From: Cinnamomum chago
Lineage: Eukaryota > Streptophyta > Magnoliopsida > Laurales > Lauraceae
DNA length: 64,000 nucleotides
Direction: 5' to 3'
NCBI GenBank assembly: GCA_038049695.1
Contig: CP142451.1
Location: 30,798,001 to 30,862,000 of the forward strand
The position numbers and the translations under genes are program-made. Under the pieces are notes generated by a model. It was not told the origin of the DNA, did not search any database, and saw nothing but the letters and a program-made list of their open reading frames with translations. Positions 1-64,000 of the stretch are shown here, piece after piece; the stretch's first letter is position 1, and every line of letters starts with the position of its first letter.

Positions 1-805
1 TTAGGATCTCCAAGACCTTATTATCTTTCACGCTATGACCCGTTTTAGATCTCTATTCTCAAGGAGAATGGTGGGTTCTCCAAAAAAAGCCAACTAGAAC
101 CTCAAAGGCAAACCAGAAGAGAAACTAGAAGAGAGAGGAAAGGGAGATAAGAAACTCTTGCTCTTGGGCGTGCAACACTTAGATTGGTAGGCATGGACAT
201 CCATGGGGTTCTCCCTTATTTATACTTGCAACCTCTTCCTCTTTCTACTTGCTAATTATTATTAGAAATCTCACTTCCATAACAATTAGTAAATTTCCAT
301 TTCCTTTCCTTTTGAGTTCAAGTAGATTTATTAACTATCTAATAATTTGGGCTACTGTGAGGACCACTAGGAATTCCATAGAAAGCTGACTACAATTGGG
401 ACACCCTGACCCCACATCTCATGTGCAATCCAGGCTGGCAGTTAATTGCAAATAACTCCACTATATAAATGCAACTGAACTCCAGTCTTAGGAATAAATT
501 ACAAAAAGACCCTAAACTTTCCTATGACCACAAGTAGGCCCCTCCATCTATATCCATGAATCAATTGGATTAAACATGTCACATCCAACTTAGATACATA
601 TCTTATTATCCTTGAGACCCAATCAATCACAATGATCATCAGTACCATCCAATTAACTCTTAATTGAGATGAGTGCGCACTTACCAATGATAAATCCATT
701 AATTAGCACAAGAGGATAATGAAGATAGATTCCATCTTAACCATTGAATGTTCCCACAGACCTACTACCATGTACCCAAGATACCTTGGTGTTTGTTGAC
801 ATACA
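1..805 (+). repeat. Left LTR of the gypsy-type element (5' part outside window)
   Basis: Positions 1-805 match 5133-5984 with gaps. About 280 bases of the LTR would lie before the window. The match stops at 'gttgacataca' (805) and 'gttgacctaca' (5984), which I take as the LTR 3' end because both finish in CA. Confidence 0.7.
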
Positions 806-3084
806 AAAAATCCATCTGCCCGTACGTAACCCTCCCCAAGGAAAATTACTCATTTCACCATAAAGAAATGATGACATTAAAGTATTGCCGGCCACAGCAA
901 GAGATTTCCTCAGCGGCTACTGACTACAATGTATATTTTCCAACTTCGTCTCCAGCGAACTCTTGAAAACCGCAGCCTTTCTATCTCTCCCTCTTCAATG
1001 TATATTTTCTTTGTTTTGATCTTCTAAGCCTGACGAGGGGGTTGTATAAAAAACTGGAAAGTAAAAGTGGGGACAACTCCTCTTGTATGAGCAAACATTC
1101 GCGAGAGCCGCGGCCATAGAAATTGGTGTTGGCCGGTCGTTCTTGCTCCACTGTCCGCATTTGTCAGGCGGCCAATGCAAACGGACATGACGACCATAAA
1201 CTATGGAGTTAGCCGTCCATCCACACCCTGCTACGCGTCTAGCGGCTGTTATAATGAACAACTCATTATGATCGGCCAATCTCTGTAAAGTTATTACATC
1301 CCAAAGAGGCCATAACAATTGATTAAGTCTCACGGCCGGTGGATTGTACACTTAAGACATCAAATGCTATACGGCCATGAGGTGCAAAGCTAGCGTGGTC
1401 AGCTTGGAGTGCTTGACACTCAACGGCTAACGCCAGTAACCTCCATCGGCCAACACCAACAACCTTCATTGGCCAATCCATAGAAAAAGTGGCCACTGGA
1501 CTTTTCTTTTTACATTTTTCTTCTCTTGGTCCTTCTGTCATAGAGTTCAAACCCTTTATGCTGATTGAATACTCATTGTACATAACCCAAGACTCTCCTA
1601 AACAATACCAGATGGAGAATTGAGAAATGGCGACATGAATTAAATATATCACAAATAATATGGCCAATAAGACTCTTCCTTATGAAGTTGTCTCTATTTA
1701 TAAGTCCATATTGTTCAATCTATAAAGTCAGTTTCCTTTGGTTGGTAGCGAGCATTTATTGCCCTACTTATGGCCTAATTAATTAGTTCATTGGTGTATG
1801 TGGGTCAAAAGCCAAATACATCACCATGAATTTGATTGGATAACATATCATTTCTCACCCTTTTGGGGGCTATGCTTATTGTACTAGAGTGCTGCCCGTT
1901 TATCGGTAGCTCGTACATGAAAACATAGAAGTAGAAGATGAAATAGATTGATATGGGATTGAGCAAGTAAATATGCTCTCTTGTCATTCATTCATTATTG
2001 GTCTCTTTTTTTTACTCATGTCGCAGATTAATCATGAATTCTCTTGTCATCACTTTCGATGAGACCAAAGAACGCTTGTATAATGTTTCTATCCAAGAAA
2101 GCAAGACTTTTGGGGGCCAGGAAAGAGCCCATGCTGAAAATGAACTCCAAGTTCGAGTATCTGTCTTCCGACGGATAACTCTTGCTACGCCTACCATCAA
2201 GGCCTATCATGTAACGGCAAAGCTCTCTAAGAAAGCCATGCCATGCAGGCCATGGGTGTCCAAATACGCCCAAAATCCTTTTGGTGTTCATCTCGAAGAA
2301 CATCGGAATTTGGAAAAGGCTACCCCAGCTCGCCTATACATCAATAAAGAAAGAAAGGGGGTAAGGAAGGTGCACGACATGGAGAAAACCTCAGCAAATG
2401 GCAAAGCCAAAACCTACAGAGATAAAGGCTTGTGCCAAATACTTGGGAAGATGAAACCACAGCAAAGAGAAATAACCCCAAGCTGCACAACGTGGTCTCC
2501 CAGAGCACGAAAATTCAAGAAGATAGCTTGTTAGGATTCATCCTTGGCATCACTTGAAGAGAATACCTTCTATCCTCTTACCAAGAAAGAGGAGAGGAGG
2601 TACGGAAGACAACATCTCGACTCAGTCATAGTAAGGCCTACACTTTGCCCTCCAAAGGTGCATACTAAGCACCCTAAGAAGAAATAACAACATTTCCATA
2701 TCACTAATGCTGCAGAGCTTGCACAATTTAAAGAGCTTCTGAAAAAGAGGGAGAAAAATGAGGTAAACATCCTCACACTGCCAATTCATCATCCAGGAGG
2801 GCAGACTTCATCATCAATCATTCCATCCCCATGATAGTAAGGAGGAACGATAAAAAGAAGAGTTGTGGCCAAAGAAGAATTACTCCGTAATGGACAATGA
2901 AGGAAGACGACCCTGATACTGCTGTGGTTTGCATGACTAGGACTTGACGTGGCAGGCGTTCCGCTAGAATATCTGCTCACAGTTCAAACCCTGTCGAAGG
3001 TGAAGAATAAGATAATACCTCGAGGGTCATGAAACCCCGGTCACAGACAAGGAAACACCTCCAGTCAACGAAAACACAGGGGGC
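806..3084 (+). other. Retroelement interior upstream of gag, no recognised gene
   Basis: Between the left LTR and gag there is about 2.3 kb without a recognisable domain. Bases 880-1500 are rich in the word CGGCC/GGCCA. The longest open frame (1998-2534, +, 178 codons, basic, Lys/Arg rich) resembles no family I know. It could be the remains of an extra pre-gag ORF of the kind found in some Tat/Ogre-type gypsy elements, but no motif supports this. Broken frames continue to about 3080. Confidence 0.4.
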
Positions 3085-4848
3085 ATGGATTCCCCAGTAC
3101 TCCAGCCCATTGAAGATGTTATTCCATTAACCACTCGAGATCTCGAAGGTAGCTTCTCACCTCTCATTGGACCAGGCAAATATCCTTTCTTCATGGCCGG
3201 AGAAACTAATGCCCCAATAAATGTGGAAGAGCAAGCTGAAGGTGAAAATCCAGTTGAAAATATACAGGATTTGGTTAAACAGCAAAATGATAGGATTAAC
3301 CAAATCGCTACTCAGCTGCAATTCCTCATGGATCGAGTCACTGGACCAAACGATCATCCACCGACAACCCCATCTTCAAACAGGAAGGATCTGCATGCAT
3401 CGGAAGCAAAAATTGATCAGATAGCGGCACAAATGCAATAGCTTTCACAAAGGTTGTCCAAGCAAAGCGGTCAACGCTCAGATAGCGGACATCAAACAGA
3501 TCTGGAGAAACCAATAACTTTCAAGGGCGTGACGGACATGCTGACTAAGACCAGAGATGAGGGGAGACTCGGGAAGAAAGGGATCATCCCAAAATATCTA
3601 CCCGAAATGGATTTGGTCTCCTATCCTCCTAAGTATAAACCCCCGACCTTCCAGTCTTATATGGGCAAACGCTCTACTGATCAGCATGTAGCCACTTCAA
3701 GTCCCAGCTTGGGGGCATGCCGGACATAGATGCCTTGAAAATCAGATCATTCATAGGATCTCTGAGAGGAACTGCTTTTGATTGGTACAAACAACTACCT
3801 AAGAATTCCCTCACTTCATGGGCGATTCTTGAGGAAAAGTTATTACTGCATTTCCAAGAAGAAGACCAGCAGTCAGCCTAAACTCACTCACTTAATCCAA
3901 ACAAGGAGAGAATGAGTCTGTTCAAGGCTTCATAAACAGGTGGAGAGCACTGGCTTATAGATGCAAGGAGCCCATATCTCAGAAGTCAGCAGTAGATATA
4001 TGCAAGGCTAATCTCAAGCTCGAGATTAAGCAAATGGTAATCAGTGTAAAGACTAAATTCATGTCTAAACTACTGAAATCAGCCATCGATGCAGAAGACT
4101 GCCATAAAGAACTTGATCAAAAACACAAGTCCCAAAGAGTTCGTGTGACACCGTGGAGTCCCACATCGACTATAGAGAGGAAAGTGAATGGGGTTATATG
4201 TAGAGCTTACACCCTTACCTTGCATGAGGCCTTTTGTTGGGTTGAGGCCCATCAGAAGCAAAATCGTGAGGCCCGTAGGCCAAAGCGGACAATATCATGC
4301 ATGGGTATGGGGTGGGGCGTTACAGTTCGAACTTCCACACCTTCTGCACCCAAGGGAAAGAAGAAGGAAGAAGTCTTTAACATCCAAACTTCAAAAGCTC
4401 CCAGAAAGGCGCAAGATCCTAAGGATGAAGCTACTAGGAAGGAGGAATAGGAAAGGAGGAAAAATACCAAGTACCCCTTCGATGAAAATATTGAAGATAT
4501 TTTCAAGACTCTTCTGGAGCATGGAAAGTTAGAACTCCCTTCTTCCAAAAGACCCAGTCAAGAAGGAAGAACGAATGATCCAAACTACTGCCTCTATCAC
4601 CGAATGATCTTTCATCCTTTAAAAGAATGTTTCATTTTGAAGGAGAGGATACATGATATGGTGGCTAAAGGAGTTATACAGCTCGACCAGCAATGTGATA
4701 CTGCATCAGTCAACATGGTAGCATTCAAATCATTTGAACCTATCAACATTGGGCCTATCATACCAAAAACGGTGGAGTTTCGACTAATTAATAAAGTCGA
4801 ATATAGTGATGAACTTGTCTCGGTCAACATAGCATCGAGTGATACGGG
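3085..4848 (+). pseudogene. Degenerate gypsy gag polyprotein
   Basis: The first open frame (3085-3441) and the next (3454-3729) are acidic and coiled-coil-like and precede the gag core. At about 3728-3880 the frame reads IRSFIGSLRGTAFDWYKQLP, the retrotransposon gag core; at about 3925-3965 it reads VQGFINRWRALAYRCK. Farther on (about 4570-4680) comes YCLYHRMIFHP..CFILKERI, the cysteine/histidine segment typical of plant Tat/Ogre-like gypsy polyproteins. Stops and frameshifts break it (near 3441, 3880, 4448), and a 181-bp TRIM solo LTR interrupts it at 4144-4324. Gag would form the particle shell. Without pol, the element must have depended on another one for copying. Confidence 0.75.
4144..4324 (+). 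mobile_element. TRIM-like (Cassandra-related) solo LTR
   Basis: A 181-bp block starts TGTGACACCGTGGAGTCCCA, contains GCCAAAGCGGACAATAT, and ends GGGGCGTTACA. These words recur in short plant TRIM LTRs, including Cassandra. It is flanked by an exact 5-bp direct repeat, GTTCG (4139-4143 and 4325-4329). Removing the block plus one duplication restores the gag frame (..SQRVRTSTPSAP..). I see no 5S rRNA promoter of the Cassandra kind, so the exact family is uncertain. The solo state implies LTR-LTR recombination after insertion. Confidence 0.85.
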
Positions 4849-5984
4849 TGTTGGAAGTAAGTGGGCCTCGTTGATAGGTTTTCAAAACTTTTTGACCCAC
4901 TTGACTCACGGATCAAGTACCCATAAGGCCATAAACCACATCAAGGATCCAAGAACCTCAAACTCATGATCAAGATCAGTAAATCACTATATTTAAGATA
5001 GAAAATAGCATCACCACACATCCATAATAAACCCAGAACATTCAAGGAAGTAGATTATACCTTTGGAGCTTGGTTGTGCTCTAATGGAGAAGTTGACAAC
5101 TTGCTTGATTAAGAACTCTTATTTGCAGCAAATTAGGATCTCCAAGACCTTGTTGTCTTCCACGCCATGACTCGTTTTAGATCTCTTTCCTCAAGGAGAA
5201 TGGTGGGATCTCCAAAAGAAAACTACTAGAACCTCAAAGGCAAACAAAAAGAGAAACTATAAGAATGAGGAGAGGAGAGAAAGGCGTGCAACTCTTACAC
5301 AAAGGGGGCTTGGGCGTGTACTGCAATGGGATGGATGTCCACCTCCTCTTACTTTCTATTTATAGCTCTAAGCCACCTCCTATTATTAATTAATAATAGA
5401 AGTCTCACTTCCATAAGAATTAGTAATTTTCTTGTTTCTAATTATTATTAGAAGTCTTACTTCCATAACAATTAGTAACTTTTTATTTCCTTTCCTTTTG
5501 AGTTCAAGTAGAATTAATAATGATTTAATTATTGGGCTAGCGTGGGGACCACTAAGGATTCCATAGAAAGCTGGCTCTAACTGGGATAGCCTGACCCCAC
5601 ATCTCATGTGCAATTCGGGCCCACAGTTAATTGCAAATAACTCCAATATATATATGCAACTGAACTCCAGTCTTAGGAATAAATTACAAGATCATAAACT
5701 TCCCTATGACCATAAGTAGGCCCCTCCATCTATATCCATGGATCAATTGGATTAAATATGTTCATCCAATCTTAGATCCATATCTTATTATCCTTGAGAC
5801 CCAATCAATCACAGTGATCATCAGTACCATCCAATTAACTCTTGATTAAGATGGGTGTGCACTTACTAATGATAAATCCATTAATTGGCACAAGGGGATA
5901 ATAAAGATACATTCCATCTTGACAATCAAATCTTCCCACGGTCCTACTACCACGTACCCGAAGACACCGAGGTGTTGACCTACA
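4849..5984 (+). repeat. Right LTR of the gypsy-type element
   Basis: This is the direct repeat of 1-805. The start is placed at TGTTGGAAGTAAGTGGG, right after the end of gag-like coding sequence and a short purine-rich stretch. The left copy of this end is outside the window, so the start is approximate (length about 1.14 kb). It ends ..GTTGACCTACA at 5984. Confidence 0.65.
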
Positions 5985-6099
5985 GCTGGCCTCACTCATT
6001 AGTGACTTAAAACAAATTAATAGATAGAAACTACAGTTCATCAATGTCTCAGGATTAAGAGCCTATTGCTAGGGAATTATGAGAGCAGAGCTTAAAATG

Positions 6100-6903
6100 A
6101 TGTGGAGTTGATTTCATGTGTGAGGTTATTGATGAAGAGGCTCATATGCATGATATAAGGGTCGCAAATGAAGAGGCTTACAGCTATATTCATGGAATTG
6201 GAAGGCAATACTGGGCCAATGCCTTTGTTGAGGGCCGACAATATGACATGTTGACTTAAAACATTGCAGAATGCTTAAACAATCTATTGAAGCATAATAG
6301 AGAGCTTCCAATAACAAAAGTGGATGATGGGATTCGTGGAAAATTAATGGACTTCTTCTATCTTCGGAGAACTACATCCAGGCAGCTGAGGTCATGCTTA
6401 ACTCCTTGGGCAGAAAGAATTCTAAGCAACTCAAAAGAAGGATCTCGACGTTTGATTTGTCGACAAGCCAGGGAACATGAATTTGAGGTTCAATCTTGGG
6501 AAATCACTGATGTTGTTCACCTAGATAGGAAGAGTTGCACATGTCGGATGTGGGCAATGATTGGGATTCCATGCGAGAATGCCATGTCAGCAATCAGTAA
6601 ATGAGATCTGGATCCATATGATTACTGCGAGGATTGGTACACATCCGATACATATCGAAGAACTTATAGTCATGTGACACATCCAACTCGTGATATACGC
6701 CAATGGGAGCACATTACTCATGAGGTGGTGAAACCTCTCCTTGCTACCAGACAACCTGGAAGACCAAAGAAGAACAGGATTCGTACGAAATAACATAATC
6801 GACAAAGGAGACAGGTAACATGCTCTATCTGTAAAAAATAAGGGCACAACCGACAAAAGTTCCACAATCGACAAAAGTACCACAATCCACCGATAGGAAG
6901 TTA
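6100..6903 (+). pseudogene. MULE A transposase, C-terminal half
   Basis: In one frame with several stops it reads RQYWANAFVEGRQYDMLT then NIAECLNNLLKHNRELPIT. This is the region of the catalytic glutamate of MULE DDE transposases (E in NIAECLN). A SWIM zinc finger follows, CTCRMWAMIGIPCENA, with the last ligand changed (normally C-x-H, here C-x-N). Then come the usual tail YDYCEDWYTSDTYRRTY.. and QPGRPKKNR, and a CCHC knuckle CSICKK*GHNRQKF whose last cysteine is lost. Stops lie at about 6256, 6602, 6791 and 6838. The N-terminal half is missing, cut off by the retroelement insertion. In life it would cut and join element ends in the nucleus; this copy is dead. Confidence 0.85.
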
Positions 6904-6929
6904 ATCACTGAACAACAAACTATGGCTCT

Positions 6930-7160
6930 TATCTTTTTGTAATAGCAGAGCCATGTCCTTTTGTAATAATGGAGATGATGTTCTCTTACTACTTTTTGTA
7001 AAGGACTAGTCATTTCTTTTTGTGAATGTGGTATCATGTTTTTTTTGTAATGGTGGAGTTGAAGTTCTTTTGCTACTTTTTGTAAAGGAGGGCCATTTGA
7101 AATTGTAAATGTGGCACCGTGTCCTTTTGTAATGGTGGAGCCACATCTTATTTAGAAGTT
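6930..7160 (+). repeat. Short tandem repeat, about 80-bp unit
   Basis: The unit contains '..tttttgtaa(t)ggtggag..' and '..ctactttttgtaaagga..'. Copies start near 6955, 7043 and 7122. They lie just 3' of the transposase remnant and have no coding content. Confidence 0.6.
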
Positions 7161-7528
7161 TGTAAAGGAGCAAGAATATTCTCTCTTTGTAGTAAATCAA
7201 TTTGGATACTAATGTTATTTTTTGAATTTGGATACAACCCTTGTAAATGCATAAAAGATCATTGTCCTTCTTAGTTTTATATTCTTGGTTGATCATTGAT
7301 TTTTGATATATCTTGTTGATGACCCCAAGTTTTAAACAATAATTGTATTATTAATGTATCTCCTAAATGCTTTCTATGATGATGGTCGGGTATGCAACAA
7401 CAATTTCATAAAAGTGTGATTGTCTTAAATGTGCAGCTGATGTAGGAGTTTTGTCGTACCTAAAAAATTATCAGTTCACAACATTGGAAATATCCTTATA
7501 CAGAACAGGTTAAACATTCATAAATAGG

Positions 7529-8290
7529 ATTTGTTGACATCAACACAAGATTTGTCGACGTCAACAGAAACTTTTGTTGACGTCGACACAAACGCCCAGT
7601 TATTACAATCAGTGACCATGTGAGTTTGTTGACGTCAACAAAAGATTTGTCGACATCAACATAAACTTTTGTTAACATCAACACATATCTCAGTTATTAC
7701 AATCAGTGACCTTGTGAATTTGTTGAATTCAACAAAAGATTTGTCAACATCAACATAAACTTTTGTTGACATCAACACAAACGCCCAGTTATTAAAATCA
7801 TCAACCCTGTGAATTTGTTGACGTCAACGGAAGATTTGTCGACATCAACATAAAATTGTGTTGACGTCGACAAAATTGCTCAGTTAGCACTATGAGTGAC
7901 CTATGAATTTTGTTGACGTCAATAAAAATGCCCAGTTAGCACCATGAGTGACCCTGTGAATTTGTTGACGTCGATAGAAGATTCGTTGACGTCAACATAA
8001 AATTGTGTTGACGTCAACAAAAATGTCCAGTTAGCACCATAAGTGACACTGTGAATTTGTTAACGTCAACATCAACATAAAATAACATGTTCGGCAATTT
8101 TCATTTTGCACCACCTACATATACAACAAAAATTAACCTGTTGAGTTAAAACATTTAGAAGTTCTAAAATACACATTCACTACCCACATTTATAGCTCCA
8201 AAACACCCAATCACATTGACCATCCTCACCTTCCAAAACTATTCACCTATATCAACATCCATTTTTGTCAACATCAACCACACATTACAA
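7529..8290. repeat. Array of TTGTTGACGTCAACA-type palindromes in MULE A
   Basis: About 16-20 copies of the imperfect palindrome TTGTTGACGTCAACA (variants with CATC for CGTC, or GTCGAC) are packed between 7529 and 8080, with two weaker copies near 8245-8285. They are embedded in a ~95-105-bp unit marked by 'cagtta(t/g)..agtgac' at 7597, 7691, 7796, 7880, 7932 and 8029. The core TGACGTCA equals the palindromic bZIP/CRE-type ACGT element. The array lies between the 3' ends of the two convergent MULE genes. Confidence 0.9.
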
Positions 8291-8519
8291 GTACTCATCT
8301 GTTGAAGCTATGCCACAATAGCATTGTATTTCTCATTAAGAACTTTTTTGGCAATTTTCTTCATTATTACCAAAATAAAAGTAACTTCCAATCTAAATAG
8401 AGCATTCGAAATCATATACATTAACCAAAATAGTTCAATCAAAGAATCTAAATCACACAAGAGTCCTCAATGTTTTAACACCGTCTTCTCCACTCAAACC
8501 ATGACTCAAAACACTTGAC

Positions 8520-10840
8520 TCACAGAGAAGATTTCAACCTTTTCTCATACAATTCACGCTGCTTGATGTAGAGGTCGACAACTAATCTACACCTGTTGTA
8601 CATCATGTCATTTTGAGTGAAAGCAATCTTTCGATTAAGGACAGCATGCTCTACAAATCCCATTACAAACAAATCCACAATCGTTTGAAATATCTTGTAT
8701 TGGTGTGTCTTCAACATGGTGCCTTGTCCAACTTTTAAGGTCCTCCCATCCAAACTCAGCGAAGCAGTCGTTCAGCCAAATACTCTACATGAAAAACAAG
8801 ATACAATTAGAAAAGTCTTAAGGAGATACAAGTATTTAAGTAATTTAGTTTTTAAGACTTACAAATTCTTTTGCTTTTGGCCATTGCCTTTCATCCATTG
8901 GCATGAAATTGAAGAACTCCCACTTTCCTTCTTTTGGATGTCCAATTTTGACTGTGAAATGCTCAAGATAGAATACCGCTATGACAATAACTTCTTTTTT
9001 CCTCATTAGATCTACCCTCCATCCATATTCGCCAAAAATGTGTAGATAGGACTCGTTACTCTACTTTAACCACATATCCTTCAAGATTTATGTAAAGAGT
9101 TAATGTTACATGTGCAGACCACAAACAAGTGATATTGAATCATGCTTGCTACTGTGAGTTTGTTTGTGAACTTACCAAAGCAATGGCGTCAATACGCATT
9201 CAGTGCCTTTGCCTTAAGATTCAAATCAACCCAGTTTTGCTGTATACCCGTGTCCATCCAATCTCGCGATATAAGTTTCTTTAGCCTTTGAGGAGGGGGG
9301 GTGGGTAGTACATTAACTAGAGAGCTCATCCATCTTGGAAAAAAAGGCCCTATCAAAATCATGCAACATAGAAGAACCATAAGAAAGAAGTCATGGTTGC
9401 TGACTTTTTATAATAATCATCCCAGAATTGGTTGAGTGCTGTAGTCTCCTTATCGGTCAACTTGTATTCAGAATTTTGGGGCCGCTTGAAGTTCGTACTA
9501 AATCCATCAAACTTAGTTGGTCTTTTTTTCTTTTTTCAGGTAGCATTCTTCACATGAATTACAATCGAGGGCACCTTCTCAGTGGAAGGACCGGCAGAAA
9601 TGACCTTTTTCTAGATTTTGGGGGGAGTGCTATTAGAAACCATATGAACTGGAATTGATATTGAAAATCTTGGACTACTCCTTTTGGAGAATACAAAAGA
9701 CAAATGCACGAGACTAGACTCTTTAGAGGATACAGGTGATGAATGCTCCTTTGAGCCAGTCATCATTTGAGTTTGTTCCATTTTTCTCTTCCATGTGGCT
9801 TTCAGCTTTGGACTCAAAGACTTCTCCATCGGTGTTTTCTTTTTTGAGGTCTCCCCATAACCAAATCCTACAAATTGGTCTTTAACAGCATCAATGAAGT
9901 GTCCAACCTTACTCCGACCTACACGCAATACTGTATCAGGGTTCATTTCATCGGCTTTCCTTTTGTTCCCCTCCATGAATGTCTTAAGGTCTTCTAATAG
10001 GAATAAAACCTTCAAAATAAAACTGGAGTAAGTAACAAAATTTATAATGACATTCAATTATTAACTTCAATCATGGGAAAATCCAACTTACTGGCTTTTG
10101 AGGGATGAGTATTTCATCATCTCCTTTGGTGGCATATGTGGGAGTTAGGGGTTCATCATCTCCTTTGGTGGCATGTGTGGGAGTTAGCGGTTCATCATCT
10201 ACTTTCTCTTTAAGGGGGGGAGCAATCCGTAACCGCATCACCGAAGCATACCACATCATATAACTATCCTCGTGCGTTGGTGAAGCATCAGGTTCCCCTC
10301 TTACCACTGTCTTCTCCCTTATTTCCCAAATTGCAATGACTTCTTTCATGGATATCGAATAATCAGCTAGGGACTTCTTCGTTTTATCAGCTCTATCGAA
10401 AGGCATCTGGAAAGGAAGGGGGACCATCTGCCATAAGCAAAATTGTCTCATTTCCCTTTCTGAGTTGTGCCGCTCGACTATCCAATAGAAAAGCATTGTT
10501 GTATTAGATGTGAACCACCTTTGTCAACTTATCAATGATTTCTTCATACGGAGACCATATAAACTGCAAAGTAGAAACTGTTGTTAATCAACAGTTAATG
10601 ATTTGAAAGTATTGAAACAAATAGATTTTTATTAAAGGAAAATATCATATGTACGTAAGAGTCCTCACCTCTTCATGTTTCATATTTTCTAGCTTATCCG
10701 GACGCTTCTTAAGATTCATGGGAGGGTATCTTCGTTTCATAAAAACCCGATTAGAAATCTCCCGAAAGACTAACAACACTAGCAAAAACTCTTCCTTTTT
10801 TTTTTTTAATAATGAAATTAAAGGAAAAGACAGCAAGTAA
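8520..10840 (-). pseudogene. MULE A plant-mobile-domain + Ulp1-like cysteine protease gene
   Basis: Exon-like blocks read right to left. 10840-10670 holds REISNRVFMKRRYPPMNL and ends at a GTGAGG donor. 10567-10080 starts FIWSPYEEI and, after a frameshift, gives IVERHNSEREMRQFCLWQMV, the plant mobile domain (aminotransferase-like, MAIL/MAIN family) core. 10040-9600 is basic and Ser-rich. About 9380-9190 is a linker. About 9010-8860 holds VIVIAVFYLEHFTVKIG with the catalytic His of the Ulp1 (C48) fold. 8760-8520 carries the Asp-Cys-Gly catalytic Cys (8682-8674), a frameshift directly after it, then FVMGFVEHAVL. Such proteases would act on SUMO-like conjugates; activity here is not expected. Upstream exons are cut off by the Athila-like insertion. 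Confidence 0.75.
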
Positions 10841-11139
10841 AAAGAACTAAAAACAAAGGAAAAGACTACAAGTAAAAAGAACTAAAAACAAAGGAAAAGA
10901 CTACTCCAAAGGTTAATACCCCGCCCCCCAACTTAACCTAACATTGTCCACAATGTGAAACACAAAATAAAAGATAAAGGACAAGGAAAGTAAAGGAAAA
11001 GGAGGGATATCACCTGGGTACCGCTTAACAGGAAGTGGAAAGGAGGAAAACGGGAAGAAAGCCCCCCAACTCAGACCAAAGTACCTGGGAAATGTTAGCT
11101 GCAAGTACAATAAAAAAATCAAAGAAAACCTGCGAAGTA
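10841..11139. other. Junction region, no gene
   Basis: Bases 10841-10905 hold two copies of 'aagtaaaaagaactaaaaac' in A-rich DNA. From about 10910 the minus strand reads 'gttaggttaagttgggggg', a motif common downstream of gag-pro in Athila-like elements. The junction of MULE A with the Athila-like element therefore lies near 10850-10910. No 3' LTR is present. Confidence 0.5.
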
Positions 11140-13800
11140 CAAGCCAAACCTGCATAAAGACATGACTCAGCAATTCTTTCATGTCTACCTCGTCCAGGTT
11201 AGGAACTAAAAATCTCTGCGTATCTCGAAAATGTATAAAATCAGCAATGCAAGGAAGACGGGATATGTAAATGGAGGAATCAATATCTTTCAACTCGGCA
11301 ACTAAACAACCGAGTGTATTCTTGCGCAAGTCCAACACATTCAAAATGTGAGCTTCCTGACCATTAGACAGATCAGGAGCAATGACAGCCGGCAAAGTAT
11401 CCTCAGGGTGAAGAGCGTTTTCTACAATCTCATCAACAACATTGACTGCAAAGCAGTCATCTTGGTCTGAAGGTAGATGAGAGGCCCTAAATGCATTCAG
11501 CCTCACTTTCATATTCCCGAAGGAAACATCCATAACTCCGGTTCGACAATTAATGTTCGCATTGGCCGTGGCCAAAAAGGGCCGTCAAGAATGACAGTAG
11601 TGTGTTTCCGTGAATTCTGCACTGGTTCAGTGTCAAGGACGATGAAATCGACAGGGAAAAAGAACTTGTCGACCTTGACCAGAACATCCTCAATTATTCC
11701 CCGGGGCACCCTAACAGACCTATCAGCAAGTTGTAAGGTAACTGGAGTGGGCTTTAAGTCCCCTAGCCCAATCTGCTCATACACCGAGTAAGGCAAGAGA
11801 TTGACACTCGCTCCCAGATCCAACAATGCATGATCAATAACGTGACTCCCAATTGTGCAAGTAATGGTGGGAGTGCCAGGATCTTTCAGCTTGGGAGGAG
11901 TGTCATTATGGAGAATTGAGCTCACTTGCTCGGTAAGTAAAACCTTCTTTGGCACATGAGATTTAGATTTGCGCTTTTGAGTGCACAAATCTTTCAGAAA
12001 TTTAGCATAAGAAGGGACCTGCTTGATAGCATCTAGCAAAGGCAGGTTAATCTTTACTTGCTTAAACACCTCTAACATCTCATCCATGGTTGCTTTCTTT
12101 TTACTAAAGGGAGATGGTGTGTCAAGACAAGTGGGAAAAGGGGTTTTAGGCACATATGGGGGTGCCTCGTTTCCCTTACAAACCATTTCAACCCGAGAGC
12201 TCTTGGGATTTGTTATGGGCTCTTTCACACCTTGCTTAGGCTCCTCAGGCCTAGTCTCAACCTCACGCCCATTCCGTAATGTGACAACCATTTTCGCTTG
12301 CTCATGATAGGTATCATTATGTTGCAAGCCACTACCCACATCAAAAGAATTCTTAGGGTTAACCGCGGGTTGGCTAGGCAAGCGTCCCTCCTCTCTTTTG
12401 TTAAGAGCATTAGCTATTTGCCCGATCTGGACCTCTAGCTTAGCTATGGACTGAGAGTGGGAATGGACCAGCTGAGTGGTTGCTTTGAGCTCTTTGAGCT
12501 CTTGCAGCACTGTCTCCTCAAATGATGGAGTTCTTTGAGGTGGTTGAGGGTTGGGTTGCTGGTAGGATTGGTTGGAACTATAGGCCGCAGGATTGTATTG
12601 AAAATTAGACCCATTTCCCGGTTAAGAGAATGAAGTGCCTTGACTGGGCGTCTTCCATGAAAAGTTGGGGTGATTGCGCCATCCCAGGTTAAAAGTATTC
12701 GAAAATGGATCATTACCCGGTTTGGAGAACCCCTGTACAACATTCACTTGCTCTTGCACAAATTCAGGAAACTGAGAGGCTGTAGGACAATTGCTCACAA
12801 AATGAGTGGGACTAGAGCACAAAGCACAACCACCTTGAGAGGGTGGGGATTTGAGAGTTTGACCCACAGATAATAGCTGATCCAATTTTTGGGTCAAGGC
12901 AGCCACTTGAGTGGTGAGTTCATTAGAGGGTTGAATTTCAAACACACCTCTAGGTTTTTGCAAATTAGAGGCTGCCGGCCTCTCTAATCTAACAGTGGAA
13001 GGATGGTGCTGAAAGGTCTCACTCATATTCTCAAAAAGCTCCCATGCCTCATCCTCATTTTTCAGCATAATTGATCCCCCATTGGCGGTGACTACCATAT
13101 TCCGCCATTCAGAAGACAATCCATCATAAAAGAACTAAACCAATTGCCACTTGGCAATTTGGTGATGAGGACATTTTCTAATGAGATCCTTGAATCTATC
13201 CCACGCCTCATGAAATTGTTCATTATCGGTTTGGGCAAAAGATGTGATAGATCTCCTGTACTGATTTGTTTTACCCACAGAGAAATATTTATCCAAGAAC
13301 TTTTGTTGCAGTTGGGCCCAAGTAGTGATAGAGTTTGCAGGTAAAGTACTCAGCCAATACTTGGCTTTGTCCTTCAATGAAAACGGAAAGAGAAACATTT
13401 TCAAGGCTTCACTACTGAAATTGTTGATTCGCACCGTGGAGCAAATGACCAGGAACTCATCAATGTGGTTGTATGGGTCCTCATTGTTCAAGCCATAGAA
13501 AGAAGGAATAAGATTGATTGTGCTAGGCTTGATTTCATATTGAGCTGCCTATACAGTAGGCAGTTGAATACACGATGGTGACGTGTATTCCGAAGGAGTA
13601 TAGTGCTCCTTCAAGGGTCGGAGAGGTGGAGGAGGGGGTGTACCAGGTGGGGTCTCCTCTTTTTCCTCTGCCATTGGTAAGGTTGTGTGTGAGGAATTAG
13701 CAGAGTGTTTAGATGATCTAAGCTTCCTAAAGACTCGCTCTAAATTTTGGTCTATAGAAACCAAATATGGATGACAAGAGCGACGACCAAGCATGCACAC
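11140..13800 (-). pseudogene. Athila-like gag-protease polyprotein
   Basis: Gag begins near 13800. After in-frame TAGs near 13549 and 13135 it shows the gag core (about 13490-13140: NNEDPYNHIDEFLVIC.., FPFSLKDKAKYWLSTLP). A CCHC knuckle CALCSSPTHFVSNC follows (about 12840-12790), then a coiled coil (VLQELKELKATTQLVHSHSQ, about 12515). The aspartic protease has active-site motif LLDLGASVNLLPYSVY (about 11835-11780), the D-L-G-A-S form seen in Athila elements. A stop (TAA near 12622) and a frameshift near 11580 break it; the frame resumes as ATANANINCRTGVMDV (11570 down). Gag would build the particle and PR would cut the polyprotein. Three stops and a frameshift make it inactive. Confidence 0.9.
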
Positions 13801-14070
13801 ACAATTCTCACTGCAGTTATATAAACAGAATCAGAAGGTCTGGGACTTACCTCGCCTTGGGAAGAGAAGAGAGATTTCTTTTGAGTAAAACTTTGTCCTT
13901 TGCGAACTCTCTTGGATCCCTGCACAAATTCTAGGATTCTGTGTTAAAATCAATGCCCTGCAGTAAGGATAGTAAACAATGTGGTTAAAGCTGAAAAAGC
14001 AAAAAAAATAAAAAATTTAAATAAACTAAACTAATATTAGAATTAAAAGAAACAAACAACCGTGCTAATT
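13801..14070 (-). other. 5' untranslated leader of the Athila-like element
   Basis: A/T-rich leader between the primer site and gag. It is clearly homologous, on the opposite strand, to 48251-48430 (shared 'ccttactgcagggc(t/a)ttgattttaacacagaat'). Confidence 0.8.
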
Positions 14071-14089
14071 GTCCCCGGCAACGGCGCCA
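14071..14089 (-). promoter_or_regulatory. Primer-binding site of the Athila-like element
   Basis: The minus strand reads TGGCGCCGTTGCCGGGGAC seven bases inside the LTR end. This is the conserved primer site of Athila-type elements. The tRNA it pairs with (probably tRNA-Asp) is from family knowledge, not shown here. Confidence 0.85.
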
Positions 14090-14095
14090 AAATTT

Positions 14096-15540
14096 TGACC
14101 AGTCCTAAAACAGGGTTTCAAATATAATTTATTCTCCACTATTATCTCTACTTGAAAAAGCAAAGATGTTAACCGAGTATCGTATCCACTATGACAAAAA
14201 GGCTAAGTTGTGTTGTTTCCTAAATTCCTAAACTAATCCTATTAGAAGACAAAGTTCTGATTATTAAACTAATCCTATTAGAAAGCAAAGTGTTGGTTTG
14301 ATGGATTTTGATTTCTAAATTAACAAATTAAAGACAGCTTTGATTTAATCAGAGAAAAGATCTAAGGGTACGAATCCACTCTAACCTCGCACAATGACAA
14401 GTATAGACCTAGGGTTTCACTATCAACGCTATAAAGACTCATCCTGACTACAAACCTTCAGAGTCAACAAATAAAGGATGTGGGTGTGAATCGGGGCACA
14501 ACCTATCTCTATGGCATAGATTATCCTAGATCTAACAAACACATTCATTCAAGCATATTATATGACTTAGTATTCAAATCTACAAGATTAAAATACCAAA
14601 GAAAGAGATATTGCATTAATAAAATCCAATCAATGGATTAACATCTTGTCATATAACCAAAAGCGTTTAAGATAAAACCCTAAACCTATACATCACCATA
14701 AACAAGAGATTAGGGCTTCATCGCAACCCAAAGATAAGGATTTAGTTACGTATGGAAGACGATTGGCAAAGAATCTCTGATGAAATCCCCATTGACGCAC
14801 TTCCAAAAGCTCCAAAACCTTTCTCCAGACCTTCTCCCCAAGATGTGTGTATCCAAAAACGAGTTTGGCCTCTTATTTATAAGTTTTGGGATGAAAAACC
14901 TCTTCAAAACGCGCATGTGACGGACTCTCATACGGTTCGGGCGTCCGGACACCCGAAGGAAGTAGCTTTCGGGTTTTTTTCTATGGCCGGGCGTCCAGAC
15001 ACCAGCTTCCGGGCGTCCGGACGCCAAGATACAGTATGCACTGGTATCACAACGAACTTACCGAGCTCATATCTCCCTTGATATAGCTCCGATTTATACA
15101 ATATTGGACTCCACGGATATCTACTCGAAAAGAGCTTTCCAACGGTACGTAGATTACACTAGTTTGACTCTCGAGTTGAAAGTTATGACCATTTCAAGTT
15201 GCTGCCCCTGAAAATTCCGAGAATAATGGTGCAATTAAAAGAACTTCCATGTTGGCATGCTATGGGGTGAGTGGGACCCATGTTGGACGTCCAAGGCATG
15301 TTTGGACTCATGCTTTCCTTTCTTATTTGAGTCTCTTCCCATATTTGGCACGCTTTCTTACTTGCAACTCCGGTTTATCATGCTTTGTGAGATGTCTTCC
15401 ATTTTAGCTCTGAATTTCGCTCCTTGCATTTGTAATACCTACAAACAATAAAATAACATAATTAAGCTAATTAATCTCTTCCGACGGTATAACCAAGTCC
15501 TCATTAAGGGGCCTAAAATGTATCTTTTAGGCTCTCATCA
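14096..15540 (-). repeat. 5' LTR of the Athila-like element (1445 bp)
   Basis: On the minus strand it starts TGATGAGAGCCTAAAAGATA (15540) and ends ..GACTGGTCA (14096). It is homologous over its length to 46874-48225. A TATA-like TTATAAATAAGAG (about 14885-14873, minus) lies mid-LTR. It is preceded by three copies of a GGGCGTCCGGACGCC-type palindrome (14936-15025). Confidence 0.85.
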
Positions 15541-15769
15541 GCTATTGATGGAAAGGGGAAGGGAAGAAATGAGGAAGATGAAGAAATACAAGGAGGATGA
15601 GTTTTTATCCTGTTGCAGTGATCAGCAATATCACTACTCATGGAGAAAAAAAAAGGAAACCAAAAAGGGCCCATGGGACTACTCGAGGCCATAAATTTCT
15701 TAGGGGTCCTTTTTGATCTACCAAGGGTTTAAAGGGATTTTCTCGGTAAAAATCCTAAATATTCTTAAT
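15541..15769. other. Possible right terminus of MULE A; no gene
   Basis: The minus strand from 15755 inward reads GGATTTTTACCGAGAAAATC, then a T-run (about 15655-15645) and the near-palindrome AGTGATATTGCTGATCACT (15635-15617). The order outer repeat, T-run, palindrome matches the ends of MULEs B and C. Confidence 0.4.
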
Positions 15770-16268
15770 GTTACTTTTGCTTATGTTTTTACTATTTAAA
15801 ATTTATCTACTTTTATGCCAAATTTTTCTCGATGAATCTTTTTTAAGAAATTTATCTTTTTGACATTTATGTCAAGGAATACAAACCCTTTTGAAATACT
15901 ATTACAATGGAAAAGAATTAGAAAAAAAAATCTCTTAAAAGATGCCAAGACCTTTTTTCAAATATACATTTTTATTTTAAAATATTTAAAATTTAGCAAT
16001 TTTCTGTCAACATCTCTTCACACAAAAATTTTCTAAGAATGATATTTGTGACATATAACTAAAGGAAATTGAGATCCATTTGAAATATATTTACAAAGGG
16101 AAAGAATCATTAAAGATCTCAGAAATATTTTCAAATTATTTGAGAACCACTCACAGTGCAAAACAGAACCAACGGTTGAGTTACGTTCAAGTTAGCGTAA
16201 GCCTTCACATTGAGTCAGAAAACCAGTCATTTTTGTCGTGTGGGGAAAGACCAATGGACATATATAAT
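15770..16268. repeat. Degenerate tandem repeat, left part
   Basis: Two diverged copies (near 15870 and 16060) of a ~185-bp A/T-rich unit: '..ttctaagaatgatatttgtgac.tt.atgtcaaggaaa..cctttgaaatac..ttacaatggaaaagaat..'. The same unit recurs at 25240-26870 on the other side of MULE B. No coding content. Confidence 0.7.
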
Positions 16269-16398
16269 AGAGGGATTTACCGGTAAAATCCCCATAGGAC
16301 CGTATATGTCCCAGCAGGACCCAGCTGAATTTTCGATACGGAAGGGATCCTCGTATTGGCTTTTCTTCTTCTTTTTTTTTTTTTTGTCATTTTGTGAC

Positions 16399-16440
16399 AT
16401 GGTCGATATCGACAATTATTAATAGTCGATATCGACCACT
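16399..16440. repeat. Left palindrome pair of MULE B
   Basis: ATGGTCGATATCGAC (16399-16413) and AGTCGATATCGACCACT (16424-16440). They are matched at the right end by the perfect 18-bp palindrome ATGGTCGATATCGACCAT (22643-22660). Confidence 0.9.
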
Positions 16441-17251
16441 ATACGAGTACCCACATATATCTCGCCCCGATTCCACTTTTCGCATTTCTCCATTTGGGTC
16501 GTCTTCAACACTGCTCTGGACCTTTTTTCTTCTAGAAACCACCATAAAACGCCATCTCCATGGTGGTTGAACTCCATCAAGACAAAGATACACACATTAT
16601 ATACTACATTAGACTGCTTTATGTACCCTAAAACACCATCATCTAGATTCCCCCCAAATATTTAATTGTTGGAAACCATAGAAACCGTGGGAAATCTTGT
16701 TTCTATGCCCTAAGCAACTGTGGTTTATGGGGTGTGAAGGGTTTGTTTTGTGATTGAGTTAGCATCCATTGCAATTAGAAATAATGTATTATGATGAAAT
16801 CCAGCAGTGGGAGAAGTGTTTGGTCATGAAATGGTTTTTTTTTTCTTTTCTTTTTTGCTATCTCCTTTTCATGCATTTGTTACTTTTAGAAGAGAACTAT
16901 CAACAGTTTTAATCATATTGATAAGATGTTGTGGGTGAATCTGCATATTGGTTTTGTTTTGAACTAATCTTACAAAGTTTTAAAATATAATTATAAAATA
17001 AAGCTGTATTTCATGTAATTAATATAATTATAGTTGGTTTTCTTGATGATTTTTGAATAACAGGAGAATGGGCGGAATAATGAGTGAGGAATAGCACTCA
17101 TTAAATGTTTAGTTAGTCGTAAACATTTAAGAAAAGCTGCCTAATCTCTACTCTCAAAGACATACAAATGCGGTTAAAACAGATCTGTATTAACTATCAT
17201 TTGTACCTAATTTTCACCGATCTCTACATTAATTTCATCTGTAATGACAGC

Positions 17252-19071
17252 ATGTCAGATAGAGAGGTGTTGTTCATCTTCCACTATGGCGGTGACTTTG
17301 AATTCGATATAAGTCGTCCTGTGTACAATGAAGGAAAGCAGAACATGAGTTTTTTTGGTACAGACATAACATATGAATCTCTTGCTAAAGAAGCAATTGA
17401 AGCATCTAATGGGGAGTCATCCATCCAGAAATTAAGCATGCAATACCTACATCACAACGGACGGGCATTCTCCCTGTCCAACATTGACGATGACAATGAT
17501 TTTAGGAGTATGTTCAAAGCAGCAGGGGATGAATCGAATGGGATCTATTTATATGTCTTCAACGGACGGAACAAGGAGCAATGCATAGGAGGAGATGATT
17601 GGAGGTACACTTATAAATTGCAGAAGTAGATTGTACATCACCAAATACTGTATTTTCCTTCCTACTTGCTTATTTATGTAACGATTCATTGTAGGTTTCA
17701 AAGGAGCTCTGTTGGTCGCTCTTGTCCGGACAAAACAAGGAACTCAACAGGAACTTCAAACAAAAAATAAGTTTATAACTCAACTAGCTATGGATATGTA
17801 CCCACCATCGACATCCGCGAAGACAAAGACATGTTTTTTCCTACTGTGCGGGTCGATTGCAATCCAAGTCAGACGGTCGGACAAGACACTGTCGATGATG
17901 ATTTGGTATTTGGGAAAGACCATGGTGGTGATATCCATCTTGATGGGCCTCCCTCCATAGGTCAAATCCATTCAAATCCGATGCTGAATGCCAAATTAAA
18001 GTTGAAGGAGCCAATCTAATCAATGAGGCAAGACGTTGTAATGATAATCCAGCTGAAGTTGTAGGAGCCAATCGAATCAATGAGGCATTTCATTGTAATG
18101 AAGCTCCATCTGTTGATCTTGAAGATAAAATGGAGCCCGAGGACATAAACACAGATGTTGGCAACAACTCGGCACGGGAAATGTGGATCGGCCATGAGTT
18201 CCAAGATCGACAAATGTTCTGGAATACTCTGGCTAAGTTCGCAATTTATGGCAACTTCACTCTCAAACCCTTAAAGACCAACATGACCAAAGTGACTGCA
18301 TGCTGCAGAGATCAAGAATGTCCATGGCATATTCCCGCTTCAATTGTCGAGTCAGGCCCATAATTTAAAGTAAGGACGCATAATCCTAACCATAAATGCT
18401 CCAGGCCAATGATGGACATGGCACATCGACAAGCATCTTCGGCGCTTATTACAGAGTACATCATGGATAGAGTCAGACAGAATGTCAATTTGAAACCGAA
18501 GGAAATCATGAATGACTATTAGATGGAGTTTGGGGTGACCATTACCTACAGGAAGGCTTACATAGCAAGGGAGATGGCACTGAATTTGGTCCGTGGATCG
18601 TATGAAGACTCCTTCCAGCAGCTACCTCTGTACTGTAAAGAACTTCGTATGAGCAACCCTGGCACTGTAACAAACATAGACACCACAACAGAGGACCGTT
18701 TCAGAAGATTTTTTTGGGCATTCAGACCTTGTTTAAGGACTTTCACGTCTTCGTTGAGACTAGTGATTGCTGTCGACGGTCCACATCTCCGAGGCAAGTA
18801 TCCAGGTGTCTTGCTTGTAGTTGTAACACATGATGCCAATCAAAAGTTGCTTCCAATCGCCTTTGCATTTGCGGAAGCCGAGCACCGTGACAGCTGGGAG
18901 TGGTTCCTTGCTAATTTGTTCATATCGCAAAGGGAGCCGGCCAACTTGACTATTGTTTTGGACCGTCAAAAGGGTCTCATTCCAGCGTTAAAGAGCACCA
19001 TAACTTCCACATTTCACTGTTATTGTTGTCGTCATATTGCAGAAAATATCAAGGCTGCTTTAGTCAATTAG
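17252..19071 (+). pseudogene. MULE B transposase, C-terminally truncated
   Basis: The ATG at 17252 follows an AG and opens a PB1-like N-terminal domain (VLFIFHYGGDFEFDIS.., to 17629). An intron-like gap and a frame-broken acidic region follow (about 17695-18130). The MuDR DNA-binding domain (18160-18360) carries CCRDQECPWHIPAS. The DDE core has VIAVDGPHLRGKYPG (first Asp, about 18765) and LTIVLDRQKGL (second Asp, about 18955). Stops at 18361, 18520 and 19069 break it. It ends at the CYCCRHIAENIKAAL segment, before the catalytic Glu, SWIM finger and CCHC knuckle. It is closest to the MULE C and A transposases of this window. This copy cannot act; mobility would need another element's transposase. 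Confidence 0.85.
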
Positions 19072-19246
19072 GTTCCATGCCATGCATTGAGATTTTTTTT
19101 TTACTTCAAATCATAGTTCGTGGACTGATTAGAAAGTTCAAATTTAGTCTTGGCATGTGGATGCTGGAGATCCCTGCACCTTATGTAACTTTTTTTATTT
19201 CCATGTAACTTTTGTGTCTACTATTCTGTTCTGTTTTTTATTTTAG

Positions 19247-19711
19247 GGAGAACCTGTTGATTGGAGCAAGCACTAGGGTGATCTGGAAGAAGAGGAGGAA
19301 GAAGAGGAAAAACAGTTGGAGAAAAAGGAATTCGAAGTCGTTATTCAATCTGTAGACAGCCTATCAAGGTATACAGCTGTTTGAAACTCAGTTTGGTTGT
19401 TTTCATGAATATATCATAATACTAACATTGAATTCTTTTTATTTTACTCAGCACCCCCACTGGTGTGGAGACACCCAATGTCATTGACCTCCGAAAAAAG
19501 CATGAGAAACCTCTATATCAAGTGACTACAGCATTTGTAATTTTACCTATGTGGTTTCCTTGCATTTTTTATCTTTATTTTAACATCTCTAATTGGGACT
19601 GAATTGGCTATTGACATTTCTAAAAAATTGTAGGTACTTGAAGAGAAAGAAGAAAAGATTGATCCAAGGACTTTGCTTGGAACTACACAAATATATGTTT
19701 CTCAAACTTAA
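19247..19711 (+). pseudogene. SF3B2: Captured fragment of splicing factor SF3b subunit 2 (SAP145), three exons with introns
   Basis: Exon 1 (19247-19368, after ..TTTTAG) reads GEPVDWSKH*GDLEEEEEEE then ..IQSVDSLS. Exon 2 (19452-19521, after CAG) reads STPTGVETPNVIDLRKKHEK and then PLYQ. Exon 3 (19634-19711, after TTGTAG) reads VLEEKEEKIDPRTLLGTT. This is the acidic 'GEPVD.SKHWGDLEEEE' and 'SSTPTGVETPD.IDLRK' region of plant SF3b2, a U2 snRNP protein acting at the branch site. Splice phases are intact (0/2, 1/0, 0) with GT..AG ends. The only clear lesion is Trp to stop at 19274. Kept introns show the capture came from genomic DNA, as in Pack-MULEs. It lies in the same orientation directly after the truncated transposase. 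Confidence 0.88.
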
Positions 19712-19763
19712 AGACACGTATATCCCTTGTAATTCAGACTGTAACCAATGAAGACACACTTCT

Positions 19764-19923
19764 TAGATCTTGGGTCTAACTTATGTTAGGAATAAGGTCT
19801 TAATCATGGATAGCAAGGACAACAAAATACTTTGAGAGTGGAGTAGATCTTGGGTCTAACTTATGTTGGGAATAAGGTCTTAATCATGGATAGCAAGGAC
19901 AACAAAATACTTTGAGAGTGGAA
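19764..19923. repeat. 80-bp tandem duplication
   Basis: 'tagatcttgggtctaactta..' begins at 19764 and again at 19844. The two copies differ at one or two bases, so the duplication is much younger than its surroundings. It lies at the junction of the SF3b2 fragment and the copia remnant. Confidence 0.85.
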
Positions 19924-21850
19924 TAGCTAGATCTATGTTTGAAAAGTTTTGCCAAGGGGAAGTAAATTGGAGAGATCGCATCGGTTGTCTATTAATGAGA
20001 TAAGTAGATGTCAAGAAGGCATCTGGCCATAATTTGGTAGGCATGTTATTATTGAACAAGAGAGTTAGACCTGGTTCCAAACTGTGTCTGTGTTTATGTT
20101 CATCACATCCATTTTGTTCAAGAGTGTATGGGCAAGATATTTGATGAAATATACCACTGTCATGTAGCATTTTTATTTTTTGAAATTTGGAGCTAAAAAA
20201 ATTCCCTATCACCATCAGACTGAAAGGTCTTAATGATCAAGGACAAAAGGTTTTCAACTTGCAACTTGAATTGAAGGAAAGCACAAAAACCTTCAGATTT
20301 TCAATGTAAAGGAAACATCCATGTGTATTTGGTAAAATCATCATTGAATACAACATAGTACTTGAAACCACACATAGACAAGATAGGAGTAGGGCCACAA
20401 ACATCACTATGTACTAATTGCAGAGGGGAACTAGTGACAATATCTGAGGTGCTAAAAGGAAGTTTACAACTCTTAGCGTATCGAGAAAACTCACAAAAAA
20501 GGAGCAGCAGTAGTTCCTTTGAGAGGAAAAGATGAAAGAAGACTCTGAAGAGTGGACAACGATAGATGTCCCAGGCATTTGTGCCATATAGTAGCTGAGG
20601 CTCGTTCACCAGTCAAGGCAATAGAGAAAGTAGAATCAGTAGGAGCAGTGGAGGAGGAGACAGATGCAGAAACTAGAAAGGGATACAACTCATTCCTACT
20701 CTATCCATGGAAAAGAGAACTTCCCGATATTCAATCCTGTATTTTAAAACCAGATGAATAAACAGTTGTTCTTTTTTGTGAATTAATAATGTCTGGAACA
20801 CGGAGAATGTTAGAAAGTATAACGGAAGAAGGTGTATTGATAACAAAGACACCAGCATTACTGATCTGCAAACCACAAACGTTTCCAGCTGAGACCTTGT
20901 CTTTGCCTTGGTAATCTGAGTAATTGACAGGTTGTTTAGATTATGAGTGATATTGTTCATTGCTTCTTAGTCTGTCTGTTCAGAGGTTGGACCAAACGAA
21001 GTGGGCATTGCTGCAAATTGAGAGGGAGGATGATGCCCTTGGAAAGAGTAATTCATGCAATGGTAGCAATCCAGGGCAATGTCCTATCCTCTCACATATC
21101 TAGTTGCAGTCTCGTATTGGAGGCCTTAGTTTGAGAAGGAGAACCATGACTATTGTTTTGATTCCGACTACCCCTTTTCCATGATTTCCATATCAGCCTC
21201 TGCCATTGTTGGAATTGTTCCCAACTTTCCCATTGTCTTCTGAGGTCAATAAGGCAGTGGACAAGAAATTTGTTGTTAACTTGACTGGTCAGCAGAACAT
21301 GGAGCTCTTCAATGCTAATGGGAGAAGATTGAGTGTAAATGGAAGTTTTAAAAGGCTAATATTCTTGAGGAAGACCGTTCAAAGTATGAATGATCAAATC
21401 TTCATGATCAATAGGGGAAGAAAAGGCTGCAAGTGTATCTGCAATGTGGTTGATCTATTTGATATACTCATTAGAGTTCCTTTCTTGATGGACTGCAACT
21501 GTGTTTTATGTTGAATGATGTGAGATATGGAGAAAGAGGCAAATCATTTATCCAAGGCGATCCAAACCTCTCTGGAATATTTGAATCCCACGTGTTATTA
21601 CTCCCTCAGAGAGAGAAGCATTTATCTAGCAAAGGATGTTTTAATCATGTTGAATCCAAGCAAGATAGTCTGGATTGACTTCTTTAGTCGGATCACCAAC
21701 AAGATCGAACTCAAATTCGGATAGACAAGGACTTGTGCCATCAACAAATCCAACTAGGTTATTTGTTCTAAGAAATATATTGGTTTTGAGACTTAAATGT
21801 GATTCTATAATTTGATAGAGATTATAGAATGTCTGTGTTATCAATAATTC
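19880..21850 (-). pseudogene. Old Ty1/copia gag-integrase remnant
   Basis: Read on the minus strand from 21850. A gag start region has NNLVGFVDGTSPCL (about 21770). Broken frames with IIHTLNGLP follow near 21390. The protease/pre-integrase stretch has GNVCGLQISNAGVFVINTPS (about 20880). GAG-pre-integrase is ATIWHKCLGHLSLSTLQSLL (about 20580). The integrase core has LVHSDVCGPTPILSMCGFKYY (first Asp, about 20400) and SCPYTLEQNG (20130) before ..LINRQP. Many stops and frameshifts are present. The sequence stops before reverse transcriptase. No LTR pair was found, so this is a truncated, ancient insertion inside MULE B. Confidence 0.8.
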
Positions 21851-22642
21851 TATAATTCTTACATGGTACGTTTGTCCCCTGCTATAGAAATGGCTGTGTT
21901 ATATCAATTCTCTCCCAAGACATAATTTTCTGGATTTATGTCTGTTATGTAGGACACTTAGCGTAGAGAGAGTCATGCTGAAAATAGAACTTCGTGAAAT
22001 GCTTTACTTCAATGGAGTTCAATTCACAACATTCTTTCGAGTACTTAATAACTGCCTATTGGGATATCAAGAGAGGGAATGGGGAAAAACAATATTATAG
22101 GTCTAATCCATAATTCACCCCTGACATATTGCATCTTGCTTATTCACTTGTTTATTGGTTCAACCGCTTTAATGAGATGGATCCGGTACAGACTGAGAAC
22201 AATAGGAAGTGCAAGATGCAAGAAAAAGAAGGGAAGTCAAAGAAGAAAGATTTCAAATTTTACATCTTATAAAAGAAGAAGATGAGTTGGGTTCCATGAG
22301 CATATGTATGAAGAAGATGAGTAGGGTTCCATGAGAATGGGTTCATTTGGATAGGTGTGGAGAAGAAGAACGGCTCAGAGTACAACCAAACCCATCAAAA
22401 CCCCGGTTTACATTAAAAATCTAGGGCACAAAATAGGAAAAAATAAAAGGAAGAAATGAACGCACCTCCATTTGAATCAGTTTCGAAAAATGGCGCCAAG
22501 CTACCTGGGACCATCTACCAGGGACCACTGGGAAGGGGGGCCTCAACAGCGTGGAGAAGAAAGCAAAATGGGCAGAGTTAGTGGAAAGGGATGGTCGTGG
22601 GAATGGGAAAAGGAGCTATGCTGGAAGGGTATAATTCGAGGA
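21851..22642. other. MULE B right subterminal region, no gene
   Basis: I see no domain here. Bases 22470-22640, reverse-complemented, loosely resemble 16440-16620 (C/T-rich with 'tttttcgaaac'/'tttttcttctagaaac'), as expected for subterminal MULE sequence. Copia LTR debris may lie at 21850-22100, but I cannot define it. Confidence 0.4.
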
Positions 22643-22734
22643 ATGGTCGATATCGACCATAACACTAAACGACAAAAAAAAAAAAAAATACAAAAATGCA
22701 CCCAGGAAGCTTTATCCGTGTCCAGTGTGAAAAT
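22643..22734. repeat. Inner part of the right terminal inverted repeat of MULE B
   Basis: Starts with the perfect palindrome ATGGTCGATATCGACCAT, then an A-run (22674-22688), then sequence pairing with 16320-16390. The outer part continues after the solo LTR at 25094-25152. Confidence 0.8.
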
Positions 22735-25093
22735 TGTTAGGGTTTTTATAGATTGCAATTTGATGGATGCATTATCATTCTAGCATCATGTGATTTACAC
22801 ACTTGCATTGGTTTTTAAATAAACTTGAAATCTAGTTTTATACATGCATTGGTTTTTAGATTTGGAAAAGTTTGTGTTATATGCATGTTTTGGTTCTAAA
22901 CTTGGATGCATTGGTTTTAGAACCCAAACTCTTTTTTGAAAACCTAATTCCTTGTGCATTACATTTGGAAAATCATGTTAGGTATTTAGGTTTGAGCTTT
23001 GCATACTTTCATCTCTTCAAAATCATATATGTATGCATTGTTTTTGAAAAAGGAGTTTTTAGAAATCAAGCTAGCCTATGGTTTAAAGTTTCAAATCATT
23101 TTAGGCTTTGGATGTTTCATGTTTTTATACATCTTTGAATGATTTAAAACATGTGAAAAAGCTTGATTTTAATGGCCCAAAAGATCCCCAAAGAAAATCT
23201 TCAAGAAACCCAAAAAATGGGAAATTCTGGGCAGGCCCGGTCAACCGGCCATGTGTGGCCGGTCAACCGGCCATGTGTGGCCGGTCAACCGGCCAAGAGG
23301 CCCGGTTAACCGGCCACACAGGGCAGGTCAACCGGGCTGGCACAACGGCTCTTTTTATGACCGTTGTGCTTGGCCGGTCAACCGGCCTGTCATGGCCGGT
23401 CAACCGGCTAAACTAGCCGTTGGGGCTGTTTTGGCTATAAAAAGGAGTTCTTTCCCTTTCCAAATGTTGGGAATTTTTAACCCCTCCTTGAGAGGATTTG
23501 AGGCATATCAAAAGGGAAAAGAACCAAGGGATGAAGGGGAAGATTAGGAAAGCTAAAGCTTGGATTAATGAAGTTAAACCACCAAGTAGGCTCTTCCTTT
23601 CTTAATCATATGTTTTCATGCTTTGTTTTATTTTTGGTAAATCATTTCTAGCATAATAAACTATGTTTGTGTTGTGTCCTTAACATGTGTTATGTTTTGA
23701 GTTGATTTATTGTTTTGGATACAACACCATATGATTCAATTCAAGTAGTACTTAACTTTGGTAAATCTAAGTAGATCATGTTAATGTAAAAACCTTTGAA
23801 ATCATATGTAACATGATCCATATACTTGGTTGAATCTTTGGTTGTTGTTTTTCATCATAAGAAAATCACTTTCAAAACTATCTTATGTTTTGGACTCAAC
23901 CTCTTTACAAATCATATGTTTTCATGTTTTGTTTTATCATTGGTAAATCTTTGTAACATGTTAATATATGATATGTTGTATCCTTAGCATATTCTATATT
24001 TTGAATAGATCTATTGTTTTGGATACATCACCATTGATTCATCAAAGTAGTACTTTATTGGTAAATCTAAGTAGATCATGTTAATGAAAGATGTAACATG
24101 ATTCATATACTTTGTTGAATCTTTGGGTGTTGTTTTTCCATCATAAGAAAATCTCCTTCAAATGTATCTTATGTTTTGGATTCAACATCATTACAAATCA
24201 TATGTGTATTATTGTTTTAATGCTTCACAACTTGCCTTACTTTGATAGGTAAATCATTTTCAAGTTGTCTTTATAATTACATATGATTTGTCCCCTCTTT
24301 TCAATCAAATCTATTTTTATGTTTTGAGCTACATTGATGATTTGATTGACATCCCTATGCATCACATGTTTAGAGCTAATCCATTTCATACAACTTGTGT
24401 AACTTTGATATCATTAACAAGTTGTTACTTTTAACATGTGATTGCATTGCTTCCTCAATCATAAATGTTTTTGAGCTAAAACTTTCAAAAGCCTTAGGCA
24501 TACATTTATGAGCTTTCATTTTCAAAATGATTGAGGACCACACACACACACTTCATGTACTTTCATCTTTGCATTCATAGTGTGAGTGTGTATTAGTTTT
24601 TCACTTCCATATCCGCCTATTTAAGAGGCATTGTAATGAGCTTAAATGAATCTCCATCAAGTGTATGTTAGACACTATCTTAGTGAGATAACCAACCTTG
24701 TGGTTGAAGAGGTTATTGCTTAGCCTATAAAAGCATAGTGTATAGGTTGATGTTAAGCCTTGAAAAACATCAATGTAAGGTTATTGCTTAGCCTTGGAAA
24801 GCATATTGTAAAGGTTATTGCTTAGCCTATTGAAAAGCATAAATAGTGGAAATCCGGTGGGGTGTTGGATCACAAGCCGGTAGTGGATGTAGGCATTGAG
24901 GCCGAACCACTATAAATACTTGTGTGATGGTGCTTGCTTTGTGATGATTCTTTTGTTAAGCTTCCGCATATTGTTTGATAATCATCACTTGTGACTAGTT
25001 TGTTTTAAAGAAGTTAAAATTGATTAAAATTGGTCATAATTGAAGCTCACCCTATTCACCCCCCTCTAGGGTTCGGATCCCCATGGACTTACA
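22735..25093 (+). mobile_element. SIRE/Maximus-like solo LTR (2359 bp)
   Basis: Begins TGTTAGGG and ends GGACTTACA, flanked by the exact 5-bp repeat AAAAT (22730-22734, 25094-25098). The 3' part carries CACCCTATTCACCCCCCTCT, which resembles the end of SIRE-type copia LTRs. TATAAAAAG sits at 23436-23444. Immediately upstream are seven copies of a GGCCGGTCAACCGGCC palindrome. No internal region is present, so it is a recombination product. It splits the right terminal repeat of MULE B. Confidence 0.85.
23235..23412. promoter_or_regulatory. Cluster of GGCCGGTCAACCGGCC palindromes upstream of an LTR TATA box
   Basis: Seven copies or near copies occur at about 23236, 23259, 23281, 23299, 23324, 23372 and 23394. 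They lie 30-200 bp before TATAAAAAG (23436), the position of an upstream activating region. Several CG and CCGG sites make it rich in methylation targets. Confidence 0.75.
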
Positions 25094-25152
25094 AAAATGG
25101 GGCCAACGAAGTGGTATAGGGCCCTACAGGGTCCTCCGCCGTAAATCCCTCT

Positions 25153-26870
25153 ACATTGTACCTTCACAAATACAATGTTAATTAAGAAATCAACAAAGTT
25201 TTCAAGGTCAAAACATGTCCTTTCTATTTAAAAACACAATTAATGAGAATTCACCCACATTTTCTATATCATATATTTTTCTAAACTTTTATCTATTTTT
25301 CTGCCAATATTTCCTGTGTGAAACTTCATTCTCATAACTTGACATCAAGGAAAATGAAATTCCTTTGAAATACCTATGCAATGGAAAGAAGTAAAAACCT
25401 CATAAAATTAATTTTAGCAATAAACTTATTTTGTGTTTTACTTGCTAGGTTGGTCCACTAGCCAACATTGATATTATAAACCTAAAGATTAAGGCATTGA
25501 TCCTGAGCATGTATGTGATATCGAGGTGCCAACACCCCTGAATCATGAGTGTATCGGCAACATATTTAGTATTTTTCTTATTTGTTTAGTGATGAAGGTT
25601 CAACTAAAATGAACAAATAGTTGAACTTGGTTTGAACAAAGCTAAGCAAGCCTTCACTTAATAACCAATAATTCTTATCGAAAGAACGAACAATAGAGAC
25701 GACACCTTGACCAATGTAAGAAATCGCAAACAGCCCGTACAAACTTGTCACTTTTGTTGAGAAAAGATATTAATTACTAAAAACACACTGACATTTTTTT
25801 TATTTTTTTATATACATCTTGCAATTACTATTTTTAATTAGTTAAAACTTATCTATTTTTTCTAGCAGTTTCCTAGACGGCTTTTTTTTAGAATGATATA
25901 TGTGGCATTGATGTCAAGGAAATAGTTATCCCATTGAAGTACTTTTAAAATGGATTATAACTAATAAAAATGTCATTAGAATATCCTTTGCAATATGCTT
26001 ATTTTCTTGTCATTATTCTTATATTATTTAAAAATAAATCTATTTCTCTGTGGGTATTTTACAAAACGATATTTTTCTAAGAATGTTATATATAATATTA
26101 ATCTCATAGAAACATGAATCCCCTTAAGATACGTTTAAAATGGAAAAGATTTAGTAAGGTTAAGATGTTATTAATAGTATATTTATTTTGTATTTATTAT
26201 CTTAATCATTTAAAACTCAATAATATTTTATCTGGAATAAACCAACGGTCGATCAGGTTCAATCAAACCTAAACCTTTTATTTTTATTTATTATTTTTAA
26301 CTATTTGGGAATAATCATTGTTCAATTGGTTCATATTGTTCAATTGGAATGAACCAATCTCACATTGAGTTGAATAATTGATCAATTGTATCGAAAGAAA
26401 GATCGTTGGAGTTGATACAATGACAAACACATTTTAGTGAACTCTTGAATTGTCAGCGTCAAAAAATGTCCTTGTAGCTAAGAAAGCATAAAAACAAGGA
26501 ATTAATGAAATGTTAGGTACTGGCATTTTCCTTTTTATAATTTTTTTTATTACTTTAATAATTTATAAACTAATCAATTTTTCTGCCAATGTTTTCTCCA
26601 AGAATGATATCTAAGACTTCAAAATCAAGAAAATAGAAGTCCCTTTGAAATGTTTTTATGTCGAAAAGTAAAAATCTCCTAAGACATTTTTAGCAATATA
26701 TATTTTTTATTTCTCTTATTTAGACTTTAATGTATTTCTTGCTATCATTTTACCACACAATATTTTCTAAGAACGATATTTATGAAATTGACGTCATGAG
26801 AATAGAAACTCCATTGCAATTATATTCAATGGGAAAGAATAAGTAAAAGTATCTTTGAAAAATATATATA
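25153..26870. repeat. Degenerate tandem repeat, right part
   Basis: Diverged copies of the ~175-190-bp unit seen at 15770-16268. Anchor words ('tcaaggaaa..tcc.tttgaaatac') lie near 25349, 25911, 26098, 26621 and 26795. Bases 25440-25740 and 26225-26470 interrupt the series and hold nothing I recognise except a repeated 'accaacggt(t/c)ga(g/t)' segment. An (AT)n run ends it at 26862-26878. Confidence 0.65.
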
Positions 26871-26878
26871 TATATATA

Positions 26879-27356
26879 TGGGAGATGCTCCTATGAGAGA
26901 TATCTCTTACCCAGCCTAGTTCAGGAGTCTTTGGTCCTAAACTCGAGGGACACTCAATTATGGACAGCCAAGAACTAATCCCTAAGAGTACATACAACTC
27001 CTCTTATCGATACTATATCTTAGAAAATATGTTGGAAGTATGTTTTTACTATAATTTTATCTTGACATATATAGTTTGGTCATGTGCAACGTAGGATAAC
27101 AACAACGTTAGTGAAGAATAGGTTTCTTTATCATGGTGATTGCCCCTGAAGGAAAATGAATTGACCAAATACGACATGAATGGAAGTAATAATGATAGAT
27201 AAGAAAAATGCAACCTACTAAAGGATGTCGAGTCCCTCCCGTTATCATTGGCTTTTCTTCAACACCCATTGCTTTTTGGATGATAGAATTCAATACATGC
27301 ACTGTGTAGAATATAAAATAAAAGCACGCTTCTTACATGTACTGATGTACCACGTT
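26879..27356. other. No recognisable feature
   Basis: No domain, repeat or terminus was recognised. The short open frames look random. Confidence 0.4.
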
Positions 27357-27373
27357 AAATTACTATCTATAAT

Positions 27374-27592
27374 AGCCCCAAGGGGTTGGCCAGTGGTCAA
27401 GACCATGGTTCCTCTCTTTTCTGGAGCTAAAGGTCCTAGTATCGATCCCCGATCCCCGATCCTCCCAAGAACCGAAGGTTAAGTCCACTAGTGCTACCAC
27501 CTGGGGCCATAGGGGTTTTACATGGCTTCTCTCTGGGCCCGGAGGTATTAGTCCAGTCCAAAAGATTGGAAACCCTCCAGTTAGTTAAAGAA
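27374..27592 (+). mobile_element. SINE-like element with 17-bp target duplication
   Basis: A 219-bp unit starts AGCCCCAAGGGGTTGGCC and is flanked by the exact 17-bp direct repeat AAATTACTATCTATAAT (27357-27373, 27593-27609). Near the start is a box-A-like GGTTGGCCAGTGGTC, and about 50 bp later a box-B-like AGTATCGATCCCC, the spacing of a tRNA-type pol III promoter. The tail is A-rich (TTAAAGAA). A long exact duplication and tRNA-like promoter together are typical of LINE-mobilised SINEs. The exact duplication suggests a fairly young insertion. Confidence 0.85.
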
Positions 27593-27609
27593 AAATTACT
27601 ATCTATAAT

Positions 27610-28099
27610 TAAAAGGGACAATTACACAAAGCACTAACATTTATGGCATGCCGGTCTTGGTCCTTCAATGCACTCGCACTTTTTTCCAGGTGGAAAACAA
27701 GAGTGGGTCACTTTTCTTTGTTACCTACCTCATATATGTGCAAAACATCAATAAATTAGATTCTATAGGTCGGCCACAAGGACTAAAAGCGGTGGGGAGA
27801 AGAAGACCTGTTGCAAATATGCAAATTTTAGCAAATCTATAATGATAAATATTAAATAAGTGAAAATGCATACGTACTCACACAAGAACTACATCATGGA
27901 GTCATATGTGTGGATGCCGAAGAGGAAGCTCCATGTGCATATTTCCTGCACCCATAAATATTAAAATTTATTGTTATGCATGTAAATAGAAGGCCAAAAA
28001 AAAAAAGAGGCTATAACATGAACAATACATGATATGCGTAATATGAAAAATACATGAAACTAAAACACTAGTTGACATGACATGATCACCTGCAACACT
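27610..28099. other. No recognisable gene
   Basis: Flank downstream (in the minus direction) of the CACTA-linked DUF4216 remnant. It may be the 3' part of the CACTA element, but no domain or terminus could be identified. Confidence 0.4.
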
Positions 28100-28455
28100 A
28101 ACGCTAATCCTTAACGTTAGCAATGATATCATCGTCTATGATATCATCTTGTAATGTTGTTGTCAGGTCATTTTCATTCATCCTTGCCTCAAAGACTAAT
28201 GGATGTTCATAACCGTTTGCAACCTGGTTCAATTCTTTTGGAATATCCAACACAACATGCCACGCATCCATCTGGAAATTTTGATCTTTGTAAAGACTTG
28301 AGTTGCTTGTAAGGCAATAACAAATAGCTCATCCACTCCTTTTTTCTATTTTTCATTAACCTCCTCACATTGACTGACATATACCAAGTTCGTTTTTGGA
28401 TCAACTCTGTGACCATTTGCATCTTCTATATGCACTCAATCACAATTAAATACTA
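28100..28455 (-). pseudogene. CACTA-linked DUF4216 domain, C-terminal part
   Basis: Minus-strand frames read EDANGHRVDPKTNLVYVSQC, DELFVIALQATQVF (the usual 'DPFVLA.QA.QVFY' motif) and WHVVLDIPKEL, ending in a TAG at about 28105. This is the end of the DUF4216 domain found after the TNP2 transposase in plant En/Spm elements. A stop (near 28348) and a frameshift are present. The upstream half lies 35 kb away at 63625-63820; the two join in frame if the MULE insertion and one TAAATACTA copy are removed. Confidence 0.8.
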
Positions 28456-28551
28456 GGGAATTTTACCAAATAATTAAGCTTATAGTATAAATAATCAATT
28501 TTTTGAAGAATAATAACAAAACCACCATTTAGTTGTTTGTACCTTTTTTTA
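28456..28551 (+). repeat. Left terminal inverted repeat of MULE C
   Basis: Pairs with 63624-63530. Identical core ACCAAATAATTAAGCTTATA, then AAGAATAATAACAAAACCA.CATTTAGTTGTT, then the T-run. Confidence 0.88.
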
Positions 28552-28567
28552 AAATAGAAATTACCCT

Positions 28568-28625
28568 AGTTGACGATATCGTCAACTGCCTGTATTTAAA
28601 CCCACAAATTTTCTTCTTCTTCTTT
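28568..28625 (+). promoter_or_regulatory. MULE C terminal palindrome and likely transposase promoter
   Basis: The perfect 20-bp palindrome AGTTGACGATATCGTCAACT (28568-28587) is followed 7 bp later by a TATA-like GTATTTAAAC (28592-28601). A C/T-rich leader with a splice donor (..CAATAGGTATGTTC near 28735) comes next. The palindrome therefore sits just upstream of the likely start of transposase transcription. Confidence 0.55.
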
Positions 28626-30563
28626 GTGAAACACTCTTCTCTCTTTCTCCCATTCATCTGTTTCATGGGTTCCCTGCTACCATTTCTCATAGATCTTTCT
28701 TAAATCTAGTTTATGAAATTAATCTTCAACAATAGGTATGTTCATTTTCTTATTTTTCTTATTTTTTGTGCTTTCCCCTCATTCTTATTAGATAAAGGAG
28801 GGATTCTTAGGCAACAAGGTGAATTTGTTCTACTTCATTTATTCTTCTAAAATATTACAGTGCATTGTTATTGACACCCACTAGAACGTTGGCATAGTGC
28901 CATGTTAATTCAATGCAAAGGGCAACCTTTGTTGATGAGTCCAATTGTTCAACACTTGGGATTCTTGTACATTAGTGCACTTATAATGATCTATTCATTT
29001 AGCAAGTGATCTTAGATGGAGAAGGGTAGAGGAGACTTGGAGTTGGGAGTTTATGAAATGGGGCTACTATGGATGATTTTTTTATTTTTTATTTTTGTAA
29101 ATGTACATGCTTCATTGTAGTTAATTACCAGTTCTCATTTTCCTTAGAAAACAAATACTAATTGCCACATATCGGCTCTTTTCATTTCTATCTTTAGCTT
29201 TGCCAAGGTTTTTTTGAAGTGTTTGTGCACTTTTCAGGCCTCTAAAATGGTTGTGTAGGAAAGAATGACTATAATTCCCCTTTTGTTGCTAATTTAGCCT
29301 GACAAAGTATCTTTAGTCATAGTTTGGATGGTATCATTGCTCATACTAATGGGCTTATTGTGAATTTGGAATGCACCATATTTTGGAAGTTTGAATAGTT
29401 GTCACACGTAGTTTCCTTGAATTTTTCCTAAGTTTTGTGTTGCCATAAACCACCAACTGTTCCATGCCACAATAGGCATCCATGAATAGTGACATGCTCT
29501 CGATGCGGTTAGTTTTAGACTTTTTATTCGCTTGTTAGTGCTCACGGTTCTCTGTGCAATTGTCTTGTAATTTCTAATAGAAGTTGTTTTTCAATTGAAA
29601 TGTCCAATGCTTGAAGGCAGGCTAAACCCAAGTCAAGCATCTGTTTGGTTAAGGGCCTAGATTTTTACTTGATAGACAGTTAAAACATTGAGAAAATTGA
29701 TACTAATTATCAATGAGTTTAGTTAAGTTGATGATACAAAAGTTGAATGTTGGAAGCTTTAGAGGAAAACAAATCCAATCAAGAATCAATATTCCATATA
29801 TTTTAAAAAACCAATCATACAACCCACAAATCTTGAACTATCTTCCAAAAAAAAATCCCGAACTATAGCAGTCTATAACCTATTAATTGAACAACAAAAT
29901 GCATTTCTAAATCCATAGCAAAGAGCCAATATATTCCCATATGGGAAACTAATCCATATGACCATATAAACAAAACATACAAGTGTCATTGTGTGCATAT
30001 TTATCACATAAGCAGCCAACTAATGAGTTGCACTATTAAGGATTATAGCAATCCAAAAAATGGGCTCATTTCCAACAATTGGATCCAATTTTTTTTTTTC
30101 AATTGGATTTAGTTCGCATCATATATATAAATTGGATGCATGTTTTAGTTCATTTTCGTATTTTGACTTGCTTAAACTTCTAGACTTCTAGTTCCCCTAA
30201 AGTTTTTTTATCATTTGCGTATTACAGTTCTAAACTTTATGGGTTTTTTTTTTATGGTTTTCTATTCTTATGTTTATTAGGGTTTCAAGGGGGAAAGAAA
30301 TAAGATTAGGATGTAGAATGGTCTTTCATCTTCCTAAGTATTGGAATAGTACGTATGTCCATGGATGTACATTAGAATTACTTAAATTTCTTAATTACCC
30401 TACCAAAGTAGACAATTTCTTATGCCCTTTAATTCATATGTATTCATTTACTATAAATTTAATCATTGTATTGAATTTTCATTATTTTACCCTTGATTGC
30501 AATCTTTTTACCCTACCAAATTAAGCCATTTGCCCTTTGAGTTCTTTTACCCTACAAGCTTAA
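28626..30563 (+). other. MULE C leader/intron region, no gene
   Basis: About 1.9 kb of A/T-rich DNA between the likely promoter and the first transposase exon. I read it as 5' leader with a long intron (donor near 28735). The open frame at 30270-30524 shows no domain. Confidence 0.5.
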
Positions 30564-33500
30564 GTGAGCAATAATGTAACTTATATGAGAGAATATTGTA
30601 AACCAATGCCCGATTCTATGATTAACCGTTGCTCCTTTAATCACCCCAACAGGAAGTGTGAATATGAGATATTAACTGTATTCCACTTTGGAGGGAGGTT
30701 CGATTGGGACAATGGAAATCTAGTGTATATCAGTGGCGATGAGAAGATGTTATACTTGAGGAAGAATTTAACATTTCATGAACTTTTTGAAAAAAATATT
30801 AGAAGTGACGAAATGGGTGCTACAAGAAGACGACATAACCATAAAATACCTACATCAAAATGGGCATGTGAGGACTTTGGTTCAAGTAAGAAATGATTAT
30901 GATGTCCATGTAATGTTCAGAGCATCTGGATGTTTGACAGGCTCAGTATATTTATACCTCCATAGATTCTCTGATAATAAATAGGAGCCTTGCCAACCAA
31001 TTTCTAGGTTCGCAAAATATGATTTTTCATACGCTCCCTACTTTTTTATGTCGTAAAAAATCACATAAACATAGTTTTAAACATTTTATGTTTATATTTG
31101 GCAACAAAAGCGGGAACGTGTAGACATTGAAGATTCTAGCACACTATCTCTCCAACAAAAAAAGGCAATTATTAATAGGATTCTACAAACCATTACTATG
31201 GACTGTTATTGTGAATAAATTCTCAAATATTCATCATTTATGTTGTAGGAATTTCAATAAATTGATTTTCGACAGCAATCGGATTGACAGATCGTCAAAT
31301 TGTATAAAAGCGAATGAAGCAAGCCCACTAACAGCAGCAATCCAAAGGTTTGCATCGCTAGATAAGTTGTTTTTTTTCAAGTATTATTTTTGCAAATAAT
31401 ACCATCTAATGTGACTTATACCATATTTATCTTAAACAATCTGCAGGGAGAATGTTTTGCCCATGTCAAGAACAAATGTTTTGCAAGGACTCTACCTCAC
31501 AAAGATTCTGGATTGTCTCATATGTATCCAATTGTTGACCTCAGAGATGATGAAGACGCGCATATTTCTTTTGAAGCCGATGAGGGGGGCATTAAAGTTA
31601 GTATTAAACCCCACGATGCTTCTTTTTTGTCAGATGGAAGGCCGTCTCCCCCTAGACAAGAAGCTACGCAAGATGTTCCACCACCTCATATCATTAGAGA
31701 GAGAGCCGATCAAAATTGTGAGGGATAAAAATCCATCCAATGTGGTGAGTGATGAAGAACCATCCAATGTACCGAAAGACAAAAAGCCATCCAATGTGGT
31801 GAGAGATACAGAGGCATCTCACGTGGTGAAAGCTACAGTTTCATCAAATTTGGCAAAAGATATCAAGATATTAGACACATTGGTAGCAGCGGAAGATCTA
31901 ATTGGCATACCACCAGCTGAGAGTTCATCACGTGAAATGTGGAAGGGGAGGGTATTTCAAAGTCATGATGCATTTAGGAGCACTTTGTCCAAGTTTGCTT
32001 TATATAGTAATTTCGCTTTCAAGCCAATAAGGACAGCTATATGGGAGGTTACAGCAAAGTGTAGTGATGGTAGTTGTCCGTGGCGCATTCATGCTTCAGT
32101 TATAGAGTCTAGACCCCAATTCCAAGTGAGGACTTATAATGAAAAGCACACAGGTTCAAGACCATTGAGTGGAGTTGCTCATCGCCAGGCAACATCCAGA
32201 TTGATAGTAGAATTCATCAAGGAAAGGCTCATACAACACCCAAATTATAGACCAAAGGAGATAATGTCTAATTGGCAAAGGGAATTCAGCAGTCAAATAA
32301 CTTATAGGAAGGCCCATATCGCGAAAGAGATAGCCATGCATGACATACAGGGTTCTTATGAAGAATCATATGCCATCCTTCCTGATTATATATTGGAGCT
32401 AAAGATGACTAATCCCGGAACCTATACCAAACTATGGTGGGAAGATGATGACTCATTCCAACAGTTTTTTGTTGCTTTTGGTGCTTGTATTCGTTCCTTC
32501 AAATCTGTATTCAGGCCTCTCATAGCGCTTGATGGATCACACCTTCGTGGTCAATATCCCGGCTCATTACTTATAGCGGTGTCTCAAGATGGTTATCATG
32601 GTCTATTCCTCATTGCCTTTGCAATAGTAGAGTCAGAGTGTCGCGATTCTTGGTCATGGTTCCTAGCAAGTCTGGACCTTGCTCTAGAAGGGGTGCAAAA
32701 TTTGACCATTTTATTTGATTGGATGATGGGCATCACATTGGCTATAAGGGATGTATTCCTGAGTGCAAAACATTGCTATTGCTGCAAACATATGGCAAGT
32801 AATATTCAATGAAAGTTTAAAAATAAAGGCATCATCATTAAATTTTGGTGCACTGCAAGAGCATATCGTTTGTGTGAGTATGAAAGGTATATGGCTGAAA
32901 TTAGGGATGTGGACCAGTTATTGGAAAAGAACACTGGGCAAATGCATTTATTGATGGACATTGATATGATATGCTTACAACTAACATTACAGAGTCTACA
33001 AACAGCGTGTTCAAGGAAACAAGAGAGCTTCCTATTACATAACTAATTGAGTCAATCCAGGCTAAACTGATGGAATTCTTCCAGGAACGGCGTGAAAACT
33101 CTCAAAACATGCATACATCGGTTACTCCTTAAGTAGATAAGATTCTGCACAAGGAAATTGAGATTTCCCGTAGACTAGAAGCTCATTAGGCCGGTCAATA
33201 TGAATTCCAGGTATTATTAGAGAGTACACAGATATCGTCCACCTCGATAAGAAAACATGTACATGTCGTCAATGGGATTTGACTAGAATTCCTTGCTCAC
33301 ATGCAGTTTCAACAATTAAACTTCGGCACTACAATCCTTATGATTGTTGTGAACATTGGTTCTCAACTGAGATGTTCCGGCATGCCTATAATGACATAAT
33401 TCACGGTACTCGTGATAGACTCTAGTGGGATCAACTGAGTGGGCAATGGATCTTACCACTGCATGCCCATAGGCAACCTGGGAGGCCAAGGAAGAATTGG

Positions 33501-33600
33501 ATAAGGACAGAAGATAGGCTGTGACGATAGGTTACTTGCTCACATTGCAAAAAACGAGGTCATAATAGGCAAACATGCAGGAATCCTCCAGCCTAGGCGT
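30564..33600 (+). pseudogene. MULE C transposase (full-length architecture, broken)
   Basis: A PB1-like N-terminal domain (about 30650-30984: YEILTVFHFGGRFDWDN..) has a frameshift near 30800. Intron-like DNA follows, then an acidic linker and MuDR DNA-binding domain (31920-32150, CSDGSCPWRIHASV). The DDE core shows LIALDGSHLRGQYPG (about 32525), LTILFDWMMGI (about 32705) and NITESTNSVF (Glu, about 32995). A SWIM finger CTCRQWDLTRIPCSHAV (33250-33300), QPGRPRKNW and CCHC knuckle CSHCKKRGHNRQTC (33540-33585) complete it. All catalytic and zinc residues remain. Stops near 32812, 33043, 33130, 33187, 33423 and 33523 kill it. The longest intact stretch is 31457-32812. It would bind the element ends and carry out cut-and-paste transposition. 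Confidence 0.9.
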
Positions 33601-33829
33601 TAGAATGCATTTACATTGTTTTGCCATGTCACAAATTGTTAAATCATGGTATCTAGTGATGATGTTTTAATGACATTTTGTAAATTTGTATTTATATACG
33701 TGAAGATGATAATATGTGTACATGTTTTTTAGGTATTATGTGAAGAAAATGTGCTGTCATATTTGAATAAATATGTATTTTACAGCTTATGCATATCAAT
33801 AGCTGAGATATGGGCATTAATTGGTGAAG

Positions 33830-34371
33830 AGAAATTGACGATATCATCAATGCGTTGATGATAGCATCATCTTTGGCCTTCTATGCCCACTAGAATTGTA
33901 AAAACATATTGTTTCCTTCTTTTTTTTATCCTTTGAAATAATGACTTCTTTTTAGTGCAATCATAGCTAAGATTGCATCATTAAACCAATTTTCAACCAA
34001 CTGGTAAATGGCAGAATGTTTCTACCAATTCTTCCATTAGTTTGATGACTACACAAAGATTGCAATGATAGCTACATTGCATCTTTCAAATAGCATCATA
34101 GCTGGTGTAAATACGAGCATAAAGTATTAAGTAAAAGTTGACAATATTGTCATCCCTGGCTTCCTCTACCAGTAACTACCAAAATGCTTCTCTCAGTTTC
34201 TTTCCATTGGTTGGATGACTATTTTGAGTGTAAGGATAACTGAAATTATATCATACAATAAGGTTCTCTAGTGGTGTAAATACGAGCCTCAAGTACTATG
34301 TAAAAGTTGACGATATCGTCAATTAGTTGATGATATCATCTTCTCTGGCTTCCTCTACCCATATTAGTAAC
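33830..34371. repeat. Palindrome-bearing ~190-bp repeat of MULE C, left of the copia element
   Basis: Copies of AGTTGACGATATCGTCAA and its T-variant (TTGATGATATCATC) occur at about 33834, 33852, 34135, 34305 and 34324. They are embedded in a ~190-bp unit with 'taactaccaaaatg(t/c)tt..ttccattggtttgatgac..taaatacgagcctcaagta'. The series is cut by the copia insertion at 34371/40029 and resumes beyond it. Confidence 0.85.
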
Positions 34372-34693
34372 TGTTGGCCTAGTGGGTCCAGACCAATTGG
34401 GTTTAGGGTCATTGGTATTTTGGTAATTATACCGGGACTTTCTTATTGACTAAAATAGGGTTTCTTGGGGGGTAAGAAAGAGAGCATTATATATTCATGT
34501 AATGTGTAACCCATGAGGGACTGTACTGCATATCATACAGAGAGTGAACCCAAAGGAGAGTTGAGTTTCTTTCCCGTGGACGTAGGCAAGATTGCCGAAC
34601 CAGGTAAATCTCTTTGTGTGTGATTGCTTGTTCTTGTGTGGTTGATTGATTGCTTGATCGCTGTTTCACGTTTCCACATACACGCGCACAACA
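34372..34693 (+). repeat. 5' LTR of the copia element
   Basis: TGTTGGCCTAGTGGG..CGCACAACA, with a TATA-like ATTATATATTC near 34480. A ~1-kb untranslated leader (34694-35698) follows; I find no gene in it. Confidence 0.92.
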
Positions 34694-35698
34694 AGTGGAT
34701 TGTGCTGCGTTGCGATCGACGGATCGGATTAAGGTTTCTGAATCTAGAATTTTGCACGTGGTTTTCGTTGCAGAATCAGAAGAGAGATCGTTTCCGATCT
34801 CGAGTGGGTCACCCGAACAGTTGCAGAGAAAAGATTAAAGAACAGGGCTCGGATCGAGGGTTCTGATCTTCAAATCAGAACTAAGTTCTTTGATTTGCCG
34901 TGCCTGCCGCCGCCGGAATCTGACCGGAGGAACGTCGCCTGAGAAGGAGCCTGCAGCACTGCCATCCGGGCATCGTCGCTGAAGAAGACGACACAGGAAC
35001 GATCTGTGTTTCTGCGGACGTCATCCGCGCGTCACCGCTTTGTTGCCGCACTTCGCCGGAGAATAATATCAGTCGCCGTTGTGCCGTTCGCCCCCGTGCT
35101 GTGGCCGGAGAACAAGCGGAAGACGGAAGGCAGCAGCACCACCATTGCTGGTTGCAGATTGTTTCTGTTAACAGAACCCACTTCTGTTTGAAGAAGAAGG
35201 TGCAGGTGGGCCTAGTTCTGGGTTTGGGCCAGTTCTGACCTGACTCGCAAGAAGCCCAGCCCAGTCCAGTGTCCAAGTCAGGTTGGTTTTTGGGCCAGTT
35301 TGACCTGACCCGCGAAGCAAGAAGCCCAGTCCAGCAAACGCTGACGTCAGCACCACGTCAGCAGAACAGTACAGTCAGCAGGAGTTTGACTTGGATCGAC
35401 GGCAGAAACTTGTTCTCGCGATATCTTGATCATCTGAGGTCAGATCGGAGATCCGTTTGCGCCTATAGACTCTTTGCGAGTAGATCTATGTAACTGTGGA
35501 AGAAGATTGACATTTTGACGGTCAACAAGAAAGTTTGACTAATCGGAGCGCAGAAAATTATTCTCGCGATATCGGAGCCATCCAGAGTCGGATTTCGGAT
35601 CCGTTTCTTCCAGCGTGCTCGTGGTGACGAGATCTACAGATTAGTGCAGAAATTAAGGTTAGTGAAAGTTGTTTATATTTCTTGATTATTCAATTGAG

Positions 35699-38600
35699 AT
35701 GGAGAACAACACTGTGAACACTACCATGATAAAATTGAACCATACAAATTGGTTAATTTGGAAACCAAAGATGGAGGATATCCTCTATTGCAAAGACCTC
35801 TATGATCCCATTGAGGGGGATAGTGCTCGACCAAAAGAGATGTCTGATCCTGATTGGAAAAAGATGCATAGAAAGACCATTGGTCACATCAGACAGTGGG
35901 TGGATAATAGCATATTTCATCACGTGTCTAATGAAACCAATGCGAGAACCCTTTGGAAGAAGTTAGAAGAAAGATATGAGAAGAAAACGGCAGTAAATAA
36001 AACTTTTCTCATTAGAAAGCTTGTGAATATGAAATTCAAGGAGGGTGGTAAAATTGAGTAGCACATAAATGAATTCCAATGCGTTGTGAATGAATTAGCC
36101 ACAATGAAGATGGTCCTTGATGATGAGATGCAAGCTTTATTGCTTCTAAGTTCTTTGCCAGATACATGGGAGACATTGGTTGTTTCCGTGAGCAACTCTA
36201 CTCCAGATGGTGTGTTATCAATGAGTCAGGTTACTAGCAGCTTGTTAAATGAATAAACAAGAAGAAAAACTGCAGGGACGGATAATGCACAGGCCTTTGT
36301 TATGGAGAAAAGGGGGAGGAGTAAGAGTAAGGCACCAAAGGGGCGTCGTGGCAAGTCTAGAGGTGAATCACAGACTAAGAAAAAGTCTGGAAAATGCTTT
36401 CACTGTGGTAAGGAGGGTCACATTAAGAAGAATTGCTTTGCCTTTAAGGAAAAGAAAGGAGCCAACAATGAGCAGAAGAACGACACTAACACTACAACTA
36501 CTTTGGATAATGAAGTAGCGCTACTGGCCAGTGAAGATGAAGGGTGTTTGAGTGTTGCAGATGATCAGGTTGAGTGGGTTGTTGACACAGCAGCATCCTA
36601 CCATGCTACTCCTTCTAAGGAGATGTTCACAACGTACAAAGCAGGGGACTTTGGCACTGTGAAGATGGGCAACACAAGTCATTCGGATATTGTTGGGATC
36701 GGTGATGTCTGCATTAAAACCGATATTGGTTGCACAATGACGCTGAAAGATGTGCGACATATTCCTGATCTGCAGTTGAATCTGATTTCCGGAACTTCAT
36801 TGGACCGTGCAGGTTATGAGAGTTACTTCGGAAATGGCAGGTGGAAACTCACTAAAGGGTCTCTTATTATTGCGAGAGGGAAGGCGTGTAATACGTTGTA
36901 CAGGACACATGTGAAGCTATGCAAAGGTGTGTTGAATGCTGTTGAAGACAGATCCTCTCCGATTCTGTGGCACAAGAGACTGGGACATATGAGTCAGAAA
37001 GGACTGCAGTTATTGGCAAAGAAAAATCGTATTCATTACTCCAAAGGTACATCCCTTGACCCTTGTGATTATTGCTTGTTTGGTAAACAACATAGGGTAT
37101 CTTTTTCTAAAACATCAACGATAAAATCTAATTTGTTGGATTTTGTATATTCTGATGTTTGTGGTCCCATGGAGGTGGAGTCATTGAGTGGCAATAAGTT
37201 TTTTGTCACATTTATTGATGATGCATCCAGGAAGGTCTAGGTTTATGCGTTGAAATCGAAGGATCAGGTGTTCCAGGTATTTCAACAGTTTCATGTCATG
37301 GTTGAAAGAGAAACAGGAAAGCTCTTGAAATGTCTTCGCACAGATAATGGTGGAGAGTACACATCTAACCAGTTTAAAGGCTATTGCTCAAAGCATGGTA
37401 TTCGACATGAAAGAACAGTTCCTGGTACTCCACAGCACAATGGTGTGGCAGAGAGAATGAACCGCACTATTCTTGAAAGGATGAGATGCATGATTAGAGT
37501 GGCACAGCTACCCAAGCCATTTTGGGGTGAAGCTATCCTGATTGCCGTTTACCTGATTAACAAGTCTCCCTCAGTTCCTTTGGATTTTGACATTCCGGAG
37601 AGAAAATGGACAGGTAAAGATGTTTCATATTCTCATTTGAAGGTGTTTGGGTGCAAGGCTTTTGCACATGTACCAAAGGAGCAGCGTTCAAAGCTGGATG
37701 ATAAGGCAGTATGTTGTATTTTCCTTGGCTATGGTGGAGCTGAGTTTGGTTACAGATTATGGGATCCAGAAAAGAGGAAAATTATCAGAAGTAGGGATGT
37801 GGTGTTTCATGAAGACCAGTTCTTTGGAGATATTGGGAATACTGAAAAATCTAAAGAAGTTGTTGATGGAGTGGTTGATCTCACACCGACACCTTCTCCA
37901 GTGCAGACTACAGGTGGAGAAGGTGGACAAAATGATCCAGATCATGATGAGGCGCAGGGGTTGCCAGATGAACAGGGTGTTGAGCAGGGGGAGCAGTCTC
38001 CTCAGTTAGAAACCACAGAACGTCAAGTTAGGAGGTCTACTCGAGAGCGTCAACCATCAACAAGATATCCCGCAACAGATTATATTTTGCTTACTGATGA
38101 GGGGGAGCCAGAGAGCTACCCAGAAGCAACAACTCATGCAGATAAAGATGAGTGGATGAAGGCTATGCAGGATGAGATGAGTTCTTTGAAAAAGAACAAT
38201 ACTTATGAGCTGGTGGAACTTCCAAAAGGCAGGAAGGTTTTGAAGAACAAATGGGTGTTCAAACTGAAGAGAGATGACAGTGGAAAACTAATAAAGCACA
38301 AAGCACGACTAGTGGTCAAAGGCTTTGCGCAGACGAAGGGTATTGACTTCGGTGAAATCTTCTCTCCAGTTGTTAAGATGACTTCTATCAGAGTTGTCTT
38401 AGGTCTAGTCGCCAGCATGGACCTTGAGCTTGAACAGATGGATGTGAAGACTGCATTTCTTCATGGTGATCTGAAAGAAGAGATCTACATGACTCAGCCG
38501 GAGGGGTTTGAGGTAGAAGGAAAAGAACAGATGGTTTGCAGGTTGAAGAAAAGTCTCTACGGGCTGAATCAAGCACCGAGACAATGGTACAAGAAGTTTG

Positions 38601-39661
38601 ATTCATTCATGGTGAGTCATGGGTACCGGAGGACAGCTGCAGATCACTGTGTTTATGTTCGTAAATTTGGTAATGGTAAATTTATCATCCTTCTTTTATA
38701 TGTAGATGATATGTTGATAGTTGGACATGATAGTAAGATGATTGACAGGCTGAAAATGGATATGTCAAAGACTTTTGACATGAAAGACTTGGGACCCGCA
38801 CGACAAATTTTGGGAATGCAAATATGTCGTGACAAGAATACCAAGAAGCTGTGGTTGTCACAGGAGAAATATGTTGAACGGGTGCTAGCAAAGTTCAACA
38901 TGAAAGATGCTAAGCCAGTTAGCATGCCTTTAGCCAGTCACTTTAAGCTTAATAAGAGATTATGTCCTACTACAGATGAAGAAAAGGAACGGATGATATC
39001 TGTTCCATACTCCTTAGCAGTTGGGAGTCTTATGTATGACATGGTGTGTACACGGCCAGACATTGCTCATGCAGTGGGTTTAGTGAGTAGATTTCTTTCT
39101 AACCCTGGGAAAGAGCATTGGGAAGCAGTGAAGTGGATCTTCAGATACCTGAGAGGTACATCAGAGTTTTGCTTGTGTTTCGGAGGCTCAAAACCAATAC
39201 TTGAAGGCTTTACAGATGATGATTTTGCAGGCGATCTTGATCGTCGGTTGTCTACTTCTGGATACTTATTTACTTTTGCAGGGGGAGCTATTTCCTGGCA
39301 GTCTAAGTTGCAGAAGTGTACAGCATTGTCTACAACCGAAGCAGAATACATAGCTGCTAATGAAGCAGGGAAGGATATGATTTGGTTGAAAAGATTTTTT
39401 CGAGAACTGGATTTGAAGCAAGGAGAGTATGTGGTCTACTGTGATAGTCAGAGTGCTATGGATCTTAGCAAGAACGCTACATACCATGCCCGCACGAAGC
39501 ATGTTGATGTGAGATATCATTGGATTCGTGATGTCATCAAAAAGAATCTCATGAAGCTGGAGAAGATTCATACTGACAAGAATCCCTCAGACATGATGAC
39601 TAAGGTCGTGTCTAAGGGAAAGCTAGAGCTGTGTTTAGAGTTGGCAGGACTGGACTCCTAG
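35699..39661 (+). pseudogene. Copia gag-pol polyprotein, one frame with three stops
   Basis: The ATG at 35699 opens gag (MENNTVNTTMIKLNHTNW); an in-frame ATG also exists at 35669. A CCHC knuckle CFHCGKEGHIKKNC lies near 36395. Protease motif WVVDTAASYHATP is near 36580, with DTA in place of the usual DSG. GAG-pre-integrase ILWHKRLGHMSQKGL is near 36965. Integrase D, D, E lie in FIDDAS (37215), RTDNGGEY (37345) and NGVAERMNRT (37440). Reverse transcriptase has the YVDDMLIVG box (38699) and SLYGLNQAPRQW. RNase H ends with TEAEYIAANEA..HVDVRYHWIRD. Stops are TAG 36059, TAA 36254 and TAG 37238 (likely Trp to stop); there is no frameshift. It should not move by itself now but may be mobilised in trans. 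Confidence 0.93.
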
Positions 39662-39706
39662 TAAGGGGGTTCAGAGGCGTCTTCCCCATGGTCTGGAGGG
39701 GGAGAT

Positions 39707-40028
39707 TGTTGGCCTAGTGGGTCCAGACCAATTGGGTTTAGGGTCATGGGTATTTTGGTAATTGTACCGGGACTTTCTTATTGACTAAGATAGGGTTTCT
39801 TGGGGGGTAAGAAAGAGAGCATTATATATTCATGTAATGTGTAACCAATGAGGGACTGTACTGCATATCATACAGAGAGTGAACCCAAAGGAGAGTCGAG
39901 TTTCTTTCCCGTGGACGTAGGCAAGATTGCCGAACCACGTAAATCTCTTTGTGTGTGATTGCTTGTTCTTGTGTGGTTGATTGATTGCTCGATCGCTGTT
40001 TCACGTTTCCGCATACACTCGCACAACA
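39707..40028 (+). repeat. 3' LTR of the copia element
   Basis: Same length as the 5' LTR, about nine single-base differences and no indels. Ends CGCACAACA, followed by GTAAC. Confidence 0.92.
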
Positions 40029-40420
40029 GTAACTACCAAAATGTTTTTGCCAATTTCTTTCCATTGGTTTGATGACTAATTTTGAGTGCAAGGATAGCTG
40101 AAATTACATTATACAATAAGGTTTTCTAGTGGTGTAAATTCGAGCCTCAATTAGTAAGTAAAAGTTGACGTCAACTAGTTGACGATATCGTCATCTCTAG
40201 GCTCCTCTACCCACCTTGGTAACTACCAAAATGTTTCTGCCAATTTCTTTCCATTGGTTTGATGAGTGATTTTAAGTGCAAGGATAACCCAAATTGCATT
40301 GTACAATTAGGATCATAGCTGTTGTAAATACGAGCCTCAAGTAGTAAGTAAAAGCCTTAAATATTCATTATAAGTTGATGATATCATCAACTAGTTGACG
40401 ATATCATCATCTATGGTAGA
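40029..40420. repeat. Palindrome-bearing repeat of MULE C, right of the copia element
   Basis: Two ~190-bp units (40029 and 40219 onward). The first carries AGTTGACGTCAACT followed directly by AGTTGACGATATCGTCATC (40163-40194). The second carries AGTTGATGATATCATCAACT and AGTTGACGATATCATCATC (40372-40412). The pairs are head-to-head and overlap by the shared AGTT/ACT. Confidence 0.88.
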
Positions 40421-40799
40421 CTCATTTGCTTCACATATCCAACCGTACATGATACATGTACAAACTTCAGTAGAAGAAAACATTTCATACATGTGGCCAT
40501 AATCTCATACACTGCAAACTTCATTACTGTCATTGCATTGATAGACACTTCCATAGAATATCCTAGAAGAAAAACTCACTGCATGAAATAGACCCACATT
40601 CACACTTCCATAAAATTGGATCATTTCAAAAGATTCTGCATACATACTATGTACACAAAAATTCTGATCCCCTCTGGCATATGTACACAAAATATGATCA
40701 ATGTCCCCTTTGGCATAAGTATGCAAAATATGGTCAATGTCCCCTTTGGCATATGTACACAAGAAAGCTTTACAAAAAACTCATGAATCAGCCATCATG
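40421..40799. other. 3' flank of the MULE C protease gene, short tandem repeat
   Basis: About 40655-40755 contains three copies of 'aatatg(a/g)tcaatgtcccctttggcata(t/a)gta' (~37-bp unit). No coding content was recognised. Confidence 0.5.
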
Positions 40800-43615
40800 A
40801 TTGGTCTCCTTTAAGTACTTTTGCTTCTTTGATTAGTTGAAGACCTGTCTGCCGCACATAGCAATCATAGACAATCTTGGCAAGATAGTACGGCATGTCC
40901 TCTTGCGTGAATCACATAAGCTTCTTATGTAAAATGTGATCAACATACGCCAACATAAAGATTCCGCAATCATCGCTGCAAATTTTAGCAAGTTAAATGT
41001 ATAGAAATTCTTAGAAGATGTGGAAAAGTTAGGGGTCAAGAATGTCACCAATTCATTTGTCGTGGACAGTCCATGTACAGAAATGCCCATAGTAATGGGT
41101 CCCCCCAACCCAATTGTGACAATCAATCATTTATCCAAACCATCTGAAATGTCCATCACACAATAATGTTAGTTGGGATCCAAATAATCTTTCTCTTTCG
41201 GAAGTTAAACGGATACTCACATAACTCTCAACAAAAGCAACATCCTCTTCGCGAGGCATAGTGTTATAGCATTCCCATCTTGAGCGGTCCACATTTCCCA
41301 CAAGGAGGAAGAAATGGTCATGGTTCCATATTGGGAACACTAGTATCTCCATCTCGCATACGTGAAATTTAAATATTTTCTCTGGCGCTTCAAATTGTTT
41401 TCGTATGGACAATCACTACACCAAAAATCGGAAATTGGAACGGAAAAACGTTCCTAATCCTTCCGTTCCTAATCCGTTAAAGTGTTCCAATTTCCGTTCC
41501 AATTTGGATTAGGAACGGTTGGTACCAAATTGGAACGGAAATTGGAACACTTTAACGGATTAGGAACGGAAGGATTAGGAACGCTTTTCCGTTCCAATTT
41601 CCGATTTTTGGTGTAGTGAATTCGGTCACTTTTGGATGCACATACAACAACTAGCAAATGTGCACATATAGAGTAATGGTCAATTACACAACACTTAGTC
41701 ATAATCTCAATAGGATATAGCTAAAGAATAACAGTCAAAATGGCACTTACAGATAATTATGTAGCGAACATATGGGCATATGGAAACTTCTCCTTCAGAC
41801 TTCGAGCCAAAAATCCAGTGCCTAAACAAAAAACAGATAAATAAATAAATAAAAAACAAATAAATAAATTAACTTTGAGATAAATTGAAGAATTGGAGAA
41901 TTAATGCATTTTGACTTAGATGAAACTTTATGATCGCCTTACAAAATTATCAATCCAAGAATTTCCAAAAAGCTTCCGCATATTTTCGGGGTCCACAACT
42001 GTACAGAAGAGATAAAGCTTTTCGTCCCTGAATGTACATGGTGATGTAAAGTCAAACTGAGGTATTATTGAGGAAGTCTTCAAGGAAAACTTAGAGACAA
42101 ACTTACTTTGAGTGATATTCGTTCTAAAAGATTTCAAGGATATCTTTCTCTGTTTGTGCCAGCGGACCCTAGAACCCTTACAATCATAATCTGCCAGCCT
42201 AGGCGGAAGTCTTATTTCCTGCATATGTCCTTTAACCTTTATAATCAAGCTTGGAATGTCTGTAGTCAGGGACAACTTCACATCTGGAAACAGCAGATGC
42301 TGATGTGATGCAGTGGATAGTATCTCGTGGACTGATAGGAGGTGAGGATTCATTGGACTGTCCAAACGAGGAGCACGAGGACTTGTCAAGTAGCTTGAAC
42401 TAATTGGGCTGAACCTGTCAGGGCTTCTTAAAGCCTTGCCACGTTGAGAGGTAGAACATTAGGGTAACTTTGGTGTTAAAAATGACTAGTCTACATTCAC
42501 GGAGGGGGGGAGAATGGACCTTCTCTTCTGTCCGTACATCCAACTTGTGTTTCTACATTCCAGAGGCATGTTAGCATAAGCGCTCCATTATATGCGAATT
42601 TAAATATCATTTTTAGAAATTGTTACAAATGCGTTCATACCTTCATCCGTTCATCATCGGGTTGATTGTGTACTGAATCATCAAGAGTGTAATTCTCAAA
42701 CCCCGCAGCACAAGCAGCTTTTAAACCACTTACTTTATGACACATAACAGTCATAAGATCTTTCCATTGGCTTTGGTCCTGACACTTAGCTGCCTCGTCA
42801 ATAGACGAAAGGAGATTGTCGGAAAATTAAAAAATCTACTAGATTGAACAACTACTTTATTAAACAGTTTATTGGAATCCAACATAAAACCAATCCAATT
42901 GAAGTTAGACATACATAGGCAGATACAAATCCTAGAACATATTTTAAGCATTCAGGAGGGACATTTGAATATTCTCCGACTCCATCATTGAGAAGATCCC
43001 CTCGAATGGTTGCAATTTGGGGGTGCCCGATTTGAAGCCTGGTTATGGGCTTGTACCATTCATAGTACACGTCCGAGTGCGGGCTACCATCATCAATATC
43101 TCCTTTAGCGATCGATTTCAGCCTTTTATTCCACATGTCATTGACCTTTTTCAATTTCTCTTTATAGTTCACCTGCATTAGAGTGGCCCTTTCCGAACGG
43201 CCTAAAGGCCTCAAAAATTTAGGTGGGACAATTTGTACAAGTCCAAACTGTTTCATCATTCTCTTTGTGCAATGGCGCTCGGCAACCCAAAAATAGATCA
43301 AGACTATAGATGAGGTGAATAGAGCTTTATCTGTCTTATTCACAAATTTTGATAGGCCTTTGAAATCATTATATGGTGTCCAAACAAACTGCAAACATAA
43401 AAATCAATTTCAATAGAAAAAGAACATTGATTTATTGATGATGCACATAATCAGTTTGAACGTTGTTGAAGCAAATACTTACATCATCTGCACTTTGGGA
43501 ATCAAGTTGTGCACGAGCCTCTAAAATACTTGTTAGGTGGTGATGGTTTTGCAGTCTCCTCGCCCACATCTTGCACAATGGGAACTGAATCTTGACTTTC
43601 CAATCTCTTGGTTCA
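40800..43615 (-). pseudogene. MULE C plant-mobile-domain + Ulp1-like cysteine protease gene
   Basis: Exon-like blocks, right to left. 43612-43492 (DWKVKIQFPLCKMWARRLQN..) ends at a GTAAGT donor. 43392-42850 starts FVWTPYNDF and holds the mobile-domain core WVAERHCTKRMMKQFGLVQI. 42389-41928 is a linker with LFPDVKLSL and LFGNSWIDN. About 41820-41755 has FLARSLKEKFPYAHMFAT. 41412-41210 is the Ulp1 core with ILVFPIWNHDHFFLLVGNV (catalytic His) and WECYNTMP (Asn where Asp is usual). 40971-40830 has DCGIFMLAYVDHILHKKL with the catalytic Cys (40971-40963). It is better kept than the MULE A copy. A CACTA-type MITE sits at 41414-41618 next to the Ulp1 exon. SUMO-protease-like function is family knowledge; activity is unknown. 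Confidence 0.78.
41414..41618. mobile_element. CACTA-type foldback MITE (205 bp)
   Basis: Starts CACTACACCAAAAATCGGAA and ends with its exact inverse GATTTTTGGTGTAGTG. The exact 3-bp duplication AAT (41411-41413, 41619-41621) is the CACTA signature. Nearly the whole unit folds back: each half carries GGAACGGAA.. / GATTAGGAACG / TTAACGGATT words, pairing with only a few mismatches. It has no coding capacity. It interrupts the protease gene of MULE C. Confidence 0.95.
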
Positions 43616-43963
43616 CTTATGGGCCTACGTATTCTTATACGTGAATAGGCCCAAATCTAAATAAAATCAAATAGATGTTAGATTAATAACCCAAAAAGAA
43701 ATAAAATCAAATAAATGTTAAATTACGTGAATAGGCCTATTCTTATACGTGAATAGGCCCAACTCAAACTCGATGATTAATGACTGATTATTCAAGATAA
43801 ATTCAGACCTAAGGGGAGCCACATGACTGAACATAAGGAAGAAAGGCAACAAAGTGCACAGTTTTGTGCTAACTGTGATCCAAAAGTTTGTAAGTTGAAA
43901 ACCAGGCAAACGTAGTCTTTTTGTCGTGAAAAGTAACAGATTTAAGAAGTATAATACAGACTC
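43616..43963. other. Upstream part of the MULE C protease gene or flank, no domain
   Basis: Contains a ~60-bp repeat ('acgtgaataggccc(a/t)' at 43640, 43727 and 43750). Further N-terminal exons of the minus-strand gene may have lain here; none can be defined before the gypsy LTR begins at 43964. Confidence 0.4.
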
Positions 43964-46225
43964 TGAGACCCCCCAAATTTCAACAAAAAAAATCCCTTGA
44001 GAAGTGGGTTAACCAGTGGTCTAAACAGGGTACCCAGCAATGCAATATCCTGAGTCATCTGGGCCCCATGATTAGCTTGGCCCAGGTGGGACCCTTAGTT
44101 GTTTAGTTTTTATTTATTAGAGGAGTCTCATGTGTGTTATGATTGGATAAGAGTAGGAGTTGTATTATAACTCCAACTGTGATTACAAGAGAGAGACTAG
44201 GACTCCACTTATAATTGGAGAAGAACTATAACTCTAGTGTCCATTTAAGCAAACCAACGACCCCTTTTGGAGTATCACATTCAATTCTTTCCTTTGAGAG
44301 AAATCTGAGAGAGAGAGAGAGAGAGATTGGTTGTTGGAATCTAGGGGAAGAATAGGAAGAAGTCAATCAATCGGCGGGAAGATGATCATCAGATGTCCTA
44401 CTCGCGTCCGCACATCGCAAGAGCAGCGATCGCATATCAAAGGTGAGTGGATCTTCCTAAATATCTAGATGGTTTAACCAAGATGATTGATAATGGAGTA
44501 TGATTCAATTATCATGTATTGTTGAGTATACGGTGATTGTCTGTAACCATGGAATAGAATTGAAATCTGTTTTGAGCCCAGGAATTGTGTAGGAATGGCT
44601 GTTTGTATGATACCAATGATTTGGAGTGAAAACCCCTGAGGATCCATCGAATAGGCTTGCAAATTGATGGAAACAGAGGCTGGCGTCAATGTACAAATTG
44701 ACAGTGGAGAGTTGTGGGACCCCCTGGCCCACAGTATGGATGATATGGACCAAGGAGTAGGAGGCCTACCCATGGTCGACCCAAAAGGATTTGGACCCGT
44801 GAGGAGTGGGCCCCATCTAGGCCCTCATCCAATTGCTATGATGCAATACAAGCGACTATTGCAGAAATTGTGGGTTCTTGTCGTCAAGCACTTATGGGAC
44901 CCACTTGGCTGCCTGATTGGAAATCAAATCTGATCATCTGATGTGGGACCCTTGGGCGACCTTAGGGATGGTGGCATCTGAGATTTGGACCAGTGGGACC
45001 CACTGTACAATATACTCAAATATTCCCAAGCGTGAATGAGGTGTAGGTTGCTACCAGTAACTGTTTGGATCCGTGGGCCCTGACTGATGGTGAATCAGAT
45101 CCCACGATATCAATATTTTCTCTTGGGCGACCATGTAGACCAGGTCTGATCATGAATTGGATCCAGTGGGACCCACTGGATTTTATAATTAAGTATATGC
45201 AGGCGTGAAACACTTGTTGCATGAGTACTGTGTATACACATGGCTGGTTGGATGGGTTCTGTGATTGGGGAGATAACCCTAGGCTTGATATGTAATTACC
45301 ATCTTACCCTTCTATCTAAATTAATTAAGGTTCTGTGTGGTTTATAATAAATTGTATGGACTGTGATGAATTGTAATTGTTGTGTGTGGGCCACCCCTAT
45401 GGCCCTATGCCAATCAATACCAATTATGATTAGATGTGGGGCAACAACCACTAAATTATGTAGGGGTTGGATCCACACTACTGATTGTGTAAATCGTTAA
45501 TAATAATATACTCTGGTTGCTATGTGATTATGAGATATTGTGCACTGGATCCCAGAGTTGGGATGTTGGACTTGTGACCGGATGATTGATGGTTGTTGTA
45601 TTGGCTGGTCTTTGGTGGAAGTGAATGGCCATTGTATTGGCTGGTCCTTGGTGGACGTAAATGATGAGACAGGGCCATGGTGGCAGGTATACATGTATAC
45701 GATAAGCCTTGGTGGTGTTATAATGTGCATAGGCACGAATATGTAAATGGATGTACTTTTAATGGTAATTGATCTATTAATTCATATTTGTTTATTATGT
45801 GATATTATGTTCTATGTTGTTTGATAATTAAGAAAATCCATTCACCATTAATACTGATGTTGTGTTGCTCCCTTCAGGTAACCTTGTTACGGGTGGGCCA
45901 CAACAGAATGACGTTCAGCATGTAGATTTCAGCATGCGTGGCTGAAGGGAGAGAACGAGAAACATTCAAATAATTGTTAGAGAGATTAACTCTTGTTTTA
46001 GGAAATTTATTCAATGTTTTAGTACATTATTGATTTGAGTTAGGGCATAGGAATTTTCATTATTCAAAGATCATTGATATTGTTTGACTTTTATAATTTA
46101 ATTGGAATTATAGTTTGTTTTAAATGCCTAACTCTTGTGAGAACTATTTGATGAATGTATGGTAAATATTGCCAAGTTATCATGATCCGAAAATTCAACA
46201 GGGCCCTGAAATTTGGGTCGTGACA
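43964..46225 (+). repeat. Gypsy (Del/Tekay-like) LTR, 2262 bp
   Basis: Starts TGAGACCCCCCAAATTTCAA and ends CTGAAATTTGGGTCGTGACA, an inverted pair typical of chromovirus LTRs. It is followed by a degenerate primer-site-like GTCGTATCAGAATTTC (46232-46247, compare TGGTATCAGAGC). Inside are palindromic CCAGTGGGACCCACTGG words (44990-45010, 45163-45180) and a (GA)n run (44306-44327). Confidence 0.75.
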
Positions 46226-46873
46226 GGCAAGGTCGTATCAGAATTTCTGCAGCACAAATGGTTTAAGTAGGCATCTTGTTGCATTCATACTTTTTTTTTT
46301 ATTTTAACTCTTTTTTCACTTCTATTTCTTTTGTGGTGTTCATGCATCATCAGAGTATTGATTATAGCCATTAAATTTAGGTTTAGGTCATTTTAGTTAT
46401 GTCGTCTAGTCAAGTGAAGGTGAGCCTGTGCAGCTGTTTTCATACTTCGAATATTTTAGCATGCATTAGATTTTTAAAAACTTGTCTAGATTTGCATTGT
46501 TTGCATTTAGGGCCTCATAAATCATTCATATTTTCATTATACTTTTTTTTGGCAAGTAGGATTTAGTTTAGGAAATTTTTCTTTGATTTTTCTTATATTA
46601 ATTTGGTTGTTTGATTTGTGAGTAATTTTTTTGGCAAATAGGATTTGTTTTAGGAAATTTTTCTTTGGTTTTTCTTATATTAATTTGGTTGTTTGATTAG
46701 TGTGTTCTTTTGTAGGTTTTAGCTAACTTAGGATTGTTTAGCCCAGGATTTTCTTAGTTGGTTTGTTTTGTATATTTGGAGAGTTCTAATTGTTAATTTT
46801 CAGTTATTAGAAATTTTCTTGTAATTTGTTAAGTTTCTTAGTTAGGCTAGATTTAGTTTTCAATTAGGATAGG
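46226..46873 (+). other. Leader remnant of the gypsy element, no gene
   Basis: A/T-rich DNA following the LTR, with an ~82-bp tandem duplication ('aggaaatttttctttg(a/g)tttttcttatattaatttgg' near 46570 and 46650). It is cut off by the Athila-like LTR at 46874. No gag is seen. Confidence 0.5.
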
Positions 46874-48225
46874 TGATGAGAGTCTAAAAGATACATTTTA
46901 GGCCCCTTAATGAGGACTTGGTTATACCGTCGATAGAGATTAATTAACTTAATTTTGTTTTTTATTGTTTGTAGGTATTACAAAGGCAAGGAGAGAAATT
47001 CAAAGCTAAAATGGAAGAAATCTCACAAAGCATGATAAAGAAGGAGTTGCAAGTAAGAAAGCTGCCAAATATGGGAAGAGACTCAAATAAGGAAGCAAAG
47101 CAAGAGTCCAAACATGCCTTGGACATCCAACATAGGGTCCCACTCATCCCATAGCATGCCAACATGGAAGGTCTTCTAATTACACTAGTATTCTCGGAAT
47201 TTTCAGAGGCAGCAACTTGAAATGGTCATAACTTTCAACTCGAGTGTCGGATTCGTGAAATCTATGTACCGTTGGAAAGATCTTTTCGAGTAGATATCCG
47301 TGGAGTCCAAGATTGTATAAATCGGAGCTATATCGAGGGAGATACGACCTCGCGAAGTTCGCTGTGATGACCAGTGGGCCCGGACCCGACGGGAATCTGA
47401 CTCCTACACGAATTGAAGACCTTTTTCACCCCAAAACTTATAAATAAGAGCCCAAACTCGTTTTTGGAGATTCACATCTGGAGTGAAGGTCTGAAGAAGG
47501 TTTTGGAGCTTTTGGGAGCGTAGCCATGGCGATTTCATCAGAGATTCCTTGCCAATCATCTTCCATGCGTAACTAATTCCTCATCTTTGGGTTGCGATGA
47601 AGCCCTAACCTTTTGTTTATGGTGATGTATAGGTTTAGGGTTTATTTTAAATGCTTTTGATTATATGACAGGATGCTAATCCATTGAATGGATTTTATGA
47701 ATGCAATATTTCTTTCTTTGGTATTTTAATCTTGTAGATTTGAGTACTAAGTCATATAATGATGCTTGAATGAATGTGATTGTTAGATTTAGGATAATCT
47801 ATGCCATAGAGATAGGTTATGCCCTGCTTTACATCCACATCCTTTATTTATTGACTCTGAAGGTTTGTAACTAAGACGAGTCTCTGTAGCGTTGACAGTA
47901 AAACCCGAGGCCTATACTTGCCATTGTGCGAGGTTAGAGTGGATTCGTGCCCTTAGATCTTTTCTCTGATTGAATCAAACCCTATCTTTTAATTTGTTAA
48001 TTTAGGAAATACAACCAATCAACCCATTACTTCGTTCTCTAATAGGATTAGTTTAATATTCAGAACTTTGTTTTCCAATAGAATTAGTTTAGGAATTTAG
48101 GAAACAACGCAACTTAGCCTTTTTGTCCCAGTGGATACGATACTCGGTTAACATCTCTGCTTTTGCAAGCAGAGGTAGTAGCGGAGAATAAATTAATAAT
48201 TGCAACCCTGTTCTAGGATTGACCA
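46874..48225 (+). repeat. Athila-like LTR (1352 bp), same family as 14096-15540
   Basis: Starts TGATGAGAGTCTAAAAGATA and ends ..GATTGACCA, homologous throughout to the minus-strand LTR at 15540-14096. TTATAAATAAGAG near 47438 is the matching TATA. The CG-rich palindromes upstream of it are eroded here (GGGCCCGGACCCGAC). Confidence 0.88.
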
Positions 48226-48231
48226 TAATTT

Positions 48232-48250
48232 TGGCGCCGTTGCCGGGGAC
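48232..48250 (+). promoter_or_regulatory. Primer-binding site of the second Athila-like copy
   Basis: TGGCGCCGTTGCCGGGGAC, identical to the site at 14089-14071 on the other strand. A leader to about 48455 (homologous to 13801-14070) follows. The element then stops, so this is a 5' LTR-leader fragment. Confidence 0.88.
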
Positions 48251-48512
48251 AATTAGCACGGTTGTTTGTTTCTTTTAATTCTGATTTTAGTTTAGTTTAT
48301 TTAATTTATTTTTATTTTTATTTTATTTTTTTGCTTTTTTAGCTTTATTCACATTGTTTATTATCCTTACTGCAGGGCTTTGATTTTAACACAGAATCTT
48401 AGAATTTGTGCAGGGATCTACGAGAGTTCACAAAGCTTTGCTCAAAGTTTACAGCCTGAGGTCTCTATATCCACACGGTTTCGATTTTTAGGACTAATTT
48501 GCCCCTGTAATT

Positions 48513-49133
48513 GTCGCAACATGTAATGGAGTGGTCTCCAACGTGTCACAATTATTTAGCCACGAATTAAGTGCATAAGCGTGGAAGTTATTACTGATAT
48601 GCCCTTGTAATTTGGCGCAGATCTCCTTTTTTTGAATTTCAAACTGCAATCGTTTCTGATCTTGAATCTGAATGTAGAAACTTAACGAGAGAGAAGATAG
48701 ATATTTTCACTGCCTCATAGTTTTGTAGATTCATTGTTTGCGAAGCAGATTGCAGATCAAACGTTTGGAAGCAGTTCTATTGTAATTGGATTATAGTCTC
48801 ATAGATTGATTGGCTGGGAAGCAGATTTCATATCCAAACTTTGGAAAGGGATTCCATCATTTTTTAGGTAAGCGATTTCTTCTATTTACAGCAGAGAGTA
48901 TGCAATTTTTTTTATTTGAATGTGTAGATCTATATATATTTGATACTCGTGGTCAGTTCTATTCTTATTGGTTTATAGCTTTGTAGATTAATTGACTGGG
49001 GAGCAGATTTCATATCTAACTTTTGGGTAGCAGTTCTATATTTTATATGGATGTTTGATATGTATGTGTAGTTTTTAATTATTTTTTTCCATTTTTATAG
49101 TTAGATTCCATTAGTTTTGTTGTTGATGAACTA
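48513..49133 (+). other. MULE D left subterminal region and leader, no gene
   Basis: Contains three related stretches ('gcagattgcagatcaaacgtttgg', 'gcagatttcatatccaaactttgg', 'gcagatttcatatctaacttttgg' near 48745, 48825 and 49000). I see no coding content. Probably the 5' leader with an intron of the transposase gene. Confidence 0.5.
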
Positions 49134-49960
49134 TTCAATTTGTATCAGCTCAGTTGATGTAGAATTGCTTTGCTTTTTATGATATTTAATTCTAGATGGT
49201 CATGTATTTAGATTAGTTAGAGCCTGATTTATTTGCCAGTCTTATTAGTTTGTTTGTTTTTTTTTTTTTTAGAGCTGCATTGTGGAAGAAGTCATGTAAT
49301 CAAATATATGTGACTTTAGCATCAAATTTATCTAACTGTTAATCAGACAAATCTTAGTTTTTGTAATTTTATCTGAGTTCTATATAAATTATTTGATTTC
49401 TGTATTGAATTTATCTGAGTTCACTTCTGAAAATTCAGATAATTTCATGCAAATTTGGCACAAACTCAGATAGATTTGTAGAGATCATGTTTGTTTTTTA
49501 CATTCTGCATAGTTTTTGCAATGATAATGACCATTTTTGTTATTCATGACCAATTCAATTTGTATGACTTCTGTTGATGTAGAATTATTTTTTATTATAT
49601 TTAATTCTAGGTGATCATGTATTTAGATTTGTTAGAGCCTGAATTATTTGCTAGTCTTATTAGTTAGTTTTTTTTTAGTGCTGCATTGTGGAACAAGTCA
49701 TGTAATCAAAGATATGTGACTTTAGGATCAAATTAATCTGGGTGTCATATATTAGTTTATGCAATTTTATCTGAGTTCTGTAAAATTTTTCTGAGTTCTG
49801 TATTGAATTTATCTAAGTTCACTTCTGAAAATCCAGATAATTTCACAGAATTTTGGCACAAACTCAGATAGATTTGCATATATCATGTTTGTTTTTTGCA
49901 TTATGCATACTTTTTGCTATGATAATGACCATTTATATCCCTTGAACTTTGTTATTTTAT
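49134..49960 (+). repeat. ~420-bp tandem duplication upstream of the MULE D transposase
   Basis: Copy 1 begins 'attcaatttgtatcagctcagttgatg' at 49134, copy 2 'attcaatttgtatgacttctgttgatg' at 49554. Each ends with a cluster of the MULE D word in both orientations (ATTTATCTGAGTTC, then AAACTCAGATAGATTT). The second copy runs to the splice acceptor before the transposase ATG. Confidence 0.85.
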
Positions 49961-49962
49961 AG

Positions 49963-52237
49963 ATGTCACGGCCGTTATTGCTTCTCTGTAAGTATGGCAT
50001 GTTTACGGTTGTTATTCATTTAAGTCGGAGTATGACTTATGATGGTTTGATGCGTCAAGTTTGTAACAAGTGGAGGAATCTTTCAGTGAACATGGTCTGT
50101 TTGACTTATACATTGTTTGGCCACCCAAAGTGCTTGTTGGACAGCGATTCGGATCTACTGAGCTTGTCCATGTTGGCTTCTTCAATGGGATTGGGAACAG
50201 TTGATGTATTTGTATCAGAATTGCAGGAATCAAAGGACGATGATTAAGAGGAAAATGGTGGTGATTTAGTGAAGATGCCCTACCATTAGTGGGGTACGAG
50301 GATGCAAATATAGAGATAGATCTTCTTCCATAGTTTTGTACACACAAGGAAAAGATTTTGGTGTCTTCTGGCTGGGCAAGTGATATTAGAGATGTGGGGC
50401 AGAGGTTTGAGGGCGGTGTTTTGGAGTTTAGAAGTGTCCTGTGCAGATATTCGATTGAGGTTGAGTTTGAATTCGTATATGTGAAAAATGATAAGGTGAG
50501 GGTGACAGTTGAATGCTCTCGCAGTCATTCAATGAGATGCAGATGGCGTGTTCATGCATCTATTGAAAAGTCGAGTGGCCATTTTTGTATCAGGACATTA
50601 AACTATGAGCATACATGTGGTGCAACAGTTCGAACGTCAAAGAACAGCCGTATGAATTCTGAGACAGTTGCAGATTTAATAATGGATCATATCCGTGAGA
50701 AGCCGCTCACCAGACCGATTGATGTCGTGCACCACTTTAAGGCGAACTATGGGCTTACCATTACATATCATCATGCATGGTGGGGGTGTGGAAAGGGCTA
50801 GAAATAAGTTGTATGGTGATTTGTCGCTATCTTTTGACCATCTTTGTTGGTATATTAAGGTGGCGGAGGAGGTAAATCCAAGAAGCCTCTTTGTGCTAGA
50901 TTATGACCAATCAACTATGTGTTTCAAGCGTCTCTTTGTGTTGTTCTATGCTTCAATTGTTGGTTTTAATCATATTCGTCCTTCGTTATTTCTGGACGGT
51001 ACTTTTTTAAAAGGCAGAGATACAAGGGAAACCTGTTGGCAGCAATTGGAAAGAATGAGAATCAAGGTAAGTCGTAATGCTGTTTTTTCTGATATTATTG
51101 ACACATTTATTTATTTTTATATTAATGATCACCATGTTTTGATTTTCTGAATAGTATATGAAATATAAAACTTTGTTAATTCATGCCACAGGTTTGTTCC
51201 CCCTTACTTTGCGGTGGGGGACTCAGAGACGGAGGACAATTGGACATGGTTTCTATAAAATTTAAGGAAAGTTATTTTGTCAGATCGCACTATTACTTTT
51301 ATTTCTGACAGAAATCAATGTCTAATAGAGGCTGTTTCAAGGGTATTTCATTTTGCCCATCATGCGTATTGCCTCCAACACCTTAAGGCAAATTTGAGGG
51401 ACAAGTTGTCTGGTGGTTACACTAATGAATTTAGAGAGGAAATGGTTATGATGCTTCGGGAATGGGCATATGCGCCAACCATTGATGCCTTCCATGCAAA
51501 GCTGTAGTCGTTGAGGCGTGAAGGTAGTTCCAACGTAGATAAATTTCTCTGTGAGTTGTCTCATGAAAGATGGAGCAATGCATATTTTAAGGGTCAACGG
51601 TACGGTGAGATGTGTTCAAATGCTGCTGAATCTATCAACTCATTGATTAGAGAAGCTCTCCATCTTCCAATTACAAAGTTGGTTGACACAATAAGGGTTC
51701 AAATAATGGAGCAGATGGCTAATAAGAAGGAAGTTTCAAGCAAATGAAAGTCAAGCATCTGCCCAGACATAGATAAGAGGCTTGGTACTGCTATCCGGCT
51801 TAGAAGGACGTGGACCGTCAACCGTTCGAGTGAAACTGTTTATGATGTGCACTCTTACCCGTCAGTGATCGTTGACATTTTTAATCACATATGTTCCTAT
51901 TATCAGTGGCAGATCAATGGCTTTCCTTGCACCCATGCTTGTGTTGCGATTCAAAAGAGTGGAAAGGACTTTACTCTCTTTGTTGATCATTATTTTCACA
52001 CTCATACATATAGAGCTTCATATGAAGAGCAGATTTTCCCAATTCCAACCGTGGGAATGCCAGAGACAAAAAGTGTCGAAGCTGTTATTCTCCCACCTAT
52101 TGTTAAACGACCAGCTTGCAGGCCGAAAAAAAGGAGGATCTTGTCAAGAGGGGAGATTACACGGCAGATAAAATGTGGGCGGTGTGGTAGTATTGGCAAC
52201 CATAATAAGAAATCGTGCAAGGAGCCTATTCTTTGAC
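49963..52237 (+). pseudogene. MULE D transposase
   Basis: The ATG at 49963 follows the acceptor ..TTTTATAG. A PB1-like domain (49963-50247) and a broken linker lead to the MuDR DNA-binding domain (50358-50650, CSRSHSMRCRWRVHAS). The DDE core shows PSLFLDGTFLKG (first Asp, about 50990), an intron-like gap (about 51066-51190), then ITFISDRNQCLI (second Asp, about 51295) and NAAESINSLI (Glu, about 51620). A SWIM-like finger CSYYQWQINGFPCTHAC (first pair degraded) and CCHC knuckle CGRCGSIGNHNKKSC (about 52170-52215) close it. Stops near 51258, 51508 and 51747 inactivate it. It is clearly diverged from the A/B/C transposases (longer spacing, different linker), in line with a different terminal repeat and a different motif array. 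Confidence 0.88.
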
Positions 52238-52489
52238 ATTTCATTGAATTAGATGTTGAATTTAGCTTAAGTGTAATATTGTTGATACCTGGGATGTAAT
52301 TCTGATTAGTGAATAATAAGTCAAATTGACATTCCATTTAATGTTGTTTAATGTGCTCTTACTTTTATAAGTAATTACTTTCAAATGTGTCTAAATCATT
52401 TAGTCATTGTTCAAAATTGATATTGAAATTGCATTAGAACTGAGATTATCTGGAATCATTAGCTAGACAGAGCAATCTCATTACTAAGC

Positions 52490-52830
52490 TAAATATATAG
52501 CAGAACTCAGATAATTTCACCCTGGACTGAGATAATTTGATGCAGAACTCAGATAATTTCATTCATGGGTCAGATACTTTCACCCAGGACTCAGATAATT
52601 TGATTTAGAACTCAGATAATTTCATCCATAAGTCAAATAATTTCACCCAGGACTCAGATAATTTGATTTAGAAGTCAGATAATTTCATCCAAAACTCAGA
52701 TAATTTGATTTAGAAGTCAGATAATTTCAATTAAAACCTAGATAATTTCATCCAAAACTGATATAATCTCAGTCAGAACTCAAATAATTTTTGTCAGAAG
52801 TCAGCTAAAAATTCACCAGAAATTAGATAA
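52490..52830 (+). repeat. Dense array of the MULE D word, ~24-bp spacing
   Basis: About 14-15 copies of (A/G)(A/C/G)(C/G)TCAGATAATTT(C/G)A alternate with short spacers 'acccagg'/'atccaa'. The array lies directly 3' of the transposase, between it and the convergent Ulp1-like gene. Confidence 0.92.
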
Positions 52831-54589
52831 AATGATTGCATAGTGCTGATGTACGAAAACATTGACAAGAAGATTCCATATACATTCATTCACAAATGTG
52901 AGAATTACATTGATATAAATGTTTATCCAACATTCATGTGAACAAAAAAAATACATTCACAAGTCTGTTACACGTTCACTTTTCTTATAAAGAGATTTAC
53001 ATTCAAATGTTTCGACTTTTGTTTGACATCAACTTGATTGAAAACAACTTGTTTGTCTCGTTGCTGTAGTTTTTTCATCAGTTTTCGAAGTCATCATCAG
53101 TAGCTTGTTGCATGGCGTGGTAGTTTTCAATTGTCCAACTGCAATGCTTGTCATTTAGGAACTTGCTTACTATCTCTGCCTTTAATCCGTCAATGACGCG
53201 TTGTGGCAGCTTTGAAGCAATTACTTGTTTATGAGTAACTTGCTTCATAAGATAACAAACGACCACTCCGCAATCAACACTGAAACATGACATGCTATTG
53301 TTAGTCGATTGTAAATAAGTCACTGTCAAGCCAATTGAATTACTGTAGTTGCACAATGATACTTACGAACCCATTTTCTGTTGTGGGGCGTCTTCCACGC
53401 TTATCAATGGAGCTCCATATTGCTGTGTCTCCTCAACATTGACATAATTGTAGTTCTCCACATACTGTTTCTGCAGAATAATTTTTTTTTCGTATTTTGG
53501 GTCAGTTTCGTGTATTCTTATGGGGACCATCGTATAAATAATGACTAAGTGAGACATATCAGAATTCGTGCATCCTCAAAATAATGATCGACTGTTTTAG
53601 GTGATCTTGGTCGTAAGGAGTTGTAATGTAACCAATCTCCTTCTTTCTGATCCAGCACCAACAGTGTCCAGTTGAAGGGCTCAGCATCCTTCCTTTTTCC
53701 ATTTGAATTCATCGAAAAAAGCACGAATCTGTGGTCTGCAGTTCTACTTGGGGAGATCTGAAGGTGCAGTATCTATTCCCTCATTTCTGACGATGGGGAA
53801 GTAACAAATTTCTACATTAAGACATGTTTAGTAACTGTTTATGATATATAAAAATAAAGTAAATGATGACACGGTTAAAACAGTTAGTCTTTTACCCAGC
53901 ATAAACTTGTTATGAAGTATGATTTCTCTCGAGGCAGCATTTCTTTATGTTGGACAATTGTGAGTTGCTCTTGGATTTCCATGTTCTCTATATAGCAACT
54001 CAGCGTAGCAGGCAATAACCTGTTCAATTGGAAACACATAATGTTAGGCATATAGTGTGAACACGACCATATTATGTTTGTGTAAAATGTAGGAATATTT
54101 CGTCAATGTTTCTGTGTTGTGATGGTTACAGTGCTTAACATTTCTGCTCTATTGAGAACTGCAATTATGTCCTCGTAAGATACAACTTGTATGCCCTGAC
54201 CTCCCCAAACGAGCGCCCTGCAAATGCAATTACACAAAGTCCTCAATTAGTTTGCATTTTCATTAATGTTTCTTAAATTCAACAGTTGTGTTGCTTAAGT
54301 GCATAAGTATGTGACTTATGCATTGCCCTCAGCTTCATAAATCTCCTTTAGCTTTTTTTACGTCAGATGCATTCATAAGCTTAGTGACTGCATTTTTTGG
54401 GAGTGTGAAGGGGGCAACTGTTGGGTTTATCTTCCTTGTCGCTGTTCTTTTTTTTTATTCATTTCACCATGGAGGATTGTTTCACCTCCTTAATTGGCTT
54501 TGATGGTGCGTCAAACGACATGATCTGACCAATATTTCAATTATAAAAATATAGATTAATCAAATTAGAATTTGCAAAAGGGCAGATAA

Positions 54590-54865
54590 ATTTAATATAA
54601 CATAAGATAAATTTGCTGATAGTGTGATAAAATCATACAGAAGTCAGATAAATTTAATGAAAAGTTTTATAAGTTGATACAGAAGTCAGATAAATTTAAT
54701 GAAAAGTTTTATAAGTTGATACAGAAGTCAGATAAATTTAATATAAGATCAGATAAATTTGTAGAAAGTCAGATAAAATGACACAGAAGTCAGATAATTT
54801 AAAGAGAATTGTTAAAAGTTCATACAGAAGTCAGATAAATTTGATAGATAGTCAGGCAAAACATG
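54590..54865 (+). repeat. MULE D word array within the Ulp1-like gene
   Basis: About eight copies of CAGAAGTCAGATAAATTTAA and shorter forms, with a ~50-bp higher-order unit ('gaaaagttttataagttgatacagaagtcagataaattt'). It occupies what should be an intron of the minus-strand gene. Confidence 0.88.
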
Positions 54866-56109
54866 AATTCAATGCAAACAAAAATTATCTAAACAAGCAT
54901 GGTCGTGTAACTGAATTACCTCAGGTACATTTTCTCCAATGTTATGATCAGTTGCAGCCTCTTCCGCTGCTTTCTCTGCCATTCTAAACTCTTTTTGTTG
55001 TGTATTAGTTTTTCTTGTAGGCTCGAAGATATCATCTAGAGTCTTCCCAGCCCATTGCAATCCTTTCTCTGCATAATCAATTGTCATTTCCCTCAACAGC
55101 TGCTGCAATTTCAAGTTGTTTGATTCCAGAATAATCAACTTTTTCTTCAGGCCATTTACCTCATTTTCTGCATTTGTAGCTCTCGAGGACTGTACATCTG
55201 ACACATTGATGGTGTGTTTCAGTTGCTCTTTGAGGGAGCTGGCCGGTCGAGTTGACTCCTCTAAAGTTTAATTTGTGTCCACATTATGAGTTTCAAGGGA
55301 AGTCTTCTCCTTTGTCAATTGCTCAACCAACTATAGAGCATCGTCCCTTTCTCTTAACAAGCTGGTGATCATTTGTTCAGTTTCAAGCCGTTGCTTTTTT
55401 ATGATGTTGTTTTCTGCCGACGTCCTTTCAAGTTCAATAGCCATCATTTTGATCTGCGCTTGTGATTTGTCTTCTCCTTAGTGAGTTGGATGACTAATGA
55501 ATTTGCCCTGTCACGCTCCTAGGTAAGATTCTTGATCTTGCTGTTTTCGGCTGTTTGTGATTGTTGTCTAAGACTAGGCATTGTATCACCATCTTCTGGT
55601 ACTGATCTAGAGTGTGTTTCAAATGGCTCTTCATATACTATGTTGCTGGTGCTGCCAATTATGTCAGCTAAGATGTTTACAACTAGCAGATCTGTTTGTA
55701 CGAACATCTATTCATAGTCTGCCATCTCTGCACCAAATGATATAGACTATGTTGCCACACCAATGAAATTTGTTTCTTCACTGTTACTATTCTGCAACTG
55801 CTCTTCCAACTCGGATACAATCAATGTATCTGCCATTATGTCTGTATCTGGTTGGGTGGCTTCAATCATTTTGTTCTGTTCTCCCTGCTCTCCTTTTTCC
55901 AATTCATGCTCGCTTTTTTCATTTCCATTCTCTTGATCGTCTCCTTAATCCCGATTTTCTCCTTCTACCTCTACTGCTATGTCTCCCCCATCTCCTTGCT
56001 TTTCGTGTGTTTCGCCATCATCATATTCATATTCTTCCGATGTGTCTTCTCCCTCACTGTTTTCTTTTTCTGTAACTTGTTGCTCTCCTTCTATCTCCAT
56101 CACGACTCC

Positions 56110-59100
56110 TGTGAGAACCCGACCCCTAATCTCTTGGATTAGTATTGTTTTATTTGTGGATTAGTTTCTTTTAGTGGGATTAGTACTTGTTGGGTTGAGT
56201 TTGTGAGCTAGAATGGTTTTTCTCTAGTTTTGGAGAATTTTGAGTGCCTTTGTGATTAGTGGGACCCTTTGGGGGTTCTTTTAGTGACTTTGCGTGAGAT
56301 TGGGAGATTATTTGAAATCCCTGATAATTCTTGTTTTAGCCTCTTTTGACTTATTTTGTTAACCTCTACAACTTTCGTGTTCACTCCGTACCCGTTCGAA
56401 GCTCCGAAAATCAGTTTTTCCAGCCCGGAGGGCAAAAAAGTCTTTTCACACCAAATCTGTACCCAAAACTCGATATTCTCGAAATCTGTGAAACATATAC
56501 TTTTTGGAAACTAGAAATTTCGACGATCATTTCTTCCTTCTTCGTCGAATTCATCCGAGGTCCCGAAAGAGATGATTTCAGCCACCCAAGTTCTTTAAGT
56601 TGTGGGACCCAACCCTCACTTGCTTATAAGAGGAACCCATCTCCTTCATTCATTTCACTCTTCATTTTCCAGCACAAACCAGCTGAACCTAGGGTTCCTT
56701 GTGCTTCTGTTCTTCTTCTTGCTTCTTCATCTCCAAGCCACACCAAGAGTTCATCAATCAAGGAATGGAGATCACCAACCTCTTCCTCATCTTGCAAGCT
56801 TTCCATTGATACCATTTGTGAAGAAAACCCTCCATCACACGACTTCCTTTGAGCTTACCTTGTCCATTAGAGGACCTTGCAAGTAAGTGTTCTTCTTCAT
56901 CTTCTAGATTTGTAATCTTCTAGCCTTAGAGAAGCTCCACCTTGATTATTGAAAGGTTTCCTTGTCATTTCTTGGTTTAACCCATTTTAGGGTTTGTTTT
57001 GGGGGTTTTTGTAGAGATTGTGGATCTTGAGCTTGAGAGGTGATTAGGAGCTTGATTTGCTTGATTAGAATCAAAGGCAAGTGGATGATTGGATCGTTTT
57101 GATTATTAACATGTTTTGTGAGAAAAATCTTGTTTCATTAAGGGTTTTGGTGATTTTAGTAGTTGTCCTTACTATGATTAATATTGATTTCGAAATGTGC
57201 TTATTGATGAGTTTATTTTCCTCTTGTTCATGCTTGGAAAATGTATGCATCATATTGGCAAGGTTTCAAATGGTTTCACATGAATGAGTTTTCTCCACCT
57301 TGAGATTTGTTGTGAATGGAAAGAATGGAAAGGGAGAAACTTGAAATGAGGAGCTCTTTAGCTCATATTATTGTCTTGGAAACATGTATTTTAGTCTTCT
57401 TGTTTATAGTTCTATGCGATTATTTAAGTGTTGGAAAGGAAAGGAAAAAGGAAGGGAAAAAGGGAAGAAAAATCAGTGTCCCGGACCTGCTGCACGCCCA
57501 GGTCCGATCGATCGGTCTGTCTTTAACTGTAAGGCTTTTTGAGCCGATCGATCGGACTCTGTGTATAACTGGTACAGAAATTTCGGCCGATCGATCAGTT
57601 TGAGTCCAGTGAAATTTGATATTGTTTTTTTTTTGGAAACCTTTGGGCTTTCTATGAGTCCTAGGGGTATATACCTTAGTGTTAAGACCAATTATACCCT
57701 AATCTAAGGTCTCTAAGACTAGGGAACTAAAAGAAAAGAATGGTGTTGATTTAGACACTAATTCTTGGTTTTAGGTGGGACCCTGGCTACCCTCTTTGGA
57801 CTGTTTGGACCATGTGTGAGAATGTCTTGAGCCGACACGCCTCACGGTTGGTTCGGTAGCATCGGAGTTCAATCCATTTCAATCTTGAACGGGATGGAAC
57901 AACGCGATATCTTCTTTATATCTAAACACAAGTCTTTCCCTTGGTTATCACGAATTCTATTCCTTTCGGTGACTGAATAGGTTGCTCGATGTTTCTGGAT
58001 TAATGCCATGCCTAGGATGGACCGTTTATAATCTTGATTCTTTTCTATTATAACATCTAGTACTACTCATAAGCTCATTTTAAGTTTGGAAAATCGAAAA
58101 GTGCATAAGGAGCCCGGAATGTCTTCAAACTCAAGGAGTACCAAGTAATTATTATAATCGACATACGGGACCCCTATTCACTTAAATAGATCTTGAAACC
58201 GATATTTTTACCCGAAATTGTTATAGTTCATTGTTTCACCTCATTTCCCGAGATTTGCATCACATGACTTGTTTCCCGAAAGCATTGAAGTTACACTAGT
58301 AACAGTTATTTGTCCCGAAATTTATTGCCCGATATGAAGTGACAGTGTGCCCTTGTGCACCCCCGTTTTACCCGTTTATTTATTGTACTTGAGTTACTTG
58401 CATATGTCCCGATTTGTTATTTGACCTATGAGTCGGCATCACTAAGCTTGGATACCTTGTCGGTTTGATCCACCGACTTGGAAATCCCTCTCCCGTCCTG
58501 CCAGCTGCAGTTTGGATCCCGATACCCGGTTATTGCCGTGGTCCCGTCCCGATACCCAGTTCGCTACCGTGGTCCCGTTCCCGTATATTTATATTGTATA
58601 TATGATTTACGTTGAGTCTCCTCACCTTGTGTGACTGAGACCAACGTCCCGTTATACTCTTGTCACTTCGGTGATAGAGGACTTAGCTTCTTGTGATTGC
58701 CATCTTGCCAGTTCCCGATTCCTTGGATACCCGACATGTTTTATATTGCTTACTTGCTTTCCGATAAATGATTCGTTTCCTTTATGAAAGTTGTTATTTA
58801 AACAAGTGTTAATATTCTCCAATGTAAATTCAGTTATTATTATATTGCCTTCTGTTCTTTGTACCCGCACATGTTTTAAATGAATGCCGGTTGGGCGAAT
58901 ACCCATGCTTTTACATAAGTTTCACACGATCGATGGTTTTACTAGATTTATGTGATTACACATGTTTTAAATGAATACCCGAATTGTTAAATATCCGTGC
59001 TTTGTTTTAAATGACATTTGGTTTGTGAGATTCCTATGTTTATACCTGTTTTAAATGATTACCCGAATTGTTAAATGTCCGTGCTTTGTTTTAAATGACA

Positions 59101-60232
59101 TTTGGCTTGTGAGATTCCTATGTTTATACCTGTTTTAAATGATTACCCGATTGTTAAATATCCATGCTTTGAAATATGTTTCAAATGACACTTGTTTGCC
59201 AGATCCCTACGTTTATACCTATTTTAAACGATATCCGGTTTGTTAAATATCCATGCGTTGAAATATGTTTAAATGAACACTAGTTTTGTCAGATTTCTTT
59301 GGTTACACCTGTTTAAATGAACACCCGATTTGTTAAATATCCGTATTTCTACATAGGTTTCAAATGGACATTGGTTTTGCTAGACTGCTATGAATACCTG
59401 GTTTGTTGTATACTCATGTTTTTACTTAAGTTTCAAATGAACGTTGTTTGCCATACCACTATATTTATACATGTTTTAGACGAACTCCCGATTGTCAAAT
59501 ATCTATGATTATAGATGATGTAAACGAACACATGTTTTATTAGATATTCATGTTTTACCCATGCTTGAAATGAATACAGGTTTTCCCCGAGATTCCCGAC
59601 TTTTGCACCCGTTTAATTATATGCAGCATTTGATCGAGTATCATGATTTATCTTATGTTTTATTCTTCAGTATATTTGTTATCTTTTCATCCACCTGCCA
59701 GACCGTCGTGTCTGACCCACTACTTTTGGTACTCAGGTTCAGATTTCTTCGCCCCGAGTTGAGTGTTTTGTTGGCTGTGGAGCCATGCCTTGCAGGTTGG
59801 TTTGTCGGCTATGTCATGTAGACATTGAGCTTGACATCGGAGCTACGTCACATTTGGGTAGTAGTTTATAGCTTATTGTTGTATGACTTTTATTAGCCTT
59901 TTTCTTGGGATTCTTAATTAATGTACATTGATAATTGTAACTTGAACATATTTGGGAATGTAATATCCTGTTACTGTCAGCTCTGTAATTTATTGTGATG
60001 GTTACTCCAGTCTGATATGATTCTTGATATAATAGCTATGTGCTAAAGGTTGAGTGCGACGCGGAATCCGATGGCCACGGACTTCGGGTCGCAACGCCAC
60101 AAATGCTTCCGCAAAAATATTCAGAATGTGTTGGAATGTGTTGTCTTCACACACGTGGATCCTGGGAGAAGTAAAATACATTTATACTAAATCCCATTCC
60201 CGCCCCCGAGGTTTCGGTTCGGGGGCGTGATA
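56110..60232 (+). mobile_element. 4.1-kb gypsy-type solo LTR inside the MULE D protease gene
   Basis: Starts TGTGAGAACCCGACCCC and ends TTCGGTTCGGGGGCGTGATA (last triplet ATA where ACA is expected). The flanks are ACTCC (56105-56109) and GCTCC (60233-60237), a 5-bp duplication with one change. Removing it joins ..GACDKG to VMEIEGEQQ in frame on the minus strand. No primer site or gag is inside. Three CCGATCGATCGG palindromes (57503-57592) precede a GTATATACC (57667). A ~86-bp tandem repeat fills 58850-59560. Confidence 0.8.
58850..59560 (+). repeat. ~86-bp tandem repeat within the solo LTR
   Basis: About eight diverged copies of '..gttttaaatga(t/a)nacccga(a)ttgttaaatatccgtgctttg..gttttaaatgacatttggtttgtgagattcctatgtttata..'. 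No coding content. Confidence 0.8.
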
Positions 60233-61377
60233 GCTCCCTTGTCACAAGCGCCACTGTCCAACAAGGACTATAATCGCTGCACTTCAAGCAGTGTGCTATC
60301 TAATTCGTCACCGAGGACCTGCATTTGATAACAATGTTACACAGAACATGTTAGATTAAAAACTTAGATAAAATTAGATAGTGAAAATTGTGAAAAATAC
60401 CTCAGTAGCTAGTAGTGAATGAAGGGACCTTTTCCTAAGTGTCATACTCACTGCCCTTAGATTCCACTTTAGTATTTGTGGGAAATGCACTGAATCATTT
60501 GGTATGATAATCGTCGTGTGCTCACACAACCAATACTGTTACAAAATCATAAAACAGATACGTATGTCAATTATTCTGTGTATATTGAAATTAAAATTTG
60601 TAAATTTGTAGTTGCATATCATATCGGTAATGCAATAAGGCACCCAATTACTCTATCAGAGCCACGGCTTCTAGTGTGTACCAACTCCATGAGAAATTTT
60701 GAAATCTCTTTTGCCCAGGCATAATGCTTCATATCCATGTAGTTTTCGACATAGCCCACGTATGCCCATCCTATTGTGTTTCCATGGGTTGCAAAAAAGA
60801 TTACAACAAGGATATACGGGCACAGTAGCCTAGCAACATCAACAATGTCAATTTTTTATTCTCCATTCAATGCTAGAAGGAGTTGTTGCTTTATTTCTGG
60901 AGCCGACACCCTTAAACATCCATGGAATCTCCTAGATATGAATTCAGATGTTTTCCTCTTTGAGTACTTCAGATCAAGCGCTCTTGTTCCATTCGGTATG
61001 CCGAATATCAATGATATGTCATTTGCAGTGAATGGCACGTAGGACCTCCCTAGTCTGAACTGCCTTCTTTAGGTGTTGTATGCATCAAGGATCACCATAA
61101 TGTCCTTGTCATACTTTCTGCACATTTGTTCAGAGATTTTGTTGTCCAGCATGCATTCTATTAGGCTCCAGAATGAAGTCTTTCTTAATTCAACACTATG
61201 GACTTCAGTGACCATCTGCTTGATGCTTTGGACTAGTGACACAGTTGAGACCAAATTCGATCTAAACTGGTAATGAGTGGTAGTCTTCTCAGCATTTTTG
61301 TCTTTACTGACTGCCGTTTTGTTTGATGGTTTATCCTCTACCATTTTTCTCTTGTTTTGTTTTCTTTCTGCATAGAG

Positions 61378-62694
61378 TAAAATAACTCAGATTCATATCA
61401 TCAAAGATTAAGATAAGTGAATACAGAGCACAGATAAATTGCACAAGACACACATAAATTTATCTTAAATTCAGATAAAGTTTATATAAAGTCAGATAAT
61501 TTGCTTATGGAGACAGATAAATTTGATATAAACTCAGATAAATTAAAGAAATAGACAAAAGGTTTGTTGAATTTTCATTCCAAAGTCATATGCGTTTGCT
61601 TTTAATCTCAGATAAAGTCAAGAGACATTGATTCAACTTTACACAGAACACAGATAAAATCATTACATGGATACCAAAAAGAATGATAAGTTTTGTATAA
61701 AACTCAGATAAAAATATTAGCAACTGGTTACATAATGGAATAAACTCATATATTGGTGTCATTCAATCACAAACCCAATTAAAATCAGATAAACTTAATT
61801 CGAAGGCAGTAGAAACTTACTTAAATACTGAGATAAATTGAGGCCAATTCATCAAGAACAGTTAAATGCATCCCAAGCACATATACATTCATCATAATTT
61901 GAAGTGATTTTCATGCCAAACTCAGATTCATTTTCATTCCAAGCAAGCAATCTCAGATGAAGACAATATAAATTGAATTTAAAGACAATATAAATTGAAT
62001 TAAATTCAATAAGAACTCATAATAAAGTCAATAGACATTGATTGAAGTTTGTTTAGAAGACAAATAAACTCAATATAAATTTGTATTGATTAAAATAACT
62101 TAGATTCATATCATCAAATATTAAGATAAGTGAATACAGAATACAGATAAATTGCACAAGACACAGATAAATTTATTTTAAATTCAGATAAAGTTTATAT
62201 AAAGTCCGATAAATTTGATATAAACTCAGATAAATTAAAGAAATAGACAAAAAGTTTGTTGAATTTTCATTCCAAAGTCATATGCGTTTGCTTTTAATCT
62301 TAGATAAAGTCAATAGACATTGATTCAACATCACACAGAACACAGATAAAATCATTACAGGGATACCAAAAAAAATGATAAGTTTTGTATAAATCTCAGA
62401 TTAAAAATATTAGCAACTGGTTACATATTGGAATAAACTCATTTATTGGTGTCATTGAATCACAAACCCAATTAAAATCAGATAAACTTAATTTGAAGGC
62501 AATACAAACTCACTTAAATAGTGAGATAAATTGAGGCCAATTCATCAAGAACAGTTAAATGCATTCTAGGCACACATAGATTCATTATAATTTGTAGTGA
62601 TTTTCATGCCAAACTCAGATTCATTGTCATTCCAAGCAAGCAATCTCAGATAAAGACAATATAAATTGATTTAAATTCAATAATAACTCATAAT
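61378..62694 (+). repeat. 713-bp-period duplication carrying MULE D words (intron of Ulp1-like gene)
   Basis: Copy 1 is 61378-62022 and copy 2 is 62091-62694, starting 'taaaataact(c/t)agattcatatcatcaaa.attaag'. They are roughly 93-95% alike by eye. Each has about 12-14 copies of (A)CTCAGATAAATTT or close variants. The block lies within the first intron of the minus-strand gene. Confidence 0.9.
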
Positions 62695-62942
62695 CGAGTA
62701 GTTTATAAGGTAATAGAGAGTTAATATTTTTTTGAAAAATCTAAGATAAAATTACTTGAAATTGACAAAGTAGCAATGAATATTATACATTTGGTTCAAA
62801 ATTTTTAATTTATACAAAAGCATTCTACAAAAATTACAGACATCATAAGCAAAAAAGAAAAAAAATCTATCTAGATACCTTCTACTTGTTGTTGCTTTTG
62901 CTTCTGGCTTTCTGAAAGTATTGAGGACTTCGTTCTCGCCAT

Positions 62943-63529
62943 TTCCTGAATAGGTTTTCGTTATTAGAAGAGGAACCAGAAAGAATGATAGAAAATCATT
63001 CCAAATGACGATTAATAGTAAGATAGGGTTTCGAAACCAAAAGAGTGAGAAACTTTCAACTTACAAGGGAAATGAGTAGTTTGAACTGTATTTTATGCCT
63101 TCGGAAACAGTTATGCAGTTAGGCAACCGTCGTCTACAACTAGGGTTTGTATCTCGTCTTTCTTGTATTTCCTCTTCTCGAAATCGAAGATATCTTTGAT
63201 GCAAACTCAAACTTGCAATGAAACAGTTAATCTAAGGAAAGCTTTTGAAATTTTTATCTAACCTGTTGTTCTTCATTGCATGCAGTCACGGAGACGAAAA
63301 CGTTGCCTTCTTCGTCAGGGCTTTCTTATTTCAGAAGATTCGAAACTTTTGACATATGATTGTATCGCTTTCATTGGCTTTATTTTAATAAAGACAGAAT
63401 GAATATAAGGGCAAATTGGATATTTTAGGTTCCGAATTGTGTGTGAGGGACCTTTGGCTGGATGTTTTTTTTTTTTGTGGACTATTTGCAATAAAGTGAG
63501 AAGTTGAGGGACCTCCGACCAAAGTCCCC
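62943..63529. other. MULE D right subterminal region and promoter side of its Ulp1-like gene
   Basis: No coding content. Being 5' of the minus-strand ATG, it should hold that gene's promoter. The outer ~130 bp is the MULE D terminal repeat, ending GGGGACTTTGGTC on the minus strand at 63529. Confidence 0.55.
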
Positions 63530-63624
63530 AAAAAAAAGTGCTAACAACTAAATGATGGTTTTGTTATTATTCTTTATAAAATGGATTAATTACAATATAA
63601 GCTTAATTATTTGGTAAAAACCCC
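63530..63624 (-). repeat. Right terminal inverted repeat of MULE C
   Basis: Inverse of 28456-28551: poly-A (63530-63537), then ..AACAACTAAATGATGGTTTTGT and TATAAGCTTAATTATTTGGT, ending AAAAACCCC at 63624. Followed by the target duplication TAAATACTA (63625-63633). Confidence 0.88.
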
Positions 63625-63820
63625 TAAATACTATTACTTTGAAATCATGATAATCTTGTTCTAGAATTTATTTCACGATATTGTAGTAAGTGACCTCAAA
63701 TACAAGGTTCATATCTCCAGCATTTACTCTGAAACTAGTTACAATATTATGGATACCCCGCCGTTCTGTATTGTTTTGTTCATTTCCGCATCCGTTATAT
63801 GAAAACATAACCATTTATCG
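63625..63820 (-). pseudogene. CACTA-linked DUF4216 domain, N-terminal part
   Basis: Minus-strand frames read NGYVFHITDAEMNKTIQNGG (compare the family's 'NGY.F.T...D..T.QNSGV'), then LVFEVTYYNIVK, a stop at about 63676, and ILEQDYHDFKVIVFN (compare 'YYGVI.EI.ELDY...KV.VFRC.W'). The next residues (NCD..) come from the other side of MULE C at 28446 downward. The upstream TNP2 transposase would lie beyond the window; 63821-64000 shows nothing recognisable. Confidence 0.78.
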
Positions 63821-64000
63821 CATTCATTATGTGAAATGACTGCAAAGTTAACTCTGTCAGCAAGCAAGCCTTTTCAGGTCATTGTTTTCCTCTTTTTCTA
63901 ACAGTGCCTAACTCAAGGAATGTAATCGATCGCTTTTCAGTTTGTGTAGAACCTCTCTTGGATTTTGAACACAAGATACAATACCCTATAGGTATTTAGT

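Follow-up and report, generated by a model that had tools for sequence, protein, structure and literature searches.

Family-specific palindromic words at TIR edges and in non-coding arrays of Cinnamomum chago MULEs are candidate element-specific recognition sites

The VANDAL elements of Arabidopsis, like the MULEs described here, carry short family-specific words in non-coding arrays that differ among related MULE families, and encode a second protein besides the transposase (PMC5735166, PMC10398659). In the cited passages, the motifs of their VANC proteins, YAGTATTAY and AGTTGTCC/AC, are not described as palindromic. VANDALs are non-TIR elements in these reports, whereas A, B and C of our locus possess TIRs and contain dyads, also at the TIR edge; A and C have a second gene of the PMD-Ulp1 type. 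In maize MuDR/Mutator, a transposase-binding site and the promoters of two convergent genes lie in the TIRs, and target duplications are 9 bp long (PMC3310237); our elements resemble this arrangement, with binding being predicted here. MuDR differs in having one ~32-bp site per TIR, and the cited part of that account mentions no array of private dyads between its genes (PMC3310237). MULEs with an Ulp1 or PMD gene have likewise been described as Kaonashi KIU (PMC13317346), in grapevine (PMC2528002), where the captured gene occurs in either orientation relative to the transposase, and as the PMD-MULEs of grasses and Amborella (PMC5418596). In the last of these, as far as the cited text goes, PMD is fused to the transposase; in our elements, PMD and Ulp1 pieces occur in line with each other, convergent to the transposase and separated from it by an array. 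Aedes Muta1 and its relatives are also MULEs with TIRs, and their short subterminal tandem repeats are retained by non-autonomous copies; in contrast to our elements, the cited section describes direct units of 9-15 bp within the TIR and a FLYWCH-type zinc finger (PMC5225508). The sources cited describe motif arrays that are read by the second protein of the element in non-TIR VANDALs; should TIR MULEs use dyads in the same way, genome sequence could reveal the recognition codes of their transposases or PMD-Ulp1 proteins.

The window is the whole 64,000-nucleotide stretch of the C. chago genome that was analysed. An initial annotation had proposed that four MULEs in it, A to D, each carry their own short word in many copies. 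The words were recovered where it had placed them and all exceed their counts in dinucleotide shuffles (means of 10): the A 14-mer occurs 21 times in the window versus 3.1 (≤3 mismatches), the B word 4 times versus 0.4 (≤3 mismatches), the C word 9 times versus 0.2 (≤4 mismatches), and TCAGATAA of D 29 times versus 4.4 (exact). In A, B and C the family-specific words are dyad (palindromic) sites, GTYGAYRTCRAC, ATGGTCGATATCGACCAT and GTTGRCGATATCGYCAAC, respectively. Arrays do exist, but they consist of degenerate copies, with only one to three full exact words each in the window; two spellings of the D word have 11 and 5 exact occurrences. The description of B as an array had to be dropped for the window copy, which has only two palindromes at its left end and one at its right. 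The GTYGA/TCRAC frame proposed as common to A-C holds for A and B, which have the zero-spacer form GTYGAY.RTCRAC; C is without that form and instead has GTTGRC half-sites with GATATC between them, and D is without the frame.

Genome-wide, the exact A 15-mer was found 96 times forward and 78 times in reverse, compared to 14 and 14 for a reversed-pattern control. The A loci (200 kb) contained 252 A, 0 B, 0 C and 22 D words, the B loci (5.5 kb) 36 B, 1 A, 0 C and 0 D, the C loci (36.2 kb) 59 C, 1 A, 4 B and 0 D, and element D of the window (15.1 kb) 24 D and 1 A. The A word itself served to retrieve the A loci, and TIR similarity those of B and C, so a fair comparison rests on the off-diagonal counts. 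Flanking sequence (30 kb) held no A, B or C word and a single D word. Family-specific motif arrays in non-coding DNA, as had been claimed, were found for A, B and C. This portion of the parallel drawn to VANC stands; in other respects the parallel has to be divided, A-C being TIR MULEs with palindromes that also mark the TIRs, and D coming nearer to VANDAL.

Element A has the following features:

6260-6793, + strand: C-terminal part of the transposase, SWIM zinc finger (PF04434, 5.1e-5; tblastn relatives in A loci)
7529-8071, unstranded: array of 17 degenerate palindromes with core GTYGAYRTCRAC, at spacings of 21, 22 and 51-52 bp
8520-10523, - strand: remains of a PMD-Ulp1 gene, convergent to the transposase (PMD 6e-7, below the curated cut-off)

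The transposase piece is interrupted on its upstream side by an LTR pair (1-793/5133-5976), and for A the MULE transposase domain (PF10551) is supported only by tblastn similarity of family copies. The transposase and PMD-Ulp1 genes flank the array and point towards it, a gene order shared by copies L015 and L016. Both terminal palindromes and inner ones are also present in non-coding relatives, the miniature A copies L012, L014, L018 and L029 (638-747 bp), of which L018 and L029 are flanked by exact 9-bp target duplications.

Elements B and C, with the copia insertion in C, are laid out as follows:

16270-16440, + strand: B left TIR (GAGGGATTTACC...), with palindromes at 16400-16415 and 16423-16438 (40 places scored genome-wide; 21 ends aligned)
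17123-19068, + strand: B transposase pieces, DNA-binding and MULE domains with an in-frame stop (PF10551, 3.7e-17; similarity to C)
22642-22687, - strand: B right end, inverted palindrome region with ATGGTCGATATCGACCAT at 22643-22660 (inverted repeat, 89%)
28447-28455 (left) and 63625-63633 (right), unstranded: target duplication TAAATACTA of C (flank reading)
28456-28550, + strand: C left TIR (inverted repeat; family copies)
28568-28587, unstranded: C TIR-edge palindrome AGTTGACGATATCGTCAACT, then a TATA-like box (word match; family ends)
30564-33425, + strand: C transposase (DBD_Tnp_Mut and MULE domains in 31436-32809; ORFs)
33834-34343, unstranded: first half of the C array (degenerate word matches)
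34372-40028, + strand: copia LTR retrotransposon dividing the C array, outside the system (gag, integrase and RT domains)
40163-40413, unstranded: second half of the C array (degenerate word matches)
41131-43656, - strand: C PMD gene, convergent to the transposase (PMD 4.7e-11; Ulp1-like end by eye)
63530-63624, - strand: C right TIR remnant beyond D, palindrome missing (inverted repeat; flanks)

C extends from 28456 to 63624 and is flanked by the 9-bp duplication. Its transposase contains a MULE domain (PF10551, 2.8e-13) and a SWIM-like end piece identified by eye, and, judging from the layout of the element, its array would lie between convergent genes. The two copia LTRs (34372-34693 and 39707-40028) are 97.2% identical.

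In families A, B and C, the palindrome sits at the inner edge of the TIR, ~105-145 bp from the terminus. It was present in 28 of 29 A ends (at +125 to +129), in 21 of 21 B ends (within 3 mismatches) and in 32 of 36 C ends (at +107 to +130, within 4 mismatches; 39 ends had been collected and three duplicate sequences removed), although these end sets are not fully word-blind, since the B and C queries contain the palindrome and the A loci were found by the array word. The palindrome is the top-conserved 12-mer of the TIR in A (0.986 versus a mean of 0.883, 29 ends) and in B (0.976 versus 0.890, 21 ends). The A alignment differs from the 29-end position set by the omission of one L019 end, which is without a site at +126, and the addition of the L024 left end. 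Family copies beyond the window thereby make the palindromes well-supported candidates for element-specific recognition sites.

We propose that the A-C words are putative dyad sites for a dimeric protein of their own family, most likely the transposase acting through a WRKY-GCM1-type zinc finger, and we give this proposal roughly an even chance. The transposase is the first suspect because A-C are TIR MULEs whose palindromes mark the TIRs, and its role would then include the ends. At a TIR-edge site near inward promoters, it would both grip the ends and control transcription. The site would have given rise to arrays that lie between convergent genes (A and, by layout, C), in miniature copies (A) and at the TIR edge (in some B copies, which do multiply it there), and such arrays may gather many protein molecules, whether to regulate, to titrate or to protect the family from silencing. 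Against the transposase, MuDR ends are recognized through a ~32-bp TIR motif and, on the cited account, would not need mid-element arrays such as those of A and C (PMC3310237). Conservation of the C palindrome, only at the TIR average, also counts against it and would suit sites that have no function and arose by tandem slippage of TIR-edge sequence hitch-hiking with the elements. Array lengths that differ among copies and local palindrome duplications in some B and C TIRs are consistent with such slippage; however, the same TIR position in three families, the conservation peak in A and B and a mirror-symmetric constraint confined to the core make it improbable.

This constraint is seen in the half-sites of A, which show mirror-image base preferences in 291 oriented copies that stop outside the 12-bp core. 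We rejected the possibility that the symmetry is an artefact of mixed orientation, as it persisted in the core once GCCCAGTTA in the spacer had been used to orient the arrays, a step that retained 291 copies and excluded 17. Over 308 copies, the two half-sites vary independently within a copy, paired changes occur in at most 6 copies at any of 8 pairs, and broken pairs are common. The same half-site preferences combined with unpaired changes agree with a protein that binds DNA as a dimer rather than with an RNA hairpin. Arrays that fold into hairpins in convergent transcripts, for 3' end formation or as a small-RNA source, would agree with the location of the A and C palindromes between convergent genes, yet the uncompensated changes, as well as TIR-edge copies upstream of the TATA-like box, render this very unlikely indeed.

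Of 33 C ends, 21 have the TATA-like box 3-8 bp past the palindrome, and TATATCT occurs downstream in 17 of 21 B ends. These boxes could indicate that host transcription factors read the words, the elements borrowing host activators beside their promoters. In A, TGACGTCA is a core of the bZIP type, and TTGAC is one of the WRKY type. The TIR-edge version of the A site, however, is GTTGATGTCAAC and not TGACGTCA, three different sites occupy one position in three related families, and a common host factor would need no family-private words; we consider this explanation unlikely.

With regard to the transposases themselves, all three families show TIR-MULE features, namely TIRs in each and 9-bp duplications in C and in the two A copies. 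The DNA-binding domain PF03108 is present in C and D, and identity across 80 positions of the DNA-binding domain is 49 for A-B, 42 for A-C and 41 for B-C. Co-variation of word and DNA-binding protein, as had been suggested, is only hinted at among these three families, in that A and B have the most similar domains and the zero-spacer site in common. A structure model of the C transposase (mean pLDDT 67.8, ~45-65 across the DNA-binding domain, and thus of low confidence) gave a weak fold match to DNA-bound Aft2 (4lmg, E 5.8e-3), a protein of the WRKY-GCM1 zinc-finger class. The half-sites of A and C include TTGAC/TTGRC, resembling the WRKY W-box, TTGAC. A PB1 domain at the transposase N-termini was considered and rejected, there being no Pfam support in B and C and a D N-terminus match of 0.046, below cut-off.

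An Ulp1-like protein had been reported for A, C and D. Peptidase_C48 rises above cut-off only in A copy L016 (E 1.6e-8, with PMD at 1.1e-21), and the window pieces of all three elements gave no Pfam match to Ulp1, their Ulp1-like motifs being identified by eye. In the A and C pieces analysed, Pfam detected PMD and Peptidase_C48 but not DUF1985, the VANC domain. The PMD-Ulp1 protein might itself bind the palindromes and desilence its own family in a VANC-like manner, the TIR-edge site keeping promoters open and the array spreading the effect, which we regard as possible but doubtful. It is suggested by the A array between both genes in L015 and L016, by the two domains of L016, by the described binding of VANC proteins to non-coding tandem repeats with motifs specific to each family (PMC5735166, PMC10398659), and by a report in which anti-silencing by MULE-captured PMDs is called "tempting to speculate" (PMC5418596). 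CpGs are retained in the B palindromes (68 kept/11 decayed versus 132/50 outside, p=0.017), in further agreement, but not clearly in those of C (49/17 versus 99/53, p=0.21), and neither set of counts is independent because the copies are kin. PMD is not known to bind DNA. B carries the sites while its window copy showed no PMD-Ulp1 gene, which counts against this protein and for the transposase. Tentatively, these sequence patterns may reflect a private system built unlike VANC, where a dimeric element protein reads a dyad that marks TIRs and is multiplied between transposase and PMD-Ulp1 genes, each family with its miniature dependants opens and mobilises only itself, and the splitting of families is accompanied by joint change of half-site, spacer and reader. 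If so, the role of captured PMD/Ulp1 domains in MULEs becomes a direct question of binding and methylation, and the graded A, B, C series a natural set for the co-evolution of site and reader.

Spacings of the words lie near whole 10.5-bp turns in A (vector 0.81, angle 9 degrees, 240 spacings) and D (0.86, -1 degree, 45 spacings). B spacings, usually 23 bp, are about two bases off helical turns (0.82 at 62 degrees, 18 spacings) and C spacings show no phasing (0.13, 19 spacings), so that phasing was discarded as a rule common to all families; nor do we take it as proof, since tandem copies have spacing in common.

Element D comprises:

48447-63529, + strand: MULE present in high copy, with non-inverted ends, nested in the C right TIR
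49963-52236, + strand: transposase pieces (PF03108, 1.2e-15; 224 relatives)
52501-52790, + strand: array of TCAGATAATTT units downstream of the transposase (spacing 21, 42 and 63 bp)
54583-54855, + strand: second array (TCAGATAAATTT)
61369-62682, + strand: duplicated block rich in TCAGATAA words (90% direct repeat)

C and D as one 35-kb unit was ruled out because D has family ends of its own, with 36 of 39 other left-end matches beginning at 48447-48448 and 37 of 39 other right-end matches ending at 63529-63541; copies of D measure 10.8-11.1 kb. An arrangement as side-by-side neighbours was also rejected, D being located inside the C right TIR. The second-gene pieces of D had no Pfam match for DUF1985 or Ulp1, with Ulp1-like motifs seen by eye, and no inverted match between the ends was better than E 0.047. 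Being without inverted ends, D is closer to VANDALs than A-C are, and is the more literal VANDAL-like candidate. Its word is non-palindromic and mostly repeats 21 bp apart, and in 14 cases a left-end and a right-end match lie on one strand within 20 kb of each other (lists paired by reading).

The short words that the initial annotation had described, one for each of the MULEs A to D, are present as it said and are more frequent in the window than in the shuffled window; the element boundaries have been corrected. In this 1.06-Gb plant genome, the A 15-mer occurs 174 times versus 28 for a reversed-pattern control. Loci hold mainly their own family word, with the D word less family-bound (22 copies in 200 kb of A loci). 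By sequence, A, B and C are MULEs with terminal inverted repeats (TIRs) and belong to a single transposase lineage (B versus C, 46% identity; core pieces within A loci versus C, 34-52%), from which the D transposase is remote (26-27%). The C transposase piece has 10 similar proteins, including ones from Hibiscus, Cinnamomum and Persea. The D transposase has 224 relatives and, among the 120 listed, these are mostly from Camellia, Rhododendron and Rosaceae, with the best from Liquidambar.

Family A was sampled in 20 loci of 10 kb, drawn from the first 100 listed places of its word. The outermost 33 bp of its TIR marked 29 ends in 17 of these loci, and a palindrome lies at +125 to +129 in 28 of them, the ends having been located via these 33 bp yet within loci selected by the array word. 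The B word was found within 3 mismatches at 21/21 ends (20 of 40 scored places and the window copy). In C, 32 of 36 distinct ends (out of 39) have the palindrome between +107 and +130 with up to 4 mismatches. Both sets are biased towards palindrome retention since places were picked by likeness to a TIR query containing it. The palindrome is the most conserved 12-mer of the TIR in A and in B; in the C end alignment it is not, and two symmetric positions alternate A/G. Two A-family copies (L018 2764-5404 and L019 3740-6370) carry additional internal TIRs, nested or multiple, and resemble the multiple-TIR MULEs described in PMC3310237.

Among 291 A copies read in a common orientation, the two half-sites have matching position-wise preferences (GTYGAY), a likeness that stops beyond the 12-bp core, and in 308 copies the two halves of one copy vary independently. 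The core mirror pattern recurs in C (n=33) and B (n=21) ends, read inward. Because mirrored preferences with independent changes are expected from a dimer, the sites would be bound as DNA half-sites by a protein dimer; an RNA stem would not leave this pattern and is disfavoured. A and B sites fit the formula GTYGAY.RTCRAC, the C site has GTTGRC half-sites flanking GATATC, and B and C have CGATATCG at the site centre. TIR position and dyad symmetry strengthen the proposal that the A-C words are element-specific recognition sites. Our literature search, made largely outside the subscription journals, turned up no description of such dyad arrays for MULEs with TIRs.

A TATA-like box, surveyed in B and C ends, begins 3-8 bp past the C palindrome in 21/33 ends (6 bp in 18), and TATATCT lies downstream in 17/21 B ends. 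The TIR site would therefore sit at inward promoters, a placement like that in MuDR, whose TIRs drive its two convergent genes (PMC3310237).

Our first choice as predicted reader of the dyad is the transposase, because almost every TIR examined contains the site and non-coding dependants retain it. Among the A loci, L015 and L016 have transposase and PMD-Ulp1 pieces that converge, with the array lying between them; in L017 and L024 a single one of these genes is seen and the array lies 3' of it; 6/20 have only transposase fragments and 10/20 neither gene. A MuDR-type DNA-binding domain was found in C and D. The C transposase model, poor over this domain, weakly matched DNA-bound Aft2 and gave better structural matches to ISCth4 transposase. 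The alternative predicted reader is the PMD-Ulp1 protein, whose L016 pieces match Pfam PMD (1.1e-21) and Peptidase_C48 (1.6e-8); the transposase is preferred since B has the site and no PMD-Ulp1 gene was seen in the window B copy. Read by eye, the A, C and D Ulp1-like pieces have Asn where the catalytic Asp is expected (FFNSM, FFNFM, CYNTM, HYNSL), with His retained and the Cys motif retained in L016 and D:

L016 3526-4089, Ulp1-like piece with Asn
Window 8845-9060, minus strand, Ulp1-like piece with Asn
Window 41131-41412, minus strand, Ulp1-like piece with Asn
Window 53545-53772, minus strand, Ulp1-like piece with Asn

Targets of VANC21 and VANC6 contain YAGTATTAY and AGTTGTCC/AC within non-coding tandem repeats (PMC5735166), and an anti-silencing role of MULE-captured PMDs has been put forward as tempting speculation (PMC5418596). 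For A-C, an analogy to VANC would be reasonable as a second layer; for D it would be more literal.

The D element lies within the right TIR of C, whose array is interrupted by a copia element:

28456-63624, element C, TIRs match, TAAATACTA at both flanks

Matches to the D left end begin at 48447-48448 in 36 of 39 other scored genomic places, and matches to the right end finish at 63529-63541 in 37 of the 39 other places scored for that end. The left and right ends of D share a strand in 14 pairs no more than 20 kb apart (two match lists paired by eye) and so are not inverted copies. Because the D flanks have no single target duplication (longest common word, 8 bases) and the C right-end palindrome is absent, we infer that sequence was lost by a deletion or rearrangement next to the D left end. 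The left flank (48430-48450) resembles gypsy LTR-element sequence and the right (63525-63540) is C TIR. A tandem repeat close to the D left end (48772-49026), where query part 333-501 matches again directly behind, is present in many D copies across the genome.

Outside elements A to D, 23232-23335 is a 22-bp tandem repeat of CCGGTCAACCGGCC, a further palindromic word containing GTCAAC. An inverted pair (13898-15545 and 46869-48435, 88-92% identical) is probably LTR sequence, one member adjoining the gag-protease of a gypsy-like element.
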